Part shown: positions 1-64,000 of the stretch, piece after piece
Position numbering within the stretch: position 1 is the stretch's first letter
Layout of the letters: each line of letters starts with the position of its first letter
Assembly (NCBI RefSeq): GCF_900215295.1
Contig: NZ_OCMF01000001.1
Coordinates: 62,001-126,000, forward strand
Source: Salinimicrobium sediminis
GTDB taxonomy: Bacteria > Bacteroidota > Bacteroidia > Flavobacteriales > Flavobacteriaceae
Direction: 5' to 3'
DNA: 64,000 nt
Position numbers and translations under genes: made by a program
The notes under the pieces: generated by a model
Told to the model about the DNA's origin: nothing
Database searches by the model: none
Seen by the model: only the letters and a program-made list of their open reading frames with translations

Positions 1-378
1 ATCACATCTTTTTCCGCTCAGGGGTCCTCTGATTATTCTTATTTTCCATTGATTAGAATTTCTTACATATCTTTCCGAAATAAAACCTGCACCAAGTATA
101 TATCCTGAATATTCTCTTTTAAAGTTTCCAAGAATCGATCCTGTGAAAACGGTTTGACTTTTTTCGGGAACAACATAAATTAATTCTGCATCAAAATAAT
201 TAACAAGATCTCTGTTAAAGCTATCTCCAAAATTATTGATGCGGGCATAATAAGAATAAATTATTCTTTGGTTAAAAATTTTGGCCTTCAATTTCCTCCA
301 ATTATTTACCTGATCAAGATATAACCGGTGAAAAATAAGATAGGTAGTTTTAAAAAAAGAATATTTCCCTTTTGCCAT
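1..378 (-). CDS. Polysaccharide pyruvyl transferase family protein, C-terminus cut by window edge
   Basis: The minus strand from an ATG at 376-378 stays open for 126 codons to the window edge, so only the N-terminal part is visible. Residues 44-60 read YARINNFGDSFNRDLVN; the NNxGD pattern, and a later IIRGPLSGKR near residues 115-123, resemble the start and the RGPL(T/S) block of polysaccharide pyruvyl transferases, which move a pyruvate ketal from phosphoenolpyruvate onto a sugar. It starts 12 bases after the stop of the upstream glycosyltransferase gene, so it belongs to the same polysaccharide operon. The first 40 residues are basic and atypical for the family. The catalytic half lies outside the window. 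Family assignment is fairly good; activity is inference. Confidence 0.65.
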   Translation of the reverse strand, partial: MAKGKYSFFKTTYLIFHRLYLDQVNNWRKLKAKIFNQRIIYSYYARINNFGDSFNRDLVNYFDAELIYVVPEKSQTVFTGSILGNFKREYSGYILGAGFISERYVRNSNQWKIRIIRGPLSGKRCD

Positions 379-390
379 TCCTGAAATTTC

Positions 391-1458
391 TTATTCTATT
401 AGAACGTCGAGAACTTCCCGGTATATTTTCTCTTTTTTAAAATGTTCTGTATACAAGGTTTTATAAAAATCCCGGTCTATTCTTTTCTGACCTACAATAT
501 CAGAAATTTTATTAGCTAACGCTTCAGGATCTTCAGGATCGAAAAGAATCTCTTTGACATCCTTGTTTTCTTTATTCACAAAATCAAGGGCCCCAAATCT
601 ATCTGATACAAGAACAGGTATACCTAAAGAAAGTGCTTCAATAAAAACCAATCCAAAAGATTCAAAAAGACTAGGTAAAACGATCAGATCCATTTTTTTA
701 TAAAAATCCACCATCTGGCCTGCTGACAAAACACCTAAAAAGTTCACTTCCTCTCCAAGGTTGAGTTTGCTCACCTGCATTTCCAGGTTTTTGCGGTTAG
801 GTCCATCTCCCGCCAAATAAAATTTCAGCTCTTTCGAAGCATTAGCTTTTGCCGAGGCAAGAGCCGTTATAATTACCTGCTGATTTTTAATTATTGTAAA
901 TCTTCCGGGGCAACCTATTAAAAATTGATCGCTTGTTTCTCCTATTGCGATCAGGTTTGGTTTAACCTCCTGAATATTTGACCAAAAAGGTATAGGGATA
1001 ATTTTTGACCCTTTAACGTGAAAAACCTCCTTTAGCTCTTTCTCAAGAATACAGGAATTGACTATGATCTTGTCGGCAAGTTTATAGAACTGCCTCTTTA
1101 TCATAATTACATAATGTCCCGGATCACCGTGTTTTTTTAAAGAGTGTACCCAGACAATATTTCTTTTTATTTTCAAAATTTTACCGGCTAACATGGAGGG
1201 ATTAGCATAACTAAAATTGGAAATAATAACATCGGGAGAAATTTCATTTATGGATCTAAAAATTCTAAAATAGTCGCTTCCATAACCTCCTTTTTTTTCT
1301 ACAATAATTTCTATACTTCCAACCTTATATCTTCCCGGGTGTTCTTTTAAAGAATATACCTTTACTTCATGACCATCTTCAATTAGCTGTTGACCTAAGT
1401 CCATGAAAAAATCAGAGAGTAATCCTTTGTTGTAGGTAAAAAGAAATAAAATCTTCAT
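391..1458 (-). CDS. GT4-type glycosyltransferase
   Basis: A 355-residue GT-B fold glycosyltransferase that would transfer a sugar from a nucleotide donor to a growing glycan at the inner face of the membrane. The N-terminal Rossmann half begins MKILFLFTYN. The C-terminal half has the GRFTIIKN stretch near residue 185 and the GT4 E-x7-E signature ESFGLVFIE (E266 and E274) followed by LGIPVLVSD. Its ATG overlaps the stop of the sulfotransferase gene by one base (1458), and the pyruvyl transferase gene follows after 12 bases, so the three are probably co-translated. Donor and acceptor are unknown. Confidence 0.9.
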   Translation of the reverse strand: MKILFLFTYNKGLLSDFFMDLGQQLIEDGHEVKVYSLKEHPGRYKVGSIEIIVEKKGGYGSDYFRIFRSINEISPDVIISNFSYANPSMLAGKILKIKRNIVWVHSLKKHGDPGHYVIMIKRQFYKLADKIIVNSCILEKELKEVFHVKGSKIIPIPFWSNIQEVKPNLIAIGETSDQFLIGCPGRFTIIKNQQVIITALASAKANASKELKFYLAGDGPNRKNLEMQVSKLNLGEEVNFLGVLSAGQMVDFYKKMDLIVLPSLFESFGLVFIEALSLGIPVLVSDRFGALDFVNKENKDVKEILFDPEDPEALANKISDIVGQKRIDRDFYKTLYTEHFKKEKIYREVLDVLIE

Positions 1459-2069
1459 TACTTCCAGTTATTCTTTTTATTCCAGTAAAAGGATCTCAGA
1501 TCCCGGTATAATTTAATTTTTGCCCGTAACCTGGTATTTTTTCTACTATGAGGAAATTCTTCAGGAGGGATCCCCAAACTTAGAAAATCACACAAGGTTT
1601 TATAATCGAAATTCTTTCCTTGTTCCATAACCAAAAAATTGGGTTTATTTTGAAAGAAATCTAAAACCTTCTTATTATGGCCGGTATAGATCCTTTTGTA
1701 GGTTTCCTCGAATCCTTCAGCACAGGGAACATTATAGATCTTTCTATGCAATGGCACCCTAATGCTTCCCCAGTGCCTTACAACACTATTTATCCAGCCT
1801 TCGGTTTCTCTTAGGGTCATAATGAATTTTGCATCGGGATAAAGATCGTGCAATTCTTTATAGAACAGAGGCCAGGGCATATCCTGCACTGCATCCCAAT
1901 CTTGCAATGCTCTATGGATATATTCCTTCAGATCCTTACTATCATCAAACTTCAAAAGATTCTTATCGCCTCCATAGACCCGGTAACCCAAATTTTCCAG
2001 TGCTGTTTCAAGCGAGGTTGTGCCTGTTTTATGGAATCCTATGACAAACACTTTACTCTTCATTCCCAT
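1458..2069 (-). CDS. Sulfotransferase family protein (short type)
   Basis: A 203-residue P-loop sulfotransferase-like protein. Residues 11-20 GFHKTGTTSL form the 5'-phosphosulfate loop that binds PAPS, and R87 with S95 in LRETEGWINS fit the 3'-phosphate site. The small size and the motif resemble the Sulfotransfer_4 type of family. In a polysaccharide locus the natural inference is O- or N-sulfation of a sugar. The first ATG overlaps the upstream exostosin-like gene by 17 bases; a second Met two codons later (2063) is an equally possible start. It is one of three sulfotransferases of visibly different sequence in this locus. Confidence 0.8.
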   Translation of the reverse strand: MGMKSKVFVIGFHKTGTTSLETALENLGYRVYGGDKNLLKFDDSKDLKEYIHRALQDWDAVQDMPWPLFYKELHDLYPDAKFIMTLRETEGWINSVVRHWGSIRVPLHRKIYNVPCAEGFEETYKRIYTGHNKKVLDFFQNKPNFLVMEQGKNFDYKTLCDFLSLGIPPEEFPHSRKNTRLRAKIKLYRDLRSFYWNKKNNWK

Positions 2070-3156
2070 TCCACGAAATTTCTGTAGCTAATATAGTTTT
2101 AAAATATGTCCCAAGAGTTAAGCGTTCCTCCCATAGTTTCCTGTTATTGATCAACAGTTTCTGAAACGCCCCCGAATCCATTTTTTTATGAAAATGATTG
2201 ATCTTTTCTCCTATATAATTTATTTCGCTCTTTTCTACCCACACCACATGATCCTTCCATTCAATCTGGTTATCCAGTGGCAAACCTCCGTTGGTATTTA
2301 CATAAACAGGAATTCTTCCCATAGCCAGGGTTTCATAAAACCGCACAGAAAAATTCCCTGATCCCCTCGCGCAAAAAACGTAGTCTGAGTCTTTAATATT
2401 ATTAAAAAATTCTATTACGGTGTTATGGGAAATATCGTGCATTATACCTGCTCTATAATTCTTTCTAACTATAAAATTTGTTTTAATCCCGGGAGATTTT
2501 TTAAGAATACCCAGAACTCTACCTCTAAAGTAAGAACTCGAGAGGAATTGTTGTGGCTCTTCAATTCTCAGATCCAGGAGAGACAATATATTTTGAAGTT
2601 CAATTTTCATCAGTTCAATTGCTGCATCTACTCTTGATGTTTTAGCAAAACCACAAAACCCTACTTTGGGTTGATCAGCATAGGTTCTCATAAATATCTT
2701 GCGGGAACTGTAAAAAGTTTTTAGAGGATCCTGTATAAACGGTGGAATAACTATCTCATTGTCCTTCCTGGGGCTTTTATTAACTGCCAGTCTGAATATT
2801 AGGACATTTGGAAAAAACGGGATTTTAAGACCTATATCCCCGGCATTATAAATAAAAATTTTTTTGCCCAATTGGCTAAAGTGATCAATAAATTTTAATG
2901 CAGACTCCCTGTTCCCGGTAAGTACATAGTAATTCCAGGACATGGGAAGTATTAAAATATCCGCTAGTATGGGATCCTCAACAAAAGAAATATCACTTGA
3001 AGATATTCCATATAAACTTATTCGTTCCGAATCGGAATATCCTATATTTTTCAAAAAAGGCTTAAGAAGAGGAAACATATGGCCACGATAACCGGGATCA
3101 TAAAGCTCCTTGGGGTAAAATATTTTCGCGATCTTCATTTCCATAGTCAATTCCAT
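2053..3156 (-). CDS. Exostosin-like glycosyltransferase
   Basis: A 367-residue protein whose C-terminal half matches exostosin (GT47-like) enzymes: residues 259-286 contain YVFCARGSGNFSVRFYETLA and then MGRIPVYV, the usual C-x-x-G-x-x-x-x-x-R-x-x-E block that binds the nucleotide sugar. The N-terminal half is less conserved. The likely start is either the Met at 3156 or the one at 3138 (MKIAKIFYPKEL), which better matches the start of a globular domain. A gap of about 95 bases separates it from the FkbM gene upstream. The enzyme probably adds a sugar to the exopolysaccharide; the sugar is unknown. Confidence 0.75.
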   Translation of the reverse strand: MELTMEMKIAKIFYPKELYDPGYRGHMFPLLKPFLKNIGYSDSERISLYGISSSDISFVEDPILADILILPMSWNYYVLTGNRESALKFIDHFSQLGKKIFIYNAGDIGLKIPFFPNVLIFRLAVNKSPRKDNEIVIPPFIQDPLKTFYSSRKIFMRTYADQPKVGFCGFAKTSRVDAAIELMKIELQNILSLLDLRIEEPQQFLSSSYFRGRVLGILKKSPGIKTNFIVRKNYRAGIMHDISHNTVIEFFNNIKDSDYVFCARGSGNFSVRFYETLAMGRIPVYVNTNGGLPLDNQIEWKDHVVWVEKSEINYIGEKINHFHKKMDSGAFQKLLINNRKLWEERLTLGTYFKTILATEISWNGNEE

Positions 3157-3251
3157 AATATTTTTAATATGGTAACTGTTGATCTTTTTGTAATGATGGT
3201 AAATATGTTCAACTTTTTTAACAGGTATTCTATAGATATTATATAAAAAAA

Positions 3252-4145
3252 TTAAAATTCGTGTTTTTTAATTTTAATCGCTTTACTTCTCAAAACCCTG
3301 TTTTGAACCGCTTCTTCATCCCTGATGAAAATTGTATTGAATTTTTCTTTGTTGTAGGAATTAAGGACTATTAAGCTTCTGGTAATATAATTATAAGCAT
3401 AAGGAGTAAAACCCATTTCGACAATTTCCTTAAAAATATCCTTATCATCAAAACCATACCTTTTCCCAGATCCGTTAAGTTCCATTATCAGCACATTAAG
3501 TTTTTCAGATCTCAATATTTTATTTGCTCCTTTTAGAGCAAAATATTCATATCCCTCAACATCCAGTTTAATGGCATCCGGGATTTCATTTTTTAATAAT
3601 TGATCTATAGTGGTAACCTTGACCTGGACAGAGTTAGCGTAAGAATCAGAAACAATTCTGTCCATAGTATTTCGGTCAGTTGAAAAAAATAAATTATCCT
3701 CCGAATTTGAAATACCAAGGTTTAAGGGTTGTATTAAGTGTTCCAGACGGTTTAATTTAATATTACGACACAGTTGTCTGAAAGTTTGAGGAACCGGCTC
3801 TACAGCAATTGACCTGCATTTGGTAAGACCGGAAAGGAGCATAGAATAATGCCCTAAATTTGCTCCTATATCCAAAAAGAGATCATCTTTCTTCATGAAA
3901 TGCCTCAAAAAGATTGATTCCTCGAATTCATACAGTCCGTAATAAATATTAGCAACTAAGCCTGCATCACCCTTTCTGGCATAAAATTTTAGTCCCTCGA
4001 TCCAGGATATCGTTTGTTCCTGCTTAAACCTGTTCCTTATATGGAATAACAAGTAGCGCCCTAAGGCTGCCACTGCATTTTTGCGGGTAAGGGGATGGCT
4101 CCTGAACTCTTTATACCTCTGACTAATTCTCTTTAGATTATTCAT
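3252..4145 (-). CDS. FkbM family methyltransferase
   Basis: A 297-residue S-adenosylmethionine-dependent methyltransferase of the FkbM family, which O-methylates sugars and other hydroxyl groups. Visible motifs are FLDIGANLGHYSM (residues 90-102, SAM binding), AVEPVPQTF (114-122, acidic residue for the ribose) and IKLDVEGYE (192-200, the family's KxDVEG block). It is a full-length single domain. Its start overlaps the end of the GT4 gene upstream by 8 bases, so the two are translationally coupled. It is one of three intact FkbM domains in the window, besides two decayed copies. Confidence 0.88.
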   Translation of the reverse strand: MNNLKRISQRYKEFRSHPLTRKNAVAALGRYLLFHIRNRFKQEQTISWIEGLKFYARKGDAGLVANIYYGLYEFEESIFLRHFMKKDDLFLDIGANLGHYSMLLSGLTKCRSIAVEPVPQTFRQLCRNIKLNRLEHLIQPLNLGISNSEDNLFFSTDRNTMDRIVSDSYANSVQVKVTTIDQLLKNEIPDAIKLDVEGYEYFALKGANKILRSEKLNVLIMELNGSGKRYGFDDKDIFKEIVEMGFTPYAYNYITRSLIVLNSYNKEKFNTIFIRDEEAVQNRVLRSKAIKIKKHEF

Positions 4146-5310
4146 AAAATCTCTGGAATAAGGTATTTTGCATATCAGTGGAAAAATTATTTTTCACCCT
4201 CCGAACTGCATATTCTGAATAATCCAATAGTATGGATTCAGGGAATGCCAGCACCTCTGTTATTTTGACCGCCAGTTCCTCTGCTGAAAGAGTATCTACC
4301 AAAAATCCGGATTTTTCATTCACAATATTTTCAGGAAGGCCTCCTACAGAAAAGGCAATACATATCTTTCCCAGGGCCTGAGCTTCTAAAACTGCGTTAC
4401 AGAATCCTTCGCTTAAACTTGTTTGCACATAAATATCTGCATCATTAATATTTTGAATCGTCTGTGCATGGGGAAGAGCTCCTAAAAAAATAACATGTTT
4501 CTCCAGCTTTTTTTCATATACATGAAATCGGTAACGCTCCTCTTCCTTTTTATCCCCGGCTCCAGCAATTAACCATTCAAATTCAATATTTTTTTCTCTC
4601 AAAATTTCTGCTGCAGCTATTAGTAGATCTATGCCTTTGATCCAATGTAATCTTGCAACGGTTATGAGTTTTAATTTTTCATTTTTACTCCTAAACCTGG
4701 GAGAATTTTGAAGCATCACCGGGTTCACGGCCGGATGTATAATCTCAGCCGGTTTTTCTTTAGGTAAGCCCAGATGGATCGCTTGATTGAGAAGGTATTC
4801 AGAAATAGCATGTACCTTATCGACCTTTTTCCAAAGTAATTGATAACACCCGGAATTTTTTAATGGGTATACGTCAATATCAAAGCCCCGGAAACTTACT
4901 GCCATTTTAGCTCCAATAGCTTCTGCCACCAACTCCCGCTCCAACGCCATGGTGGCAAAACCAAAATGCAGCCAGTCCACCTCTGCCTTCAGCATGTGGG
5001 AATTCAAATATATTTTTTTCAGGATTTTAGATAAAGTCGTGCCTTCCTTCTTTTCTAAACCTATAAATCTCCGGACATTATTAAGAGAACCTACCAGTCC
5101 GATGTAAGTGAAAAGCGTATGAAAAATCTGAAATGCAGGGCTTTTGGATAGAGGTGGCCTGGAATATACCGGGCATAGATCAAAACCAATTTTATTCTCC
5201 TGACAGTATATATTTACTTTTAATCCTTTTTCCTGCAGCCCCTTGATCTTTGACCTGAAAAATGTTTCGGTATATCCCGGTGGTTTTGCAAGTACGATCC
5301 CTATGGTCAT
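4138..5310 (-). CDS. GT4-type glycosyltransferase
   Basis: A GT-B glycosyltransferase of about 390 residues. The start chosen is the ATG at 5308-5310 (MTIGIVLAKPPGYTE), one base after the stop of the upstream sulfotransferase gene; an earlier in-frame start at 5364 would overlap that gene by 53 bases and adds residues with no family resemblance. The C-terminal half holds the ARLHWIKGIDLLI block and SEGFCNAVLEAQALGK, in which E and E are seven residues apart as in GT4. The opening PPGYTETFFRSKI resembles colanic-acid-type transferases (WcaL-like), but specificity is not certain. Confidence 0.88.
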   Translation of the reverse strand: MTIGIVLAKPPGYTETFFRSKIKGLQEKGLKVNIYCQENKIGFDLCPVYSRPPLSKSPAFQIFHTLFTYIGLVGSLNNVRRFIGLEKKEGTTLSKILKKIYLNSHMLKAEVDWLHFGFATMALERELVAEAIGAKMAVSFRGFDIDVYPLKNSGCYQLLWKKVDKVHAISEYLLNQAIHLGLPKEKPAEIIHPAVNPVMLQNSPRFRSKNEKLKLITVARLHWIKGIDLLIAAAEILREKNIEFEWLIAGAGDKKEEERYRFHVYEKKLEKHVIFLGALPHAQTIQNINDADIYVQTSLSEGFCNAVLEAQALGKICIAFSVGGLPENIVNEKSGFLVDTLSAEELAVKITEVLAFPESILLDYSEYAVRRVKNNFSTDMQNTLFQRFYE

Positions 5311-5311
5311 A

Positions 5312-6169
5312 TTAAGAGGTTTGTCTTTGATAAAGCTCACATTTAAATTTATCAAGGATACCATTAATTTCCCTGTATTGCTGTGGTGAAAATTTTGCCT
5401 GATTTATAACCGAACCTCTTATCTCACTACCGGGGTGGGTTTTGCTTGAGGGTAAGCTATATTTTTTGGAAAGATCATTAATTGGCTGCAGCCCAAAATA
5501 CTCACACAGTTCAAGAAAATTATCCATGTCGCTTCTCAAATGTTCATGGTAAACAATTTTGGATTTATAAGAATAAGGTTCTCTTACCTGAATCGGAATT
5601 ACATTTTCCAGGCACCATCGTATGGCAAGAACTTCAATCTCAGAATATTTATCAACTTCATTTAAATTGACCTTAAATTTTGAGTATACCAGTTCCACCA
5701 ATTCTTCCTGCTTCAGAAAATGGCTGAGATCATAAAGCCAGGAAAATCTCACCCTTTGCTGGGAATGAATAACGTCATAAGGATTCCGGAGTATGTGAAT
5801 CAGGGGAATTTGAAAATGCTCATTCATGAAATGTGCAGCCAGGTTTGCACGAACAAATTTGACGATGATCTTTTTTGGGATCAAAGGCCAGAGATGTCTT
5901 TTAAATTTCCTGTTACTGCATTGGGCTATCCAGTCATTATCCACCTGATTTAAAAAAATCTTTTTGAAATAATTTTCAGTAAGAGGAGAAATATTACGGG
6001 AATTAAGGTCCTTATCACAGATCAGCTTTCCGAGTTCCGTATTAAATTCATGTTCCGGTTCAAATAACAGACGATACCGATGCTGCGCTGCAATGGTTTC
6101 AGCCAGCCAACTCGTACCGCTTCTGGCAGAACCCACTATTATTATATGTTTATTGTACCTGTTTTTCAA
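5312..6169 (-). CDS. Sulfotransferase family protein
   Basis: A 285-residue sulfotransferase domain protein. The PAPS loop is VGSARSGTSWLAE (residues 12-24) and the 3'-phosphate block is LIHILRNPYDVIHSQ, with R128 and S136. The remainder is a single alpha/beta domain with no membrane segment, so it acts in the cytoplasm. It lies between two GT4 genes, with gaps of one base on each side. The sequence differs from the short sulfotransferase at 1458-2069 and the heparan-type one at 32015-32842, which suggests different acceptor positions. Acceptor identity is inference. Confidence 0.82.
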   Translation of the reverse strand: MKNRYNKHIIIVGSARSGTSWLAETIAAQHRYRLLFEPEHEFNTELGKLICDKDLNSRNISPLTENYFKKIFLNQVDNDWIAQCSNRKFKRHLWPLIPKKIIVKFVRANLAAHFMNEHFQIPLIHILRNPYDVIHSQQRVRFSWLYDLSHFLKQEELVELVYSKFKVNLNEVDKYSEIEVLAIRWCLENVIPIQVREPYSYKSKIVYHEHLRSDMDNFLELCEYFGLQPINDLSKKYSLPSSKTHPGSEIRGSVINQAKFSPQQYREINGILDKFKCELYQRQTS

Positions 6170-6170
6170 A

Positions 6171-7265
6171 TTAAGAGCAAAGCTTTACATATAGTTTTTC
6201 ATGATCCTGAATAAACTGATCCATAGAAAAATGTTCCACCGTATAATTTCTTAATGTGTGACCTAATTCCTTTCTGTAAATTTCCCCACTACCTTTTAAT
6301 TCCCTTAATTTTTTGGCAAGTTCTTTCTCATTAGAGGCTTCGAACATAAGCTCGGGGAAATCTTTCAGGACAAAATTAATTCCTGAAATAGCAGATCCCA
6401 GCACAGGGATACCCATACTCATCGCTTCCACCAAAGCCATTGGCATTCCTTCTTTCCTTCCCTCATCCAGGGTTGGAATAACATATACGTCAGCTTCGGT
6501 AATAAAAGGCCTCACGTCTTTCTGTTTCCCTTTGAATTCCACTTGCTGCTCAAGATCTAACTGACCTGTAAGTTGTCGTAATTTTTCTGAATAAGGATCC
6601 CTGTCGTTTCCCACTATCGTTAACCTTACCATCTTATCATCAAGTAGATGTACTGCCTTAATCAAAATTTCAATTCCCTTGACAGGAACAAGATTGGCCA
6701 CTGTGACAATTTTAAAAGTTTGATTTTCTTCTTTTTTTGTTGATCTGAAGATGCCCGGATTGTAATAACCGGTGTCAATACCAATTGGGATAAGCTGTTG
6801 GGATTTTTTGTAAGCAAAATAATCCCGCATTTCATGATTTATGGTGATTATGTAATTAGCCATAAAACTTCGTATTTTCCAGTGTCTGTTACCCCAACTC
6901 ATCGCTTTCTTGGTATAGATCCATTTCACACCGGCCAATTTTGCTGCCAGGGCTTCGGTCCAGTCACTACTCCAGTGCCAGGAGTGGATAAGGTCAAAAT
7001 GATTTTCTTTAAAAAAAGCGATTACAGGCTGCAGTCTTTTAATTAATGTAATATATGGCCGGTAATCGACATTCGTATTCATAATAATATTAGGAACGTT
7101 CAGCTTCTCTACTTCCTTAAAAAAATCACCTCCGTTATGTTCACAGGCTATGCAAATTTCAAACCTGTTCTTATCCAGGCCTTTGACCAGATCATACACC
7201 ACCTTGCCGCTACCGGCAGTATCAAAATTAGGAATGGTAAATAAGATCTTAATTCGCCGTTCCAT
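6171..7265 (-). CDS. GT4-type glycosyltransferase
   Basis: A 364-residue GT-B glycosyltransferase. The N-terminus ILFTIPNFDTAGSGKVVYDL has the glycine-rich loop of GT4 enzymes; the C-terminal half has TVANLVPVKGIEILI and EGMPMALVEAMSMGIPVL, the E-x7-E nucleotide-sugar block. The gene overlaps the asparagine-synthase-like gene upstream by 17 bases and ends one base before the sulfotransferase start. It would add one residue to the repeat unit of the polysaccharide. Sugar donor unknown. Confidence 0.9.
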   Translation of the reverse strand: MERRIKILFTIPNFDTAGSGKVVYDLVKGLDKNRFEICIACEHNGGDFFKEVEKLNVPNIIMNTNVDYRPYITLIKRLQPVIAFFKENHFDLIHSWHWSSDWTEALAAKLAGVKWIYTKKAMSWGNRHWKIRSFMANYIITINHEMRDYFAYKKSQQLIPIGIDTGYYNPGIFRSTKKEENQTFKIVTVANLVPVKGIEILIKAVHLLDDKMVRLTIVGNDRDPYSEKLRQLTGQLDLEQQVEFKGKQKDVRPFITEADVYVIPTLDEGRKEGMPMALVEAMSMGIPVLGSAISGINFVLKDFPELMFEASNEKELAKKLRELKGSGEIYRKELGHTLRNYTVEHFSMDQFIQDHEKLYVKLCS

Positions 7266-8646
7266 GATTGAATTTTTTATTCCAAACTGATAAAGTCAGC
7301 AAGGTACTTACTGAATGGGAGAATTGCACCCCATCCTCCTCTTTGAATTTCTTATAAAATTCTTTGACTATTGTTGGAGGGATAAATTCCTTAAATGAAT
7401 CTTCATAAAGATAGTTAAGCAAATTCTGCTCATTTTTACTTCCCAGGAATTGCAGTTCCCAATTACGCTGTATATATTTTTTTCCAACCAGGGCAGCAGA
7501 TTCCCTTTGAACTTTACTTATGACTCTATAGGGCAAATTATAAGGTACTTTATTAAAGGGGTAATTATTTAAATTAAAAGGTTTATGAGCTTCCCATGTA
7601 ATTTTTCCCAGGTCCTTATGCTGTTTTATATAAGCAAGCTGTAAACGCCGGTTTGCGAGATAAGCTTCAGGTATTTCACAGATGAATTCACACATTCTGT
7701 CATCATAATAAGGCAGACTTACAGGATTCGCACTGGCAAAAATTGCAAGATTGGTTGAGGTCCACCGGGGGGCCCAGTACATAGATTTAAAAGCTCTTAT
7801 CCTCGCACTGGAGTTTTCTATTTTGATAGCTGAAAGTAAATCTGATATTCTTTCTTTAATATATACCTCAAAGCGGCCTTCAAGACCCCAGGCTTCCCAA
7901 AGAGAAACCGCCAGTTCCATTCCGCTTTTCTTTACCACGCCTTTTAACAGGTGAGATACCTCATCTTTTTCTGTTAAATCTTCCGGAGCCCCTTTGTCGA
8001 ATAATACATCTCCCCAGTGCCCAAGGGAAAATATTCCATGCATATTCTTTAATTCCGGCAGCACCGCCATTTGCCGTGGATGTGTGAATTCAGAAAAGCA
8101 TTTATTGATCTGTGCAAGCTCATCGAGCTCCTGCCACAGATAACCTGCAGGAATTTGAAATTCCTTAAATGGGAATTTGCAAACTTCTGCAACTTTCCTC
8201 GCTATTTTACTTTCGGGGTACCCACCGGAAAAAGAATAACTATAGCTCGAAACTTCATTTCTTAACCTCAGTAAGGCCAATGCCTGACTCCTGCTATCCA
8301 GTCCTCCTGACAAGGGAAGGATCACGGGGGAATCCTGCACCTGATCTTTTACAATGTGTTCAAATAAGCTTGTAAATTCAGCTAAAGCCTGCTCAAAGCT
8401 AATTTGCCGGGGCTGGTAATACCATTCGAAACGGGAAGCGCTATTTATTAAGCAACCATGATCATCCAGTGAAGTAATGGTGCCGGGCCTCATTACTTTT
8501 TCATCTTTCCAATAGGTATCCTGATCCAGAAAAAAGCCGATAGCTGCAAATATACAAATGGCTTTAAGATCCGGCTCAGAGGGGGCATCCTTCACCTTAT
8601 AAAAGGAAGGAAAAACAGGAATAATGCCGGTGCTAATCTCCTTCAT
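7249..8646 (-). CDS. Asparagine synthase-like ATP-dependent amide-forming protein lacking the glutaminase domain
   Basis: A 465-residue protein with the PP-loop SGGLDSR (residues 113-119) that binds ATP in asparagine synthetases and related amidotransferases. Asparagine synthetase B has an N-terminal Ntn glutaminase domain with a catalytic Cys at position 2; here the second residue is Lys and only about 110 residues precede the PP-loop, so no working glutaminase is apparent. Such AsnB-like genes occur in polysaccharide loci, where some are proposed to amidate uronic acids; that role is inference here. It overlaps the GT4 genes on both sides (4 and 17 bases), so it belongs to the glycan operon. 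Confidence 0.7.
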   Translation of the reverse strand: MKEISTGIIPVFPSFYKVKDAPSEPDLKAICIFAAIGFFLDQDTYWKDEKVMRPGTITSLDDHGCLINSASRFEWYYQPRQISFEQALAEFTSLFEHIVKDQVQDSPVILPLSGGLDSRSQALALLRLRNEVSSYSYSFSGGYPESKIARKVAEVCKFPFKEFQIPAGYLWQELDELAQINKCFSEFTHPRQMAVLPELKNMHGIFSLGHWGDVLFDKGAPEDLTEKDEVSHLLKGVVKKSGMELAVSLWEAWGLEGRFEVYIKERISDLLSAIKIENSSARIRAFKSMYWAPRWTSTNLAIFASANPVSLPYYDDRMCEFICEIPEAYLANRRLQLAYIKQHKDLGKITWEAHKPFNLNNYPFNKVPYNLPYRVISKVQRESAALVGKKYIQRNWELQFLGSKNEQNLLNYLYEDSFKEFIPPTIVKEFYKKFKEEDGVQFSHSVSTLLTLSVWNKKFNHGTAN

Positions 8647-9824
8647 ATTTTACTCCTTTGTAAAACTTTTTTATATAAGCTTTCCATACCCCGGATCATC
8701 TGATTACTGGAATGCTGGTTCTCCACTTTTTCCCTTGCAGCTTTTCGAACAATTTCAATTGATTCTTCAGGCAAGGTGGTAAATAATTCGATTTGTCCTG
8801 CTAAAGCCGCCGGATCCCGTGTAGGCACGACCCATCCCTCCCTGTCATGAGCTATAAGTTCCTCAACACCCCCACAGGAAGTGCTAATTACCGGAATTCC
8901 AAGGACCATCGCTTCCACCAATACATTAGGTATCCCTTCTTCCAAACTTGAAACGATGAGTAGATCAGCTTCTGTCATAAGCTCGTAAACCTTCTTCTGA
9001 GGTAGTTTTCCTAAAATATTCACCCTCTCCTCCAGTTTGTACATATTTGTCAAAAATAGGATTTCCTCATTACCCTTACCTCCTATAATAGTTATTTCAA
9101 ATTCAACATCTTTTTTAAACAGGATTGCGCAGGCATGGATTGCATCGTGTAAACCTTTTTTCCAGTGTGGCCTGCCTACTGTAATAAGTTTCAGCTTCTC
9201 ATTTCTGGAATAATTTTCCTGAAATTGAAAACCTTGAAGGTCCAGTCCTGTGTAAACAACTTCATCTAACTTTGCAGGTGAATTCCATATCTTATCTCCC
9301 TCCTGAGATATGGCCTTAGAGACGGAATGAAAGCCTGATAATTTAGGGAAGATAGAGCTCAGTTTTTGAAAATAGCTATTATTAACAAATGGCTTTACGT
9401 TTATCTGATATCCCCGCTGACTAAGAACAACGGGATATTTTCCCTCATTTATCACCTCTTCCAACACCTCCAGAAGAGCCGGCCATTGAACATGAATAAT
9501 GTCCGGTTCTAATTCATTGAGCAGAACCTTTAAATTCCTCTTTTGCAGGTTTTTTCTATTGCCGAGAACAATTTTTTTAAAAGTGAAAAAAGTTGCAAAA
9601 ATGTTATAATCAAAAGCAATTTTAAGGCTTTGAAAAATTAACTGAATGTTATTTTGACTACTTCCAAGAGAAAGATATTTTAAATTTTCTTTGGATGGAC
9701 TTATGTTTCCTCCAAAGTGCAGGAGGTAAATACTATGTCCCTCTTCAGCTAAACCTTCCATTAATCTTCTTATAAAGACCGGGGGCTGCAAACTACCTTC
9801 AAATACTACAATTTTTAAAGGCAT
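8643..9824 (-). CDS. GT4-type glycosyltransferase
   Basis: A 393-residue GT-B glycosyltransferase. The C-terminal half has TVGRPHWKKGLHDAI near residue 217 and EEGIPNVLVEAMVLGIPVI, in which the two Glu residues lie seven apart as expected for GT4. The N-terminal half begins LKIVVFEGSLQPPVFIRRL. Its ATG shares one base with the stop of the upstream GT2 gene (TAATG arrangement at 9822-9826), and its end overlaps the asparagine-synthase-like gene by four bases. This indicates strong translational coupling. Sugar unknown. Confidence 0.9.
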   Translation of the reverse strand: MPLKIVVFEGSLQPPVFIRRLMEGLAEEGHSIYLLHFGGNISPSKENLKYLSLGSSQNNIQLIFQSLKIAFDYNIFATFFTFKKIVLGNRKNLQKRNLKVLLNELEPDIIHVQWPALLEVLEEVINEGKYPVVLSQRGYQINVKPFVNNSYFQKLSSIFPKLSGFHSVSKAISQEGDKIWNSPAKLDEVVYTGLDLQGFQFQENYSRNEKLKLITVGRPHWKKGLHDAIHACAILFKKDVEFEITIIGGKGNEEILFLTNMYKLEERVNILGKLPQKKVYELMTEADLLIVSSLEEGIPNVLVEAMVLGIPVISTSCGGVEELIAHDREGWVVPTRDPAALAGQIELFTTLPEESIEIVRKAAREKVENQHSSNQMIRGMESLYKKVLQRSKI

Positions 9825-10822
9825 TACTTTATCAAATTTTGAAAGACATTCTGAACAGAAGTGATTTCGGTTAAAACAGGTACTTCCCTTCTAAAGATCA
9901 GATAAACCCTATTCCTCTGCATTTTTCGGATTTCCTTTTCCTGAAACATAAGATTTTTTTCGAAGTAATCCTCAAGCTCCTTATTATCCTTCCCACAATG
10001 ATTTACTACCGAAATCAAAAACATTTTCAACTTCTCTACCTTTCTCCCGGAGAGATAAGTTTTGGGGTGGGAATCAAAATTCTCGTACTTTTTTATAAAA
10101 TCTTTGGCATCATAGGAGTGATAATGCAATAACATTCCCTTGACTAACGTGTTAGGCTTTTCACCTTCGTGATCGATAAAGCGATGAACATTAAATGGAG
10201 TTAAGCCTTTATTCAGGCGAATTGCCATTTTACCCATTTGATGACCATACCAATAAATATACTTCTCATGCCTGCTGGTAAATGGATTATAGAATTTTTT
10301 AAAAATATTTTGGAAATATCTTTTAAATCTGGGTTGAGATTTAAAACGAGTCTCTTCTGCGAAAACGTTGTGATAATTCTTCTTTGCCTGCAAAACTTCC
10401 TTCACCGGGAATTTTACCGCATTAAAGTCGACACTGATTTGGGAGAAAAAATCTTTAAGATTAGAAATTTTCTCTGTTCCGGTTGCTATTAATTCATCAG
10501 CATCGAGGGATATTAGCCATTCAAAACCATCTTTTTCTGCTTTAATTGATGCATCAAAAGCATTAAGGCATTGCCGGGCAGTATGATGTTCATCTGCCTG
10601 TCTCGTAAACTTTTCCAGATAAGAATATTGAAGCAAATTATCGGCAGAAACAGAATCGCTCATTTCTACAAAGTGCAAATCCTGAATATTGTCTCTCCCA
10701 TTGTCTGTAGTGTTATCAAAATAAACATACACCTTCTCTACTCCTATGGCGTGGTGATACAAAAGATTACTCCTTAAGAGACGCTCTTCGTTTCTTACAG
10801 TGAGAATTAATGCAATCTTCAT
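9824..10822 (-). CDS. GT2/GT92-like glycosyltransferase
   Basis: A 332-residue glycosyltransferase of the Glyco_tranf_2_4 kind. It opens IALILTVRNEERLL and carries ISLDADELI, where D107-x-D109 would bind the metal and nucleotide sugar. The middle stretch VYVYFDNTTDNG resembles GT92-like enzymes. It is a soluble single domain and lies in the packed operon, sharing one base with each neighbouring gene. Acceptor and donor are unknown. Confidence 0.8.
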   Translation of the reverse strand: MKIALILTVRNEERLLRSNLLYHHAIGVEKVYVYFDNTTDNGRDNIQDLHFVEMSDSVSADNLLQYSYLEKFTRQADEHHTARQCLNAFDASIKAEKDGFEWLISLDADELIATGTEKISNLKDFFSQISVDFNAVKFPVKEVLQAKKNYHNVFAEETRFKSQPRFKRYFQNIFKKFYNPFTSRHEKYIYWYGHQMGKMAIRLNKGLTPFNVHRFIDHEGEKPNTLVKGMLLHYHSYDAKDFIKKYENFDSHPKTYLSGRKVEKLKMFLISVVNHCGKDNKELEDYFEKNLMFQEKEIRKMQRNRVYLIFRREVPVLTEITSVQNVFQNLIK

Positions 10823-11736
10823 CAGGAAAGAATTTTTGTTTTAATTAATTCACTTTGATAACAGCAATAGAGTCTAAAATAATCAAGGGATAATTTCCTT
10901 TTTCTTGAAACGCGGTTTCTTACCCTTTTGAAAAACCGATGAATATAAGGATTAACCTTTTGATCCAGGGCTCCTTTTTCCTTTTTTGCAGCCAAACGAA
11001 TAAATCTTACGTGTTCCTCGAAATACCTGGTCAAATAATCCAGATCCTTTTCTTTAAGATTAGAAAGCCCTGAAGTTTCCTTTCTAAAATATGCTGTTGT
11101 TTCCTTATTATCAATAACTGATTCATGCTGGAAAAACTCAAAATAAAAAACACGATCTCCAATGAGCTGAAATGTGGAAAATTGTGACCTTGCTATTTCT
11201 TCTAATGCAGGAGCTCTAAAAACAATTGCACTTACATTTAGAACCGGACAAAATAAGATCTGTTCATTTCCCATTATCGATGCATTTTCTTTAAATACAG
11301 GATGCTGGATTCCCCCCTGAATTCCTTCCTGATTAAATTTAAGGGTCTTTGCAACACTTATACCGGCACCTTCTAGCTGCTGAACCTGGGTTTCAAGAAA
11401 ATTACTTTCACACCTATCATCACTTTCAGCGATCCAGATGATTTCCCCCCGGGCGAGTTCCAGGCCTTTTTTCCACTGCACAAAAGGACTTCCCGTATTT
11501 ATTTCATTAACCAGAAATTGCGTTACCTTTTCGTGATCCCGGTATTTTTCAAATATTTCAAGACTTTGATCAGTGGAAGCATCATCGAGAATGATCAGTT
11601 CAAAGTTTCTATAAGTTTGATTTAGAATACTATCCAACCGCTCCTGCAGATATGCAGCGTGATTATAGTTTGGAAGTATTACAGATACCAGAGGCCTCTC
11701 AAACATTTGCTTGTTACTGTTTAGAAGAATATTCAA
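10822..11736 (-). CDS. GT2 glycosyltransferase
   Basis: A 304-residue GT-A fold transferase. The fold start PLVSVILPNYNHAAYL is at residues 15-30, the LDDASTD block at 50-56 and the SDD metal site at 105-107 in IWIAESDD. The Met at residue 11 (11706) is an alternative start that brings the domain close to the N-terminus. It resembles the paralogue at 15818-16825 through most of its length (both have NYNHA, INTGS or KNTGS, and WIAESDD), so the two probably arose by duplication. It ends one base into the GT92-like gene. Confidence 0.88.
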   Translation of the reverse strand: MNILLNSNKQMFERPLVSVILPNYNHAAYLQERLDSILNQTYRNFELIILDDASTDQSLEIFEKYRDHEKVTQFLVNEINTGSPFVQWKKGLELARGEIIWIAESDDRCESNFLETQVQQLEGAGISVAKTLKFNQEGIQGGIQHPVFKENASIMGNEQILFCPVLNVSAIVFRAPALEEIARSQFSTFQLIGDRVFYFEFFQHESVIDNKETTAYFRKETSGLSNLKEKDLDYLTRYFEEHVRFIRLAAKKEKGALDQKVNPYIHRFFKRVRNRVSRKRKLSLDYFRLYCCYQSELIKTKILS

Positions 11737-12555
11737 TTAGGTATTTCGAAACAACATTGTCACCTGCATACAATGGTAAACCTGCTCGGGATCCTGTGCA
11801 TTCCAGTCATTTTCAATGAGTTTTTTAATTGTTTTCTCTTTATACGCAGCTTTTAAAGGCAGCAGGTTAATTAAAAGACCATATTTACTTTTACCCAGGA
11901 TTCCCCTCACTTCCTCAATTTTAAAGTGCCGCTCGAATTCTTTCATTGTCTTTTTAGTGAAAGGCCATTCCCAGTCTTTATCACTTTGAAAAGGCCTGTA
12001 TAATTTTCTCAGTACTTTCACAGGTGCACTTGTATCTAAGGGATCATAGGATATCACTGTACCACCAATTTTCAATTTCTGCTTGATTCTTTCCATTAAG
12101 ATCTCAAGATTCTCAAAATGATGCAAAACTCCATAGGCATATATAATATCAAAGTCTTTCTCTTTAAAATCTGAGGACAGGAAATCAACTGCAATTGCTT
12201 TTGCTCTTGGGCAATCTGCTTTTCTTAATTTTTTATTTAGGTCCTCAATAGCTCTGTCGCTAAGATCAATGCCAATGTATTCTTTGGCATTTTTTGCCAT
12301 GTAAAGGGAAAGCGCGTTTCCCCTAAGACATCCCAGGTCCAGGATCTTTTTATCACTAAGATCGCCAAGCCATACCTTGTGTTGCTCATATACCCGGGAT
12401 TTAATATTAAAAGTCCTTCTGAAAGGATCCAGAAACTTGTTTCGCAAACTGAACCACAGCCTGGTGGGCAGACTCTTTTTGGCCTCCCGTGTAGAATTAT
12501 AAAATTCCTTTTGCCTGTCATTGGCTTTAAGAACCTCATCTATGTTTTGCTTCAT
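11737..12555 (-). CDS. Class I SAM-dependent methyltransferase
   Basis: A 272-residue methyltransferase. Motif I is ILDLGCLRGNAL (residues 71-82), the acidic motif II is YIGIDLSD (93-100), and FDIIYAYGVLHHF lies in the motif IV region. It has the Methyltransf_11/25 pattern rather than the FkbM pattern, so it is a second chemical type of methyltransferase in the locus. Likely it methylates a sugar or a nucleotide-sugar precursor. It is directly joined to the GT2 gene downstream (no gap) and lies 2 bases from the GT4 gene upstream. Confidence 0.85.
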   Translation of the reverse strand: MKQNIDEVLKANDRQKEFYNSTREAKKSLPTRLWFSLRNKFLDPFRRTFNIKSRVYEQHKVWLGDLSDKKILDLGCLRGNALSLYMAKNAKEYIGIDLSDRAIEDLNKKLRKADCPRAKAIAVDFLSSDFKEKDFDIIYAYGVLHHFENLEILMERIKQKLKIGGTVISYDPLDTSAPVKVLRKLYRPFQSDKDWEWPFTKKTMKEFERHFKIEEVRGILGKSKYGLLINLLPLKAAYKEKTIKKLIENDWNAQDPEQVYHCMQVTMLFRNT

Positions 12556-12557
12556 TT

Positions 12558-13586
12558 CTATCCCTTTGATAAATCTTCATAAAAAGCTGTCACCTTCTGA
12601 GCAATTTTCTCCCAGCTTAGTCTGAGTGCTTTTTCGCGGGAAGAAATGGCCATTTCCAGTAAAGTTTCAGGTGTACTTAACAGGTGGACTATGGCATCAA
12701 TATAAGCAATATTCTCCCCTTTTGGTAGCAATACATTTTTTGTTCCCTCCATGTATGATCTATTTCCGCCTACATCTGTGCTCACTATTGGGAGGCCACA
12801 GGCCAACCCTTCCAGTAAGGAATTACAGGCAGTAACATTTTTGAGGGGTAAAAAGAGTAAGGAAGAAAGATTATACAATTGTTTTAATTCCTGATCCCCC
12901 ACATTTGAGTGAATTGAAATGCTTTTATGAGGTGTAATCCTGTTTTGGTGATCTTTAGGAAGCACTACATGCACCTTTAAACCCTTTACTTTTTCTGCAA
13001 TCCTGGGAATACAAAAATTAAAAGCATCAAAATCTCTGAGATGGTTACCTACAAAGATAATGGTGTTTGATTCTTTCTTTACTGGATCTGGTGTAAAAAA
13101 TCCAGTATCCACTCCATGTGGAATAAAAGCAATGTTCTGCAGTCGTAACTTTTCTTTCAGAAATTCAACCTGGTTCTCTCCAACTGCAATAGCCCCATGA
13201 AGGTTCTGCAATATTTTAAAGTCTGTTATAGTTTGATATAATACCTCCGGCGGCTTGTGAAATGTGCCGTAAAACTTTGTAACCGGGAAGAACTTCCTGA
13301 ATTTGACGAAATAACGTACATCCCTTTCTGCATTAAGGTAATGAACTACAGAGCTTTCCTTCCTGCTCCTTCGCAAATGATCCAATAATTCTGCTTCCTT
13401 CCAGACGCTCCCGGCATTGTACAAACCTCTTTTGTTGGAATGAGGCTTACTCACTAGTTTAGCCACATAATAAGGTAATCGGGTATTTCCATAAATGGAG
13501 GTTACAGGCATATAATCAGTCAACCTGCTATAACCAGATTTACCTGCATGGTTTTGGGAACGATGGTGAATATGGATCAGGTTCAA
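12558..13586 (-). CDS. GT4-type glycosyltransferase
   Basis: A 342-residue GT-B glycosyltransferase. The C-terminal half reads FVGNHLRDFDAF (about 178-189) and ACNSLLEGLACGLPIVSTDVGG (253-274, given here in part: the loop that cradles the nucleotide sugar). The first Glu of the usual E-x7-E pair is replaced by Ala or Cys, so only the second Glu (E259) is present, a modest departure from the family. It lies 2 bases before the methyltransferase gene and about 50 bases after the GT4 gene upstream. Confidence 0.85.
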   Translation of the reverse strand: MNLIHIHHRSQNHAGKSGYSRLTDYMPVTSIYGNTRLPYYVAKLVSKPHSNKRGLYNAGSVWKEAELLDHLRRSRKESSVVHYLNAERDVRYFVKFRKFFPVTKFYGTFHKPPEVLYQTITDFKILQNLHGAIAVGENQVEFLKEKLRLQNIAFIPHGVDTGFFTPDPVKKESNTIIFVGNHLRDFDAFNFCIPRIAEKVKGLKVHVVLPKDHQNRITPHKSISIHSNVGDQELKQLYNLSSLLFLPLKNVTACNSLLEGLACGLPIVSTDVGGNRSYMEGTKNVLLPKGENIAYIDAIVHLLSTPETLLEMAISSREKALRLSWEKIAQKVTAFYEDLSKG

Positions 13587-13634
13587 GAGAGTTTATTTTG
13601 TTTCTATTATGTCGAGGGTATAAAAGATATGAGT

Positions 13635-14774
13635 TCAGGCTTTAGTATGGTAAACTGAATCTACAGAATTTTCTAAAGCTTTGTATGTTGCCTGAATACT
13701 GAAAGACCGCTCCACCTTTTCCCTTGCTCTTTTAGACAAATAAATTTGTTTCTCCTTCTTCTTAAAATATTGAAGTATCTCTTCCCCATAATTTTCAGGA
13801 GAAGCTATAATTCCATCTTGTCCGTGCTCAATGATTTCTCCTGGACCACCCGAAGAACTCATTGCAGCCACAGGAGTTCCGCAGGCCATAGCCTCAACCA
13901 TAACCATTCCAAAGGATTCGCTCTTGCTGGGAAGCATCAACAAATCGGCTCCTTGATAATGACTTACCAATTCCAAATGTTCCATTTCCCCTAAGAAATG
14001 TACATTCTTTTCCAGCTGAAGCTTTAATACCAACTCCTTTAATTGAACAAAATAAACCTTAGAACTAACGGGGCCAATAATATCTAATTGAGCATTTAAA
14101 AAGCCATTCTCAACCAATTTTTTTAAAGCTTCCAACGCGAAATGTGTTCTTTTTAACTCCAAAATTCTTCCGACATATAATAAGTAAGGAGATTTATTAC
14201 ATTTTTCCACGGGAGTAAATACAGAACTATCCACACCCAATGGAAAAATATGAATATCTACATCTTTAAACAGATCAAGTTTCAGCATCTCCCTTTTCTG
14301 TAAAAGCGTATGAACCAGAATATGATGTGCATTTTTATAATAGTCCCTGTTTCTTTCATTATCACTGTAATGCTGTCCTCCCAACATGGCGATATACACT
14401 TTATCCCTGCTTTTAATTATCTTGGATAACTCATAAGAAAAAGGACTTGAATGGCCCGACATATTGATAATGGTGACATCAGGTGTGTTTTTATTATAAT
14501 ACCTTAAACAGGAGGTAGAGCTTTGTTTCTTCCATTTTTTATGATCCCCACTCCACTTATAAGTTACCGGGTAAAACCTATAGATGACATCTTCTATTTT
14601 TAAAGAGTATGCACGTGATCTTGAGGTGAAATATTCCATCGAACATTCAAAATTTCTCTCTTTTGAAAGAATTTGTAAAGCCTTCAAATGGGGCTGACTA
14701 TGAATAGTTGGCAGATTCTTTTCATTTAATCCTACTACCTCAGGAGTAAAGGGGTGAAGAATTGATATTCTCAT
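13635..14774 (-). CDS. GT4-type glycosyltransferase
   Basis: A GT-B glycosyltransferase of about 379 residues. The start chosen is the ATG at 14772-14774 (MRISILHPFTPEVVG), where the family's first beta strand begins; an open frame extends to 14840 but adds residues with no family resemblance. YVGRILELKRTHFAL begins the C-terminal half and SESFGMVMVEAMACGTPVA contains the E-x7-E signature. It would add one sugar to the glycan; the donor cannot be read from sequence. The gap of 87 bases to the next upstream gene (14862) leaves room for a short leader but no clear promoter is seen. Confidence 0.88.
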   Translation of the reverse strand: MRISILHPFTPEVVGLNEKNLPTIHSQPHLKALQILSKERNFECSMEYFTSRSRAYSLKIEDVIYRFYPVTYKWSGDHKKWKKQSSTSCLRYYNKNTPDVTIINMSGHSSPFSYELSKIIKSRDKVYIAMLGGQHYSDNERNRDYYKNAHHILVHTLLQKREMLKLDLFKDVDIHIFPLGVDSSVFTPVEKCNKSPYLLYVGRILELKRTHFALEALKKLVENGFLNAQLDIIGPVSSKVYFVQLKELVLKLQLEKNVHFLGEMEHLELVSHYQGADLLMLPSKSESFGMVMVEAMACGTPVAAMSSSGGPGEIIEHGQDGIIASPENYGEEILQYFKKKEKQIYLSKRAREKVERSFSIQATYKALENSVDSVYHTKA

Positions 14775-14861
14775 AAAACAAATATACTGATAACGGCAAA
14801 GGAGGAAGCCGGAGTTTAAGTTAAATAGAGGAATAGACAATTAATCTGATGTCCAATGAAG

Positions 14862-15821
14862 TTAATCAAAAAAATGTTTTAATCTTTTTTCAATTTTATA
14901 AGAGCCCTTCCCAATAAAGATAAAGATCCTACCCCAAAACAGTAGCTCTAAACTTAGTGCAAAATTAATCCTTCGAACTAACGGTACTAATTCACCTAAT
15001 ACATGTACTGAGTTTGACATTTGTCTCGTATCCAGCGATCTAAAAAACATCGACACAAGTTTTTTATAATAAAAATTTATAAGCTCAGTATCTTTCCTTT
15101 CAATGCCACGAGAAAGATTTTGAAGAGCGACATACATAACAGAGAACCTAAAAGCAGGATCAGGCTTTTCATTCTGCTTTGTTTTACTTGCATCGTGTTG
15201 GCGGTAAAGAAATAAAGGCTTATTGATAATAATATGAGAAGGTTCAGGTTCCCTATAAAAGATCCTAAGAAACAGTTCAGTTTCATCTCCATATTTCAGA
15301 CCAGGTACAAACAAAATTTTGTCTTTAAAAATTTTCCTGTTAAACAGAACGGAGTTAGTTACCAACTTGAGTTCATATAGTGCATAACTCCTAAACAAAC
15401 TAAAAGATTTTTTTAAGGACACTGCCGCTTTCCTGCTCAGCAATGGATCAACAGGAAAAAAGGAACAGATCAATACCTCCACTCCTTGGTTCATGTAGGG
15501 AGTGCGTTCAGAAAGAAAATCTGGCAACATCACATCGTCATCATCAAACCAGTTAATATAGTCACCTATACTCATTGCAAACCCATAATTCCTACAATTG
15601 TTAGCTCCATTTGTTAATGAATCAGGTCTTTTAAAATACTTTATGCGTTCATCCTTACTACAATAAAAATCAACTAGTTCTTTGGTATAATCCGTGGAGC
15701 CATCATCTACAATTATACACTCCCAGTTCGAATATTGCTGAACCAAAATAGAATCCATTGTCTCCCCCAGAAAAGCGCATCTGTTGTAGGTAGGTACAAT
15801 AATGGATACTAAGGGATTCAT
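14862..15821 (-). CDS. GT2 glycosyltransferase
   Basis: A 319-residue GT-A transferase beginning NPLVSIIVPTYNRCAFL. The VDDGSTD block and the DDDD metal site in INWFDDDDVMLPDFL are typical of GT2. The C-terminal third is basic and amphipathic, which may help it lie on the membrane. Its ATG overlaps the stop of the upstream GT2 gene by four bases (ATGA), a coupling seen repeatedly in this operon. Sugar specificity unknown. Confidence 0.9.
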   Translation of the reverse strand: MNPLVSIIVPTYNRCAFLGETMDSILVQQYSNWECIIVDDGSTDYTKELVDFYCSKDERIKYFKRPDSLTNGANNCRNYGFAMSIGDYINWFDDDDVMLPDFLSERTPYMNQGVEVLICSFFPVDPLLSRKAAVSLKKSFSLFRSYALYELKLVTNSVLFNRKIFKDKILFVPGLKYGDETELFLRIFYREPEPSHIIINKPLFLYRQHDASKTKQNEKPDPAFRFSVMYVALQNLSRGIERKDTELINFYYKKLVSMFFRSLDTRQMSNSVHVLGELVPLVRRINFALSLELLFWGRIFIFIGKGSYKIEKRLKHFFD

Positions 15822-16825
15822 TTGTTTCTCAGGACCTTTTTAATTTTATAACGAAATTTATAGGGATGCTGTTTAGGAGCAATTCTGGTAATTAAGGTAT
15901 ACAATTTCAACAGAAGATATTTTTGAAAAGATAAATATCCGGCCTTATAAAATCTGTTCAAAAGCTTTTCAATTTCCTGAAACAAGCCAAAATCAGTAAC
16001 CTTCAGGAAATTTTGCCTTAGATAATTATTAAAAGCTTGCTTGGATGCGGGAAACTTCATTAGTGCTGAAAAAAAATAATTTATAATATCTATTCTTTCC
16101 TTATATATAATTCCGTTTTCAAAATTTAGTGCTGTTGTATTTCTTCCATGGATTCGTCTGTAATTTAAAGGCCTGTTAAGATAGATCATTTTGTGTTTGA
16201 GGTATAGCGCAATATAGGCAAACTGGTCACCAGTGTTTTTATATTGCTCTAATTGTTCAAGATCAACCCTCTCTCTAAGCTTCTTTAGATCAAAAAGAAC
16301 AGAACTCGCATTTAAGATCAACATATTATCTATAAAATAGTCTGGGACCTTAGTATGATCGTCAAACCAGTAGAATTCCTGTTCTATTGAGGAAATGAGG
16401 GTGTGGCGTTCGGACACTTTTCCTTTCACATTTCCATGCTCATCTATATTAAATGAATCAGTAAAAACTAATCCGGCATTATCATGTTCTTCTGCCAGTT
16501 TTACAGTTTCTTCCAGAAAAGTTTCGTGAGCGAAGTCATCACTTTCTGCAATCCATAGATATTTTCCTGTAGCAAGATTAATCCCTTTAACCCATTGTCT
16601 AAAGACCGATCCTGTATTCTTCCCGTTCGAAATTACCGCCTTCACCCTCGGATACTCTTCGTACTGATTTAGAATCTCCAGACTTCCATCCGTAGAACCA
16701 TCGTCAAGTAAAAAAACCTCGAAATTAGAATAAGTCTGTTTTAAAACACTCTCAATTCTTTGCCTTAAAAAATCAGCATGATTGTAATTGGGGATAATCA
16801 CTGAAACCAAAGGAAAGCTGCACAT
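15818..16825 (-). CDS. GT2 glycosyltransferase
   Basis: A 335-residue GT-A transferase: FPLVSVIIPNYNHADFL at the start, LLDDGSTDGSLE, and the metal site in WIAESDD. It closely parallels the gene at 10822-11736 in motif wording, so these are paralogues. The stretch DRIxxY seen in other genes is absent; the C-terminal part is rich in Phe, Tyr and Lys. It is four bases overlapped with the gene downstream and 43 bases from the GT2 gene upstream. Confidence 0.88.
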   Translation of the reverse strand: MCSFPLVSVIIPNYNHADFLRQRIESVLKQTYSNFEVFLLDDGSTDGSLEILNQYEEYPRVKAVISNGKNTGSVFRQWVKGINLATGKYLWIAESDDFAHETFLEETVKLAEEHDNAGLVFTDSFNIDEHGNVKGKVSERHTLISSIEQEFYWFDDHTKVPDYFIDNMLILNASSVLFDLKKLRERVDLEQLEQYKNTGDQFAYIALYLKHKMIYLNRPLNYRRIHGRNTTALNFENGIIYKERIDIINYFFSALMKFPASKQAFNNYLRQNFLKVTDFGLFQEIEKLLNRFYKAGYLSFQKYLLLKLYTLITRIAPKQHPYKFRYKIKKVLRNK

Positions 16826-16868
16826 ACCGTTGTTTGATTTGGATCCCCAATTTAGGGAACCTCTATAC

Positions 16869-17723
16869 TTACCGACGAAGATAATGATATAATTTGCCTA
16901 TGGGATGGAATCGCTTTATAAGCTTCTTTTGGGTTTTATAATCCAGGTACCAGAAAAAATTCCTGTACAAGAGCCGGTAATACTTTTCGTAATCTTTCGA
17001 GATCTTGTTTTTATTGACATTCGTAGCCTGAGCAGGATGAATCCTGAAGGCAACTAATTCCTTGTCTACAATAAGGATCTTTCGGTGTTTTAATATGCGG
17101 TAGTAAAATTCAATATCTAAAACCTGTATCAGGTCTTCTCTAAAAAGACCTACTTTCTTTACCAGAGCACGTGAAAACAATACTGTGGAAGGTTCTCCCA
17201 CCTTGTTATTTTTTATGAATTTTTCATCCTTTAAAAACGCAAAATCCAAAGTATAAGATTCTTTGGTATTCAGCTCAATTCCCTCCTGAAGATTTCCAAA
17301 ATTACTTTTCCATCTCTCTGTCTCTGCAGAAGCTTCTCCTTCTACCAGGATGGATCGTTTACAGGCAACCAGTCCTACTTTTTCGTCACTGGTCAAGACA
17401 TTAACCAGTTCTTCCACGCAGGTTGGATAAAGAATGTCGTCCTGAAATAGAAACTTAATATATTCCCCACTGGCATTTTTTATGCAATTATTCCAGTTAG
17501 CCCCTATTCCCGAAGGTCGATGATGATATATATGGATAGGGATATCCGTTTTTTGCTTAATTTTTTTTATGCACTTAAGCGTATTATCTGTTGAAGCATC
17601 ATCTGAAATGATAATTTCCAGATTCGTATACGTCTGGGCGATTGCTGATTCCAGCGCTTCTAAAATATATTTTTCCCCATTAAAGGTGGGAATACAAATG
17701 GATACCAAGGGAAGGTTTTTCAC
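16869..17723 (-). CDS. GT2 glycosyltransferase
   Basis: A 284-residue GT-A transferase: LPLVSICIPTFNGEKYI, then ISDDASTDNTL and the FLFQDDILYPTC metal-site region. The C-terminal part contains the VGEPSTVLFSRAL stretch common in GT2 enzymes that act on cell-surface glycans. It lies 11 bases after the GT2 gene at 17735-18577. Donor and acceptor unknown. Confidence 0.88.
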   Translation of the reverse strand: MKNLPLVSICIPTFNGEKYILEALESAIAQTYTNLEIIISDDASTDNTLKCIKKIKQKTDIPIHIYHHRPSGIGANWNNCIKNASGEYIKFLFQDDILYPTCVEELVNVLTSDEKVGLVACKRSILVEGEASAETERWKSNFGNLQEGIELNTKESYTLDFAFLKDEKFIKNNKVGEPSTVLFSRALVKKVGLFREDLIQVLDIEFYYRILKHRKILIVDKELVAFRIHPAQATNVNKNKISKDYEKYYRLLYRNFFWYLDYKTQKKLIKRFHPIGKLYHYLRR

Positions 17724-17734
17724 TGAAGGAATAT

Positions 17735-18577
17735 TTACTTTTTGAATTTATGGGAAATGAATTTATGGGAAATGAACTTATGGATCCTAAGAATAAACCT
17801 TACCACTTTTAAAAATCCAGGCAAAACAACCGATTTTTTCTTTTGGGATTCTTCTATGGCGAGATTACAAATATCCCTCCTGGCTGCAGGAGGTAATTTT
17901 GTAAAACCATGAATAAGCAATTTTAAATTTTTCCGCTTAATAAAAAGTACATCTTCATTAAGTGAGCTTAAACCTCCATCAGCATAATACGCAATAGTTG
18001 CATCAGTATAGTACTTCTTAATACGTGAAGAATAGAACCACCGGATATTATGATCCCAATCTGCCCAAATTTTATATTTGAGATTAAACTTACCTATTTT
18101 TTGAAAAACACTTCTTCTAAAAAAGATGGATTGGTGACAAATGTTCTTAGTGGCCAGTTTGTAATATGAAAATTCTCCATCATATGGATGAGCAAACCTT
18201 GTGGATTGGACATTTCCATAAATCACATCATGTGTTTGAGCTGCTCGAAGAGAAAAAATCTTTTCTAGAACATGTGCACTAAAGAGTGAGTCATCACTTC
18301 CCATAAAAAAAAGCCATTCCCCTTTAGCTAAACTGATTCCTTTGTTCATGGCATCATATATTCCTTTATCAGGTTCGGAAACCACAGTGAGAACTTGAAA
18401 ATGCGATTTATATTTTTGTGCAATTTCTAGAGTGTTATCTGTAGACACTCCATCTATTATCAGAACCTCTAAATCCTTAAACACCTGTCTTTTAATACTG
18501 GCCAGGGCTATGGACAGAGTTGCACCCGAGTTGTAGGTGGGAATGATAACGCTTATAGTTGGTTTGGGTTGGATCAA
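17735..18577 (-). CDS. GT2 glycosyltransferase with repeat at C-terminus
   Basis: A 280-residue transferase of the WcaA/Glycos_transf_2 type: TISVIIPTYNSGATL, LIIDGVSTDNTLE and the metal site in FFMGSDDSLF. Late motifs CHQSIFFRRSVF and WADWDHNIRW match the family of GT2 enzymes that includes WcaE-like colanic acid transferases. The last 14 residues, HKFISHKFISHKFK, come from a 15-base tandem repeat at 17745-17780, so the tail is probably not conserved. Upstream there is a 170-base gap, which makes this a possible sub-operon start, although no TAnnTTTG box is clear there. Confidence 0.88.
   Translation of the reverse strand: MIQPKPTISVIIPTYNSGATLSIALASIKRQVFKDLEVLIIDGVSTDNTLEIAQKYKSHFQVLTVVSEPDKGIYDAMNKGISLAKGEWLFFMGSDDSLFSAHVLEKIFSLRAAQTHDVIYGNVQSTRFAHPYDGEFSYYKLATKNICHQSIFFRRSVFQKIGKFNLKYKIWADWDHNIRWFYSSRIKKYYTDATIAYYADGGLSSLNEDVLFIKRKNLKLLIHGFTKLPPAARRDICNLAIEESQKKKSVVLPGFLKVVRFILRIHKFISHKFISHKFKK
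17745..17780. repeat. 15-bp tandem repeat inside the end of a GT2 gene
   Basis: Two complete and one partial copies of the unit TTTATGGGAAATGAA occur in direct order, encoding HKFIS-HKFIS-HKF at the end of the GT2 protein on the minus strand. Because 15 is a multiple of three, changes in copy number keep the frame. Confidence 0.85.
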
Positions 18578-18747
18578 GGTTTATTTAATTAACAAATGCT
18601 GGATTATAGACTTTAAAAATAGTTTCAAACAAAGCAATTTTACTGTACTATAAGAAGATTTTCGGCATTTAATCCTATGTACATTATCATCTTTGAAAAG
18701 AATTATCTATAACCCGCCCCACCTTATCGGTTCTTATTTTTCAACTT

Positions 18748-20040
18748 TTATTTTAATTTCTCGTCTTTTAAAATTTCCTGAAAAAGCCGGATATAATTAT
18801 TAGCTTGGACCTGAAGCCCATACTTTTCAACTGCATCTTTTCTTATCTGTTTTCTATCAAAGCTCTCTATTGAATCCAAAAATAAATTAATAGTTTTAGA
18901 CAAAGAGGAGACGCTAATTTCTTTGGTTAGCATTCCATTGATTCCTTCCTGTATCATTTCCGGTATTCCTCCAACAGGAAAACCAAGGACAGGAGTGCCA
19001 CACATAAGAGATTCCAAAACTGTATTTGGCAGATTATCCATTAAAGAGGGAATAACAAAAACATCGGCTGCCGAATATGCAGAGCTCATTTCTTTTTCAT
19101 CTTTTATTTCTCCTAAATCTACCATATGTTTATTAACCGACCTATCGGCATTGCTTCCCACAGCACAAAGAACTAAATCAGTCCTATTTAATTGTTCTAT
19201 TGCTTTTTTAAGAAAAATAAAACCCTTTCTGTTATTTTGTATGGAGTCTGAAACAAATAAAATCACTTTCTTTTCTCCAGGTATATTAAATTTTTTTCTG
19301 GATGAAAATTTATCTTTTGGATAAAAAAGATCCTGATCCAGTCCATATGGTAAATGATAAACTGGCCTCCCCTTAAAGATTTCACTTTTTCTTGCCTTTT
19401 CGGCCAGCCATTTTGATGGAGCGACCAAAGTTAAATTCTCTACCAGAGATACTGCCTTTTTTTTGTATTCAACATTTTTATTTATAACAGACAGTTCTTC
19501 TTCTGAATATTTTCTTTTTAAAGGAAGTCCGGAATCACTAATGCCATAAAATTCTTCTTCATAATGTTCACCTCCCGTAAAAGGACTCATATCATGTAAA
19601 GTCCATACTACTGGTTTTGAATTCTTTTTAAAGAAAGATTCATAATCCATGAAATTCGCTACCCAATGCAAATTAATTATATCTCCCTCATTGTATAAGG
19701 GAGAATTAGTTATATCATATGGGGTTTCAGGAAAACTAAACATTTCCAGTCCTTTGGGTCTGCTTTGTAAAAGTTCGGCGTTATGATCTATAACTTTACC
19801 AGGCTTAAATTTCTTTAATTCCTGCGCCAGGCTTCTTATTTTTCTTTTAATCTTATGCTTTAAGGAGAATTTTGGCTCAATTTGGTCAAACTCGTAGCTT
19901 TCCGGCCAGTTGTTCTGCTTATGTTTTAATAGAACTTTAGAATGCACACCCCCATTCAGTAGAGCAAGATGTAACCTTTTACATGAATTGGCTGCTCCAC
20001 CCCTGTCGAATGTATTTACAAGTAAGATCTTCAAATTCAA
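18748..20040 (-). CDS. GT4-type glycosyltransferase
   Basis: A 430-residue GT-B glycosyltransferase. It opens ILLVNTFDRGGAANSCKRL, the glycine-rich GGAA loop seen in a WcaC/WbaZ-like subgroup of GT4. The middle has TLHDMSPFTGG and LVAPSKWLAEKA; the C-terminal half has FVSDSIQNNRKGFIFL and PNTVLESLMCGTPVLGFPVGG. Its start overlaps the stop of the fusion gene upstream by four bases. A 170-base non-coding gap follows its end. Specificity unknown. Confidence 0.88.
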   Translation of the reverse strand: MNLKILLVNTFDRGGAANSCKRLHLALLNGGVHSKVLLKHKQNNWPESYEFDQIEPKFSLKHKIKRKIRSLAQELKKFKPGKVIDHNAELLQSRPKGLEMFSFPETPYDITNSPLYNEGDIINLHWVANFMDYESFFKKNSKPVVWTLHDMSPFTGGEHYEEEFYGISDSGLPLKRKYSEEELSVINKNVEYKKKAVSLVENLTLVAPSKWLAEKARKSEIFKGRPVYHLPYGLDQDLFYPKDKFSSRKKFNIPGEKKVILFVSDSIQNNRKGFIFLKKAIEQLNRTDLVLCAVGSNADRSVNKHMVDLGEIKDEKEMSSAYSAADVFVIPSLMDNLPNTVLESLMCGTPVLGFPVGGIPEMIQEGINGMLTKEISVSSLSKTINLFLDSIESFDRKQIRKDAVEKYGLQVQANNYIRLFQEILKDEKLK

Positions 20041-21734
20041 TATATTTTGAAAGCATAAATATTTAATTGCATATCCATATTATTATAGGTGTTCAATTTC
20101 ACAAAAGGAGATTTGCTCGAAATACCCGGGGAGTTAATATGAAATCTGAATCCTGCAGAGATCAAAATATTTAAAACTTCATCTAAATTCTGGGGTTTAT
20201 CCTTAAAGGAATGGTACTCAATGAAAATACGCTTCACTTTATCCAGATTATGTTGTATATCCTTTAGCACTACTGTTTCTGCCCCCTCTATATCTAATTT
20301 CAACAAATCTACTTCCTGGTTTAAAAATCTCTTTAAAGAAACTGTTTCTATTTTGACAGAAGCCTTATTTGAACTATCGACTTTTGTAAATAGCCCACCA
20401 TCTGCTCCTTCAGACCAGAAATCCAATTCTCCTTCCTTATCCCATAAACCTTTGTTGACCAGGTTTACTTCTTTATAATTGAATTTGTCAATATTTACCC
20501 TAAGAAATTCAAAAATTTCAGGATCAGGTTCAAAGGCAATTATTTTTGAATGAGGATATAGTTTTTTGAAATAAGTGGTAGAAAGACCTATGTTGGCTCC
20601 CCCGTCAATTATATATGGGGCTTTCTTTCCTGTATAAAACTTATAGATTTCATGTACGAAAATCTCCCTGTACATAAAATTGAATGAAGCCAGATCGGGT
20701 ATATCAAACTCCTTCCCTAAAACCTGCTTCTTAGTCCTTGTATAGCGGGGAAATTGGTATTCATTCTTTGGATGCTTAATTTCACGATTTAATTTCCGGC
20801 GGGCGAACTGAATAAATTCCGGCGGCATTCTTCGTTTCAAAAATCCCATGATCCCCCCATCCCTTTTTACTTCAGAATGATAAGTACCTTTCTTAATATT
20901 TTCTACTATATCCCCCTCCAGTATAACTGCTTTTCTTTTAACCTCTATTTTTTCATCAGGTTTCTCAGAGCTATTATAATGGGAAGGTATTGAAGAGCCG
21001 GAATGGATCCCGGTACCATCGAAGCCAATATTTCTGAGCAAAGAGGTATTGGGGAAAAGAAAAACTCCTTTTTTTAAAAACATGGAAGCATAAAAGCAAA
21101 TTGCCCAGGAATCAATCTTGCCTTTTACTTGATCCTGCAACATGTTATAAAAGGGAATATTTCCAAAGTCCAGCTCTTTGCCAATATGTCTTGAATTAAT
21201 CTCTGCCTGTAATGCTCTAGCACTAAAGTTGATACTATTCCATCTGTCTGCCCAGGTTCCATACCCCCAGGAACTCATTAATGGCAAAAAAAATGTGGAT
21301 TCCTGGATTTTTTTTATAGATTGAAATTTATAACCTGAAATTCCATAAATTTCTTTCTGGGTATCATATTCATTTAAACCGTCGTTTAGAAACTCCAGAA
21401 AGTACTTACCTAGTATCAAGTCATCTTCCAGGACAATTACTTTACCATGGTCAGAGATAATTTCAGAAACCCCACTTATGACAGACTGGGCCAATCCTAA
21501 GTTCTGCTCTCTTTCAATAATTTCTACTTCTCCACACCAATTGTCTTCACGTATTAGCTCCCTTACTTCCTGAATCCAGGAAATTTCATTATGACCAGCA
21601 TTCTTTTTCGCTCCGTCACTAAAAATATATAGCTTACTATTACCGGCAAGAGTATTGGCTTTTAAAGATTCGAGCACCTGCCGGGTATGCCAGGGACGAT
21701 TATAGACAAATATTATTACAGGTGCTAAATTCAT
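20037..21734 (-). CDS. Fusion of a GT-A glycosyltransferase and an FkbM methyltransferase
   Basis: A 565-residue protein with two catalytic domains. Residues 1 to about 290 form a GT-A-like transferase: PVIIFVYNRPWHTRQVL at the start, FSDGAK (38-43) and the metal site LEDDL at 102-106. Residues about 320-565 form an FkbM methyltransferase: YIIDGGANIGLSTTYF (374-389), AFEPDPEIF (400-408) and LLKLDIEGAE (477-486). A basic linker joins them. The most direct reading is that one protein adds a sugar and then methylates it, or methylates a neighbouring position. Both domains look complete. It overlaps its neighbours by four bases at each end. Confidence 0.85.
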   Translation of the reverse strand: MNLAPVIIFVYNRPWHTRQVLESLKANTLAGNSKLYIFSDGAKKNAGHNEISWIQEVRELIREDNWCGEVEIIEREQNLGLAQSVISGVSEIISDHGKVIVLEDDLILGKYFLEFLNDGLNEYDTQKEIYGISGYKFQSIKKIQESTFFLPLMSSWGYGTWADRWNSINFSARALQAEINSRHIGKELDFGNIPFYNMLQDQVKGKIDSWAICFYASMFLKKGVFLFPNTSLLRNIGFDGTGIHSGSSIPSHYNSSEKPDEKIEVKRKAVILEGDIVENIKKGTYHSEVKRDGGIMGFLKRRMPPEFIQFARRKLNREIKHPKNEYQFPRYTRTKKQVLGKEFDIPDLASFNFMYREIFVHEIYKFYTGKKAPYIIDGGANIGLSTTYFKKLYPHSKIIAFEPDPEIFEFLRVNIDKFNYKEVNLVNKGLWDKEGELDFWSEGADGGLFTKVDSSNKASVKIETVSLKRFLNQEVDLLKLDIEGAETVVLKDIQHNLDKVKRIFIEYHSFKDKPQNLDEVLNILISAGFRFHINSPGISSKSPFVKLNTYNNMDMQLNIYAFKIY

Positions 21735-22378
21735 GTTTTTACAGCATCCACAATTAAAGAAGTGTAATTTAGCTTGCCATCTATATTTCTTTTATCAAAT
21801 TCTTTTGAACGATTTACTTTACCATCTTCGATATTCCATTTATTGGAATGAAAATTTCCATTCTCGTCCCAATATTCTATCAAGTTTACCTTAAATCCTA
21901 CTTTCCGGAGCCTGGAAGAAAGGGTTATATAATCATATAAAACTTTATGGTCTTCAGAGCCAATACCCGTACCGTTAGGTTTAACATGGTTTAAGTAATC
22001 TTTTGAAGGATGAAATCCATCAGGAACTGCGAGCCTGAGTTTACCCTTTCCTCTTAAGAATATATAACAATTATAGTTTGCAGCACGGGCTTCTTCTTCC
22101 GTCAGGTGCTCCCATACATGTTCCGCAAAAATATTCTTTAGACGAGTTTTGCCTAATAGTCTTTTCCAGCTTTGCTCCATGGTAATATCCAAAATATCCT
22201 TATCACAATAAAACCATCCTCCATTAGACTCTGTTTTACCAGAACCAACGTTCAGCTTTTGATTATGGTTAAGATAATTTTTATATCTAAGTAACCTATA
22301 ATTCTGTTTGTACTTATTATAAAATTTTTGAATTTGACTTCTTACTTTTTTAAGCAACCCTTTAATCCTCCTCTTCAT
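21731..22378 (-). CDS. Predicted SAM-dependent methyltransferase (COG4627-like)
   Basis: A 215-residue protein with KLNVGSGKTESNGGWFYCDKD at residues 41-60, the short SAM-binding loop and following GWxxxD of this methyltransferase-like family, and FAEHVWEHLTEEEA, the EHxxEH-type block. These proteins are common in surface glycan loci but few have been tested, so the activity is inferred. The first 35 residues are strongly basic. It ends four bases into the fusion gene and starts 10 bases after the Wzt-like ATPase. Confidence 0.7.
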   Translation of the reverse strand: MKRRIKGLLKKVRSQIQKFYNKYKQNYRLLRYKNYLNHNQKLNVGSGKTESNGGWFYCDKDILDITMEQSWKRLLGKTRLKNIFAEHVWEHLTEEEARAANYNCYIFLRGKGKLRLAVPDGFHPSKDYLNHVKPNGTGIGSEDHKVLYDYITLSSRLRKVGFKVNLIEYWDENGNFHSNKWNIEDGKVNRSKEFDKRNIDGKLNYTSLIVDAVKT

Positions 22379-22388
22379 CGAAAATCTA

Positions 22389-23675
22389 TTAGAAATTGGA
22401 TGGCAAATACCAGTGATGATTTACTAAAACACTAACATGACTTTTCGGAACAATTTTACCCTTACCAAAAAAATCTCCATCAATTACTTCAATTTCGAAA
22501 GCATTTTGCAAGTAATCAGCTATATTTTCATTTTCCCACACTATAATGCTGCAGTTGTACTTCCCTCCCATAAAAGGTAGTTTCTCTATTATACATCCAA
22601 AGATAATTTCATTTGAGTTTTTTAAACTGAAAGATTCATTGGTAAGCTGAGACATAAACGTGGCCAACAATTCACCATTTTTTTTATAAACGGTAAATGA
22701 CACTTTTAAATTTTGAAGATTTTGGCTTCTTGATCTACATTTTAATTTAAAAATGACTTTCTGACCACTATATAATGAAGTAAGCCTTTTATTCTTTTCA
22801 TCAGTTAATGAATAATCAATAAATTCCAATTTCCCATTTCCTTCGCGATCTATTCTATCCTGAAAATTTTCAGTTATTACAGAATTTTTACTATTTAAAT
22901 AGAAGTTAATTGCATCATTAGTATTTCCCCCAAAACTCATCCCTCCATTCTCTAAAACAATTGTTCTTGTGCATAAGCTTTGAATGCTAGCCATATTATG
23001 GCTTACAAAAAGTACAGTTCTCCCCTGTCCTCTGGAAAGATCCTGCATTTTTCCGATAGCTTTTTTCTGAAATTCTGCATCTCCCACCGCAAGTACTTCA
23101 TCAACCACAAGGATCTCCGGCTCAAGATGGGCTGCAACGGCAAAACCTAGTCGAACAGTCATTCCACTACTGTATCTTTTAATAGGAGTGTCGATGTACA
23201 TTTCACAACCAGAAAAATCAATAATCTCATCAATTTTCCTGTTTATCTCCTGTTTGGTCATTCCCAAAACCGCGCCGTTCATGTATATATTCTCTCTTCC
23301 GGTAAGTTCACCGTGAAAACCTGTACCTACTTCCAGGAGAGATGCAATGCGACCCTTTGTTTTTATGGTACCGGTAGTTGGGGAAGTAACCCTGGATAAA
23401 ATCTTTAACAATGTAGACTTACCCGCTCCGTTCTGCCCAATAAGGCCTAAAACTTCTCCCGTTTTCACTTCATAATTAATATCTCTTAGCGCCCAAATAT
23501 ATTCTTCAGTAGCTTTCTTGTCGCGATAATTTACGGCTCCCATTTTCAGATAAGGGTCCTCTTTACCATTAATTTTATGCCACCACCTATTGAGATCGTG
23601 CTTTAGACTTCCGGTTCCCACGAGTCCCAGTCTATATTGTTTGGATATATTTTGAGCTTTTAAAATGGTGGACAT
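22389..23675 (-). CDS. Polysaccharide ABC exporter, ATP-binding protein (Wzt-like), copy 1
   Basis: A 428-residue ATPase of the Wzt/TagH type that drives export of lipid-linked polysaccharide across the inner membrane. Residues 80-88 GQNGAGKST are Walker A, YSSGM (168-172) is the shortened signature typical of Wzt, ILVVDEVLAVGD (188-199) is Walker B, and H226 is the switch histidine. From about residue 270 a separate C-terminal domain follows; in Wzt this domain recognises the chain or its terminal modification. The gene is 31 bases from the Wzm gene upstream. The N-terminal 260 residues are very similar to copy 2 (27875-29155), but the C-terminal domains differ. Confidence 0.92.
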   Translation of the reverse strand: MSTILKAQNISKQYRLGLVGTGSLKHDLNRWWHKINGKEDPYLKMGAVNYRDKKATEEYIWALRDINYEVKTGEVLGLIGQNGAGKSTLLKILSRVTSPTTGTIKTKGRIASLLEVGTGFHGELTGRENIYMNGAVLGMTKQEINRKIDEIIDFSGCEMYIDTPIKRYSSGMTVRLGFAVAAHLEPEILVVDEVLAVGDAEFQKKAIGKMQDLSRGQGRTVLFVSHNMASIQSLCTRTIVLENGGMSFGGNTNDAINFYLNSKNSVITENFQDRIDREGNGKLEFIDYSLTDEKNKRLTSLYSGQKVIFKLKCRSRSQNLQNLKVSFTVYKKNGELLATFMSQLTNESFSLKNSNEIIFGCIIEKLPFMGGKYNCSIIVWENENIADYLQNAFEIEVIDGDFFGKGKIVPKSHVSVLVNHHWYLPSNF

Positions 23676-23706
23676 CCTCTGAAATTAGAATATTAAATCA
23701 ATAAGT

Positions 23707-24567
23707 TTAAACAGTATCTATAAAATTCTTTTCAGTCCTGTTAAAAAATACAAGGCCTATGAAAAACAGACCAAAAGATATGGCCAATGTATAAAAAAAA
23801 GAATTCCAGCTAAAGATACCTGTATCCAGCAGCATATACCGGAAACCTTCAATAATATGAGTTAAAGGATTGTACTGTACAATCCAGGCATATTCCGGCA
23901 TTTCCTTTTGTACTTCAGCGAGAGGATAAGGCACCGCAGATATGTATAATAAAAGGGATGTGGCGAAACCTACTAAAACAGACAAATCTCTATATTTAGT
24001 GGTGAAAGCAGAAATGATCATTCCTAATCCCAATCCCATTGTGGCCATCATTAATATATATATGGGAAACAGTAATAAGTTAGTATTAGGTGTAACCTTA
24101 ATTCCTGTATAAAGCACATACAGATAAGCGATAAGTAAAACCCCTAACTGTATCCCAAACTTAAAGAGATTAGTAATTACATTGGAAAGAGGCATTATAA
24201 CCCTTGGGAAATATACCTTGCCAAATATAGCTGCGTTAGATTTAAAGGTATTGGAAGTACCGGTTAAACATTGGGAAAAATAGTTCCATGCGGTAATCCC
24301 GGTTAGATTAAACAAAAATGGTGGTATTTCGCCAGTAGGAACTTTGGCTATATTGTTAAAAACTAAAGTAAAAGTTATAGCTGTAAATAATGGCTGGATA
24401 AAATACCACAGAGGCCCCAGGATGGTCTGCTTATAGACGGTTACAATATTTCTTTTTACAAAAAGTATAAGTAAATCGCGATAACGCCATATTTCTTTAA
24501 AATTCAGATCTATGATCTTACGCTTTGGAGAAATCTCATAAAGCCATCCCTCTTCATTTTCTGTCAT
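23707..24567 (-). CDS. Polysaccharide ABC exporter, permease (Wzm-like), copy 1
   Basis: A 286-residue ABC-2 type permease with about six hydrophobic segments, for example LWYFIQPLFTAITFTLVF and GVLLIAYLYVLYTGI. It carries the usual cytoplasmic N-terminal amphipathic helix and NIVTVYKQTILGPLWY before the first membrane span, and ends in NRTEKNFIDTV. It would form the membrane channel with the Wzt-like ATPase encoded next. It is closely similar along its whole length to copy 2 at 29210-30070, including the ending. Confidence 0.92.
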   Translation of the reverse strand: MTENEEGWLYEISPKRKIIDLNFKEIWRYRDLLILFVKRNIVTVYKQTILGPLWYFIQPLFTAITFTLVFNNIAKVPTGEIPPFLFNLTGITAWNYFSQCLTGTSNTFKSNAAIFGKVYFPRVIMPLSNVITNLFKFGIQLGVLLIAYLYVLYTGIKVTPNTNLLLFPIYILMMATMGLGLGMIISAFTTKYRDLSVLVGFATSLLLYISAVPYPLAEVQKEMPEYAWIVQYNPLTHIIEGFRYMLLDTGIFSWNSFFYTLAISFGLFFIGLVFFNRTEKNFIDTV

Positions 24568-24694
24568 TTAAAAAATATTAATTAAAACCCCGAAGGTAAA
24601 AGTTTTGTTTTTGCCCTAAAAAGACAAATTTAAATAAACTTAAATGCTTGTAATTCTTACAGCAAGCTTTGGATAAACTTTTTATATAGAAAGT

Positions 24695-26188
24695 TCATTT
24701 TTGTGTGTTAGAGATTAATTCATAAAGGTAATAATTGCGGTATTTAATTTTCAAGGAATAATGCTTCTTTATATCAATACCATATAAATTTGTTCTGTTA
24801 GGATGAATAATGATGAACCTGAGGTTTTCTTTCGCCCATTTTTTCAATACAGAATAGTCGTAAACTTCCCGCTTGTATGTTATAAGATGAATTGGAGTTG
24901 GAAATAATACTGATCTATTGGGAAAAGACTGAGCAATATCTATGTTATCAGAATAAAAATAGCCGCTCCCCAGGTTTGAATTTAAGAAACCTATTATTTC
25001 TGAAATATCACCCTCCTGTTCATTACCAGAAGTCAAATGAACAAAATTGTTCATTAATCTTGGTCCATAATTAAAAAAATGAGTGATTCCAATGGAAACA
25101 CCAAAAACCATAAAGCCAATCAGGTATAATTTCTTTTTAATTATATGATAACTTTTCAAGAAAGATATGGTAAAAAGAATTAAACACAGTAAGAGCTCAT
25201 TAAAGTAGTTAATTGCCGAACCAACTTTCAATGCCGAGAAAAAAGAGAAAACAGCAACGGAACAACTTAGTGTAATAAGAAAAAGTAAATCAGTATCTGT
25301 TTTTTCGTATTTCCAATTCTTCAAATAAATGATAACAAATAGGATAAAAATTAGGGAAAACAAACCGAAGTATAATAAATATGGCTTGTAAGATGTCTCC
25401 CATGCTAAATTAATGGAAATACCATTATTGACACCCTGGATTATATTTTCGTGAAGATATGATAAATCGTAACCTAATAGTTGAATTATTGCAGACATTA
25501 AGAACAACGACAGTACGCATGAAATAGCTGAAAAGAATGCCAGTCTCCATTGTTTTGCTATTATCATATAAAATCCAAAGGCCATTATATAAAGTCCCAT
25601 CGTTAATTTCGACAGAATACCCAGAGCGAGAAAAATTCCTAACAGAATTGCTGTATTCGTTTTGTTGCCATCTTTTTGGTACAACATTACACTTCGAACA
25701 GACAAAGAAAAAAATAACAGGACCAAAACATCAGGCCTTGAAATATTAAACCAGGGAAAACTAATTACGAAAAAAGCTAAGGCAATAATTAGACTCGCAT
25801 TCTTCTTAAACCCAATAAATTTTCGGAGAATGTCTCTTACCACTAAAAATGATAAAAGCAGTAACAATACTGATATGGTTCTCGTGACAACGCGAATTAT
25901 AAAATATTCATCTGCCTCAATAAACAACGAGGTAATAATCACATCGCTTAGAATATAATACAATGGGGAGTACTGAGTTATATTGAAAGGAGGTGCTTCA
26001 GGAGAACTGTATAGTAATCCATTATCTTCCAGAGCCAATTGAACCGAATAAATTACATTAGATTCAACTCCCCTTAAATCAGATCGAAAAAAAATAGCTA
26101 AAAAAATCAGAAACACTAGTCCAATAACGACAAGATAAAAGGCTTTTTTGACCCACTTATAAATAAAATTGCGATCTATTTTTTCCAT
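24695..26188 (-). CDS. Multi-pass membrane protein, GT-C (PMT/ArnT-like) glycosyltransferase candidate
   Basis: A 497-residue integral membrane protein with roughly ten hydrophobic segments and a soluble C-terminal tail. The first long loop contains YSVQLAL and, later, QYSPLYYILSD, and the third segment is followed by NISRPDVLVLL; this layout resembles GT39/GT83 transferases, which use polyprenyl-phosphate sugars on the periplasmic side. No single diagnostic catalytic motif is certain by eye. Context supports the call: the GT2 gene at 26877 is of the polyprenyl-phosphate sugar synthase type, and the three genes 24695-27824 overlap. A Wzy-type polymerase is a less likely alternative. Confidence 0.6.
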   Translation of the reverse strand: MEKIDRNFIYKWVKKAFYLVVIGLVFLIFLAIFFRSDLRGVESNVIYSVQLALEDNGLLYSSPEAPPFNITQYSPLYYILSDVIITSLFIEADEYFIIRVVTRTISVLLLLLSFLVVRDILRKFIGFKKNASLIIALAFFVISFPWFNISRPDVLVLLFFSLSVRSVMLYQKDGNKTNTAILLGIFLALGILSKLTMGLYIMAFGFYMIIAKQWRLAFFSAISCVLSLFLMSAIIQLLGYDLSYLHENIIQGVNNGISINLAWETSYKPYLLYFGLFSLIFILFVIIYLKNWKYEKTDTDLLFLITLSCSVAVFSFFSALKVGSAINYFNELLLCLILFTISFLKSYHIIKKKLYLIGFMVFGVSIGITHFFNYGPRLMNNFVHLTSGNEQEGDISEIIGFLNSNLGSGYFYSDNIDIAQSFPNRSVLFPTPIHLITYKREVYDYSVLKKWAKENLRFIIIHPNRTNLYGIDIKKHYSLKIKYRNYYLYELISNTQK

Positions 26189-26880
26189 ACCCCTACCAAT
26201 GATTTTCCTACGGAATGAAAGATCAGCGGGTCAATTACTTTTGATAAAGGCACGATCATCTTGTCATATTTTAAAATTTGTTCTCTAGTAGGATAAGATT
26301 GTTTTAAAACAAACTTGTTTAACAAGGATGCGCATACTCCTACAGAGTCCAGGTAGAATAATCTTAGCATTGTCAATCCATCGGGTATGGTGTTAACGAT
26401 CATTTTTTTATTATATCTTCTGTAGTGCCCAATGGCTTCATCAAAAGGACTAATTAAAAAATTATAGGAAGGAACCAGAATGATTAAAATACCTCCATCT
26501 TTTAGATGTAATTTTGCCCTTCTAAGTTCTCCAGCATCATCTTCTATATGTTCGATAACATCAATGTATATAATGGTATCAAATCTTTTATCAGGGGAAA
26601 AATCCTGTAAATATTGATTAAGTACTGTCACTTTTGAAGAACCCAGCGTCAAATTACTTAAGATTTGATCTGCCATTGATTTGTCTGGTTCAATAGATAA
26701 GAGACTTCTTATATTAGAATGACTTTGGAGGATTAGGTTAGTATTAATACCTATTCCCGCACCTACTTCAAGTACATCTCCTGAAATAAATTTACTGATT
26801 GAATTGAACCAATACTTTTTCCAGTTTACGGCATCTTTAAAGATGTCTAATTCATCACCCTTGTAATTAAAATCATTCAC
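26176..26880 (-). CDS. Class I SAM-dependent methyltransferase
   Basis: A 234-residue methyltransferase. Motif I is VLEVGAGIGINTNL, followed by LLSIEPDKSMADQIL (acidic ribose-binding residue) and FDTIIYIDVIEHIEDD in the motif IV region, with the late IDVIEH pattern typical of UbiG/Methyltransf_23-type enzymes. It overlaps the GT-C gene by 13 bases and the GT2 gene by four. It may methylate a lipid-linked sugar made by its neighbours; this is inference from position. Confidence 0.82.
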   Translation of the reverse strand: MNDFNYKGDELDIFKDAVNWKKYWFNSISKFISGDVLEVGAGIGINTNLILQSHSNIRSLLSIEPDKSMADQILSNLTLGSSKVTVLNQYLQDFSPDKRFDTIIYIDVIEHIEDDAGELRRAKLHLKDGGILIILVPSYNFLISPFDEAIGHYRRYNKKMIVNTIPDGLTMLRLFYLDSVGVCASLLNKFVLKQSYPTREQILKYDKMIVPLSKVIDPLIFHSVGKSLVGVWKK

Positions 26881-27824
26881 GGTTTTTGTGTAACAATATA
26901 GGATTTGTAAAAATCAATAGGTTTGGAAATAGGTTTATTTCGGTTGTGCAGGTGGGTAAGAATAATTAGTAAATTGAACAGTACCACTGTAATTAGTAAA
27001 TTGAGAATAAATCCAAATACATTGGTAGCCCATCCTGGAATTGCGTATTCCGAACTATACTTAACATATATCACGAGAATACTTATAAAAATTAAGAATA
27101 CAAAAACTATAAAACTTAACTTAAGTACCCTGATTATAACCGACTCGATATAAACAGACAGTGAACTTAGTCCATGAAGAATTAAGCTGTTATAATTCAT
27201 TTTCGAATGCCCGGAATACCGTTTACCTCTTTCTGTAGAGATGATACTATATGGCAGCTTAGCTTTCATTACCGATGCAGAATAATGATTCCAAAAACTT
27301 GGATTGTTGCAAATTTTGGATAATAGAGAATTTGGGACACAACTGAAATTTCCAAAAGAAATCGAGGAACCTGTCAATATTCTAAATAATAGTTTATACA
27401 AAAAATAGAATAGCTTAAAAGACAAATTTTCTGAACGTTTTGACCTCTTTGCGAATATTATTTGATCCTTACCAGATGAATTCACTTTGTCCAGAAATTG
27501 ACTAATATATTTCGGATTATCTTCTCCATCAGAATCCATAACAATTATATATTCAGTATCAATTGCCTGTTCAAAACAATAACATAGGCCAATCAGGATA
27601 GCCCTTTGATGACCAACGTTTGTAGCGAGATCAACCTTTGAATAAGTCATATATCCAGGAATTTCTAATGACTTGGAAGGTAATTCAGTAGAACAGTCAT
27701 TTATAAAGACTAAATGGATAGCCTCAAACTTTCCTGCCAGTGCAATATTTATATTGTGGATTAAATGTTCAATACATTCCCAATCATTAAAAACAGGAAT
27801 TACTATTGCGATATTATTTCTCAT
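26877..27824 (-). CDS. GT2 polyprenyl-phosphate sugar synthase-like, with C-terminal membrane segments
   Basis: A 315-residue transferase of the DPM1/GtrB/ArnC group. The catalytic part has IAIVIPVFNDWECIE, FINDCSTEL and IIVMDSDGEDNPKYI, with the DSD metal site. Two long hydrophobic segments follow near residues 235-262 and 270-295. This is the layout of enzymes that load a sugar onto undecaprenyl phosphate and present it to GT-C transferases. The next genes in the operon encode a methyltransferase and a GT-C candidate, so the three look like one module. The sugar is unknown. Confidence 0.78.
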   Translation of the reverse strand: MRNNIAIVIPVFNDWECIEHLIHNINIALAGKFEAIHLVFINDCSTELPSKSLEIPGYMTYSKVDLATNVGHQRAILIGLCYCFEQAIDTEYIIVMDSDGEDNPKYISQFLDKVNSSGKDQIIFAKRSKRSENLSFKLFYFLYKLLFRILTGSSISFGNFSCVPNSLLSKICNNPSFWNHYSASVMKAKLPYSIISTERGKRYSGHSKMNYNSLILHGLSSLSVYIESVIIRVLKLSFIVFVFLIFISILVIYVKYSSEYAIPGWATNVFGFILNLLITVVLFNLLIILTHLHNRNKPISKPIDFYKSYIVTQKP

Positions 27825-27874
27825 GATTTCTTATAACACACATTAATAGCACGATAATATTATTCTTTTTCCCT

Positions 27875-29155
27875 TTATATATCGGTTTTCAATTTCACTT
27901 CTGAAGGAAAATAAATTTGTCCCCAGTTTTTTTTCCAGTTCACAAAATATTCATTCCTTTCCTTCATTTCTATCTCAAAACTAATGGCTTCAAAGGCATG
28001 ATCTACTTCAGATAAGTGGGCATTTTTCAGGCTTCCTTTTGAGATGGTCAGGTTAATATAATAAGAGCCCGGTGCCAGGTTATGATCTGCAATCGTTAAA
28101 TTTATGGTACTTTCCTCCTGATGAACATAAATCTCTTCAGAGAAAAAAGAACCAATTTCCATATCTGAAAAGTTCATGATGGTACCGGTCAGGCAAACTG
28201 GAAAGGTGATATTCTTGTTCTTCCGTATCAGTACATCAAAACACATCCTGCTTCTTGTGTGAAGATCATTATGGGATGAACTTATACTCAAAAGCTCTAA
28301 GGCTCTGGAATTTTTATGCCGCCTATGAGACTCATTTATTTTATTTTGAATCTGCGGTATTCTCCTGTAATTAGAAAGATAATGATCAACACTTTCCCTG
28401 GCCTCGCCTGCAAAATCGACTTCACCATTGTGCAGCACCAGACCCCGTTGGCATAAGCTTTTCACGGCATCCATATTATGGCTCACAAAGAGGATGGTTC
28501 GCCCCGAATCACTGGAAAGGGTATTCATTTTTCCAATAGCTTTCTTTTGAAACTCGGCATCCCCCACGGCCAGCACTTCATCTACCACCAGGATATCAGG
28601 TTCTAAATGCGCGGCAACCGCAAAGCCCAATCTCACGGTCATACCGCTACTGTATCTCTTAACCGGAGTATCTATATAACGTTCACAACCCGAAAAATCA
28701 ATAATTTCATCAAGCTTGGTTTTAATTTCACGTTTAGTCATCCCTAAAACCGCGCCGTTCATAAATATGTTTTCTCTACCCGTAAGCTCCCTGTGAAAAC
28801 CTGTACCAACTTCCAATAGTGAAGAAATTCGACCTCTTACCTCAATAGATCCCGTGGTGGGCGCAGTGATCCTGGAAAGGATCTTTAATAAAGTGGATTT
28901 ACCTGCACCGTTCTTTCCAATAATCCCCAGGATCTCTCCAGGTTTTACTTCAAAATTTATATCCTTTAATGCCCATACGTAATCACCGGAAGCCTTCGTG
29001 TCCTGCCTGTTCTTCTCTCCAATTTTAATAAAGGGATCTTCTTTTCCTCTTTTAAGATACCACCAACGTTTTAGATCATGTCTAATATTACCGGTACCTA
29101 TCACACCCAGACGGTATTGCTTTGAGATATTTTCTGCTATTAAAATAGATTTCAT
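27875..29155 (-). CDS. Polysaccharide ABC exporter, ATP-binding protein (Wzt-like), copy 2
   Basis: A 426-residue ATPase, paralogue of the product of 22389-23675. Walker A is GKNGAGKST (residues 80-88), the YSSGM signature and VVDEVLAVGDAEF are the same, and the N-terminal 260 residues match copy 1 almost word for word. The C-terminal domain from about residue 265 is different in sequence from copy 1 and keeps a beta-rich character (for example INLTIADHNLAPGSYYINL). In Wzt such domains read out the end of the glycan chain, so the two copies may serve different chains or chain ends. It is 54 bases from the permease gene. Confidence 0.9.
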   Translation of the reverse strand: MKSILIAENISKQYRLGVIGTGNIRHDLKRWWYLKRGKEDPFIKIGEKNRQDTKASGDYVWALKDINFEVKPGEILGIIGKNGAGKSTLLKILSRITAPTTGSIEVRGRISSLLEVGTGFHRELTGRENIFMNGAVLGMTKREIKTKLDEIIDFSGCERYIDTPVKRYSSGMTVRLGFAVAAHLEPDILVVDEVLAVGDAEFQKKAIGKMNTLSSDSGRTILFVSHNMDAVKSLCQRGLVLHNGEVDFAGEARESVDHYLSNYRRIPQIQNKINESHRRHKNSRALELLSISSSHNDLHTRSRMCFDVLIRKNKNITFPVCLTGTIMNFSDMEIGSFFSEEIYVHQEESTINLTIADHNLAPGSYYINLTISKGSLKNAHLSEVDHAFEAISFEIEMKERNEYFVNWKKNWGQIYFPSEVKLKTDI

Positions 29156-29209
29156 TTAAAAATTTTGAGTCTCTTCTTGATTATAGGCTTACCCGTAATA
29201 TTCTGGTAT

Positions 29210-30070
29210 TTAAACAGTGTCAATAAATATCTTTTCAGACCTATTAAATAAAACTAAACCGGTCAAAAATAAAATTATTGAAAAGACAAAACTAAATACG
29301 AACCAGGCCCAGTTAAATGTTCCGGTGTTCAGAATAATATATCTAAAGCCCTCCATCACATGGGCTAATGGATTGTAATTAACAATCCATGCATATTCAG
29401 GAATTTTATTTTCCACTTCTTTAAGCGGATAAGGAACTGCTGAAATATATAATAATAAAGAGACTGCGAATCCTACTAAGAAACCAAAATCCCTGTATTT
29501 TATAGTCACTGATGAAACAATCAAGCCTAAACCCAAGCCTGATAAAGCCATTATTAGGATATAAACAGGTAATAAGAATAATTTTAAATTTGGATGAATA
29601 TGAAACCCCCCGGAAAGTAAAAAAATATACACGACTATCACTATACCCAGCTGAATGCCAAATTTAAAAAGCATTGTAATAACGCTGGCAATTGGGGTTA
29701 TTATACGTGGGAAATAAACCTTGCCAAAAATTTCCGCATTTGCCCGAAAGATATTTGAAGTACCAGTTAGACACTGAGAGAAATAATTCCAAGCGGTGAT
29801 CCCAACCAGATTGAACAGGAATGGAGGAACCTTACCAGTAGGAATTTCTGCAATATTATTGAAAACCAGGGTAAAGGTTAATGCGGTTAATAATGGCTGA
29901 ATTAAATACCATAGCGGACCAAGAATGGTTTGCTTATAAACTGTAATTATATCGCGTCTAACAAAAAGAAATAAGAGATCCCTGTACTTCCATATCTCTG
30001 GGAAATTTAGGTCTAGGAGTTTTCTCTTAGGCGTTATTCGATAATGTACTTGGTTACTAACTTTCCCCAA
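29210..30070 (-). CDS. Polysaccharide ABC exporter, permease (Wzm-like), copy 2
   Basis: A 286-residue ABC-2 type permease of exactly the same length as copy 1 and with the same landmarks, IITVYKQTILGPLWYLIQP, TGITAWNYFSQC-like GITAWNYFSQC and the ending SEKIFIDTV. About six membrane segments are visible. It pairs with the ATPase encoded immediately downstream. The stronger drift of DNA sequence than of protein between the two copies points to an old duplication or separate acquisition rather than a recent tandem copy. Confidence 0.9.
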   Translation of the reverse strand: MGKVSNQVHYRITPKRKLLDLNFPEIWKYRDLLFLFVRRDIITVYKQTILGPLWYLIQPLLTALTFTLVFNNIAEIPTGKVPPFLFNLVGITAWNYFSQCLTGTSNIFRANAEIFGKVYFPRIITPIASVITMLFKFGIQLGIVIVVYIFLLSGGFHIHPNLKLFLLPVYILIMALSGLGLGLIVSSVTIKYRDFGFLVGFAVSLLLYISAVPYPLKEVENKIPEYAWIVNYNPLAHVMEGFRYIILNTGTFNWAWFVFSFVFSIILFLTGLVLFNRSEKIFIDTV

Positions 30071-30191
30071 AAACTTGAAATTAATAAATCATCTTCATAT
30101 TGATATTCTAGAATATCTAATCACAAAATTATTATACGTATAAAAGTTTTCTAATTACCCTCTTATAGTAAAAAAAATCAAAAAAATTACT

Positions 30192-31019
30192 TCAATCCCT
30201 CCCCGTTAAGGATATAAAATTCCAAAAAAGAAATTTTAAAAAATTTTTAATGCTTGCTCTGTCTATACCTAAATTAAAACTGTAATAAACTCTGTTTACA
30301 AAACTTATTTCCTCCCTTAAGAGTCTTTTATACCAAAAATTTCGAACTACACTTTTCTCCTGAGAATTGCAGATATCAAAATGGTATTTTCTTTTATGAA
30401 AATTTATTGATGACCTAATCCACATATTATCAAATTTGCCTAAGGAGTAATGAATTATTGGAATTCTTGAAGTTACAAAATTCTCGAAATTTTCAGAAGC
30501 TCTTAAAGAAATGTCTAAATCATAAAAATGAAAACCTTCTATTTCTTCACTAAATTTTAATTCTTCCCATCTCTTCCTGGTCAGACTTAAAAATACTCCA
30601 TCTAAGGTTTTAACTTGTCTTAATTCATTTTTTGAAAAAAAATTGGTTGCTTGCTTTTCATTCCGTGGTATAAAATTATGTTTAAGTTGGTAGATTCCTG
30701 ATTCGAAACCAGTTGGTAATAAAAATTTTTTAGTTCCCCCAGCTAAACCAATGATACCAATATTTTCATTGGAATTATGAATCTGTAGTAACTCCAACCC
30801 CCAATTATTTTGAAGAAATTTTATATCTTCGTGGATAAACAACAAATGGTTAAACTTAGCTTTTTTAGCACCTTTGTTATAAGCAACCCCAATGCTCATT
30901 ATTCCTGGGTTGTTAATTCTTATGATTTCATAAGTAATATTACCAATAGTTTTTTTTATGTTTTCTTCTAATGAGAAAAACAGACCATCTTTAACAGAAG
31001 AAATGATTATGGTTATCAT
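30192..31019 (-). CDS. Glycosyltransferase, Glyco_tranf_2_5-like
   Basis: A 275-residue protein resembling the small GT-A-like family pfam13712. It begins MITIIISSVKDGLFF, has GVAYNKGAKKAKFNHLLFI (about 43-61) and then HED, which takes the place of the DXD metal site, and GIIGLAGG later. It lacks the classical GT2 opening VSVIIPTYN. It lies 13 bases before the FkbM gene and 121 bases upstream of the second permease. The base composition is noticeably AT-rich. Function as a sugar transferase is likely; donor unknown. Confidence 0.7.
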   Translation of the reverse strand: MITIIISSVKDGLFFSLEENIKKTIGNITYEIIRINNPGIMSIGVAYNKGAKKAKFNHLLFIHEDIKFLQNNWGLELLQIHNSNENIGIIGLAGGTKKFLLPTGFESGIYQLKHNFIPRNEKQATNFFSKNELRQVKTLDGVFLSLTRKRWEELKFSEEIEGFHFYDLDISLRASENFENFVTSRIPIIHYSLGKFDNMWIRSSINFHKRKYHFDICNSQEKSVVRNFWYKRLLREEISFVNRVYYSFNLGIDRASIKNFLKFLFWNFISLTGRD

Positions 31020-31032
31020 CTTGATAAGTCAT

Positions 31033-31839
31033 TCAATTTCTGTAGCCAAAAATATTAATGGCAAGATCAAACTTCTCACATGAGAGTGTATGATCTACAA
31101 AAGGTTTATTTCTGGAAAAAGATTCTTTTAAATGATACCTAAATCCACTTTGCTTTAAAAGATTTAAAATATCATCTAGATGTTGACCCTCATTATATGT
31201 GCTATGATATTCAATAAAGATATGATCAACAAGATATAATTTTTCTTCACAATCCTTCAAAACATCAAATTCCGAACCCTCAATGTCTAATTTTAGCATG
31301 TCGATCTTCTTGGTGAGGATTTCTTTTAACCTTACTGTTTCTACCCGAGTGGATTTTTGCCCTGAATATTCCTTGTTTAGACGCCCTCCCAAACCTTTAT
31401 CCGTATAAAAATCCAAAGAGGATTCACTAATCCATACAGCCTTCTCTTCTAAATGAACATTCTCCAGGATTTGGGATTTCATGTTTTTTTTAAGAAAAGG
31501 AAACACATAGGAATCTGGTTCAAAAGCTATGACCATTGCATCTGGGTAATACTTAGAAAAAAATAAAGTGCTTAAACCCATATTAGCTCCACAATCAATG
31601 ATAGTGGGATTTTTACTTACTGGTTTAAATTGATAAATTTTTTTCTGAAAAATTTCTCTATAGGAATCATAAAAGGCTCTACCATGATGATAAAAAAAAT
31701 TATTGTTAAACAGTAAGATTTGTCCAGCATTTTTTCTTTTGGTACAAATTAAACTTTTTTGGAAAGTGTTATACCATAGATAATATTTAGTATCCCTAAA
31801 AATCTTTTTCGCAACTTTCCGCATCCATAGTTTACTCAC
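31033..31839 (-). CDS. FkbM family methyltransferase
   Basis: A 268-residue methyltransferase with IIDCGANMGLSTLFF (residues 80-94), IAFEPDSYVF (104-113) and MLKLDIEGSEF, all FkbM signatures, and the late block HIFIEYHSTYNEGQHLDDIL. It resembles the C-terminal domain of the fusion protein at 20037-21734 and the decayed copies at 33.1-35.9 kb, for example in the shared EYHS or EYHH block. It would O-methylate a sugar. A 175-base gap separates it from the sulfotransferase gene. Confidence 0.88.
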   Translation of the reverse strand: MSKLWMRKVAKKIFRDTKYYLWYNTFQKSLICTKRKNAGQILLFNNNFFYHHGRAFYDSYREIFQKKIYQFKPVSKNPTIIDCGANMGLSTLFFSKYYPDAMVIAFEPDSYVFPFLKKNMKSQILENVHLEEKAVWISESSLDFYTDKGLGGRLNKEYSGQKSTRVETVRLKEILTKKIDMLKLDIEGSEFDVLKDCEEKLYLVDHIFIEYHSTYNEGQHLDDILNLLKQSGFRYHLKESFSRNKPFVDHTLSCEKFDLAINIFGYRN

Positions 31840-32014
31840 ACCTTAAACTTTTAGATAATTAATTTAATACATTTTATTAATGCTTAATTTCTGTTAGAAG
31901 GAAGATTAAATAACTCTTTTCCTGCATTTTTTTAATAATTTTTTCACCTGATGACCAAAATTTATGTATTAATTGGAAATATTTTCAAATTTTCGTTTAA
32001 GGAGGTAACAGATT

Positions 32015-32842
32015 TTAGTAACTAATGCCCGTTAACTTAAACAATTCTTCATTTGCATTCGAATAAAGAGAATTAAGCATTTTTTCAGTTTCAACAGGCA
32101 TAGTTTCTATATAATTTCCTTTAAAAATTTCTACGTTATGAAATCTTTCCCAATCAAAACTCTGGATTTTAAAAAACTCAGCAATTTCGATTAACTTTTC
32201 TGAAGTATTTTTTTTTAAATCTTCATTCTTAATAACAAGAAAATTATCACCAAAGAACCTTTGGAAAATTTTAATCCCCTTATAATACTCCCCCATCTTA
32301 ATAATATCACATGCTATTTTCTGATTTTTATTAATAACAGCCAATTCGTTTTCAACATAAAGGTTAAAATCCTGATACTCTTTTTTAGTTCGGGAAATAG
32401 CTAAAGGTTTTCTGCCTGTTTTATTTTTCATCCATTCAAACCACCATTCATCACCTTTTTCGAAATATCTTTTTCTATACATATTCCACGCACTAAATGC
32501 TCTATCTGTTGGATTACGCACTAAACAGATCAATTTTATTTTAGGATTATAGGTATAGATTCTTTTAGCTGTTTCGGTTATATCTTCATCAGTCAGATAA
32601 GTTGGAGATGATTCCATAAATTTGACATTTCTATACCAATCTTTAATTGATCTTTTCAGAGAGTTATCCTTTCCAAAATGTGAATGGTAATAATTAAAAC
32701 CTTTTTCATACACGTGCCTATAATTAAAAAAATCTGTTTCCTTAGGATTGGAAGTTTTTACTTGAGGATGATGTTTCATAAATTTATGAACAGCAGTTGT
32801 ACCACACTTTTGTCCTCCGACAACAATAAAGTTCACCTTCAT
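32015..32842 (-). CDS. Sulfotransferase (heparan sulfate sulfotransferase-like)
   Basis: A 275-residue sulfotransferase. The PAPS 5' loop is VVGGQKCGTTAVHKFM (residues 7-22) and the 3'-phosphate site is LVRNPTDRAFSAWNMY, with R109 and S117. The KxGTT loop, PKETDFF and RNPxDRAxS pattern place it near eukaryote-like heparan/NDST and bacterial NodH-type enzymes, so it most likely sulfates a sugar. It is a soluble protein and the first gene of the minus-strand run after the plus-strand island, with a 300-base non-coding stretch in front. Acceptor unknown. Confidence 0.85.
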   Translation of the reverse strand: MKVNFIVVGGQKCGTTAVHKFMKHHPQVKTSNPKETDFFNYRHVYEKGFNYYHSHFGKDNSLKRSIKDWYRNVKFMESSPTYLTDEDITETAKRIYTYNPKIKLICLVRNPTDRAFSAWNMYRKRYFEKGDEWWFEWMKNKTGRKPLAISRTKKEYQDFNLYVENELAVINKNQKIACDIIKMGEYYKGIKIFQRFFGDNFLVIKNEDLKKNTSEKLIEIAEFFKIQSFDWERFHNVEIFKGNYIETMPVETEKMLNSLYSNANEELFKLTGISY

Positions 32843-33140
32843 ATCAACTGATATTTATATTCTAATAAGAAAAATTTATTTAGTTTTAAACCTTGTCCTT
32901 CAACAGAAACGTAGGGGTTGATATTTTAAATAATGGCATAACAGGCAGGTTGTTATTGAAAAACAAACCGAAATTTTGCCAAATATAGACAATTTCCGTG
33001 TGCAGATTATATTGGAGTGAACCTATGTAAGACCATCTTGTTATGAATGAAATAAAACAGAAGAATTCAACAGGATGAGTACCTAAGTTTTTAGGTGACA
33101 ATTTTTAGCTGCTAATTTTACGAAAGGAAAAAATATTAAG
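32843..33140. other. AT-rich intergenic stretch between divergent units
   Basis: About 300 bases between the sulfotransferase start and the decayed FkbM gene. It is AT-rich. A 71-codon minus-strand frame (32886-33101) has no recognisable family and is not supported. No clear TAnnTTTG box was found for the sulfotransferase gene. Confidence 0.5.
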
Positions 33141-33572
33141 GTGATTTTAGCAAAAAAAGTGATAAAAAATAAAATTAACCTTTTGTATAAAAATTTTATA
33201 AAGTCTGAATTATCCGAAATATTTTCAGAAATAGCATCATTATCCATGGTTCTGAATCGCCTGGAGAAAAAGTATGATTTATCACAAACAGGAGCTCACA
33301 TTACGGAAACTATAATGGGATATAAATAATACCAGCCTATAGCTATTCACTTTAAATTTCTTAATAAATGAGATTTTCATTGCTGGTGAATACTCCTTTA
33401 ATAGTCTCAAGAAGAATTCGAAGATATTTGATTGTGGGGCAAATATTGGTATCCCAATCTTGTGCTTTAAGAAAATATTGCCAAACTGCAGGATAATAGC
33501 TTTTGAACCAAATCAATTCCCTTTAAACTACTCAAACAAGATATAAAAGAATATTACCTTTATTATTTATAT
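33141..33572 (+). pseudogene. Decayed FkbM methyltransferase gene, copy 1 (truncated)
   Basis: Three frame segments in order rebuild the N-terminal half of an FkbM methyltransferase. The first (33141-33329) encodes SEIASLSMVLNRLEKKYD and ends in GYK-stop. The second (about 33342-33540) encodes NEIFIAGEYSFNSLKKN, IFDCGANIGIPILCFKK and IIAFEPNQFP. A one-base loss in the run near 33524-33527 shifts to FKLLKQDIKEYY. Then the gene ends, just before the fucosyltransferase start; the LDVEG half is missing. The wording parallels copy 2 at 35098-35931 throughout. Confidence 0.75.
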
Positions 33573-33588
33573 TAAACCAATAGTGATA

Positions 33589-34521
33589 ATGAACACCTTA
33601 AAATTAAACTTTTCTGACTTTTGGCCAGGATTTAATAAGCACGATAATTATTTTATAAATTTATTAAGAAAGTATTATGATGTTCAAATTGTTGAGGATC
33701 CAGAGGTACTTATTTATTCCTGTTATAGCTTCAATTTTTTAAAATATAATTGTCATAAGATATTTTTTGCCCCTGAGAATGTTCGTCCAAATTACAACGA
33801 ATGTGATTTCAGTTTCAGTTTTGATTATAGTGAGGCTAAAGGGAATAATTATAGGCTTCCATTATTTATCCTCTACGGCAATGTGGAGAAATTAATTGAG
33901 GAAAAAAATATTGATCAGATTTCTTCCGAAAAGAATAAGTTTTGCAATATGTTGGTAAGTAATCCCCGGGGAAAAGAGAGAAATCAATTTTTTCATCTTC
34001 TATCAGAATACAAAAAAGTAGATTCGGGAGGTAAATTTCTCAACAATATTGGATCTCGGGTCAAAAACCGGTTCCACTTTATAGAGCCGTACAAATTCAC
34101 TTTAGCCTTTGAAAATTCTTCTTATCCTGGCTATACTACAGAGAAAATTTTTGAACCTATGAAAGTTAATTCAATTCCTATATATTGGGGAAACCCTAAG
34201 GTGGACACCGATTTTAATCCAAAAAGTTTTGTGAATGTACATGATTATGACAATTTCAATAATGCCATTGATGCAATTAAAGAAATTGATCAAAACGAGA
34301 ACATATATAAAATTTATCTAAAAGAGCCATATTTTAAGGGAAATGAAATACCAAAAGAGTTCACCAATGAAGTTGTATTAGGTAAATTTATTGATGTAAT
34401 TTCTTCTTTTAAGAAAACAAATCCTGTTTTAAATAGAAGAGACAAGCTATTTCTAGGCTACTCAAACATGGTTAGAAAACGTTTTCTGAATAAGTTCATT
34501 TTTGAGAAACGTATATATTGA
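33589..34521 (+). CDS. GT10 alpha-1,3-fucosyltransferase-like
   Basis: A protein of 310 residues from the ATG at 33589. It matches the bacterial alpha-1,3/4-fucosyltransferase family GT10: FTLAFENSSYPGYTTEKIF (residues about 170-188) is the hallmark donor-binding block, followed by PIYWGNP. Upstream PENVRPNYNECDFSFSFDY also fits the family. It would transfer L-fucose from GDP-fucose, and the same locus encodes Gmd and Fcl, which make that donor. It is on the opposite strand to most of the locus and sits between two decayed FkbM genes. The C-terminal ends of this family are variable, consistent with the basic tail here. A perfect 12-bp inverted repeat follows its stop. Confidence 0.85.
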   Translation: MNTLKLNFSDFWPGFNKHDNYFINLLRKYYDVQIVEDPEVLIYSCYSFNFLKYNCHKIFFAPENVRPNYNECDFSFSFDYSEAKGNNYRLPLFILYGNVEKLIEEKNIDQISSEKNKFCNMLVSNPRGKERNQFFHLLSEYKKVDSGGKFLNNIGSRVKNRFHFIEPYKFTLAFENSSYPGYTTEKIFEPMKVNSIPIYWGNPKVDTDFNPKSFVNVHDYDNFNNAIDAIKEIDQNENIYKIYLKEPYFKGNEIPKEFTNEVVLGKFIDVISSFKKTNPVLNRRDKLFLGYSNMVRKRFLNKFIFEKRIY

Positions 34522-35097
34522 ATAATTTCTAAAAGACTAGGAAAATCCCTGGCTAGTCAAAATCTCCAGTGTGGGCAAGATTTTGATTTTATTTAAAAGC
34601 TTTTTTAGAAGCTTTTAAATTTCAGCTCTCATTTTTAGTCATCCCGTGGGTTGTTATTCCCGGCAGAATTTAGAAGATTCAAAAAGTCAGCAAAACACCA
34701 ATTCCCCAAATCAAACTTAATAATAAAGCTGAGTTATCCAGATCTAATAATTGCTTTGGTGTTTAGCATCTATATTTCTATTACACAATCCTATCTATTA
34801 GCGCCTTAGTTACATTTTCGATTTCAAAATTATCTTTTAATCAGTATGCTAATTTTCAGTAAAATGCAACGTTTTTATCACTTACAGAGGATCGGACCAT
34901 TGTGAAGGCTATAAAAACTGTTTCATTGAAATTGATTTCAATAAGACTGTCCTTGGAATTTTGTGTTACAAATATTAAGTAAGATGCTTAAAAAGCAATT
35001 ATTTTCTTGGGTAGATCTGGTTTTCAGAAATATGAGTTCCAAAATTTTCAAGATAACAGAATGTCCCATATACATTTAAACATAGCATCGAAAAAAT
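34522..35097. other. Non-coding, AT-rich stretch between the fucosyltransferase and the second decayed FkbM gene
   Basis: Apart from the hairpin at 34591-34620, I see no supported gene. Frames on both strands are short and broken. It may be decayed coding sequence whose family I cannot recognise. Confidence 0.5.
34591..34620 (+). terminator. Perfect 12-bp inverted repeat after the fucosyltransferase
   Basis: ATTTAAAAGCTT (34591-34602), a six-base loop TTTTAG, then AAGCTTTTAAAT (34609-34620) form a perfect hairpin 70 bases after the fucosyltransferase stop codon. The stem is AT-rich and no strong T-run follows, so termination is likely but not certain. Confidence 0.5.
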
Positions 35098-35931
35098 GAT
35101 GAAATTTATTGTTGACAATTTTTAAAGAAGCTTTCTAAAGTCAAAATTAACTCACAAATTTTTAGAGAAAGTATCTTTATTTCTGGCCCTAAATCGACTA
35201 CACAAAAAATCACAAATACCAAAAAAAAAAAAAACAATCATTTCTGAAAAAATACAGGGTTATAAAATCTATGCCTACCGCCATTCCACTTTATTTTATT
35301 TGGTGAATGAAATTTTTATTGCCGGTGAGTACTCATTCCGAACTACATTAAAAAAACCTTTGATAATTGATTGCGGTGCAAATATTGGAATCTCTGTTTT
35401 GTATTTTAAAAAAATTCTACCCAAGTGTAGAATTATGGGTTTGAACCAAATCCATATTCCTTTAAACTGCTGACTCAGAATATTAGAGCAAATAATATTA
35501 CCGGTGTAGAGACATATGAAGCAGCCTTGTATAGTGAAGAAAAAGCTATACCATTTTTTATTCCTGAAGATATTGGAACCGCCAGTGCGTTTATAAGGAG
35601 CGACCGCGGAGGGAAACAAATGTTGGAGGTCCAAACAATGAGATTATCTACCTTCTTAAAAGAATTAGACTCTGTAGACTTAGTGAAAATGGATGTTGAG
35701 GGCGCAGAAAGCCTGATTGTTAAAGATCTGGTGGAAACCTCAACCATAAGTAAGGTGAAGAATCACTATATTGAATATCATCACAACCTGAAAACTGATA
35801 AGTCAAGCCTTTCCTCTTTTCTAAAAGATTTTGAAAATAATAGATATTCTTACAAGATTAGGGGAAGCTTCAGAAATCAGAAGGGTAGGCGCTTTCAGAA
35901 TATATTTTTTCATTTCTTCAGGGAAAAATAA
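35098..35931 (+). pseudogene. Decayed FkbM methyltransferase gene, copy 2 (frameshifted)
   Basis: Frame segment 1 (about 35140-35440) encodes LALNRLHKK, then IQGYKIYAYRHSTLFYLVNE, IFIAGEYSFRTTLKKP, IIDCGANIGISVLYFKK and KCRIMG. One base is missing near 35437-35440; in the shifted frame the protein continues FEPNPYSFKLLTQNI and then IRANNITGVETYEAALYS and the open frame to 35931 with LVKMDVEGAESLIV and YIEYHHNL. So all FkbM blocks are present but split. The very N-terminus is also uncertain: an in-frame stop lies near 35118-35120 and a poly-A run of 14 lies at 35221-35234. No product is expected unless the shift is a sequencing error. Confidence 0.8.
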
Positions 35932-35967
35932 TCCTCTCTTCTACAAATTTCTCTATTCCAGGCTTAA

Positions 35968-38436
35968 TTATTCAAAATTTCTTTTAAATTCTGCCCACTT
36001 CCTTTTCAGGTTATTCCTTTTATTACTCTTTTCACCGTAGCCTTTTCCGTATTGCCCATACCCATAACCATACCCGTAGCCATAGCCGTAGCCATAGCCG
36101 TAGCCATATTTGGCCCGATGAACGAAATGGTTAAGTACGAAGCTGATGTTCTTTATCTCACCTTTTCTATACTTCTCATTGATGACCTCCAGCATTCCGC
36201 GTTTAGTGTAATCCTGACGTATCAGGTACAAAGTTGCGTCTGCATATTTTACAAGATTCAGGGCATCTGCAACTACTCCTACAGGCGGAGTATCCATAAT
36301 AATATAATCATATCGCTCCTTCAGCTCATTCATAAGTACCTCCATCTGCTCGTTCATTAAAAGCTCGGAAGGGTTTGGCGGTATAGGTCCGGCAGTGATC
36401 ACATCAAGATGTGGCACCATACTCGGCTGAATAATGTAATCAAGCGTCTCCTGCCCGATGAGATAATTTACGACCCCCACGTCATTGTTGATCTTAAAAT
36501 CATCAAAGATCTTGGGCTTTCGTAAATCGGCACCTACCAAGACGGTTTTCTTTTCACTCAGCGCGAACACAGTGGCCAGGTTCATGGCGCAAAAGGTTTT
36601 TCCCTCTCCCGAAACTGAGGATGTTATCAGAACAGTCTTTGAACCAGTTACTCCCTGCTTTTTGTACATAAATTGAAGACTGGACCTCAACCCCCTGAAT
36701 CCTTCTGCAATTGCAGATTTCGGTCTATTAAATACTGCAAGGTTGGTATCCATCCTGCTTCTACCTATCATACCGAGAATTGGAATTGGAGATAGCCGTG
36801 TCACCTCCTGTGCATTATGAACATTAGTATTGAGAAATACCAACAGGAATACAAATGTGAGCGGGATCATGCCACCCACCATTAAAGCCATCACATAGTT
36901 GAGTTGTGTATTTGGTCCAATTTTACCTCCTCCCGTATCTTTGGCCATATCAATTACCATTACATCGCTCACATTGGCTGCCTTTATCAATCCTGCTTCG
37001 CTACGTTTTTCAAGAAAGAGGTTATAAGTTTTTTCACTTAAGGAGTATTTCCTCTCAATCTTCAGAAGATCCTGCTGCTCCTGGGGTAACTTTCTTATCT
37101 CAGCTTCCGCCAGAGCCACATCTCTATTGATTTCCTGCAGCTCTCTTCGCAAAAGGCTTTGGGAGGAACTAAGATTTTCGAGCAAAACTGCTTTAACCGC
37201 GTTTATTTGCCGATCTATGTTATCAAATACAGGGGAATTTTGCTGTAAGGAATACTCATATTTCCTGCGTTCCTCTGCCAGGGTAAGAATTCGACTTACA
37301 CCACCAACAATGCTACCTTCAGAAATGCCCGCAACAGAGGGCGCAGGAACTTCTGAGTAGTCACTCCGGGTTTTCAGATAATCCTCCAGAATTTCATAGT
37401 AGGCCAATTCTCTTTGAACTTCTTCCTTACGTACGTCCAATCCCTGGAGCCGGCTATTAAGTTGCCCCGTCTCAGCGCTTAGGTCAATGATCTGGTTCTC
37501 ATTTCTGAACCTGTTCAATTCTTCTTCAACATTTTGAAGTTCCAGGGATTTAACAGAAAGGCTGCTATCTATAAAACGAATGGTTTTTGTTGCAAAGAGA
37601 TTCTTCCGCTCCAGCATGTTTTGACTCAAAACTTTTACCGATCCATTGAGGTAATCCACTATCTCTGCTTTGTTATTTCCAGTTAGAGCTAGGTTTAATA
37701 CAGATGCACCCTGGCCCTGGGCATTAACAGAGATCCCTTTCCACCTGTTCACCACCCTGTCAAAATTCTCAAAACTTACATAAAATGGCTTCCCAACAAC
37801 AGGCTCAATACCGGTCGGTAAAAAACTACCGCTAAAGAAAGGTAAAACAACCTGGTCACCTAATTTGTAGTCCCTGCTGAATCTTCCCTGTTCTACCTCA
37901 ACCTGCAGGTACTCCTGCGTAGCATAATTATAGGTTGTTGATTTCCCGCCGGAAAAGTTAGTACTCAACGAAAAAGTTTCCGGATCTTTAAAGCGTATTT
38001 CAAAAGTTGTGTTCAACGCCTGAAATCCGGCTGTATCTGCTACCACCTTAAAAGGAGTGTTGCCGTATGCATTAACTCTTTGGTACTCTCCATCCTCCAG
38101 GTAATTTATATAATACTGTAAACGTTCAACCACTTCTTCATTATGAGAACGGGATTTTAAAATTGTGATCGCTGTATTCACCTTATCTGAAGTTCCACCC
38201 CAATTAAAGGTGAGGCTGGTGTTAGTGGTAAAAAAAGGGTTTTGGTCGTCTTTTATACTTATGGAATTATCCAAGCGATATACGGGCAACTTCCGAACAT
38301 TGTTGTAATAGGCAACTCCAAGGCTAATGGCAATAGAAAGTAGTATAAGTTGCCAATAACTCAGCACCTTAAGAATAAAACCCTTGAAGTCAAAGGTAGA
38401 GCCAATGTCTGTTATGTGATCATCTTCATGTGCCAT
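35968..38436 (-). CDS. wzc: Polysaccharide co-polymerase with bacterial tyrosine kinase domain (Wzc-like)
   Basis: An 822-residue inner-membrane protein that controls chain length and export. A first membrane segment lies at about residues 26-45 and a second at 513-535; the long periplasmic part between them includes a coiled-coil stretch (about 290-480). The cytoplasmic domain carries ITSSVSGEGKTFC (Walker A, about 604-616), VLVGADLRKPKIF (Walker A', 632-644) and YIIMDTPP (Walker B, 711-718). The E578-x2-R581-x2-R584 motif matches the oligomerisation motif of these kinases. The tail (about 777-800) is an alternation of Tyr and Gly, the autophosphorylation cluster. It is encoded three bases after wza. 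Confidence 0.92.
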   Translation of the reverse strand: MAHEDDHITDIGSTFDFKGFILKVLSYWQLILLSIAISLGVAYYNNVRKLPVYRLDNSISIKDDQNPFFTTNTSLTFNWGGTSDKVNTAITILKSRSHNEEVVERLQYYINYLEDGEYQRVNAYGNTPFKVVADTAGFQALNTTFEIRFKDPETFSLSTNFSGGKSTTYNYATQEYLQVEVEQGRFSRDYKLGDQVVLPFFSGSFLPTGIEPVVGKPFYVSFENFDRVVNRWKGISVNAQGQGASVLNLALTGNNKAEIVDYLNGSVKVLSQNMLERKNLFATKTIRFIDSSLSVKSLELQNVEEELNRFRNENQIIDLSAETGQLNSRLQGLDVRKEEVQRELAYYEILEDYLKTRSDYSEVPAPSVAGISEGSIVGGVSRILTLAEERRKYEYSLQQNSPVFDNIDRQINAVKAVLLENLSSSQSLLRRELQEINRDVALAEAEIRKLPQEQQDLLKIERKYSLSEKTYNLFLEKRSEAGLIKAANVSDVMVIDMAKDTGGGKIGPNTQLNYVMALMVGGMIPLTFVFLLVFLNTNVHNAQEVTRLSPIPILGMIGRSRMDTNLAVFNRPKSAIAEGFRGLRSSLQFMYKKQGVTGSKTVLITSSVSGEGKTFCAMNLATVFALSEKKTVLVGADLRKPKIFDDFKINNDVGVVNYLIGQETLDYIIQPSMVPHLDVITAGPIPPNPSELLMNEQMEVLMNELKERYDYIIMDTPPVGVVADALNLVKYADATLYLIRQDYTKRGMLEVINEKYRKGEIKNISFVLNHFVHRAKYGYGYGYGYGYGYGYGYGQYGKGYGEKSNKRNNLKRKWAEFKRNFE
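36051..36109. repeat. Short tandem repeat encoding the Tyr-Gly tail of the Wzc-like kinase
   Basis: The region repeats a unit close to GTAGCCATAGCC (12 bases) several times, with CCATA and CCGTA variants. On the minus strand it encodes alternating Tyr and Gly at residues about 777-794. Unit gain or loss would change the number of tyrosines without breaking the frame. Confidence 0.85.
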
Positions 38437-38439
38437 ACA

Positions 38440-39228
38440 TCATCGGGTAATTAATAAAATTGTTGTGGTCACAAATGCCAAAAGACTCGTAATAGTACCT
38501 AATGCTTCCATCCCGGTTGTACCAAAGCCTAATGCTTTTTGAGGTAGCGGATTTACAATAATCAGGTCATTTGGCTGAATATAATAATACGGAGACCGCA
38601 TTGCATCTATAGTGGTAAGATCTATATGGTGCCGCTTCTCCCCTCCCGGGTACTGTCTCACGATCACCACATCTGTGCGATCACCAAATTCATTAATATC
38701 TCCGGCCTGTGCAATGGCTTCCATGATAGTCACCTGCTCTTTGTAGATCACCTGACTTCCGGATCCTATTTCTCCTATGGTCGTATATCTTATCCCAGCC
38801 AGTTTAACAGTTACGAATATGTTTGCCTGTTCCCTAAAATAACTTTCTAAAAGAGCTTTTTCGATCTTCTCTCTAACCTCATCTACAGTAAATCCCAAAA
38901 CGTTCACCTCCCCCAAAGTTGGTACTCTGATGTTTCCGTGGGCATCAACCAGAAAGCCGTCATAATAAAGTCTTTCCTCCCCGGTGGCAGTCGGATTATC
39001 TTCTCCAATTGGATTGAACATCCCCACTAGTTCCTGATCAAGTGCCTTTACTCTGATACTCAGCAGATCATTCACCTGTATGCGATATGGTTTTTGAATT
39101 CGCTCCACTGTAATAATACTGTCTGTCGCCGCACCATCTTCCTGCAGATACATTAATCTTTTAGTGGGGACACAGGAAGAAACAAAAAGCAAAACACTTA
39201 GAATAAAAATTAACTGCCTGTAACTCAT
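38440..39228 (-). CDS. wza: Polysaccharide export outer-membrane lipoprotein (Wza-like)
   Basis: A 262-residue outer-membrane polysaccharide export protein. The signal peptide ends in the lipobox VSSC with the lipidated Cys at residue 19. The PES domain follows (VNDLLSIRVKALDQELV) and then two SLBB-like stretches (VPTLGEVNVLGFTVDEV; ITIMEAIAQAGDI-like). The C-terminal hydrophobic segment near residues 240-258 would be the outer-membrane helix. It forms a channel with the Wzc-like kinase encoded directly downstream. A TAnnTTTG box (TATATTTG) lies 21 bases before the start. Confidence 0.92.
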   Translation of the reverse strand: MSYRQLIFILSVLLFVSSCVPTKRLMYLQEDGAATDSIITVERIQKPYRIQVNDLLSIRVKALDQELVGMFNPIGEDNPTATGEERLYYDGFLVDAHGNIRVPTLGEVNVLGFTVDEVREKIEKALLESYFREQANIFVTVKLAGIRYTTIGEIGSGSQVIYKEQVTIMEAIAQAGDINEFGDRTDVVIVRQYPGGEKRHHIDLTTIDAMRSPYYYIQPNDLIIVNPLPQKALGFGTTGMEALGTITSLLAFVTTTILLITR

Positions 39229-39248
39229 TTGGGACTAATAGGTAAAGA

Positions 39249-39256
39249 CAAATATA
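39249..39256 (-). promoter_or_regulatory. Bacteroidota -7 box upstream of wza
   Basis: On the minus strand the sequence is TATATTTG, matching TAnnTTTG, 21 bases before the wza start codon. I see no TTG at the usual distance upstream, so the promoter may be weak or factor-dependent. Confidence 0.5.
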
Positions 39257-39334
39257 GGTGTTGAATGTTAATAATAAAATAAATGTATAGTATTGTTGTT
39301 CCTGCTATCATTATAACCCCGGTTCTTTAGAATG

Positions 39335-39364
39335 TTGTGATATCGGGACATTATTCTATTTTTG
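39335..39364 (+). promoter_or_regulatory. Bacteroidota promoter for the exostosin-like gene
   Basis: TTG at 39335-39337, 19 bases, then TATTTTTG (TAnnTTTG) at 39357-39364. This is the optimal spacing for the Bacteroidota primary sigma factor and lies 17 bases before the start of the plus-strand gene at 39382. Confidence 0.7.
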
Positions 39365-39381
39365 AAAACCTACCTTAAAGA

Positions 39382-40212
39382 ATGGAAGTAAAGAATATAT
39401 TATTTGAAACTGAGATAAAGCTCCTACAGGAGCTGCGTTTAATTCATGCCATTGCTGAAACCGGTCATAAGATAAATGTAAAACCATCAGAAAAATTTAA
39501 GTTAGAACCTCTTGAGAAAAAATTTAATTTTTCCGTAGGCACAGGATCAGAGGATGATTTTCCAATTGCCAATCTTGTAAAGATTGATCATAAAACACCA
39601 AAAGTCAGTATAGGAAATATTACCAGAACACTAATTTTTCCTCACTCCATAGTAACCTATTGCAAATCTCTATGGAAGGGGGAACGCACGTATAGATTTG
39701 TCTTCACAGGATGGATGAGTTATAAGCGAAAAAAAGAATTAGAGCATTGGATTAGCGAAAAATGGGGAATTAAACAGAGTATTCACAGTCACAAAGAATA
39801 TTTACCCAAAATAAAAAATCATTTCCGTCTCCTGCTTGGTTTACCTGAAATTGAAATTAGTTATAATAGAGAATTAAGAATCATACCCTCCGGGAAAGGG
39901 AGAAAATTTCCCGATAAAGCCTGGGATGAGGAATACTATCGGACTTTAGCAAATTCAAAATTTGTACTATGCCCCAGCGGTAACAGTGTATGGACTTATA
40001 GATTCTTTGAAGCCATTCTTTGTGGTGCTATCCCGGTGGTTGAGGAAACATGTGAAGCTTATATCGGCTTCACCTATTTTTCATTCAATGATCCCATAGA
40101 AGAAATGAACTGGGATCAAAAAATCGTCGATGAAAACTTTAAACTTTGTCTGGAGAGAATAACGGTTGCACCGGAAATATCAAAGCGAGAACTGGAGAAA
40201 ATTTTAACCTAA
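39382..40212 (+). CDS. Exostosin-like glycosyltransferase
   Basis: A 276-residue protein. The C-terminal part has SKFVLCPSGNSVWTYRFFEA (about residues 192-211) and LCGAIPVVEE, the exostosin/GT47-type nucleotide-sugar block, similar in layout to the product of 2053-3156. The N-terminal 110 residues are poorly conserved. It is transcribed away from wza, from its own promoter at 39335-39364, and ends 69 bases before the outer-membrane protein gene that runs toward it. Probably a transferase of the polysaccharide; sugar unknown. Confidence 0.7.
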   Translation: MEVKNILFETEIKLLQELRLIHAIAETGHKINVKPSEKFKLEPLEKKFNFSVGTGSEDDFPIANLVKIDHKTPKVSIGNITRTLIFPHSIVTYCKSLWKGERTYRFVFTGWMSYKRKKELEHWISEKWGIKQSIHSHKEYLPKIKNHFRLLLGLPEIEISYNRELRIIPSGKGRKFPDKAWDEEYYRTLANSKFVLCPSGNSVWTYRFFEAILCGAIPVVEETCEAYIGFTYFSFNDPIEEMNWDQKIVDENFKLCLERITVAPEISKRELEKILT

Positions 40213-40280
40213 TTATAATCCTAATACACCTCCTTACCTGGTTTGAACTGCCACTAAAAACTGCCTAGTGCAAACTTTTT

Positions 40281-40976
40281 CTAATAACAGGCTCTCCGTC
40301 TCCTTTCGTTCAGACCGGGTCCGCCGATTTTAAATATAATGCTCACGATTACCTGGTTTAATCTGGCGTCATTAAACCAGCCTTTATTAGCTCCTCCATT
40401 GGGACCCCCAAATAGATTATTATCAAGATCTATGTCCTGCCGCTCAGCAGTAGAAAGAGAATGTTCATATCTCACGTCAATTCCAAACCTACCAACTTCC
40501 ACCTTTACCCCGGCCTGGGCATTAATAGGGGTATTTTGAACAACAATAAGTTGATCGTTTTGTTCTCCATATATTTTTGCATCCAGTACATTTGAATAAA
40601 CCGGACCTGCATAAACATCAAGAGGACCATAAATATTATATCCCAGCAATAAGGGAATTGTAAAAGTTTGAACCGAGTATTCAGTATTATCCTCCCTCAG
40701 TGGTATTTCGAATTCCTGGGTAAGTGAACTGTAAACTACTTCGGGTCTAATAAAAAACTTGCCAAAGTTCACCTGTCCAAATATTCCACCATGATAACCT
40801 ATTCCTCCAACACCCTGAACCGTTTCACCCCAATAGTTGGCATTTGATTTACTTCCTCTAATTTCTCCGCCCATGGAATAGTTTATTCCTCCTTTGAGGC
40901 CATATTCGAATGTGGTCTGGGAAAAACCGGAAAAAGTCATGAATATAAACAGGAGGGCAAAAAAATATTTTTTCAT
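40281..40976 (-). CDS. Outer-membrane beta-barrel protein (PorT-like)
   Basis: A 231-residue protein from the ATG at 40974-40976; MKKYFFALLFIFMTFSGFSQ is a typical Sec signal peptide ending near residue 20. It has the alternating hydrophobic pattern of an eight-strand barrel (for example TTFEYGLKGGINYS, KFFIRPEVVYSSLT, VDVRYEHSLS-like). Such small barrels of the PorT/OmpW kind are common in Flavobacteria and have varied roles. A basic tail (NERRRRACY) extends beyond the last strand. Its link to the polysaccharide locus is by position only. Confidence 0.75.
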   Translation of the reverse strand: MKKYFFALLFIFMTFSGFSQTTFEYGLKGGINYSMGGEIRGSKSNANYWGETVQGVGGIGYHGGIFGQVNFGKFFIRPEVVYSSLTQEFEIPLREDNTEYSVQTFTIPLLLGYNIYGPLDVYAGPVYSNVLDAKIYGEQNDQLIVVQNTPINAQAGVKVEVGRFGIDVRYEHSLSTAERQDIDLDNNLFGGPNGGANKGWFNDARLNQVIVSIIFKIGGPGLNERRRRACY

Positions 40977-41036
40977 AAGGTCTGGTTGTGCTTCAATTGG
41001 TATACAAATAAAAAGGAAATTTTTAAATACCTCCAA

Positions 41037-41440
41037 TAAATTTGCTCTAATCTAACGGGGAAGATAGAAATTTATTTTGTGAAGTGTTCAACTCAGTATG
41101 CAGTAGGCAGTGATTAGTAGCAGTTAAATTGGCAAAAAAGCTCTTAGCCTAAAAGGTTGCAGGTTGCAGGCTTTCGAACAGTTGCCGGTCAACCGTTGCC
41201 TGTTGCCGGTTGTGAAATGCGTATTGCGGATTACATTTTATTATTATTCCGGCATCTGATATTCACTCTGGCGCTTCCACCCTTTAGTCCCGATAGCAAT
41301 CGGGAGGGGCAGAGAAGCGCGGGTAAATTATAAAATCACTACTCACTACTCCTACTCCTAACTATGGACTATCTACTGAAATATGGGTTGTTAATTCTAA
41401 ATTCTACTTGGTGCCTAGAATTTAGAATTTGGTGCTTTAT
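41037..41440. other. Non-coding stretch built of short repeated words
   Basis: It contains near-repeats of GCAGTNGGCAGT and GTTGCAGG words, one copy of the hairpin element at 41271-41323, and a TCTAAATTCTAC/AGAATTTAGAATTTGG stretch (41395-41432) that recurs elsewhere in this window. No gene is supported. Confidence 0.6.
41271..41323. repeat. Intergenic hairpin element, family A, copy 1
   Basis: GCGCTTC at one end pairs with GAAGCGC at the other, and inside TCCCGAT pairs with ATCGGGA around a short loop. Related copies lie at 43829-43880, 43976-44025 and 47546-47585. Confidence 0.8.
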
Positions 41441-42361
41441 CTAGAGGAATCTCTCCCCATAAACTGTTCTTATCCCCTCCTTCAGAGAAATTGAATGTTT
41501 CCATCCCAGGCTGTGGATCAGCGCAACATCCAGCAGTTTTCTTGGAGTGCCGTCGGGCTTTGTGGTGTCCCAGGAAATTTCTCCGGAGTAGCTGGTAGTC
41601 TTCTTAATCAAATCTGCCAGATCTTTAATAGAAATATCCTCTCCAGTTCCTATGTTGACACTGACGTTTCCGCTGTAGGTTTGCATGAGATGCAGACAAG
41701 CTTCAGCCAGGTCATCAACATGTAAAAATTCCCTTTTTGGAGCACCTGTACCCCATACTTCTACTGAGGGTTTATTTTGCTCTTTAGCTTCATGAAATTT
41801 ACCCAGCAACGCCGGCAGGACGTGAGCGGTTTCAGGATCATAATTATCATTGGGTCCGTAAAGGTTGGTGGGCATTACCGAAATAAAATCACGACCGTAC
41901 TGCCGATTATAATTCTCACACATTTTAAGTCCGGCGATCTTGGCTATGGCATAAGGCTCATTCGTAGGTTCCAACTTGCCGGTGAGCAGGTATTCTTCTT
42001 TTATTGGCTGCGGAGCCATTTTGGGATAGATACAGGAAGAAGCCAGGAAAAGCAACTTTTTGACACCATAGACATAGCTTTGGTGGATCACATTGTTCTG
42101 GATCATGAGGTTCTCATACAGGAATTGCCCCCTGTAAGTATTGTTAGCCATGATCCCTCCAACCTTAGCTGCTGCCAGAAAAACATAATCGGGTCTTTCC
42201 TCTTCAAAAAAGTTTTTTACAGCCTGCTGTTCAGTAAGATCCAATTCGGAAGAGGTTCGAAAAATTAGGTTTTTGAAACCTTCCTGCTTAAGCTTCCTGA
42301 CCAAGGCCGAACCCACCATCCCGGTATGTCCCGCTACGTATATTCTTGAATCTTTTTCCAC
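41441..42361 (-). CDS. fcl: GDP-L-fucose synthase
   Basis: A 306-residue short-chain dehydrogenase/reductase that converts GDP-4-keto-6-deoxymannose to GDP-L-fucose. Visible are the NADP-binding loop [10 protein letters not shown] (residues 11-20), the catalytic Ser in LASSCIYP (S108/S109) and the Tyr-x3-Lys pair in YAIAKIAG (Y137 and K141). Length and motifs match the GDP-fucose synthase family (WcaG). It lies downstream of gmd, with 116 bases of repeat-like sequence between, and provides the donor for the GT10 fucosyltransferase at 33589. Confidence 0.95.
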
Positions 42362-42477
42362 TCGCCCAATTTAATGTTACTGTTTATGGTTGTTTTTTGA
42401 AGCCTTAGAATTTGGGATTTGGTGCCTGGAATTTTTTACTTACTGATCACTGAGCACCGAACACTGAACACTTATTT

Positions 42478-43611
42478 TCATTCTCCATTATAATTCAGCG
42501 TCCTATGTCCGCCGTCTCTCAGGTACTTTTCTCTGCGGAAGAGTTCCACATCTGCTGTCACCATCTCCTCTACAAGATCCTGCAGACTATGTTTAGGTTC
42601 CCAACCCAATTCTTTCCTACATTTGGAAGCATCACCAATTAACAGATCCACCTCTGTAGGTCGATGATACTTCGGATCAACCTGAAGCACAATAGTTCCC
42701 GGGGCTACCTGAAAATCGGAATTGTTACACTCCACTACTTTTGCCACTTCCCTTTCTCCCTTTCCAGTAAATTCCAGGGTGATACCCACGCAGCTAAAAG
42801 CCATCCGCACCAGCTCTCTTACGGAAGTAGTTTTTCCTGTAGCGATCACATAATCATCCGGCCTGTCCTGCTGCAGCATAAGCCACATAGCTTCTACATA
42901 ATCCCTGGCATGTCCCCAGTCCCTTTGCGCATCCAGATTTCCCAGGAAAAAAACTTCCTGCATCCCCAAAGCAATTCGGGCTACTGCCCGGGTGATCTTT
43001 CGGGTGACAAAAGTTTCTCCCCTTAAGGGGGATTCGTGGTTAAACAAGATACCATTGCAAGCGAACATGTCATAGGCTTCCCGGTAGTTAACAGTGATCC
43101 AATAAGCGTATAATTTCGCCACTCCATAAGGGCTTCGGGGATAGAACGGAGTTTTCTCCGTCTGCGGCACCTGTTGCACCAACCCATATAATTCTGAAGT
43201 CGATGCCTGGTAGACCTTTGTCTTCTTTGTAAGACCCAACAGCCTCACCGCCTCTAAAATTCTCAGGGTGCCAAGTCCGTCAACGTTGGCTGTATATTCC
43301 GGGGTATCAAAGCTCACCTTTACATGAGACATGGCGCCGAGGTTATAGATCTCATCGGGCTGCACTTCCTGGATGATCCGCGTAAGATTCATCGAATCGC
43401 TAAGATCCCCGTAATGAAGTTTAAACCGAATATCCTTTTCATGCGGATCCTGGTACAGATGATCTACCCTTTCTGTATTAAAAAGACTGGATCTCCTCTT
43501 GATCCCATGTACCACATATCCTTTTTCCAGTAGAAGTTCTGCTAAATAAGCCCCATCCTGCCCGGTGATGCCGGTGATGAGTGCGGTTTTTTGAGAAGTT
43601 GTAGTTTCGAT
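42478..43611 (-). CDS. gmd: GDP-mannose 4,6-dehydratase, start codon unusual
   Basis: A short-chain dehydrogenase/reductase that makes GDP-4-keto-6-deoxymannose, the first step to GDP-fucose. Motifs include the NADP loop [19 protein letters not shown]-type [23 protein letters not shown] and [10 protein letters not shown] (Tyr-x3-Lys). The GTG at 43513-43515 would remove the NADP loop, which is plainly present upstream in frame, so the true start must be earlier. But there is no ATG, GTG or TTG between the loop and the in-frame stop at 43654-43656. The start used here is an ATC at 43609-43611; ATC at 43623 and ATT at 43629 are alternatives. See the findings. Confidence 0.93.
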
Positions 43612-43639
43612 GCTGTTACAGATATTAATTAACTGAAAA

Positions 43640-43647
43640 CAAATATA
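43640..43647 (-). promoter_or_regulatory. Bacteroidota -7 box upstream of gmd
   Basis: TATATTTG (TAnnTTTG) on the minus strand, so transcription would start near 43634 and give a leader of about 20 bases before the proposed ATC start at 43611. No TTG is seen at the usual distance upstream. Confidence 0.45.
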
Positions 43648-43828
43648 AGTTTTTATAATGGTCGGTCTTGTGGTTCCCTAATTTTCTGTTAGCTGTTGGC
43701 TGTTGACTGTTAGTTTTTAGCCTTTAGCTAATAGCCATTCGTTTTTCTGTTCGACGGAGGAAGTTAAAGCCTCTGTTCTTGAAATAATTATTAAAATAAC
43801 CAGTCGAACGAACTGCAGAAAAATTCTT

Positions 43829-44025
43829 AGCACTTCCTCCTTTAATCCCGATGGCTATTGGGAGGGGCAAAATAGCGCGGATACGGAGACAAATTCGTGT
43901 TCTCATCAGGAGATTGCCGCGGTCGGGCTGCCCCCCTCCCTCGCAAAGACGGTGGAAATTGACCTCCCGCATCATAGCGCCTCCCTTTAGTCCCGATAGC
44001 TATCGGAAGGGGCAAAGAAGCGCGG
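43829..44025. repeat. Two copies of hairpin element family A
   Basis: Copy 2 at 43829-43880 and copy 3 at 43976-44025 share the words CTTCCTCCTTTAATCCCGAT, ATTGGGAGGGGCAAA and AGCGCGGATAC with the copy at 41271-41323. Between them, 43916-43958 resembles part of the 185-bp repeat at 47.1-47.5 kb (GAGATTGCCGCGGTCGGG). Confidence 0.75.
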
Positions 44026-44057
44026 ATACAAAATTTTTCCTCTTATCATTTTGTTCG

Positions 44058-44150
44058 ACCCCCACCCGACCTGCGGGCATCCATACCCCCACCCCAACCT
44101 GCGGCCCTCCTGAAACAAGTTCAGGACAGGCTCCCTCCAAAGGAGGGGAC
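44058..44150. repeat. Intergenic repeat, family B, copy 1
   Basis: CCCCACCCCAACCTGCGG is followed by CCTGAAACAAGTTCAGGACA, whose CCTGAA and TTCAGG can pair, and GGCTCCCTCCAAAGGAGGGG. A second copy at 47601-47665 has the same order of words. It is non-coding. Confidence 0.75.
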
Positions 44151-44239
44151 ACTATTAATGAAGTTTTTTGGAATTTGGTGCTTGTAATTAGGAATTTACT
44201 CCTGTTAAATGTTCATTGCTAATTGATCATTGAAATACC

Positions 44240-44247
44240 TACTTTTG
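44240..44247 (+). promoter_or_regulatory. Bacteroidota -7 box upstream of the ABC-F gene
   Basis: TACTTTTG (TAnnTTTG); a TTG lies 21 bases earlier at 44216-44218. The box lies 14 bases before the GTG start and downstream of the longer frame start at 44223, so it argues for the GTG at 44262 as the true start. Confidence 0.6.
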
Positions 44248-44261
44248 CCAAAAATAACTGC

Positions 44262-46127
44262 GTGAATTATTTATCTGTTGAAAATGTAGCCAAGGCCTAT
44301 GGCGAAAGGGAGCTGTTCAGAAATCTTTCTTTCGGGATCAATGAAGGGGATAAGGTGGGATTTGTGGCGAAAAATGGAACGGGGAAAACTTCCCTGCTAA
44401 ACATCCTTTCGGGTGCCGATACTCCCGATGCCGGGAATGTGGTTTACCGCAAGGACATCACCACTGCATTTCTTCCGCAGGAACCCAACCTCGATCCAAA
44501 CTTAACGGTTGAGCAGACTATTTTCGCTTCAGACAATGAGATCCTCAAGGTGATAGAGCGCTATGAAAAGGCCCTTGAAAATCCTGATGATGCCGATGCG
44601 TACCAACAGGCATTTGAGCAGATGGATGCGCACCAGGCCTGGGATTTTGAGACGACCTACAAACAGATCCTCTTTAAACTGAAACTGGAGGACCTGCACG
44701 CAAAAGTGGGCAGTCTTAGTGGCGGACAAAAAAAACGCCTCGCCCTGGCCTCCATGATCCTCAACAAACCCAATCTCATTATAATGGATGAACCTACCAA
44801 CCACCTGGATCTGGATATGATCGAGTGGCTGGAAGAGTTCTTCCGCAAGGAAAATTTCACAATATTTATGGTAACGCACGACCGCTACTTCCTAGAAAGG
44901 GTGTGTAACGAGATCGTAGAACTCGAGGACGGCAATCTCTATACTTACAAAGGCAATTACTCCTACTACCTAAGCAAAAAGGATGAACGCATTGCTTTAG
45001 AACAAACGAATACAGACAAGGCCAAGCAGCTTTTCAAAAAGGAACTGGACTGGATGCGCCGGCAGCCAAAAGCCCGTACTACAAAGTCAAAGTCGCGCAT
45101 CGACGATTTCTTTGAAATAAAAGACCGTGCTTCCAAGCGTCGAAATGACCACGAGGTACAGCTGGAGATCAATATGGAGCGCCTCGGGAATAAGATAGTC
45201 GAATTCCACAATGTCTCGAAAAGCTTTGGAGATCTTACACTGCTTGATAAATTCAACTATAATTTCCAACCGGGAGACCGCATTGGGATCATTGGAAAAA
45301 ACGGGACCGGAAAATCCACTTTTCTGAACATCCTTACCGGTGGCATTGAACCCGACTCCGGAAAGATCACCATAGGCGAGACTATTAAGTTCGGTTATTA
45401 CACCCAAAGAGGAATCGAGGTCAAGGAAGGTCAAAAGGTGATCGATGTGATAAGGGAATTTGGGGATTATATTCCGCTGAAGAAAGGGAGACAGATCTCT
45501 GCTCAGCAACTCCTTGAGCGCTTCCTTTTTGACCGCAAGAAGCAATATGATTACGTGGAAAAGCTGAGTGGCGGGGAAAAGAAAAGATTGTACCTGTGTA
45601 CCGTTCTCATTCAGAATCCCAACTTCCTCATCCTGGATGAGCCTACCAACGACCTTGACATTGTAACCCTGAACGTGCTGGAGAACTTCCTGCTCGATTT
45701 CCCGGGCTGCCTGGTAGTGGTTTCTCACGACAGGTATTTCATGGATAAGATCGTAGATCACCTCTTTGTATTCAAAGGAAAAGCCGAAATTGAAGATTTC
45801 CCCGGAAATTACTCCGATTACCGGGAGTATGAAGCCAGCTCTGTTTCTGAACCTTCTGAAAAACCTGAAGCTTCAACCGATAAAAAAGCCTGGAAAAAAG
45901 AAAGCAGCACTAGTGCCGGACTCACCTATAATGAGCAGAAAGAGTACAACAAGCTCGAGAAAGAGATCCACAATCTTGAAAAGAAAAAGGAAGAGGTGCA
46001 AAAAAAATTCCTGCAGGATCTAAATCCGGAGGAGATTGAAAAGGCTTCCAAGGAGTTGAGCAAAATCGAAGACGAGATAGTGCAAAAGACGGAGCGGTGG
46101 TTTGAGCTTGGGGCGAAGATGGAGTAA
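44262..46127 (+). CDS. ABC-F family ATP-binding protein (Uup-like)
   Basis: A protein of 621 residues from a GTG start at 44262 (MNYLSVENVAKAYGERELF). ABC-F proteins act on the ribosome and have two ATPase domains but no membrane part. Domain 1 has VAKNGTGKTSLLN, LSGGQKKRLALAS and LIIMDEPTNHLD; domain 2 has IIGKNGTGKSTFLN, LSGGEKKRLYLC and LILDEPTNDLD. A linker of about 75 residues and a C-terminal coiled coil (KEYNKLEKEIHNLEKKKEEV) make it closer to Uup than to EttA. The role (relief of ribosome stalling or a related task) is family knowledge. Confidence 0.9.
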   Translation: MNYLSVENVAKAYGERELFRNLSFGINEGDKVGFVAKNGTGKTSLLNILSGADTPDAGNVVYRKDITTAFLPQEPNLDPNLTVEQTIFASDNEILKVIERYEKALENPDDADAYQQAFEQMDAHQAWDFETTYKQILFKLKLEDLHAKVGSLSGGQKKRLALASMILNKPNLIIMDEPTNHLDLDMIEWLEEFFRKENFTIFMVTHDRYFLERVCNEIVELEDGNLYTYKGNYSYYLSKKDERIALEQTNTDKAKQLFKKELDWMRRQPKARTTKSKSRIDDFFEIKDRASKRRNDHEVQLEINMERLGNKIVEFHNVSKSFGDLTLLDKFNYNFQPGDRIGIIGKNGTGKSTFLNILTGGIEPDSGKITIGETIKFGYYTQRGIEVKEGQKVIDVIREFGDYIPLKKGRQISAQQLLERFLFDRKKQYDYVEKLSGGEKKRLYLCTVLIQNPNFLILDEPTNDLDIVTLNVLENFLLDFPGCLVVVSHDRYFMDKIVDHLFVFKGKAEIEDFPGNYSDYREYEASSVSEPSEKPEASTDKKAWKKESSTSAGLTYNEQKEYNKLEKEIHNLEKKKEEVQKKFLQDLNPEEIEKASKELSKIEDEIVQKTERWFELGAKME

Positions 46128-46212
46128 TGGGATTGGTTAATTAGGGATTAATTAATCAGATAATTATTAGCCGTGTTAATTGTTAATTGATAATAGTTCA
46201 TTGTTCATTGTA

Positions 46213-47100
46213 ATGGCTTACATAAAGTTCCTTTTCCGCTCCACAAATCAGCATGGAGTGCATTCACCTTTTGTATACAGTCTTGTGACAAGATGCTTTA
46301 ACGACAGGAAGAAATATTCCGCTTATAGAATTCTGAAAGATTACCGCAAATCTCTGCTGAAAGACAAAAGAACTATTCATATAAAGGATTTCGGAGCAGG
46401 AAGCAGAGTGTTCAGATCTGAGGAAAGAAAGGTGTCAAAAATGGCAAAAACCGCAGGGATTTCCCCCAAACGCGCCCGACTCCTGAATCGGCTGGTGAGG
46501 TATCTGGAGGTAGACAGTGCTCTTGAACTTGGGTCTTCCCTGGGACTAGGTACGGCAGCAATGGCAGCAGGAAATAGAGTAAAGATCACCACAATTGAAG
46601 GGTGCCCGGAAACAGCTGCGATAGCAAAGGAGAAATTTGAAGAATTCAACCTTAAAAATATTCAGCTAAAGGTTGGGAGATTTGAAGATTTTCTGAAGGA
46701 AAGTGCAAAAACAAATTCCAATTCCCAAATCCCAAATCCCAAAAAGTCCGATGGCGCGGATTTACAATCCGTGCCGACTCATTTCTCAATACTCAATACT
46801 CACAAATCACAACCCGCAACAGATAACTCTGAACTCTTAACTCATAACTTTGACCTACTATTCGTTGACGGTAACCATCAAAAAGAGGCTACTCTAACTT
46901 ATTTCAAAAAACTACTTCCCACAGTCCATAATGACTCCGTCATGATCCTGGACGACATCCACTGGTCTAAAGGCATGGAAGAAGCCTGGGAAGAAATTAA
47001 AGCCCACCCACGGGTAAAAGTCACTATAGATACTTTTCAGTGGGGGCTGGTCTTTTTCAGAAGAGAACAGGAAAAGGAACATTTTGTGATCAGAATGTGA
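46213..47100 (+). CDS. SAM-dependent O-methyltransferase-like protein with an inserted repeat-derived segment
   Basis: A 295-residue protein starting at the ATG at 46213 (MAYIKFLFRSTNQHGVHSPF). Motif I is ALELGSSLGLGTAAMA and the metal-dependent O-methyltransferase-like late blocks are LLFVDGNHQKEATLTYF and VMILDDIHWSKGMEEAW. Between about residues 166 and 212 sits a low-complexity segment (NSNSQIPNPKKSDGADL and onward) that the family lacks. Its DNA is made of intergenic-type words (see the repeat entry). The frame stays open, so a protein may still be made. Substrate unknown. Confidence 0.75.
   Translation: MAYIKFLFRSTNQHGVHSPFVYSLVTRCFNDRKKYSAYRILKDYRKSLLKDKRTIHIKDFGAGSRVFRSEERKVSKMAKTAGISPKRARLLNRLVRYLEVDSALELGSSLGLGTAAMAAGNRVKITTIEGCPETAAIAKEKFEEFNLKNIQLKVGRFEDFLKESAKTNSNSQIPNPKKSDGADLQSVPTHFSILNTHKSQPATDNSELLTHNFDLLFVDGNHQKEATLTYFKKLLPTVHNDSVMILDDIHWSKGMEEAWEEIKAHPRVKVTIDTFQWGLVFFRREQEKEHFVIRM
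46709..46848 (+). repeat. Intergenic-type repeat segment inserted in frame inside a methyltransferase gene
   Basis: The segment begins with AAATTCCAATTCCCAAATCC words, then the hairpin GGCGCGGATT-TAC-AATCCGTGCC (46753-46775), then TCAATACTCAATACTCAC and AACTCTGAACTCTTAACTC words. The first type recurs as AATTTGGGATTTGG near 42410, 44172 and 61438, all in non-coding DNA. It splits the methyltransferase between a lysine-rich loop and the FDLLFVDG strand. Confidence 0.75.
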
Positions 47101-47103
47101 ACA

Positions 47104-47475
47104 AGCTGTTGGCTATTGGCCATTAGCTTTTTTTCTGTCTTTGCGAGAAGCCGACAAGGCGACGAAGCAATCTGCCACTTCAGGAGTTTTTCATGACCTT
47201 CTTTCTTTCTTTTCTTAATTCTGCTACCCATCAGAGATTGCCGCAGTCGGGGTGTCCCCTCCCTTGCAATTACACTTGGAGTAAAAAAAGCTGTTGGCTG
47301 TTAGCCCTTGGCCATTAGCTTTTTTCCGTCTTTGCGAGAAGCAGACAAGGCGACGAAGTAATCTCCTTCTCCATGAACTTTTCACGTCATTCTTTCCTCC
47401 TTTTCCTAATTCTGCTACCCATCATGAGATTGCCGCGGTCGGGGTGTCCACTCCCTTGACACTCGGAGCAAAATA
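47104..47475. repeat. Tandem duplication of about 185 bp
   Basis: Unit 1 (47104 to about 47288) and unit 2 (47289 to about 47475) share the same order of words: AGCTGTTGGCT, CCATTAGCTTTTTT, CTTTGCGAGAAG, GACAAGGCGACGAAG, TTCTGCTACCCATCA, GAGATTGCCGC and GTCGGGGTGTCC. A partial third copy (GCCGTTGGCTATTAGC) starts at about 47477. Related fragments lie at 43690-43735 and 43916-43958. No gene is carried. Confidence 0.8.
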
Positions 47476-47545
47476 AAGCCGTTGGCTATTAGCTATCGGC
47501 CTTTGGCTTCTTTTTTTAGGAATATTTTGCTCCTCAAATGTTTTT

Positions 47546-47665
47546 GTGCGCTTCCTCCCTTCAGGGCCGGTGCAAGGAAGCGCGAAAAATTTTTATTTCT
47601 CCCCACTCCGACCTGCGGCCATCCTGAAACAAGTTCAGGACAGGCTCCCTCCGTAGGAGGGGACC
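47546..47665. repeat. Hairpin element family A copy 4 followed by family B copy 2
   Basis: At 47546-47585 GCGCTTCCT and AGGAAGCGC are perfect inverted arms around a short loop. At 47601-47665 the family B words CCTGCGGCCATCCTGAAACA, AGTTCAGGACAGGCTCCC and GGAGGGGACCAC follow in the same order as at 44088-44150. Confidence 0.8.
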
Positions 47666-47948
47666 ACTTCACAAGCTTTAGTACAGGAAACAATAATTCA
47701 AAGCAGTTGGCGCGGATCTGTGAGCCGTGACGAGCTCCATCATTATAATAAAAACCGGCTTCGACCAAATTTCTACACCTGCCGGCTGTAGAAATAGCTC
47801 AGCCTGACAATGTGTGGATATCGAATGAGCACGAACAAATCTTCAATTCGATTATGTTCATTGCTAATTGATAATTGCTAATTGTTAATTGAACAGATTG
47901 TAACAAACTCCCCTACCTTGCGTCTAACTTTGTGAATTCAGACTTTAT
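47666..47948. other. Repeat-rich non-coding stretch before the LolD-type gene
   Basis: It holds another GGCGCGGAT word (47709) and, at 47850-47895, runs of TTGCTAATTGATAATTGC type also seen before 44222 and 46165-46210. The end holds a TAACTTTG box at 47925-47932 before the ABC gene. Confidence 0.5.
47925..47932 (+). promoter_or_regulatory. Possible Bacteroidota -7 box upstream of the LolD/MacB-type gene
   Basis: TAACTTTG (TAnnTTTG), 16 bases before the start at 47949. A TTG at the usual distance upstream is not seen. Confidence 0.4.
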
Positions 47949-48656
47949 ATGAGCAGCGTAATCAAGATCAGGCAAATTACCAGGGATTTTTTCCTGGGGC
48001 AGGAAATAGTAAAAGTTTTAAAAGGCATAGACCTGGATATTGAAAAAGGGGAATATGTCGCCTTTATGGGTCCGTCGGGATCGGGAAAATCAACCCTGAT
48101 GAACCTGTTAGGGTGTTTGGATACACCAACTTCGGGACAATATATCCTCAATGGAAAGGATGTAAGCCAAATGAGTGACGACGAACTTGCCGAGATCCGA
48201 AACAAGGAAATCGGATTTGTATTCCAGACGTTCAACCTTCTCCCCCGCACCACCGCTTTGGACAATGTAGCCTTACCCATGATCTACGCCGGAGCCTCAA
48301 AAGCTGAGCGGAAGGAACGAGCAGAAAAAGTACTTGCCGATGTGGGACTTGCAGACAGGATGGACCATAAACCCAATCAGCTTTCGGGAGGTCAGAGGCA
48401 AAGAGTTGCTGTGGGACGGGCGTTGGTCAATAATCCATCCATTATTCTTGCCGATGAACCAACGGGAAACCTGGATTCAAAGACCTCCGTGGAGATCATG
48501 AACCTGTTCGATGAGATCCATGCCGCAGGAAACACAGTGATCCTGGTGACCCACGAAGAAGATATTGCCCGCCACGCCCACCGAATCATACGCCTCAGGG
48601 ACGGAATAATCGAAAGTGACGAAAGGAAGGAAATGAATGTGGAAGTACGAAGTTAG
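47949..48656 (+). CDS. ABC transporter ATP-binding protein (LolD/MacB type)
   Basis: A 235-residue ATPase. Walker A is [15 protein letters not shown] (about residues 39-53), the signature [15 protein letters not shown] and Walker [14 protein letters not shown] follow. The sequence wording matches the LolD/MacB family, which works with FtsX-like permeases on lipoprotein release or efflux. No permease gene is adjacent, so the partner is elsewhere. The last residues (NVEVRS) and the stop come from an AGTACGAAGTTAG word that is also repeated directly downstream in non-coding DNA, so the exact end may have been shaped by repeat sequence. Confidence 0.88.
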
Positions 48657-48782
48657 AAGTACGACTTTTAAATTCTACTTTCATTGAAAATTTGCAATTG
48701 GAAACTGACAAAAAGACCCTTTTTCGGACTTCTAAGTTTTCAATCTACTTGCAAAAAATTATCACATCTAACTTCTCGATAA

Positions 48783-48947
48783 ATGTCTTTTTTTGACAGC
48801 GATATACTCCTATACATCATCCTAATCGTGGTATTCCTGGCATTTTTTTTTGGAACAGAAATCAGTCGAAGAAGAACCGGAACAATAGCAGGAACAGGAG
48901 CTTCAGGAAACGATACAACGAGAGAAAGAAAAAATATTGATACATAA
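48783..48947 (+). CDS. Small membrane protein, unknown
   Basis: A 54-residue frame from the ATG at 48783 (MSFFDSDILLYIILIVVFLA and on). One hydrophobic segment of about 16 residues near the N-terminus is followed by an RRR stretch and a Ser/Thr/Gly-rich tail, which fits a single-pass protein with the tail in the cytoplasm. It is not recognised as a known family. It lies between the LolD-type gene and the next small membrane protein; the three may share a transcript, but this is inference. Confidence 0.5.
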   Translation: MSFFDSDILLYIILIVVFLAFFFGTEISRRRTGTIAGTGASGNDTTRERKNIDT

Positions 48948-49029
48948 TTATCTAGTTTTTAACACTCCTTCCCCTTCCGCATATCAGGTTTTTTAGGTAA
49001 ATTATATTCCACTTTAAAACCGTGTTGCC

Positions 49030-49224
49030 ATGGAAATCTCCTGGACCAACGAAATTTTCCTCTACCTCGCACTGTTATGCATTTGCGTCTCATTTTTCCT
49101 GTGGCTAAGAAGTCGTAAAAGAAGAAAAAAGGAGCTGGAATGGCGTCGTTCGCTCAGTGACAGGATCCGTGGAAAATTCAACAGAAGAAATAATTCCCCT
49201 CCCGAAGTTAATATTGGCGAGTAG
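49030..49224 (+). CDS. Small basic membrane protein, unknown
   Basis: A 64-residue frame: MEISWTNEIFLYLALLCICV, one hydrophobic segment at about residues 9-26, then RSRKRRKKELEWRRSLSDRI and an acidic-polar end. It resembles the single-pass small membrane proteins often found near energy or transport genes. I cannot name a family. It shares the layout of the 54-residue protein just upstream (short N-terminus, one segment, basic tail). Confidence 0.5.
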   Translation: MEISWTNEIFLYLALLCICVSFFLWLRSRKRRKKELEWRRSLSDRIRGKFNRRNNSPPEVNIGE

Positions 49225-49537
49225 AAGTATGAATTAAGAAATTAGAAGTAGGATTTTAGAAGTACGAAGGGATGAGGACTGGCAACGGGAAACCGGCAAC
49301 AGTTTTTCCAACCGGCACTCTTCACTCGCAACCACCATGAAGCATTGCGTAATTTTAAGTTGCGGGGGCGCGGCAACCGGCAACAGGATCCCGGCACCAC
49401 TTTTTCCAACCCGAGACCCCCAACCTTCACAACCTGAAACCAAACCTGCAACATTTTCGAACCTCCACCTCTTATATTAAACACAAATTTTTTCCTATTT
49501 TAGGCACCCTTCCGCAGAGGAAGCTTAAAGAGAAACT
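49225..49537. other. Repeat-like non-coding stretch before the adenosyltransferase gene
   Basis: It contains TAGAAGTA(T/C)GA words and two imperfect copies of CAACCGGCAACA...TTTTTCCAACC (about 49279-49316 and 49373-49420). No gene is supported. Confidence 0.5.
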
Positions 49538-50113
49538 ATGAAGATATATACCAAGACCGGGGACAAAGGTACTACTGCACTTTTTGGCGGTACCCGCGTT
49601 TCCAAACATCATATTCGTATTGAAAGCTATGGCACTGTAGATGAACTTAATTCCCACCTGGGCATGTTAAGGGATCAGCAAATTGATGAACACAGCCATG
49701 AGATCCTTTTGAGAATACAGGACCGACTCTTCACCATTGGTTCCACTTTGGCTACAGATCCCGAAAAAGCGGTCCTTAAAAGTGGAAAACAACGCCTGGA
49801 AATCCCAAAGGTTTCCATTGAAGACATTGAGCTGCTGGAGCAGGAAATGGACAAAATGAACGAAGAGCTGCCGCCTATGACACACTTTGTGCTTCCGGGT
49901 GGTCATCAAACCGTGTCAGTTTGTCACATTGCCCGCTGCGTCTGCCGCCGCGCCGAACGTCTTGCAACTGCCTTATATGAAATTGAACCCTTTGAAGATA
50001 CCGTATTACAGTACCTCAACCGCCTAAGTGACTACTTGTTTGTGCTGGCACGAAAGTTGTCTCAAGATTTGCAGGCAAATGAGATCCAATGGATCCCCCA
50101 AAAGGAATCATGA
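49538..50113 (+). CDS. Cob(I)yrinic acid a,c-diamide adenosyltransferase, PduO type
   Basis: A 191-residue cobalamin adenosyltransferase that turns cob(I)alamin into adenosylcobalamin using ATP. KIYTKTGDKGTTALFGGTRV (residues 2-21) is the P-loop-like ATP site of the PduO family and YGTVDELNSHLG follows; RCVCRRAER near residue 145 holds the conserved Arg pair and ends the helix bundle. Length is normal for the family. Together with MeaB at 62108 it suggests that adenosyl-B12 serves methylmalonyl-CoA mutase. It has no operon partner here. I saw no strong promoter box; a weak hairpin (AAAGCC/GGCTTT) follows at about 50133-50160. Confidence 0.92.
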   Translation: MKIYTKTGDKGTTALFGGTRVSKHHIRIESYGTVDELNSHLGMLRDQQIDEHSHEILLRIQDRLFTIGSTLATDPEKAVLKSGKQRLEIPKVSIEDIELLEQEMDKMNEELPPMTHFVLPGGHQTVSVCHIARCVCRRAERLATALYEIEPFEDTVLQYLNRLSDYLFVLARKLSQDLQANEIQWIPQKES

Positions 50114-50212
50114 TCTTACGAACCACTACTTCCCTAAAAGCCCTTTAAATACAAGGCTTTACAGTTGAAGCCTACGTTCTTTTAAATTATTGATAAAAAA
50201 GTGATTTTTTTC

Positions 50213-50242
50213 TTGACTATCTCGTCAAAAAAATTATTTTTG
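50213..50242 (+). promoter_or_regulatory. Strong Bacteroidota promoter for the DUF2795 gene
   Basis: TTG at 50213-50215, 19 bases, then TATTTTTG (TAnnTTTG) at 50235-50242. The start codon lies 25 bases after the box. This is the consensus spacing for the primary sigma factor of Bacteroidota. Confidence 0.75.
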
Positions 50243-50266
50243 CAGAAATTATAAACCGATTAACCA

Positions 50267-50488
50267 ATGTATTGGACATTAGAATTAGCATCCTACCTTA
50301 GTGATGCCCCATGGCCCGCCACAAAAGATGAGTTAATTGACTACGCCATCAGGACGGGTGCCCCACTGGAGGTCGTTGAAAACCTTCAGGCAATTGAAGA
50401 TGAGGGTGATTCCTATGATTCAATTGAGGAGATCTGGCCGGATTATCCTACAGATGAGGATTACCTCTGGAATGAAGATGAATATTAA
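50267..50488 (+). CDS. DUF2795 domain protein
   Basis: A 73-residue acidic protein: MYWTLELASYLSDAPWPATK, then RTGAPLEVVENLQAIEDEGD and EEIWPDYPTDEDYLWNEDEY in part. The wording is characteristic of small DUF2795 proteins found throughout Flavobacteria, often near secA. Function is unknown. It has its own strong promoter (50213-50242) and is followed by a hairpin terminator at 50511-50541, so it is probably a one-gene unit with high expression. Confidence 0.88.
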   Translation: MYWTLELASYLSDAPWPATKDELIDYAIRTGAPLEVVENLQAIEDEGDSYDSIEEIWPDYPTDEDYLWNEDEY

Positions 50489-50510
50489 ACGCATACAAAG
50501 ATAAACACAG

Positions 50511-50541
50511 AAAAAAGTCTCAGAATTGAGGCTTTTTTTTT
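50511..50541 (+). terminator. Rho-independent terminator between the DUF2795 gene and secA
   Basis: AAAAAGTCTC and GAGGCTTTTT form a 10-bp stem (one G-T pair) around AGAATT, and the downstream arm runs into a tract of nine T. Confidence 0.85.
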
Positions 50542-50544
50542 GCG

Positions 50545-50552
50545 TAACTTTG
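50545..50552 (+). promoter_or_regulatory. Bacteroidota -7 box for secA
   Basis: TAACTTTG (TAnnTTTG) 24 bases before the secA start, just behind the terminator. A TTG lies 16 bases upstream at 50526-50528, shorter than the usual spacing. Confidence 0.5.
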
Positions 50553-50575
50553 ATTTATTAAAACCACAAAAACAT

Positions 50576-53500
50576 ATGAGTTTTTTAGATACCGTATTGA
50601 AAGTTTTTGTTGGCGACAAGTCTAAAAAAGACATAAAAGAAATTCAGCCTGTCGTTGATAAGATCCTTGCCCTTGAAAAAGAGTTCGAAGCCTATAGTCT
50701 GGACGAACTTCGAGCGAAAACCACCGCTTTTAAAACCAGAATTCAGGAGGCCCTTAAGGAGGTAAATGAACAGATCGCCGCCCTTACCGCGGAAGCTGAG
50801 GAAACCGAAGATATCACGAGGAAAGAAGATATTTATTCTGAAATAGATGCACTTAAAGAAAGATCCTATGAGATTTCTGAAGGGGTATTGAATGATATAC
50901 TTCCGGAAGCTTTTGCGACTATAAAAGAAACTGCAAAACGCTTTAAGAACAATCAGCAATTAAAAGTAACTGCCAATGCTTTTGACAGGGAAATTTCTGC
51001 CGAGAAAGATTACGTCAATCTTGACGGAGATTTTGCAATTTGGAACAACTCCTGGGATGCTGCAGGAAAACCTGTAACCTGGGATATGGTACATTACGAT
51101 GTACAGCTCATTGGTGGGGTTGCCATGCACCAGGGAAAAATTGCAGAGATGCAAACAGGGGAAGGTAAAACGCTTGTGGCTACATTACCAATGTACCTCA
51201 ATGCTCTTACCGGAAAAGGTGTGCACCTGGTTACAGTAAACGATTACCTTGCAAAAAGGGATAGTGCCTGGATGGCACCTTTGTTTCAGTTTCACGGCCT
51301 TACCGTTGACTGTATAGATTACCACAGACCAAATTCCGCAGCGCGAAGAAAAGCCTATAACGCAGATATCACCTACGGAACCAACAATGAATTCGGTTTT
51401 GATTACCTGCGCGATAATATGTCTCACTCCCCGGACGACCTTGTGCAGCGTTTTCATAATTATGCTATAGTGGATGAGGTGGATTCTGTATTGATCGATG
51501 ATGCAAGGACACCGCTGATCATCTCAGGACCAATTCCTAAGGGGGATGTTCACGAGTTCGACCAGTTAAAACCTGCTATTGCCAATATCGTTGATGTACA
51601 ACGAAAATACCTTACCGGAGTTTTAGCTGAAGCCAAAAAACTTATTGCTGCCGGTAATACTGAAGAAGGGGGACTACAATTACTACGCGTCTACCGCGGA
51701 CTTCCAAAGAACAAAGCTCTTATTAAATTTTTGAGTGAGGAAGGCGTAAAAGCTCTCCTTCAAAAAACTGAAAACAAATATATGGCCGATAACAACCGGG
51801 AAATGCCTACGGTTGATGCAGAGCTGTATTTTGTGATCGAAGAAAAGAACAACCAGATCGATCTTACCGATAAAGGAATTGAATTCCTTTCCGGAAAGGA
51901 TGATCCCGATTTCTTTGTGTTGCCCGAAATTGGGATGGAGATCGCTAAGATTGAAAATGAAGGCCTTTCTAAAGAAGATGAAGCCGAAAAGAAAGAAGAA
52001 CTTTTCCGTGATTATAGTGTAAAGAGTGAACGTATCCATACCATGCGTCAGCTGTTGAAAGCATACACCCTGTTTGAAAAAGATACAGAATATGTGGTGA
52101 TGGATAACAAGGTGAAGATCGTGGATGAGCAAACCGGTCGTATTATGGAAGGACGTCGCTACAGCGACGGTCTCCACCAGGCGATCGAAGCTAAGGAAAA
52201 CGTAAAGATCGAAGATGCCACCCAGACCTTTGCAACGGTTACCTTACAGAACTACTTCAGGATGTATAGCAAACTCTCAGGAATGACGGGTACGGCAGTG
52301 ACCGAAGCCGGGGAATTCTGGGAGATCTATAAACTCGATGTTGTCGAAATTCCAACGAACCGTCCTATTGCAAGAGCAGATAAGGAGGATCTGGTTTATA
52401 AGACCAAAAGAGAAAAATATAACGCGGTGATTGACCATGTAACTGAACTTTCCCGTGCGGGAAGGCCGGTGCTCATTGGTACGACTTCCGTAGAAATTTC
52501 AGAATTGCTTAGCCGTATGCTTACGCTTCGCAAAGTACCTCATAATGTACTTAACGCGAAACTGCATAAAAAAGAAGCCGATATAGTTGCCGAAGCAGGT
52601 AATTCAGGCGTTGTGACCATTGCTACTAACATGGCGGGTCGTGGTACTGATATTAAATTATCCAAAGAAGTGAAAGAAGCCGGCGGTCTTGCCATTGTAG
52701 GTACCGAACGCCATGATTCCCGACGCGTTGACCGGCAGTTAAGAGGTCGTGCAGGACGGCAGGGAGATCCGGGAAGTTCACAGTTCTATGTATCTCTTGA
52801 AGATAACCTAATGCGTCTCTTTGGTTCCGAAAAGATCGCAAAACTTATGGACCGTATGGGTCTTGAAGAAGGTGAAGTGATCCAGCATTCCATGATCTCA
52901 AAATCTATCGAGCGGGCCCAGAAAAAAGTAGAAGAGAACAACTTTGGAGTACGTAAAAGGCTGCTGGAATATGATGATGTGATGAACGCTCAGCGTGAGG
53001 TTGTTTACAAACGTCGCTATCATGCCTTGTTTGGAGAAAGACTTCGTGTGGATATCGCCAATATGATCTATGATACTTCGGAAAATATTGCGGAAACCAA
53101 TAAACTTGCGAACGACTATAAGAATTTTGAATTTGAACTGATCCGCTATTTCTCCATGAGTTCTCCTGTAACTAAAGAGGAATTTGAAAAAATGGATTTC
53201 CAGAAGGTTGCCAACGTGGTCTATGAAGCTGCGTATAAGCATTACCGTGAGAAGATGAAGCATAATGCTGAAGCTGCTTATCCGGTGATCAAGCAGGTTT
53301 GGGAAGATAAAGGCAATAATTTCGAACGTATAGCGGTACCATTTACCGATGGGGTTAAATCCCTGCAAGTGGTCACAAATCTTCAGAAAGCTTATGAAAC
53401 TGAAGGTAAACAGCTTATTACCGACTTTGAAAAGAACATCAGTTTAGCCATTATAGACGACGCTTGGAAAACCCATTTAAGAAAAATGGATGAGCTGAAG

Positions 53501-53935
53501 CAGAGCGTTCAGTTGGCGGTACACGAGCAGAAGGATCCTTTATTGATCTATAAGTTTGAAGCCTTTGAACTGTTCAAGGTTATGCTTGACCAGGTAAATA
53601 AGGATGTGATCTCTTTCCTTTTCAAAGGAGAACTTCCTGCACCTAACCCCGATCAAATTAGGGAAGCAAGACAAACCAGAAGAAAAGAACAGGTTGAAAC
53701 GTCGAAAGAAGAAATCCCAAATATGGACGAGAGAGCTGCACAAAGCAGAGCGGCTGGTCAAACTCAGCAGCGACGCCCGCAGGTGACAGAAACCATTACC
53801 AGGGAACGGCCAAAAATAGGGCGCAATGATAAAGTCACTATTAAAAATGTGATGTCCGGTGAGAATAAAAGCATGAAGTTCAAACAAGCTATCCCGCTTC
53901 TTGATAAAGGGGATTGGGTGCTTGTTGATGAATAA
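50576..53935 (+). CDS. secA: Protein translocase ATPase SecA
   Basis: A 1119-residue SecA, the motor that pushes proteins through SecYEG. It starts at the ATG at 50576 ([20 protein letters not shown]); an open frame reaches back to 50540 but lies upstream of the promoter. Walker A is [13 protein letters not shown], the DEAD-like block is [17 protein letters not shown], and the second helicase domain has [12 protein letters not shown] and [16 protein letters not shown]. The long length and the insertions in the N-terminal half are normal for Bacteroidota SecA. The C-terminal part has no Cys-rich zinc motif; it ends in the [16 protein letters not shown]-type tail of this phylum. Confidence 0.97.
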
Positions 53936-54012
53936 CCGCTAAATCAGAACACAAATATTTCTCCTCTTACAAAATGGAGAGGGGTGTGATCAGTGGTAAG
54001 TATATTTTTATT

Positions 54013-54051
54013 AAAAAGGTCTGAAGGCAAAATTGCTTTTCAGACCTTTTA
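54013..54051 (+). terminator. Terminator after secA
   Basis: AAAAGGTCTGAA and TTCAGACCTTTT form a perfect 12-bp stem around a 13-base loop, followed by a T-rich tract (ACTTTTTAG). It lies about 80 bases after the secA stop. Confidence 0.85.
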
Positions 54052-54363
54052 CTTTTTAGAATAACCTGCGCCGCTAAATTTATTCCTGTATCTCATCTTA
54101 TTAAAGAGGGAACACCGTCATGCTGAATTTATTTCAGCATCCCTTCAGAATTTTTTTAACCTTAAAACTCCCTAAGACTAAGGACAGGTTGATAGGTAAA
54201 TATTTATGTGAGACTGTATAAATTTTAGCATCTCTTCAAATTGCATTTTTATCGAGTAAACCTGAAAGCTCAGAAGGAAGTGTATCCTAAATTCAGCCTC
54301 TTTTTTAACGACTTATTTTAATAAGACTTTTTTCGTTAAATTTAGATCACTAACCTGAGCGTC
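54052..54363. other. Non-coding stretch before the DUF4199 gene
   Basis: It contains the inverted repeat ATGCTGAA/TTCAGCAT at 54120-54140, an intergenic hairpin word of the kind found widely in Flavobacteria. No gene and no clear TAnnTTTG box are seen. Confidence 0.5.
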
Positions 54364-54882
54364 ATGAGCAAGTATCGCATTGAAATCAAATGGGCCATAA
54401 TTTTTTCGGTAGTCATGATCCTTTGGATGATTGGAGAAAAATTATTCGGGCTGCATGATGAGTATATCTCCGAGCATGCTTTCTACACCAGCTTTTTCGC
54501 AATTGTAGCCATTGGGATCTACCTGTTTGCTCTTTATGACAAGCGTAAAAATTTTCATAATGGTTTCATGAGCTGGAAAGAAGGTTTTAAAGCGGGAGCT
54601 ATTCTAACCTTGGGGATTGTGATCCTCTCCCCTTTTGTACAACTGCTCATAAGCCAGGTGATCACTCCGGAATATTTCAGAAATATCACGGAGTATTCCG
54701 TTCAAGCCGGTGAAATGACAAGGGAAGAAGCCGATACCTATTTTAACCTGAAAAATTACATTATCCAAAGTATGGTATGGGCAGCAATTACCGGCTTAAT
54801 AACAGCAGCTATCGCTGCACTTATTCTCCGGCGAAAAGTTCCTAATCCGCATCAGGTAAAAGGCACTACTCCTTACAGGTAG
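54364..54882 (+). CDS. DUF4199 family membrane protein
   Basis: A 172-residue protein with four hydrophobic segments: WAIIFSVVMILWMIGEKLF near the start, AFYTSFFAIVAIGIYLFAL, AILTLGIVILSPFVQLLIS, and MVWAAITGLITAAIAALIL near the end. The wording fits DUF4199, which is abundant in Bacteroidota and of unknown function. The C-terminus is polar. No signal peptide is predicted besides the first membrane segment. Confidence 0.85.
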   Translation: MSKYRIEIKWAIIFSVVMILWMIGEKLFGLHDEYISEHAFYTSFFAIVAIGIYLFALYDKRKNFHNGFMSWKEGFKAGAILTLGIVILSPFVQLLISQVITPEYFRNITEYSVQAGEMTREEADTYFNLKNYIIQSMVWAAITGLITAAIAALILRRKVPNPHQVKGTTPYR

Positions 54883-55053
54883 TTAACTAAGAACCGTTTA
54901 AAGACTGCTTCCGTTGAAAAAGCACAAAAGAAAGATTATGATTTTCCAATCCAACGGCATAATGAGATCAAAGGAAACAGGTACAAAGAGGATGTGAATG
55001 TGGAGATCGAAAATGAACTGGAAACCGGTAGGGAACCTCACGGTCCCCAATAA
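54883..55053 (+). pseudogene. Short open frame without a start codon, possible gene remnant
   Basis: Frame +1 relative to 54883 stays open for 57 codons and reads KTASVEKAQKKDYDFPIQRH and HNEIKGNRYKEDVNVEIENE before ending GPQ-stop. The composition is protein-like (charged, few rare codons), but there is no ATG; the only start options are GTG codons near the end. It may be what remains of a small gene, or coding by chance. Confidence 0.3.
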
Positions 55054-55074
55054 TTATATTTAATAATACTCCAC

Positions 55075-55800
55075 ATGCAGGAAAAACAACTCCATTCCGG
55101 CGGCAAAATTCTCTTTTTTAATAAAGACTATATATCTGAATTCGTTTACGGCGGAATTGACGGAGCCATCACCACCTTTGCCGTTGTCGCAGGAGCCGAA
55201 GGTGCCAGCCTCGGAATTTCAGTTGTGATCATTCTGGGCCTGGCCAACCTGATTGCTGACGGTTTCTCCATGTCTGTAGGGAATTTTTTCTCCACTAAAG
55301 CTGAAAGGGACGCTTATGAGCGCCACCGGCAGGTTGAGTACTGGGAAGTAGAAAACCTGAGAGAAAAGGAAGTGCAGGAAATAAGAGAAATCTATGCCGC
55401 TAAGGGATTTCAGGGAGAATTGCTGGAGCAGGTTGTGGGGGTGATCACTGCCGATAAAGATGTGTGGGTGGATACCATGATGAAAGAAGAACTGGAAATG
55501 GTGAAAAGCGATAAGACTCCATACAAGACTGCCGGAATGACTTTTATAAGCTTCCTGATAGTTGGCGCGGTTCCCCTACTCTCCTATGTTTTTGTAGGTT
55601 CAGGGCCTGCCATTCAAAAAGATCTTTTTCTCTACTCCTGTATCCTGACGGCGGTAGCACTTGCGATAGTAGGCAGTTTCAAAAGTTTTGTGACAGAGAA
55701 GAATATCTTCGTCGGGATCTTTGAAACCTTATTCCTTGGAGGGATTGCAGCAACTCTTGCTTATTTTGTCGGTGATGTTCTGGAAAAGCTTTTCCTGTAG
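55075..55800 (+). CDS. VIT1/CCC1-type metal transporter
   Basis: A 241-residue membrane protein: YISEFVYGGIDGAITTFAVV (about residues 19-38) carries the DG-A-ITTFAVV block of the VIT1/CCC1 family, which moves iron or manganese. LANLIADGFSMSVGNFFSTK fits the second segment, and a charged middle domain with ADKDVWVDTMMKEELE is followed by three more segments ending FLGGIAATLAYFVGDVLE. The start at 55075 has no recognisable leader. Substrate ion is inference from the family. Confidence 0.85.
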   Translation: MQEKQLHSGGKILFFNKDYISEFVYGGIDGAITTFAVVAGAEGASLGISVVIILGLANLIADGFSMSVGNFFSTKAERDAYERHRQVEYWEVENLREKEVQEIREIYAAKGFQGELLEQVVGVITADKDVWVDTMMKEELEMVKSDKTPYKTAGMTFISFLIVGAVPLLSYVFVGSGPAIQKDLFLYSCILTAVALAIVGSFKSFVTEKNIFVGIFETLFLGGIAATLAYFVGDVLEKLFL

Positions 55801-55953
55801 AAGTAAGAATTTTCTATACCTACAGATTCTTAAGGTTTTAATTTCAATTCTTAAATTTTACTGAATATTCTATTAAAAATCAGCGTTTTAACAATTGCTT
55901 GGCAGATGTGATGGCTTTGGCGTGATTATCTTCGAATCATACTCTAAAAACGC

Positions 55954-56457
55954 ATGTCTATGGAAGATCGTTTCTCTAAATTTAAAAAGTTGAACTGGCT
56001 GCTTTCAGAAAGTTTTGAAGCAGAACGTATTTATTATAATGCGGGCGAAGACGTACAGCAAGTGGAGTTGAAGCGATTTTTCAACCACGAAACTGTAAAC
56101 AGGAACCGCTTTAGCTATGAAATTTCAGAACAACTTGTACAGGCGGGCGTAGAACCTGCCAAGGAATGGGTCCAAAAAGGTCATCTTGACCGCGACTGGA
56201 GAGAAGAGAAGAAAGCTCTTACCAAAAGTCGGCCCCTAAAACTGCTGAAAAAATGCAGAAAAAAGGATGAAGAGAATCTCGAACTTTACAATGAGCTTCT
56301 TGAGCAAAAGCAACTGCCAAAGGATGTTTTAAACATCCTGAAAAAACAGAAAAAGGTAATTACCGAAGCCATTGAAAAATGTCAGAGATTTGAATCCGGG
56401 GAACAGGCGCTGGATCCACAGAACAGGCCACGGGTTCGCAAACTTAAGGCCATGTAA
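55954..56457 (+). CDS. Ferritin-like DUF2383-type protein
   Basis: A 167-residue, strongly helical and charged protein. The pattern of long helices with AERIYYNAGEDVQQVELKRF, a middle stretch AKEWVQKGHLDRDWREEKKA and EENLELYNELLEQKQL resembles the PA2169-like DUF2383 family, which has a ferritin-like four-helix fold; metal ligands are not certain by eye. No signal peptide or membrane segment. A possible terminator follows at 56488-56510. Confidence 0.5.
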   Translation: MSMEDRFSKFKKLNWLLSESFEAERIYYNAGEDVQQVELKRFFNHETVNRNRFSYEISEQLVQAGVEPAKEWVQKGHLDRDWREEKKALTKSRPLKLLKKCRKKDEENLELYNELLEQKQLPKDVLNILKKQKKVITEAIEKCQRFESGEQALDPQNRPRVRKLKAM

Positions 56458-56487
56458 TGGAATTATTTACTTATCTGAACCATTATC

Positions 56488-56510
56488 AGCCCCTTATAGG
56501 GGCTATTGTT
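56488..56510 (+). terminator. Possible terminator after the DUF2383-like gene
   Basis: AGCCCCT and AGGGGCT are perfect 7-bp arms around TAT, followed by ATTGTTTTTC. The CCCCTnATAGGGGC word also resembles the hairpins near the transposase (57.8-58.05 kb), so it may instead be one of those elements. Confidence 0.6.
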
Positions 56511-56585
56511 TTTCCCGGAAATAGAATCCCGAAATGTCATTTTTGAAAGTTCATGATACGGCCTGGAAATTGATTAAATTAGACC

Positions 56586-57167
56586 ATGCTTACATTGAAA
56601 AGGACATTACTGGGCATGGGGATCGCGATAGCGGTGATCATGCTTTCTTACATCATCTATAAGAATAACACTAAATCATTTAGTCCCGAAGATACCGTAG
56701 AATACAGTAGCGGCGATCTCGTACTCGAAGTTTTCTATAACCGGCCTTATAAAAAAGACCGGCTGATCTTCGGCGGACTCGTCCCTTACAATGAGGTCTG
56801 GCGAACAGGTGCTAATGAGGCCACTACCTTTTTTACTTCAAAGGATATTTTAGTAGATGGCTCTCTCCTTCCCAAAGGGACCTATACTATTTGGACTATT
56901 CCTATGGAAAAATCCTGGAAAATAATCTTTAATTCAGAAATGTATCCCTGGGGAATTACGGCAGACGGAATTCCCTCCCGCCTTCCTGAATATGATGTTC
57001 TAACTATAGAAGCTCCCGTAAGAAATCTAAAAAACCCGGTGGAGCAGTTCACCATCTTTTTTAATGAAAAGCAGGGGTTCACACATCTCAATTTCGCCTG
57101 GGATAAAACCCTGGTGCGAGTCCCCATTAAAGATCCGGAGAACATGGAGCGGGTAAAGGGGGTGTGA
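56586..57167 (+). CDS. DUF2911 family protein with a signal/anchor
   Basis: A 193-residue protein. A hydrophobic segment at about residues 9-25 (GMGIAIAVIMLSYIIYK) is a signal or anchor. The following domain matches DUF2911: VEYSSGDLVLEVFYNRPYKK, LVPYNEVWRTGANEATTF and LPKGTYTIWTIP. These proteins occur in many Bacteroidota and have no known activity. It lies in a short run of single genes on the plus strand. Confidence 0.85.
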   Translation: MLTLKRTLLGMGIAIAVIMLSYIIYKNNTKSFSPEDTVEYSSGDLVLEVFYNRPYKKDRLIFGGLVPYNEVWRTGANEATTFFTSKDILVDGSLLPKGTYTIWTIPMEKSWKIIFNSEMYPWGITADGIPSRLPEYDVLTIEAPVRNLKNPVEQFTIFFNEKQGFTHLNFAWDKTLVRVPIKDPENMERVKGV

Positions 57168-57247
57168 CTTGATTTGCGTTCAGAATTAAATTGTAAAACG
57201 GATAAAATTGTATTACGGCTGGCATCAGAATAAAGAGATTCTGGTTA

Positions 57248-57326
57248 GTAAAAATTTATGTCCTGCTAAGGACATCATACAGGTAGAAATTAATAATATT
57301 AAAACCATCCGTGCCTTTAGGTACGG
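57248..57326. repeat. REP-like hairpins on the left of the transposase gene
   Basis: ATGTCCTGCTAAGGACAT (57258-57275) is a near-perfect hairpin followed by ACAGGTAGAAATT. In reverse this reads TTTCTACC-TGT-ATGATGTCC, matching the downstream elements that read TTTCTACCGATATGCTGTCC. Then GTGCCTTTAGGTACGG at 57311-57326 is an exact inverted copy of CCGTACCTAAAGGCAC at 57812-57827. Confidence 0.75.
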
Positions 57327-57340
57327 AATCCAATTATTCT

Positions 57341-57802
57341 ATGGCAAATACATACACGCAAATTCACATCCAGGTAGTTTTTGCCGTACAAAACCGACAG
57401 AGTTTAATTCAGCAGAAATTTAAGGATGAACTTTTCAAATACATTACGGGTATAATTCAAAACCATGAACACAAAGTGCTTCAAATAAATGGAATGAAGG
57501 ACCATATCCACATTCTAATCGGAATGCGCCCCAGCCAATCTCTTTCAGATCTGATGAAGCAGGTAAAACAAGATTCTTCGAAATGGATTAATAACAAGAA
57601 ATTTATAATGGGAAGATTTTCTTGGCAAGCGGGGTATGGTGCTTTCTCTTATTCTAAATCGCAGTTACCAGATGTGATTAGATATATCCAAAATCAGGAA
57701 AAGCATCATCAAAAAATGACCTTTCAGGAGGAATACCTGGCACTTTTAAAAACACATATGGTGGATTTTGATGAACGTTTTGTTTTTAAACCTATAGAAT
57801 GA
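57341..57802 (+). CDS. tnpA: IS200/REP-associated tyrosine transposase
   Basis: A 153-residue HUH transposase of the Y1 kind, from the ATG at 57341 (MANTYTQIHIQVVFAVQNRQ). The HUH pair is in KDHIHILIGM (His55, His57) and the catalytic Tyr is likely Y115 in VIRYIQNQEKHH. GYGAFSYSKSQ and MVDFDERFVFK are standard landmarks of the IS200/TnpA group. It is flanked by exact inverted repeats (57311-57326 and 57812-57827) and by further hairpin elements, so it is either an IS200-like copy or a housekept REP-associated transposase. Confidence 0.88.
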   Translation: MANTYTQIHIQVVFAVQNRQSLIQQKFKDELFKYITGIIQNHEHKVLQINGMKDHIHILIGMRPSQSLSDLMKQVKQDSSKWINNKKFIMGRFSWQAGYGAFSYSKSQLPDVIRYIQNQEKHHQKMTFQEEYLALLKTHMVDFDERFVFKPIE

Positions 57803-57807
57803 TTTTA

Positions 57808-58060
57808 CATGCCGTACCTAAAGGCACGGAATTCGAACCTGAAATATTTTTCTACCGATATGCTGTCCCTAAAGGGACAACTGCTTCTCAGCCCACTACC
57901 TAAAGGTCATGTTCCCCTTTTGAAAACCTTCTATCGTTCCTACGGAACTCATAATCCAATACCGAGATCTCTCATGCTACCGATCTGCCGCCCCTATGGG
58001 ATTGTACCAATTTATCATCCCTGACGGGATCCTATCAACCTACCGCCCCTACAGGGCTTC
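57808..58060. repeat. Array of REP-like hairpin elements on the right of the transposase gene
   Basis: Successive short palindromes include CCGTACCTAAAGGCACGG, TGTCCCTAAAGGGACA, GTTCCTACGGAAC, CCCCTATGGGA, CCCTGACGGG and CCCCTACAGGG, several preceded by CTACCG. This is the word set of Bacteroidota REP elements tied to Y1 transposases. Confidence 0.75.
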
Positions 58061-58073
58061 ATTTTAGATTGAA

Positions 58074-58760
58074 TTACCTAACCTTCACCAACAAATCAGG
58101 ATCCGGGCAATTTTGGAGAAAATGATTCAAATCCTTTTTATTGGTAACTCCGGGGTAATCACCTTCTTTGCCTTCCATATCATAAATGATCTGAAAATGT
58201 AAATGAGGGGCATAATTACCATTTTCACCGGCATCACCAAGAGCTGCAATTTGTTCCCCCTGCCCTACCTGCTTCCCTATATATAAACCCTGCAGGGAGT
58301 TTTTCTGAAGATGTCCGTAAAGCGTATAGAACTTTTCCTCATCCACCTCATGTTCAATAATAATCGTAGGTCCATAATCTCCAAAATTATCATTGTTTTT
58401 AAAACTATGAATTCTTCCTTCCAGCACTGCCAGAACTGCTGTCCCTGCAGGTGCCCAGATGTCCAGGCCCAGGTGAATATTTCGGATCAACTCCTCATCT
58501 TCAGCAGCCGAAAATAATCCGCTGCGCTTGTACAATCCGCGATGTTCATTGTAACCTCCAAAGGCTACCTGTTTTCCCTGCTTCCGAAGAAAATCATTCA
58601 GGTATTGCTGAAAAGCTTCAGGCGAATCAAGTTGTGCCTGAGAGAGTTCAGGGTTATTGATGGAAAGATCTACATGCTGGTAGGTGTCCAAAGAAAAACC
58701 GGCATCGATCACAGGAGTAAACCTTGTGGTGAGGCCGGTCAAAAATGTGTTTTCGGGCAT
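58074..58760 (-). CDS. M23 family metallopeptidase (no signal peptide seen)
   Basis: A 228-residue zinc peptidase of the LytM/M23 family, which cleaves peptide cross-links or stems of peptidoglycan. The zinc ligands are in HLGLDIW (H96 and D100) and HLHFQ (H186, H188); H150 in YTLYGHLQ is the usual additional His. The N-terminus (MPENTFLTGLTTRFTPVIDA) has no hydrophobic signal segment, unlike most M23 enzymes. A TATTTTTG box (58771-58778) directly precedes the gene, so it may be expressed apart from the sigma operon upstream. Confidence 0.88.
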   Translation of the reverse strand: MPENTFLTGLTTRFTPVIDAGFSLDTYQHVDLSINNPELSQAQLDSPEAFQQYLNDFLRKQGKQVAFGGYNEHRGLYKRSGLFSAAEDEELIRNIHLGLDIWAPAGTAVLAVLEGRIHSFKNNDNFGDYGPTIIIEHEVDEEKFYTLYGHLQKNSLQGLYIGKQVGQGEQIAALGDAGENGNYAPHLHFQIIYDMEGKEGDYPGVTNKKDLNHFLQNCPDPDLLVKVR

Positions 58761-58770
58761 TGTTTTTTGC

Positions 58771-58778
58771 CAAAAATA
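58771..58778 (-). promoter_or_regulatory. Possible -7 box for the M23 gene
   Basis: On the minus strand the sequence is TATTTTTG (TAnnTTTG), about 10 bases before the ATG at 58760. It lies at the end of the upstream gene (stop at 58780). Confidence 0.45.
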
Positions 58779-58779
58779 A

Positions 58780-60180
58780 CTACTTCAGCAGAACATCGCT
58801 GAACTTTGCATGAATATTTATAGTACCTCCTGAATTTTGACTGCCGTTGTAACCCTTGAGTTTTTGGTTATCATAGTTACTGCTGGTGCTAAGCTTTAAT
58901 CCCTTTGGATAATTGACTTCGCTATTGGTGCCGTTATAAGTAATATTGTAGGAAGATTCAGGTAAATCCAGTTCCAGATCACTGTTTTCAAGAGTGATGT
59001 CCAGGCTTTTAAAATTCGAAGCCAGTTTGTCGATCTTCAGCTCCCCAAAACTTCCTGCAAGGATCCCATTCTCACTTAATTCCCCAATATGTACGTCACT
59101 GGAATTGGAATCCAATTTTATACTCAGGGCTTTATCGATCCTTAGATCCTGTACATAGGCTGCATTAAGCACCCCATAATTCCAGGTCTTTACAGCCACA
59201 GGGGTATAGGCCACTTTTAAATTTGTATTCTTTCCGTTAATGCCTGCAGCACTGAATTTTGAATGGGAAATATTCCCCCTAAGATTGTTGGTGTTTCCCG
59301 CCAGTTTCACTTCTCCATATCGCACGTCAAGCTTAAGCTGACCGGATCCTGGCATTTTCACCTTAAGCACCTTTTTCGCTGAAGAACCATCTTTGATGAT
59401 GATCACTCTTTTCTTGCCGTTACCCGGCTGTGACTCTGCCTGTCTTTCAATATTTGCGGCCCAGGCTTCCATTTCCTTACCAAATTCCTCTCCCCATTTC
59501 TCCATATCCTTACCGAATTTTTCTCCCCAGGCTTCCATATCCTTCTCAAAGTCTTTGCTCCAGGCTTCCATTTTTAATTCCTGCTTTTTCCATTTGGCAG
59601 AATCTTTTTCGAAATTGGCAGCCCATTCTTCCATAGCCTTCTCAAAATCTTTTCCGAAGTTCTTTTCCATTTTCTTCTCAAACTTCTGAAGGTATTTTTC
59701 GCCATCTTTCTGATATTCCTGGTAATCGAATTTTACCTCGCTCATACTCGCAAAGAATTCCGGCGGCAGGGGTTGTCCTGAAAGATTTTCCAGCATGGGA
59801 CCAATCATTTCGGTTAATGGAGCTATCATTTCGGGAAGTTTAGCAAGAGGAGCCTGCAGCCCCGCCATGTTGAAATCTCCCGGATGTCCAGGTGCCCCGG
59901 TCGAATTGATCCTGACTTCGGAAGCATTTGCATCAACATCAAGCTTCCATTTCATCAAGGCCTCGTTGGAATTATCTTTTTGTCCACCTTCTAAAAAAGC
60001 AGAGACCTGTACTTCATTTTTATCCCAATACTCAACCAAAACCTGTGTATGTCGTGCATCTATGTGTACTGTAACATCTTTATTGGTCTTAAAGGTCTTG
60101 TCGAATTTGCTGGTCTGTGCTATCGTAGTGCCTGCACACAACAGCGCCAGCACCAGATATTTAAGCTCTATGATTTTCAT
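58780..60180 (-). CDS. Secreted DUF4097-like protein with 11-residue Trp repeats
   Basis: A 466-residue exported protein. The signal peptide MKIIELKYLVLALLCAGTTI is cleaved near residue 21. Residues about 25-95 and 255-466 form a beta-rich, repeat-like domain (for example LKVKMPGSGQLKLDVRYGEV and NTNNLRGNISHSKFSAAGIN) resembling DUF4097. Between them, about residues 168-245, lies a run of 11-residue units such as FEKDMEAWGEK, FGKDMEKWGEE and FGKEMEAWAAN, with W at 186, 197, 207, 218, 229 and 240. This middle part is unusual for the family. It is the third gene of the sigma/anti-sigma operon, so it may be the system's output. Confidence 0.75.
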   Translation of the reverse strand: MKIIELKYLVLALLCAGTTIAQTSKFDKTFKTNKDVTVHIDARHTQVLVEYWDKNEVQVSAFLEGGQKDNSNEALMKWKLDVDANASEVRINSTGAPGHPGDFNMAGLQAPLAKLPEMIAPLTEMIGPMLENLSGQPLPPEFFASMSEVKFDYQEYQKDGEKYLQKFEKKMEKNFGKDFEKAMEEWAANFEKDSAKWKKQELKMEAWSKDFEKDMEAWGEKFGKDMEKWGEEFGKEMEAWAANIERQAESQPGNGKKRVIIIKDGSSAKKVLKVKMPGSGQLKLDVRYGEVKLAGNTNNLRGNISHSKFSAAGINGKNTNLKVAYTPVAVKTWNYGVLNAAYVQDLRIDKALSIKLDSNSSDVHIGELSENGILAGSFGELKIDKLASNFKSLDITLENSDLELDLPESSYNITYNGTNSEVNYPKGLKLSTSSNYDNQKLKGYNGSQNSGGTINIHAKFSDVLLK

Positions 60181-60775
60181 TTTCTTTGATTTTAGATTGA
60201 TTGATATCGTTTATTTTATTTTTCAGTTTATACAGCAGGTCCAGTCTAAGCTGTAGATTCGAGACCATCGCTTCTATCGTACCTTCTGTCAAACCTGTTT
60301 CATTTATTTCGGCATTCAATTTTTGATATTCCCTGTCCAATCCTGCGAGCTGCGTCATAAAAGAATCTATAAGCTCTTTGTTGGAATCGTTTACGTCCAG
60401 CTTTGCAAGTTCCATATTAAGACTGGCCAGGTAATAATCCTCAATTTTCTTGAACTCGGGAGAAACATCGCTTAACTGGTATTCCTTCGTTACCGGAATT
60501 TCCTCCGCAGATTCTTTTTCAGTTTTTACCGGGGCATCTGTGAACTGTTCCCCTCCCATTTCGCTCTCTCTGTTCAGAAAGAAAAAGCTTATTCCGAGCA
60601 CCACCACTAGTACAGCGGCAATTCTAAGAAAGTAGAACATTCTTCCGGAATCCTTTTTATTTTCCTGCGGAAGGGCCTCCTCCAGCCTGGCCTCAAATCT
60701 TTTTTGATGTCCTTTAGGGGGGTTGGAAGGCAGGGTGGTGTCTTCCTGAAACATCTTTCTAATATCCTGTGCCAT
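60161..60775 (-). CDS. Anti-sigma factor-like membrane protein
   Basis: A 204-residue protein with a cytoplasmic N-terminus (FQEDTTLPSNPPKGHQKRFE), one membrane segment at about residues 47-66 (FYFLRIAAVLVVVLGISFFF) and a periplasmic helical part. It is encoded between the ECF sigma factor and the secreted protein and overlaps both genes by 17 and 20 bases, the arrangement of a sigma/anti-sigma operon. There is no zinc-binding HxxxCxxC motif, so it is not a ZAS-domain anti-sigma factor. Assignment rests on position and layout. Confidence 0.65.
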   Translation of the reverse strand: MAQDIRKMFQEDTTLPSNPPKGHQKRFEARLEEALPQENKKDSGRMFYFLRIAAVLVVVLGISFFFLNRESEMGGEQFTDAPVKTEKESAEEIPVTKEYQLSDVSPEFKKIEDYYLASLNMELAKLDVNDSNKELIDSFMTQLAGLDREYQKLNAEINETGLTEGTIEAMVSNLQLRLDLLYKLKNKINDINQSKIKENENHRA

Positions 60776-61304
60776 GTCTTTTATGTTTTAGTTCTTCCTG
60801 TAATTTTTTCTTTCCTCGATGCACCAGTGTCCTTGATGCAACCTGAGAGATATTTAATATTTCTGAAATTTCGTCATGATCATATCCTTCAATGAGGTAC
60901 AACATCAATGGAACTTTATATTTTTCCGGTAGTTCTTCCATGGTTTTCTTCACCTCTTCAATTCCAATTCCATCCTCAACAGACCAATTTTCCTCCTCCT
61001 CTACCGTCCCCAGTACCTGTTCATTAATGGCAATTAATTCCAGGCGTTTAGCTTTTAACTTGTCTAAACATTTATTGATCACGATCCTTTTTAGCCATGC
61101 GCCAAAAGACACTTCGCCTGTGAACTGATGCAGTTTCGTAAAGGCTTTAATAAATGCCTCCTGCATCGCATCTTCAGCTTCAAACGGGTCGTTGATAAAC
61201 CTTTGAGCCACATAGTACATGCCGTCGCAATACTTGTTGTAGAGCTTTAGCTGGGCCCTGCGGTCATTGTGTTTGCAAGCCTCTATTAATTGATGTTGTA
61301 TCAA
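60759..61304 (-). CDS. RNA polymerase sigma factor, ECF type
   Basis: A sigma-70 ECF factor. Region 2 has QRFINDPFEAEDAMQEAFIK and KAFTKLHQFTGEVSFGAWLK; region 4 has YKVPLMLYLIEGYDHDEISE and VASRTLVHRGKKKLQEEL. The start chosen is the TTG at 61302-61304 (MIQHQLIEACKHND), which matches where family members begin; a longer frame reaches to 61385 (TTG) but adds unrelated residues. It overlaps the anti-sigma gene, so stress or envelope signals probably release it to transcribe this operon and others. Confidence 0.88.
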   Translation of the reverse strand: MIQHQLIEACKHNDRRAQLKLYNKYCDGMYYVAQRFINDPFEAEDAMQEAFIKAFTKLHQFTGEVSFGAWLKRIVINKCLDKLKAKRLELIAINEQVLGTVEEEENWSVEDGIGIEEVKKTMEELPEKYKVPLMLYLIEGYDHDEISEILNISQVASRTLVHRGKKKLQEELKHKRHGTGY

Positions 61305-61528
61305 AATAACTTCAGTTTGGTTGGGTTTCACTTTAAAGACGACAGAAAATTTGTCGTGTTGCAAAAAAGAATTCTTTTTTGACAAATAAATTTAGTTAAT
61401 AATAAGAAATGAGTTTTCAAGCTTCAATGGACAAGCACCAAATCCCAAATTCCAGAAAATCTTGATCAATTCTTGAGAAAAAAAGTGCAGCAGGAAAAAT
61501 GCTCTTTTCAGGAAGATTGGGATATAAA

Positions 61529-61557
61529 AAAAAGGCTTCTCCCGAAGCCTCTTTATT
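61529..61557 (-). terminator. Terminator of the Ohr gene
   Basis: AGGCTTC and GAAGCCT are perfect arms around TCCC, and on the minus strand the hairpin is followed by eight T. It lies about 45 bases after the stop of the Ohr gene. Confidence 0.85.
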
Positions 61558-61601
61558 CTAACAATTTTCTGATCACTGATCACCGTTCACTGATCACTAA
61601 A

Positions 61602-62036
61602 TTACTCTTCCTCGTCATCAAGCATCAGGTTGAGCGTAACGTCAATGTTATCACGGGTAGCTCTTGAATAAGGGCATATCTCGTGTGCCTCATTTACCAA
61701 CATTTCTCCTGTCTCCACATCTACTCCGGGAATATAGGAGTCAAGGATCACAGAAAGCTGAAGCTCATCCTCCTCTGTTTTTCCCAGATCTACAGATGCA
61801 GTTACAGAAAAGTCTCCCAGATCTATTTTATGTTTTTTTGCAACCACCTGTAAGGCGCTGCCATAGCAGGCAGAATAGCCCGCAGCAAAAAGCTGTTCGG
61901 GGTTGGTTTTTTCCTCTCCCTTACCTCCCATGCTCTTAGGTACGCTTAGGTCCAGGTCCAGTATTCCGTCATCACTGGTTACATGGCCTTCTCTCCCGCC
62001 GGTTGTTGTTGCCGTTCCGGTATACAATGTCTTCAT
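61602..62036 (-). CDS. Organic hydroperoxide resistance protein, OsmC/Ohr family
   Basis: A 144-residue thiol peroxidase. The start is the ATG at 62034-62036 (MKTLYTGTATTTGGREGHVT); a longer frame adds 11 residues without family resemblance. The two redox cysteines are C57 in YSACYGSAL and C121 in HEICPYSRAT, the Ohr pattern. LFAAGYSACYGSALQVVA and EICPYSRATRDNIDV are the two conserved blocks. It reduces organic hydroperoxides with dihydrolipoyl partners in the cytoplasm. A terminator lies downstream at 61529-61557. Confidence 0.92.
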   Translation of the reverse strand: MKTLYTGTATTTGGREGHVTSDDGILDLDLSVPKSMGGKGEEKTNPEQLFAAGYSACYGSALQVVAKKHKIDLGDFSVTASVDLGKTEEDELQLSVILDSYIPGVDVETGEMLVNEAHEICPYSRATRDNIDVTLNLMLDDEEE

Positions 62037-62107
62037 AATGATGTTTATTTTATCTAAATTAGTTTTCAATATACAAATAAGATCCCACCTGATAATAATA
62101 TTAAGAT

Positions 62108-63181
62108 TTGACTAAGAAATCGGCATTAAATGAAGCTGAAGGCACCCGTCCCGCCTCGGGAATTAATCCGGGGGCAGCACAAAGGGTCAGGAGTTCCCGA
62201 AAAAAAGAGATTGTAATAGAAGAACTAACGCGGGAGATCCTTGCCGGCAATAAAAGGGCCTTAAGCCAGGGCATAACTTTAATTGAAAGCAGGCAGCCTT
62301 TACATGGAGAAAAAGCTGCAGCACTGGTAGAAAATTGCCTGCCTTATGCCAACAAATCTATTCGAATCGGAATCACCGGTGTACCGGGTGTTGGAAAAAG
62401 TACTTTTATTGAAGCCTTTGGCACCTTCCTGGCAGATCATGGTAAAAAAGTGGCAGTCCTGGCAGTAGATCCTACCAGCAGCGTTACCGGCGGAAGTATT
62501 CTTGGCGATAAGACCCGGATGGAAACCCTGGTCAATCATGAAAATGCCTTCATTCGCCCTTCTCCTTCGGGAGATTCCCTTGGAGGCGTGGCGAAAACCA
62601 CACGTGAAACCATCATTTTATGCGAGGCTGCAGGATTTGATACCCTGCTCATAGAGACCGTTGGCGTTGGGCAAAGCGAAACCACAGTCCATAGTATGAC
62701 CGATTTCTTTTTGCTGCTGAAATTGGCCGGTGCCGGGGATGAACTGCAGGGAATTAAGCGAGGCATCATGGAAATGGCCGATGCTATTGTCATTAATAAA
62801 GCCGATGGAGAAAACCTGAAGCCGGCTGAAAAAGCCAGATCTGAATTCCGGAGAGCCCTACATCTTTATCCGGCGAAGGAAAGTGGCTGGACCCCAAAAG
62901 TGCTTCTTACCAGCGCCACAGAAAAGACAGGAATAAAGGAGGTGTGGCAGTTGATCGTGGAATACGAACAGCTGGTAAAAGAGACGGGCCACTTCAGTCA
63001 AAAAAGGCAAAATCAGAATAAATTCTGGCTGCTGCAAACCATCAATGAGCATCTAAAGAACAGGTTTTATCAGGATCCGGAGATAAAGAAACTGCTTCCG
63101 AAGCAATTGGAGGCTATAGAAAAAAATGAGACTACCCCTTTTGAAGCTGCAGCCTTACTACTTTCAAAATACAGGGATTAG
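62108..63181 (+). CDS. meaB: Methylmalonyl-CoA mutase-associated GTPase MeaB
   Basis: A 357-residue G3E-type GTPase (MeaB/ArgK) that protects and reloads B12-dependent methylmalonyl-CoA mutase. The G1 loop is GITGVPGVGKSTFIE (about residues 88-102), then VLAVDPTSSVTGGSILGD, LLIETVGVGQSE (G3) and VINKADG (G4). The start is a TTG at 62108; the N-terminal about 35 residues (SALNEAEGTRPASGINPGAA) are a polar extension. It pairs logically with the PduO-type adenosyltransferase at 49538. Both are parts of propionate or branched-chain degradation, whose mutase is not in the window. Confidence 0.95.
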   Translation: MTKKSALNEAEGTRPASGINPGAAQRVRSSRKKEIVIEELTREILAGNKRALSQGITLIESRQPLHGEKAAALVENCLPYANKSIRIGITGVPGVGKSTFIEAFGTFLADHGKKVAVLAVDPTSSVTGGSILGDKTRMETLVNHENAFIRPSPSGDSLGGVAKTTRETIILCEAAGFDTLLIETVGVGQSETTVHSMTDFFLLLKLAGAGDELQGIKRGIMEMADAIVINKADGENLKPAEKARSEFRRALHLYPAKESGWTPKVLLTSATEKTGIKEVWQLIVEYEQLVKETGHFSQKRQNQNKFWLLQTINEHLKNRFYQDPEIKKLLPKQLEAIEKNETTPFEAAALLLSKYRD

Positions 63182-63208
63182 GTAAAACTTTATAAATAGA
63201 AATGCGCG

Positions 63209-64000
63209 TTACTGATTTTCTTTATACCATTCCACCTGCAGCCGTAGACCTTCTTTGAGGCTGGTTTTTGGGTTATAATCCAGTAACTTCTGTGCTTTTT
63301 GAATATTTGCCAGGGTGCGGGATTGATCTCCCTGACGTCGGGGTTTAACTTCTAATTGGATCTTTTTTCCCAGGAGCTCCTCCACAATGTCGATGCCCTC
63401 CTGGGTCTTATGTTCCTCATCGGCACCCAGGTTGATGATCTCTCCGTCAAGAATTCCATGCTTTTGAACTGCTTTTACTATTCCGTCAACAATATCTCCC
63501 ACATAGGTAAAACTTCTAAGGTGCTTCTCACTTCCTTCAAAAATGGGAAAAACCTCATCTTTTACCCCGCAGGCGATAAGTTTGGTGTACAGCTTTTCGG
63601 GTCTTTCCCGCGGCCCGTAGACGGAAAACAATCTTAACGAAGAAGCTTTCATTTCATTAGACCTGCTCTTAGCAAGGACGAGTTGCTCCCCTGCCAGTTT
63701 TGAAACTCCGTACCAGGAAGCCGGTTTTGGGGCAACAGTTTCAGGAAATGTCGCCTCCAACCCATAGACAGATGAAGTGGAGATATAGAAAAAGTGTCTG
63801 AGATCCTGATTCTCTTCAGCAAAATTCAGCAGCAGTTGGGTTGCGATCACATTATTACTAAAGTAATCTTCAAAATAATTTTCAGAAGAAATACCGGGTT
63901 GTCCGGCGAAATGTAGAATAAATTGAAAATCTCTCCCCAGGTTTTCATAAGCTGAAGCATCACGCAGATCTATTCTTACAACTTCGATTCCTTTTTTACG
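63209..64000 (-). CDS. NAD-dependent sugar epimerase/dehydratase, N-terminus cut by window edge
   Basis: The frame is open to the window edge, so the Rossmann GxxGxxG start lies outside. Visible are HFAGQPGISSENYFEDYFSN, FYISTSSVYG (Ser of the triad), WYGVSKLAGEQLV (Tyr-x3-Lys), RLFSVYGPRERPEKLYTK and RSFTYVGDIVDGIVKAV, all of the UDP-glucuronate/UDP-glucose 4-epimerase group. The GTG at 63850 that also opens a frame is internal. It would make a nucleotide sugar for a surface polysaccharide. 27 bases separate its end from meaB on the other strand. Confidence 0.85.
   Translation of the reverse strand, partial: RKKGIEVVRIDLRDASAYENLGRDFQFILHFAGQPGISSENYFEDYFSNNVIATQLLLNFAEENQDLRHFFYISTSSVYGLEATFPETVAPKPASWYGVSKLAGEQLVLAKSRSNEMKASSLRLFSVYGPRERPEKLYTKLIACGVKDEVFPIFEGSEKHLRSFTYVGDIVDGIVKAVQKHGILDGEIINLGADEEHKTQEGIDIVEELLGKKIQLEVKPRRQGDQSRTLANIQKAQKLLDYNPKTSLKEGLRLQVEWYKENQ

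What the first reader, a model, noticed from the sequence alone, without database searches (positions are those of the whole stretch)
1..43656. A sulfated, methylated, fucose-containing polysaccharide locus of unusual size
Seen: within 44 kb there are three sulfotransferases with clear PAPS loops, six methyltransferase domains (three FkbM, three others), gmd and fcl, a GT10 fucosyltransferase, at least 16 GT2/GT4 glycosyltransferase domains, two exostosin-like proteins, a likely pyruvyl transferase and two ABC exporters. Known: Gmd and Fcl make GDP-fucose and GT10 uses it. Inference: the product is a branched fucosylated glycan that is sulfated, like the fucoidans this class of bacteria usually degrade. 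Sulfated glycans made by Bacteroidota are little described.
Basis: partly seen in the sequence, partly recalled or inferred. Interest (0 to 1): 0.75.

Follow-up and report, generated by a model that had tools for sequence, protein, structure and literature searches.

The report
Sulfated surface-sugar locus, two exporters
This is the variable surface-sugar gene cluster (O-antigen type) of a Flavobacteriaceae-like bacterium; it very probably adds sulfate and methyl groups to sugars, and related clusters suggest that sulfate may in some bacteria mark the finished end of a sugar chain for export.

Summary
The inventory is confirmed: three sulfotransferases (one just under Pfam cut-offs), six methyltransferase-like domains, 16 GT2/GT4 domains, two exostosin-like proteins, one GT10, gmd/fcl and two Wzm-Wzt exporters; the locus runs about 11 kb left of the window. 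Two PAPS-making gene sets lie elsewhere, in a second polysaccharide locus. Size is ordinary: six relatives span 37-51 kb, with shared ends and exchanged insides, like a serotype locus. A fucoidan-like product is unsupported. The exporters are near-twins except for unrelated C-terminal (cap-reading) domains, so two differently ended glycans are more likely than one polymer. New lead: in 96 Wzt loci, 17 of 20 same-strand sulfotransferases are the first same-strand gene 3' of Wzt, the slot that methyltransferases also prefer (13 of the 17 come from one family; 4 of 7 without it). SULF_C homologs sit there in Winogradskyella, Psychroflexus, Motilimonas and Photobacterium. Sulfate as an export cap is thus a testable new cap chemistry; but in this window SULF_C is four genes upstream of Wzt2, whose C-terminal domain is not of the SULF_C-linked type.

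The parts
1..378 (-). N-terminal part of a polysaccharide pyruvyl transferase (gene continues left of the window)
   Evidence: PF04230 on the part outside the window; open frame across the edge
391..1458 (-). GT4 glycosyltransferase
   Evidence: PF00534
1458..2069 (-). sulfotransferase A (Sulfotransfer_4)
   Evidence: PF17784 E 1e-32; PDB relatives SgdX2 and sulfotransferases; 94% identical ortholog in G010
2053..3156 (-). exostosin-like GT47
   Evidence: PF03016 26.3 bits, under cut-off 33.4
3252..4145 (-). FkbM methyltransferase 1
   Evidence: PF05050
4138..5364 (-). GT4 glycosyltransferase
   Evidence: PF00534
5312..6169 (-). sulfotransferase B (weak match)
   Evidence: PF00685 21.2 bits vs cut-off 22, PF13469 20 bits vs 27; no PDB match; 91% ortholog in G010
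6171..7265 (-). GT4 glycosyltransferase
   Evidence: PF13692
7249..8646 (-). asparagine-synthase-like protein
   Evidence: PF00733 E 6e-10
8643..9824 (-). GT4 glycosyltransferase
   Evidence: PF00534
9824..10822 (-). GT2_4/GT92-like glycosyltransferase
   Evidence: PF13704, PF01697
10822..11736 (-). GT2 glycosyltransferase
   Evidence: PF00535
11737..12555 (-). class I methyltransferase
   Evidence: PF08241
12558..14840 (-). two GT4 glycosyltransferases (12558-13586, 13635-14840)
   Evidence: PF13692, PF00534
14862..18577 (-). four GT2 glycosyltransferases
   Evidence: PF00535
18748..20040 (-). GT4 glycosyltransferase
   Evidence: PF13692
20037..21734 (-). GT2-FkbM fusion (FkbM domain 2)
   Evidence: PF05050 in residues 377-531; PF00535 in residues 6-126 under cut-off
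21731..22378 (-). first gene 3' of Wzt1; methyltransferase-like by eye
   Evidence: no Pfam or NCBIfam hit
22389..24567 (-). exporter 1: Wzt1 (22389-23675) and Wzm1 (23707-24567)
   Evidence: PF00005 + PF14524; PF01061
24695..27824 (-). PMT_2 protein, methyltransferase (26176-26880) and GT2 (26877-27824)
   Evidence: PF13231, PF13489, PF00535; shared with G010
27875..30070 (-). exporter 2: Wzt2 (27875-29155) and Wzm2 (29210-30070)
   Evidence: PF00005 + PF14524 under cut-off; PF01061
30192..31019 (-). GT2_5 glycosyltransferase of cassette 2
   Evidence: PF13712
31033..31839 (-). FkbM methyltransferase 3 of cassette 2
   Evidence: PF05050
32015..32842 (-). sulfotransferase C, heparan-sulfotransferase type, of cassette 2
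   Evidence: PF00685 E 2e-17; PDB 3-OST/NDST relatives
33583..34521 (+). GT10 alpha-1,3-fucosyltransferase-like
   Evidence: PF18025, PF00852
35968..39228 (-). Wzc-like (35968-38436) and Wza-like (38440-39228)
   Evidence: PF13807/PF13614 and PF02563; Wzc orthologs at 81-96% in 9 same-genus genomes
39382..40212 (+). exostosin-like GT47
   Evidence: PF03016
41441..42361 (-). fcl (GDP-fucose synthase-like epimerase)
   Evidence: PF01370
42478..43600 (-). gmd (GDP-mannose 4,6-dehydratase); frame open upstream of the listed GTG
   Evidence: PF16363; open frame with Rossmann motif

Best explanation
The region is most of one chromosomal, serotype-like surface-polysaccharide locus (about 55 kb, ABC-transporter/O-antigen type) that makes sulfated and O-methylated glycans. 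Shown by sequence: the gene content, ends that recur in relatives (ABC-F, OMP, Wza, Wzc and often fcl on one side; Wzy_C and a GT4 on the other) and the exchanged inside. Inferred: cytoplasmic GT2/GT4 enzymes build chains on a lipid carrier; sulfotransferases A and B, using PAPS made by the cysNDCQ sets on contig C7, and the FkbM/other methyltransferases modify sugars; two Wzm-Wzt pumps export chains. Because the pumps are near-twins except for unrelated C-terminal domains, I read them as exporters for two different chain ends. The second pump comes as an exchangeable cassette (SULF_C - FkbM - GT2_5 - Wzm2 - Wzt2; G010 carries another cassette at the same place). My mechanism for it: the cassette adds a terminal sugar carrying methyl and/or sulfate, and Wzt2 exports chains so ended. 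Sub-probabilities: sulfated glycan from this locus 0.8; two differently ended glycans 0.5; sulfate from SULF_C part of the terminal cap in this organism 0.25; sulfate cap somewhere among the related Wzt-linked loci 0.45.
For: Domains. PAPS supply. The genome's three PF13469 matches are in the locus. SULF_C aligns with heparan 3-O- and N-sulfotransferases over its first ~120 residues, including the PAPS loop, the KE..FF stretch and the RNPxDRAxS stretch. Relatives: Wzc orthologs in 9 of 11 same-genus genomes (the other two are 74-75% complete); interior exchanged, G010 syntenic except cassette 2 and GT10. Wzt1/Wzt2 63% identical over 316 aligned positions from residue 1, Wzm1/Wzm2 68%, C-terminal domains without similarity (E 0.56). 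Cap slot: Pfam PF13469 in 15 of 57 first same-strand genes 3' of Wzt; for the fourth gene (53 proteins) no sulfotransferase family is among the 25 of 41 families shown. Pooled, home-made HMMs: 17 of 20 same-strand sulfotransferases at +1 in 96 loci; 4 of 7 without family f7, P 0.0016; FkbM 8 of 17 and other methyltransferases 8 of 14 at +1. A scan with SULF_C plus its Psychroflexus homolog gave that Psychroflexus locus back and three new loci (Winogradskyella, Motilimonas, Photobacterium); in 3 of 3 new ones the homolog directly follows Wzt, overlapping its end by 4-11 bases. Aeromonas salmonicida A450 lists Wzt, then a sulfotransferase-domain protein, then WbbB, and its authors saw no such residue in the O-antigen structure (PMC4483657, passages), as a terminal-only sulfate would predict.
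Against: In the window SULF_C is the fourth gene upstream of Wzt2, not +1. Wzt2's C-terminal domain resembles those of G003 and G011 (41-42%), not the SULF_C-linked ones. SULF_C homologs are often not beside Wzt: 4 of 18 hits in the order of Motilimonas, the query included, and 3 of the 19 examined in the window's order besides the window (22 hits, 20 with a locus). The pooled statistic rests mostly on family f7 (13 of its 15 loci), probably one ancestral operon; those loci were fetched after two f7 loci (left out of the count) were known to carry one; in 9 of the 13 an opposite-strand ORF lies between Wzt and the sulfotransferase. C-terminal domains track the class of the +1 gene (19 of 29 nearest neighbours, P 0.0025, without f7), but the ATPase part does so weakly too (16 of 31, P 0.039), and this set includes loci picked for sulfotransferases, so shared ancestry is not excluded. 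No chemistry exists; substrates of all three sulfotransferases are unknown; sulfotransferase B is under Pfam cut-offs, has no PDB match, and its structure model failed (pLDDT 34.5). PAPS genes are not in this locus.
Confidence: 0.7

Rival explanations
1. Sulfation is internal only: the three sulfotransferases decorate repeat-unit sugars of one or two polysaccharides, caps are methyl groups (FkbM and other methyltransferases beside Wzt), and the position of sulfotransferases next to Wzt in other genomes is operon history.
For: Sulfotransferases A and B lie deep among the glycosyltransferases. The gene 3' of Wzt1 is methyltransferase-like by eye, followed by a GT2-FkbM fusion. Known caps in the passage read are methyl, (methyl)phosphate and a sugar such as Kdo (PMC9445017). 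In Vibrio KMM 8419 the sulfated capsule's model puts sulfate on a repeat-unit rhamnose (PMC11641403, passages).
Against: Position +1 holds sulfotransferases in several lineages, and A. salmonicida A450 has one after Wzt but no sulfate seen in the O-antigen structure.
Confidence: 0.35
2. One reading: one large, branched, fucosylated and sulfated polysaccharide resembling fucoidan.
For: gmd, fcl, GT10 and sulfotransferases are together in one region.
Against: Only one GT10, outside the operon on the other strand and without counterpart in the syntenic G010 locus; fcl at this edge recurs in five of ten relatives with other insides; two exporters with different C-terminal domains.
Confidence: 0.07
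3. The sulfotransferases act on non-glycan substrates (lipids, proteins or small molecules) and only happen to lie in the locus.
For: Eight same-genus genomes carry another sulfotransferase in a conserved neighbourhood poor in glycosyltransferases. Sulfotransferase A's best PDB relatives are not named as glycan enzymes.
Against: All three lie in one run of glycan genes; SULF_C's PDB relatives are mostly heparan sulfotransferases; PAPS gene sets also sit in a polysaccharide locus.
Confidence: 0.07

Closest known systems
ABC-transporter-dependent O-antigen loci with cap-reading Wzt (E. coli O8/O9a WbdD type; Aquifex aeolicus WzmWzt)
   Same: Wzm plus Wzt with a C-terminal domain, methyltransferases at or near the gene 3' of Wzt, cytoplasmic glycosyltransferases (PMC9445017 passages; WbdD paper PMC3482155 in a search listing only)
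   Different: Two Wzm-Wzt pairs with unrelated C-terminal domains in one locus; sulfotransferases present; 'sulf' occurs 0 times in the main texts of PMC9445017 and PMC11231755
Aeromonas salmonicida A450 wbsalmo O-antigen cluster
   Same: Sulfotransferase-domain gene listed next to Wzt (PMC4483657, passages)
   Different: Another phylum (recalled); order Wzt - sulfotransferase - WbbB; no such residue seen in the O-antigen structure by its authors
Sulfated capsule clusters of Vibrio sp. KMM 8419 and Cobetia marina KMM 1449
   Same: Sulfotransferases and an ABC exporter in a polysaccharide cluster (Vibrio: PMC11641403 passages); Cobetia: sulfated capsule with genomic insight (PMC11766843, search listing only)
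   Different: Vibrio carries second copies of cysC, cysN and cysD inside the cluster; here the PAPS genes are in another locus; there the sulfated structure was solved
Winogradskyella ludwigii HL116 locus (L102)
   Same: Wzc - Wzm - Wzt with a SULF_C homolog at 46% (best segment), two more sulfotransferase-labelled genes and an AsnB-like gene
   Different: SULF_C directly 3' of Wzt, and a different Wzt C-terminal domain

Membership tests
ABC-transporter-dependent (Wzm-Wzt) O-antigen/capsule locus | Wzm and Wzt genes, Wzt with C-terminal carbohydrate-binding domain | tested here: met
   PF01061, PF00005 and PF14524 for exporter 1; PF14524 under cut-off (19.7 of 30.4 bits) for exporter 2
ABC-transporter-dependent (Wzm-Wzt) O-antigen/capsule locus | Locus at a conserved place with exchanged interior among relatives | tested here: met
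   nine same-genus genomes fetched; G009 has no glycosyltransferase island there, G004 is cut by a contig end, and for G003 the far end was not reached
ABC-transporter-dependent (Wzm-Wzt) O-antigen/capsule locus | Product attached to lipid A core or another anchor | not testable with these tools
   A Wzy_C protein (ligase or polymerase) is in the left part
Sulfated polysaccharide gene cluster | Sulfotransferases with PAPS motifs in the cluster | tested here: met
   sulfotransferase B below cut-off
Sulfated polysaccharide gene cluster | PAPS synthesis genes in the same cluster (hallmark named in PMC11641403) | tested here: not met
   APS kinase and the cysN/D/Q-like genes lie on contig C7, not here; PAPS supply in the genome is met
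Fucoidan-like polyfucose | Several fucosyltransferases | tested here: not met
   One GT10 among the scanned proteins of the locus
Fucoidan-like polyfucose | Fucose-rich sulfated product | not testable with these tools
   Needs sugar analysis
Cap-dependent export with sulfate as the cap (proposed) | Sulfotransferase as first same-strand gene 3' of Wzt | tested here: not met
   Not met in the window (SULF_C is the fourth gene upstream of Wzt2); met in 17 of 96 other Wzt loci, 13 of them from one family
Cap-dependent export with sulfate as the cap (proposed) | Wzt C-terminal domain of the sulfotransferase-linked type | tested here: inconclusive
   Wzt2 is not of the SULF_C-linked type; Wzt1 is 23-30% identical to several f7 domains that have a sulfotransferase at +1

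The most novel reading that the evidence does not exclude
Sulfate is an export cap. In many ABC-exported O-polysaccharides the sulfotransferase beside Wzt puts one sulfate (alone or with a methyl group) on the non-reducing end, which stops elongation and is read by the Wzt C-terminal domain. The window carries two export cassettes with different end codes, one of them with a heparan-type sulfotransferase and an FkbM methyltransferase. Such a sulfate occurs once per chain and would be missed by repeat-unit analysis, as may have happened in A. salmonicida A450.
Probability: 0.35. Interest if true: 0.78.

Novelty: new variant of a known kind. Interest (0 to 1): 0.55.

Why it matters
If sulfate caps exist, they add a chemistry to the short list of chain-end signals (methyl, phosphate, Kdo) that set O-antigen length and license export, and they would explain a sulfotransferase gene beside Wzt whose product was not found. 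The window and G010 form a natural pair: nearly the same locus with one exchanged cassette. The case also shows that members of this Bacteroidota genus are equipped to make, not only degrade, sulfated glycans: PAPS-making gene sets lie inside or beside polysaccharide genes in this genome and in G002, G005 and G006.

Tried and rejected
Unusual size: rejected after comparison with the six of ten fetched relatives in which both anchors were seen. Fucoidan analogy: rejected as unsupported. Structure of sulfotransferase B: the AlphaFold job on a two-sequence alignment gave pLDDT 34.5, so no fold search was run; a search for more relatives found only G273 at 28-29% among 296 genomes, the own one included, so no second job was started. 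NCBIfam gave no family for 9 of 10 key proteins. SULF_C as an exclusive Wzt partner: rejected, since most homologs are not beside Wzt. The organism's name was not reached: the one genome-contig scan may leave out the window's own record; a genome of the same family (G271) matches the Psychroflexus longus contig by length and place, hence Flavobacteriaceae by recall. Labels of genes in relatives come from home-made HMMs seeded from the window and fetched loci, which miss many methyltransferases; Pfam checks are. Wzt places fetched: 60 of the 107 non-own places (a 61st, G271, was already held); 3 of the 60 were picked because of known sulfotransferases and left out of the statistics. 40 of the 49 places outside the order were fetched; 1 of them (L202) was dropped for lack of a Wzt label. 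Opposite-strand sulfotransferase-like genes (several in f7, one in L206) are outside the 17-of-20 count. The null spreads each gene evenly over the same-strand slots of its locus, Wzm left out. In the cap-domain test, L103 (same locus as L084) was dropped, f7 and the G010 Wzt1 ortholog were left out, and five relatives' classes were set by hand.


Full report
What is there. The window is G000:C8:62001-126000 of a 3.48 Mb genome in 8 contigs. Sulfotransferase B scores just under the Pfam cut-offs. From 391 to 32842 the 31 genes run on one strand with gaps of at most 175 bases and many overlaps. The locus goes on to the left, to about C8:50817, with the rest of a pyruvyl transferase, more GT4s and a Wzy_C protein.

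Sulfate supply. PF13469 finds three sulfotransferases in the genome at E 0.01, all in this locus. APS kinase occurs twice, on C7, each copy in a set cysQ-DUF2061-cysC-cysD-cysN (assigned by eye and recall, except APS kinase by PF01583 and cysD by PF01507). The two sets are 85, 92 and 71% identical in cysN, cysD and cysC and lie in a second polysaccharide locus with a weak further sulfotransferase (PF00685 21.0 bits, cut-off 22), a GT10-like gene 42% identical to the window's and a Wzx-like gene (by eye). A separate CysH-like protein on C4 carries CC and CxxC motifs that by recall mark APS reductases; if so, CysC is not needed for assimilation and the PAPS made is for sulfation. This last step is inference.

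Relatives. Wzc of the window has 81-96% orthologs in nine of eleven same-genus genomes; the other two are 74-75% complete. I fetched the surroundings in these nine and in G022 of another genus. The ends recur and the interior is mostly different; G009 has no glycosyltransferase island there, G004 is cut by a contig end, and in G003 and G005 the far anchor was not reached. G010 is the exception: it shares nearly all genes at 68-96% identity, except that the cassette SULF_C - FkbM3 - GT2_5 - Wzm2 - Wzt2 and the GT10 are replaced by another Wzm-Wzt pair with other genes. From Wzc to the conserved GT4 the stretch measures 44.9 kb here (Wzc end, GT4 start; the 42.4 kb printed was taken to the start of Wzc) and 37.4-51.0 kb in the six others that could be measured, so the size is ordinary. 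fcl at this edge recurs in G003, G006, G007, G010 and G011, gmd in G003 and G010. Sulfotransferases are labelled in the orthologous locus of G010, G002 and G022, and by eye in G005. PF13469 matches occur in 31 of 60 genomes, own included. Of the 17 same-genus places outside this locus, 8 have glycan or PAPS genes around them, 8 are one conserved neighbourhood poor in glycosyltransferases and 1 is another such neighbourhood.

Two exporters. Wzt1 and Wzt2 are 63% identical over 316 aligned positions from residue 1 and Wzm1/Wzm2 68%, but the C-terminal domains show no similarity. In known systems this domain reads the chain end; PMC9445017 (passages) names methyl, (methyl)phosphate or a sugar such as Kdo as caps. 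I infer two chain ends, hence probably two glycans or two glycoforms.

Sulfotransferases beside Wzt. SULF_C is of the heparan 3-O-/N-sulfotransferase type. The genome-contig scan used SULF_C and its homolog in G271, which I already knew to follow a Wzt. It returned that locus (Psychroflexus longus) and three new ones, Winogradskyella ludwigii, Motilimonas sp. and Photobacterium aquae; in 3 of 3 new ones the homolog directly follows a Wzt, overlapping its end. I then took Wzt as the anchor. Among 57 loci of the order not individually picked for sulfotransferases, Pfam finds PF13469 in 15 of 57 first same-strand genes 3' of Wzt; for the fourth gene (53 proteins) no sulfotransferase family is among the 25 of 41 families shown. 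With 39 further loci from other orders and classes, 17 of 20 same-strand sulfotransferases within the fetched flanks are at +1. Thirteen of these come from family f7 (13 of its 15 loci counted), whose loci I fetched after two of its members had shown the arrangement; in 9 of the 13 an opposite-strand ORF, some of them sulfotransferase-like themselves, lies in between. Without f7, 4 of 7 are at +1 (P 0.0016). FkbM (8 of 17) and other methyltransferases (8 of 14) prefer the same slot, so +1 behaves as the slot of a chain-end enzyme. G022 has a 503-residue protein at +1 that reads as sulfotransferase plus FkbM (by home-made HMM and by eye). Without f7, C-terminal domains of Wzt resemble each other by +1 class (19 of 29 nearest neighbours, P 0.0025), somewhat more than the ATPase parts do (16 of 31, P 0.039).

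Limits. In the window itself SULF_C is the fourth gene upstream of Wzt2, and Wzt2's domain is like those of G003 and G011, not like the SULF_C-linked ones. In the order of Motilimonas only 4 of 18 SULF_C hits, the query included, follow a Wzt; in the window's order 3 of the 19 other loci examined are next to Wzm-Wzt (22 hits, 20 with a locus). The cap idea is therefore a lead from comparative data, not a finding about this strain.

Literature. In the held library, 'Wzt' with 'sulfotransferase' gives four papers. One was opened (passages): A. [quoted passage not shown] That is what a single terminal sulfate would look like in repeat-unit analysis, though it is also what an inactive or unrelated enzyme would give. 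Sulfated capsules with gene clusters are known from Vibrio (PMC11641403, passages) and Cobetia (PMC11766843, listing only). In the listings no title or abstract start describes a sulfate cap; most subscription papers are not in the library.

Verdict. The locus is a member of a known kind (ABC-exported, variable surface polysaccharide) with an uncommon feature: two exporters with different chain-end domains, one of them in an exchangeable cassette with a sulfotransferase and a methyltransferase.

Noticed in passing
window 42478-43600: The gmd frame is open and holds its Rossmann motif, but no ATG, GTG or TTG precedes that motif after the upstream stop; in G010 the listed frame begins at the same inner place. 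The start codon is unclear.
   Followed up: partly
L008 3475-18198 (G000 C7:344475-359198): Second polysaccharide locus with two cysQ-DUF2061-cysC-cysD-cysN sets, a weak sulfotransferase, a GT10-like gene and a Wzx-like gene.
   Followed up: partly
L086, L089, L092, L094, L096, L097, L098, L099: A sulfotransferase of 297-331 aa in a conserved neighbourhood poor in glycosyltransferases in eight same-genus genomes; no such PF13469 match in the window's genome.
   Followed up: no
L061 (G022 C22:86724): 503-residue protein with a sulfotransferase-like N-terminal and an FkbM-like C-terminal half, directly 3' of Wzt.
   Followed up: no
L152-L166 (family f7): Wzm - Wzt - sulfotransferase - GT2 arrangement in 13 of 15 loci, in 9 of them with an opposite-strand ORF in between that is sulfotransferase-like in several.
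   Followed up: partly
L035 (G010 C20:15399): In G010 a 275-aa protein with an HIRGTDR stretch, by eye like an alpha-1,2-fucosyltransferase, stands in the replaced stretch, on the strand opposite to the operon, as the window's GT10 does.
   Followed up: no
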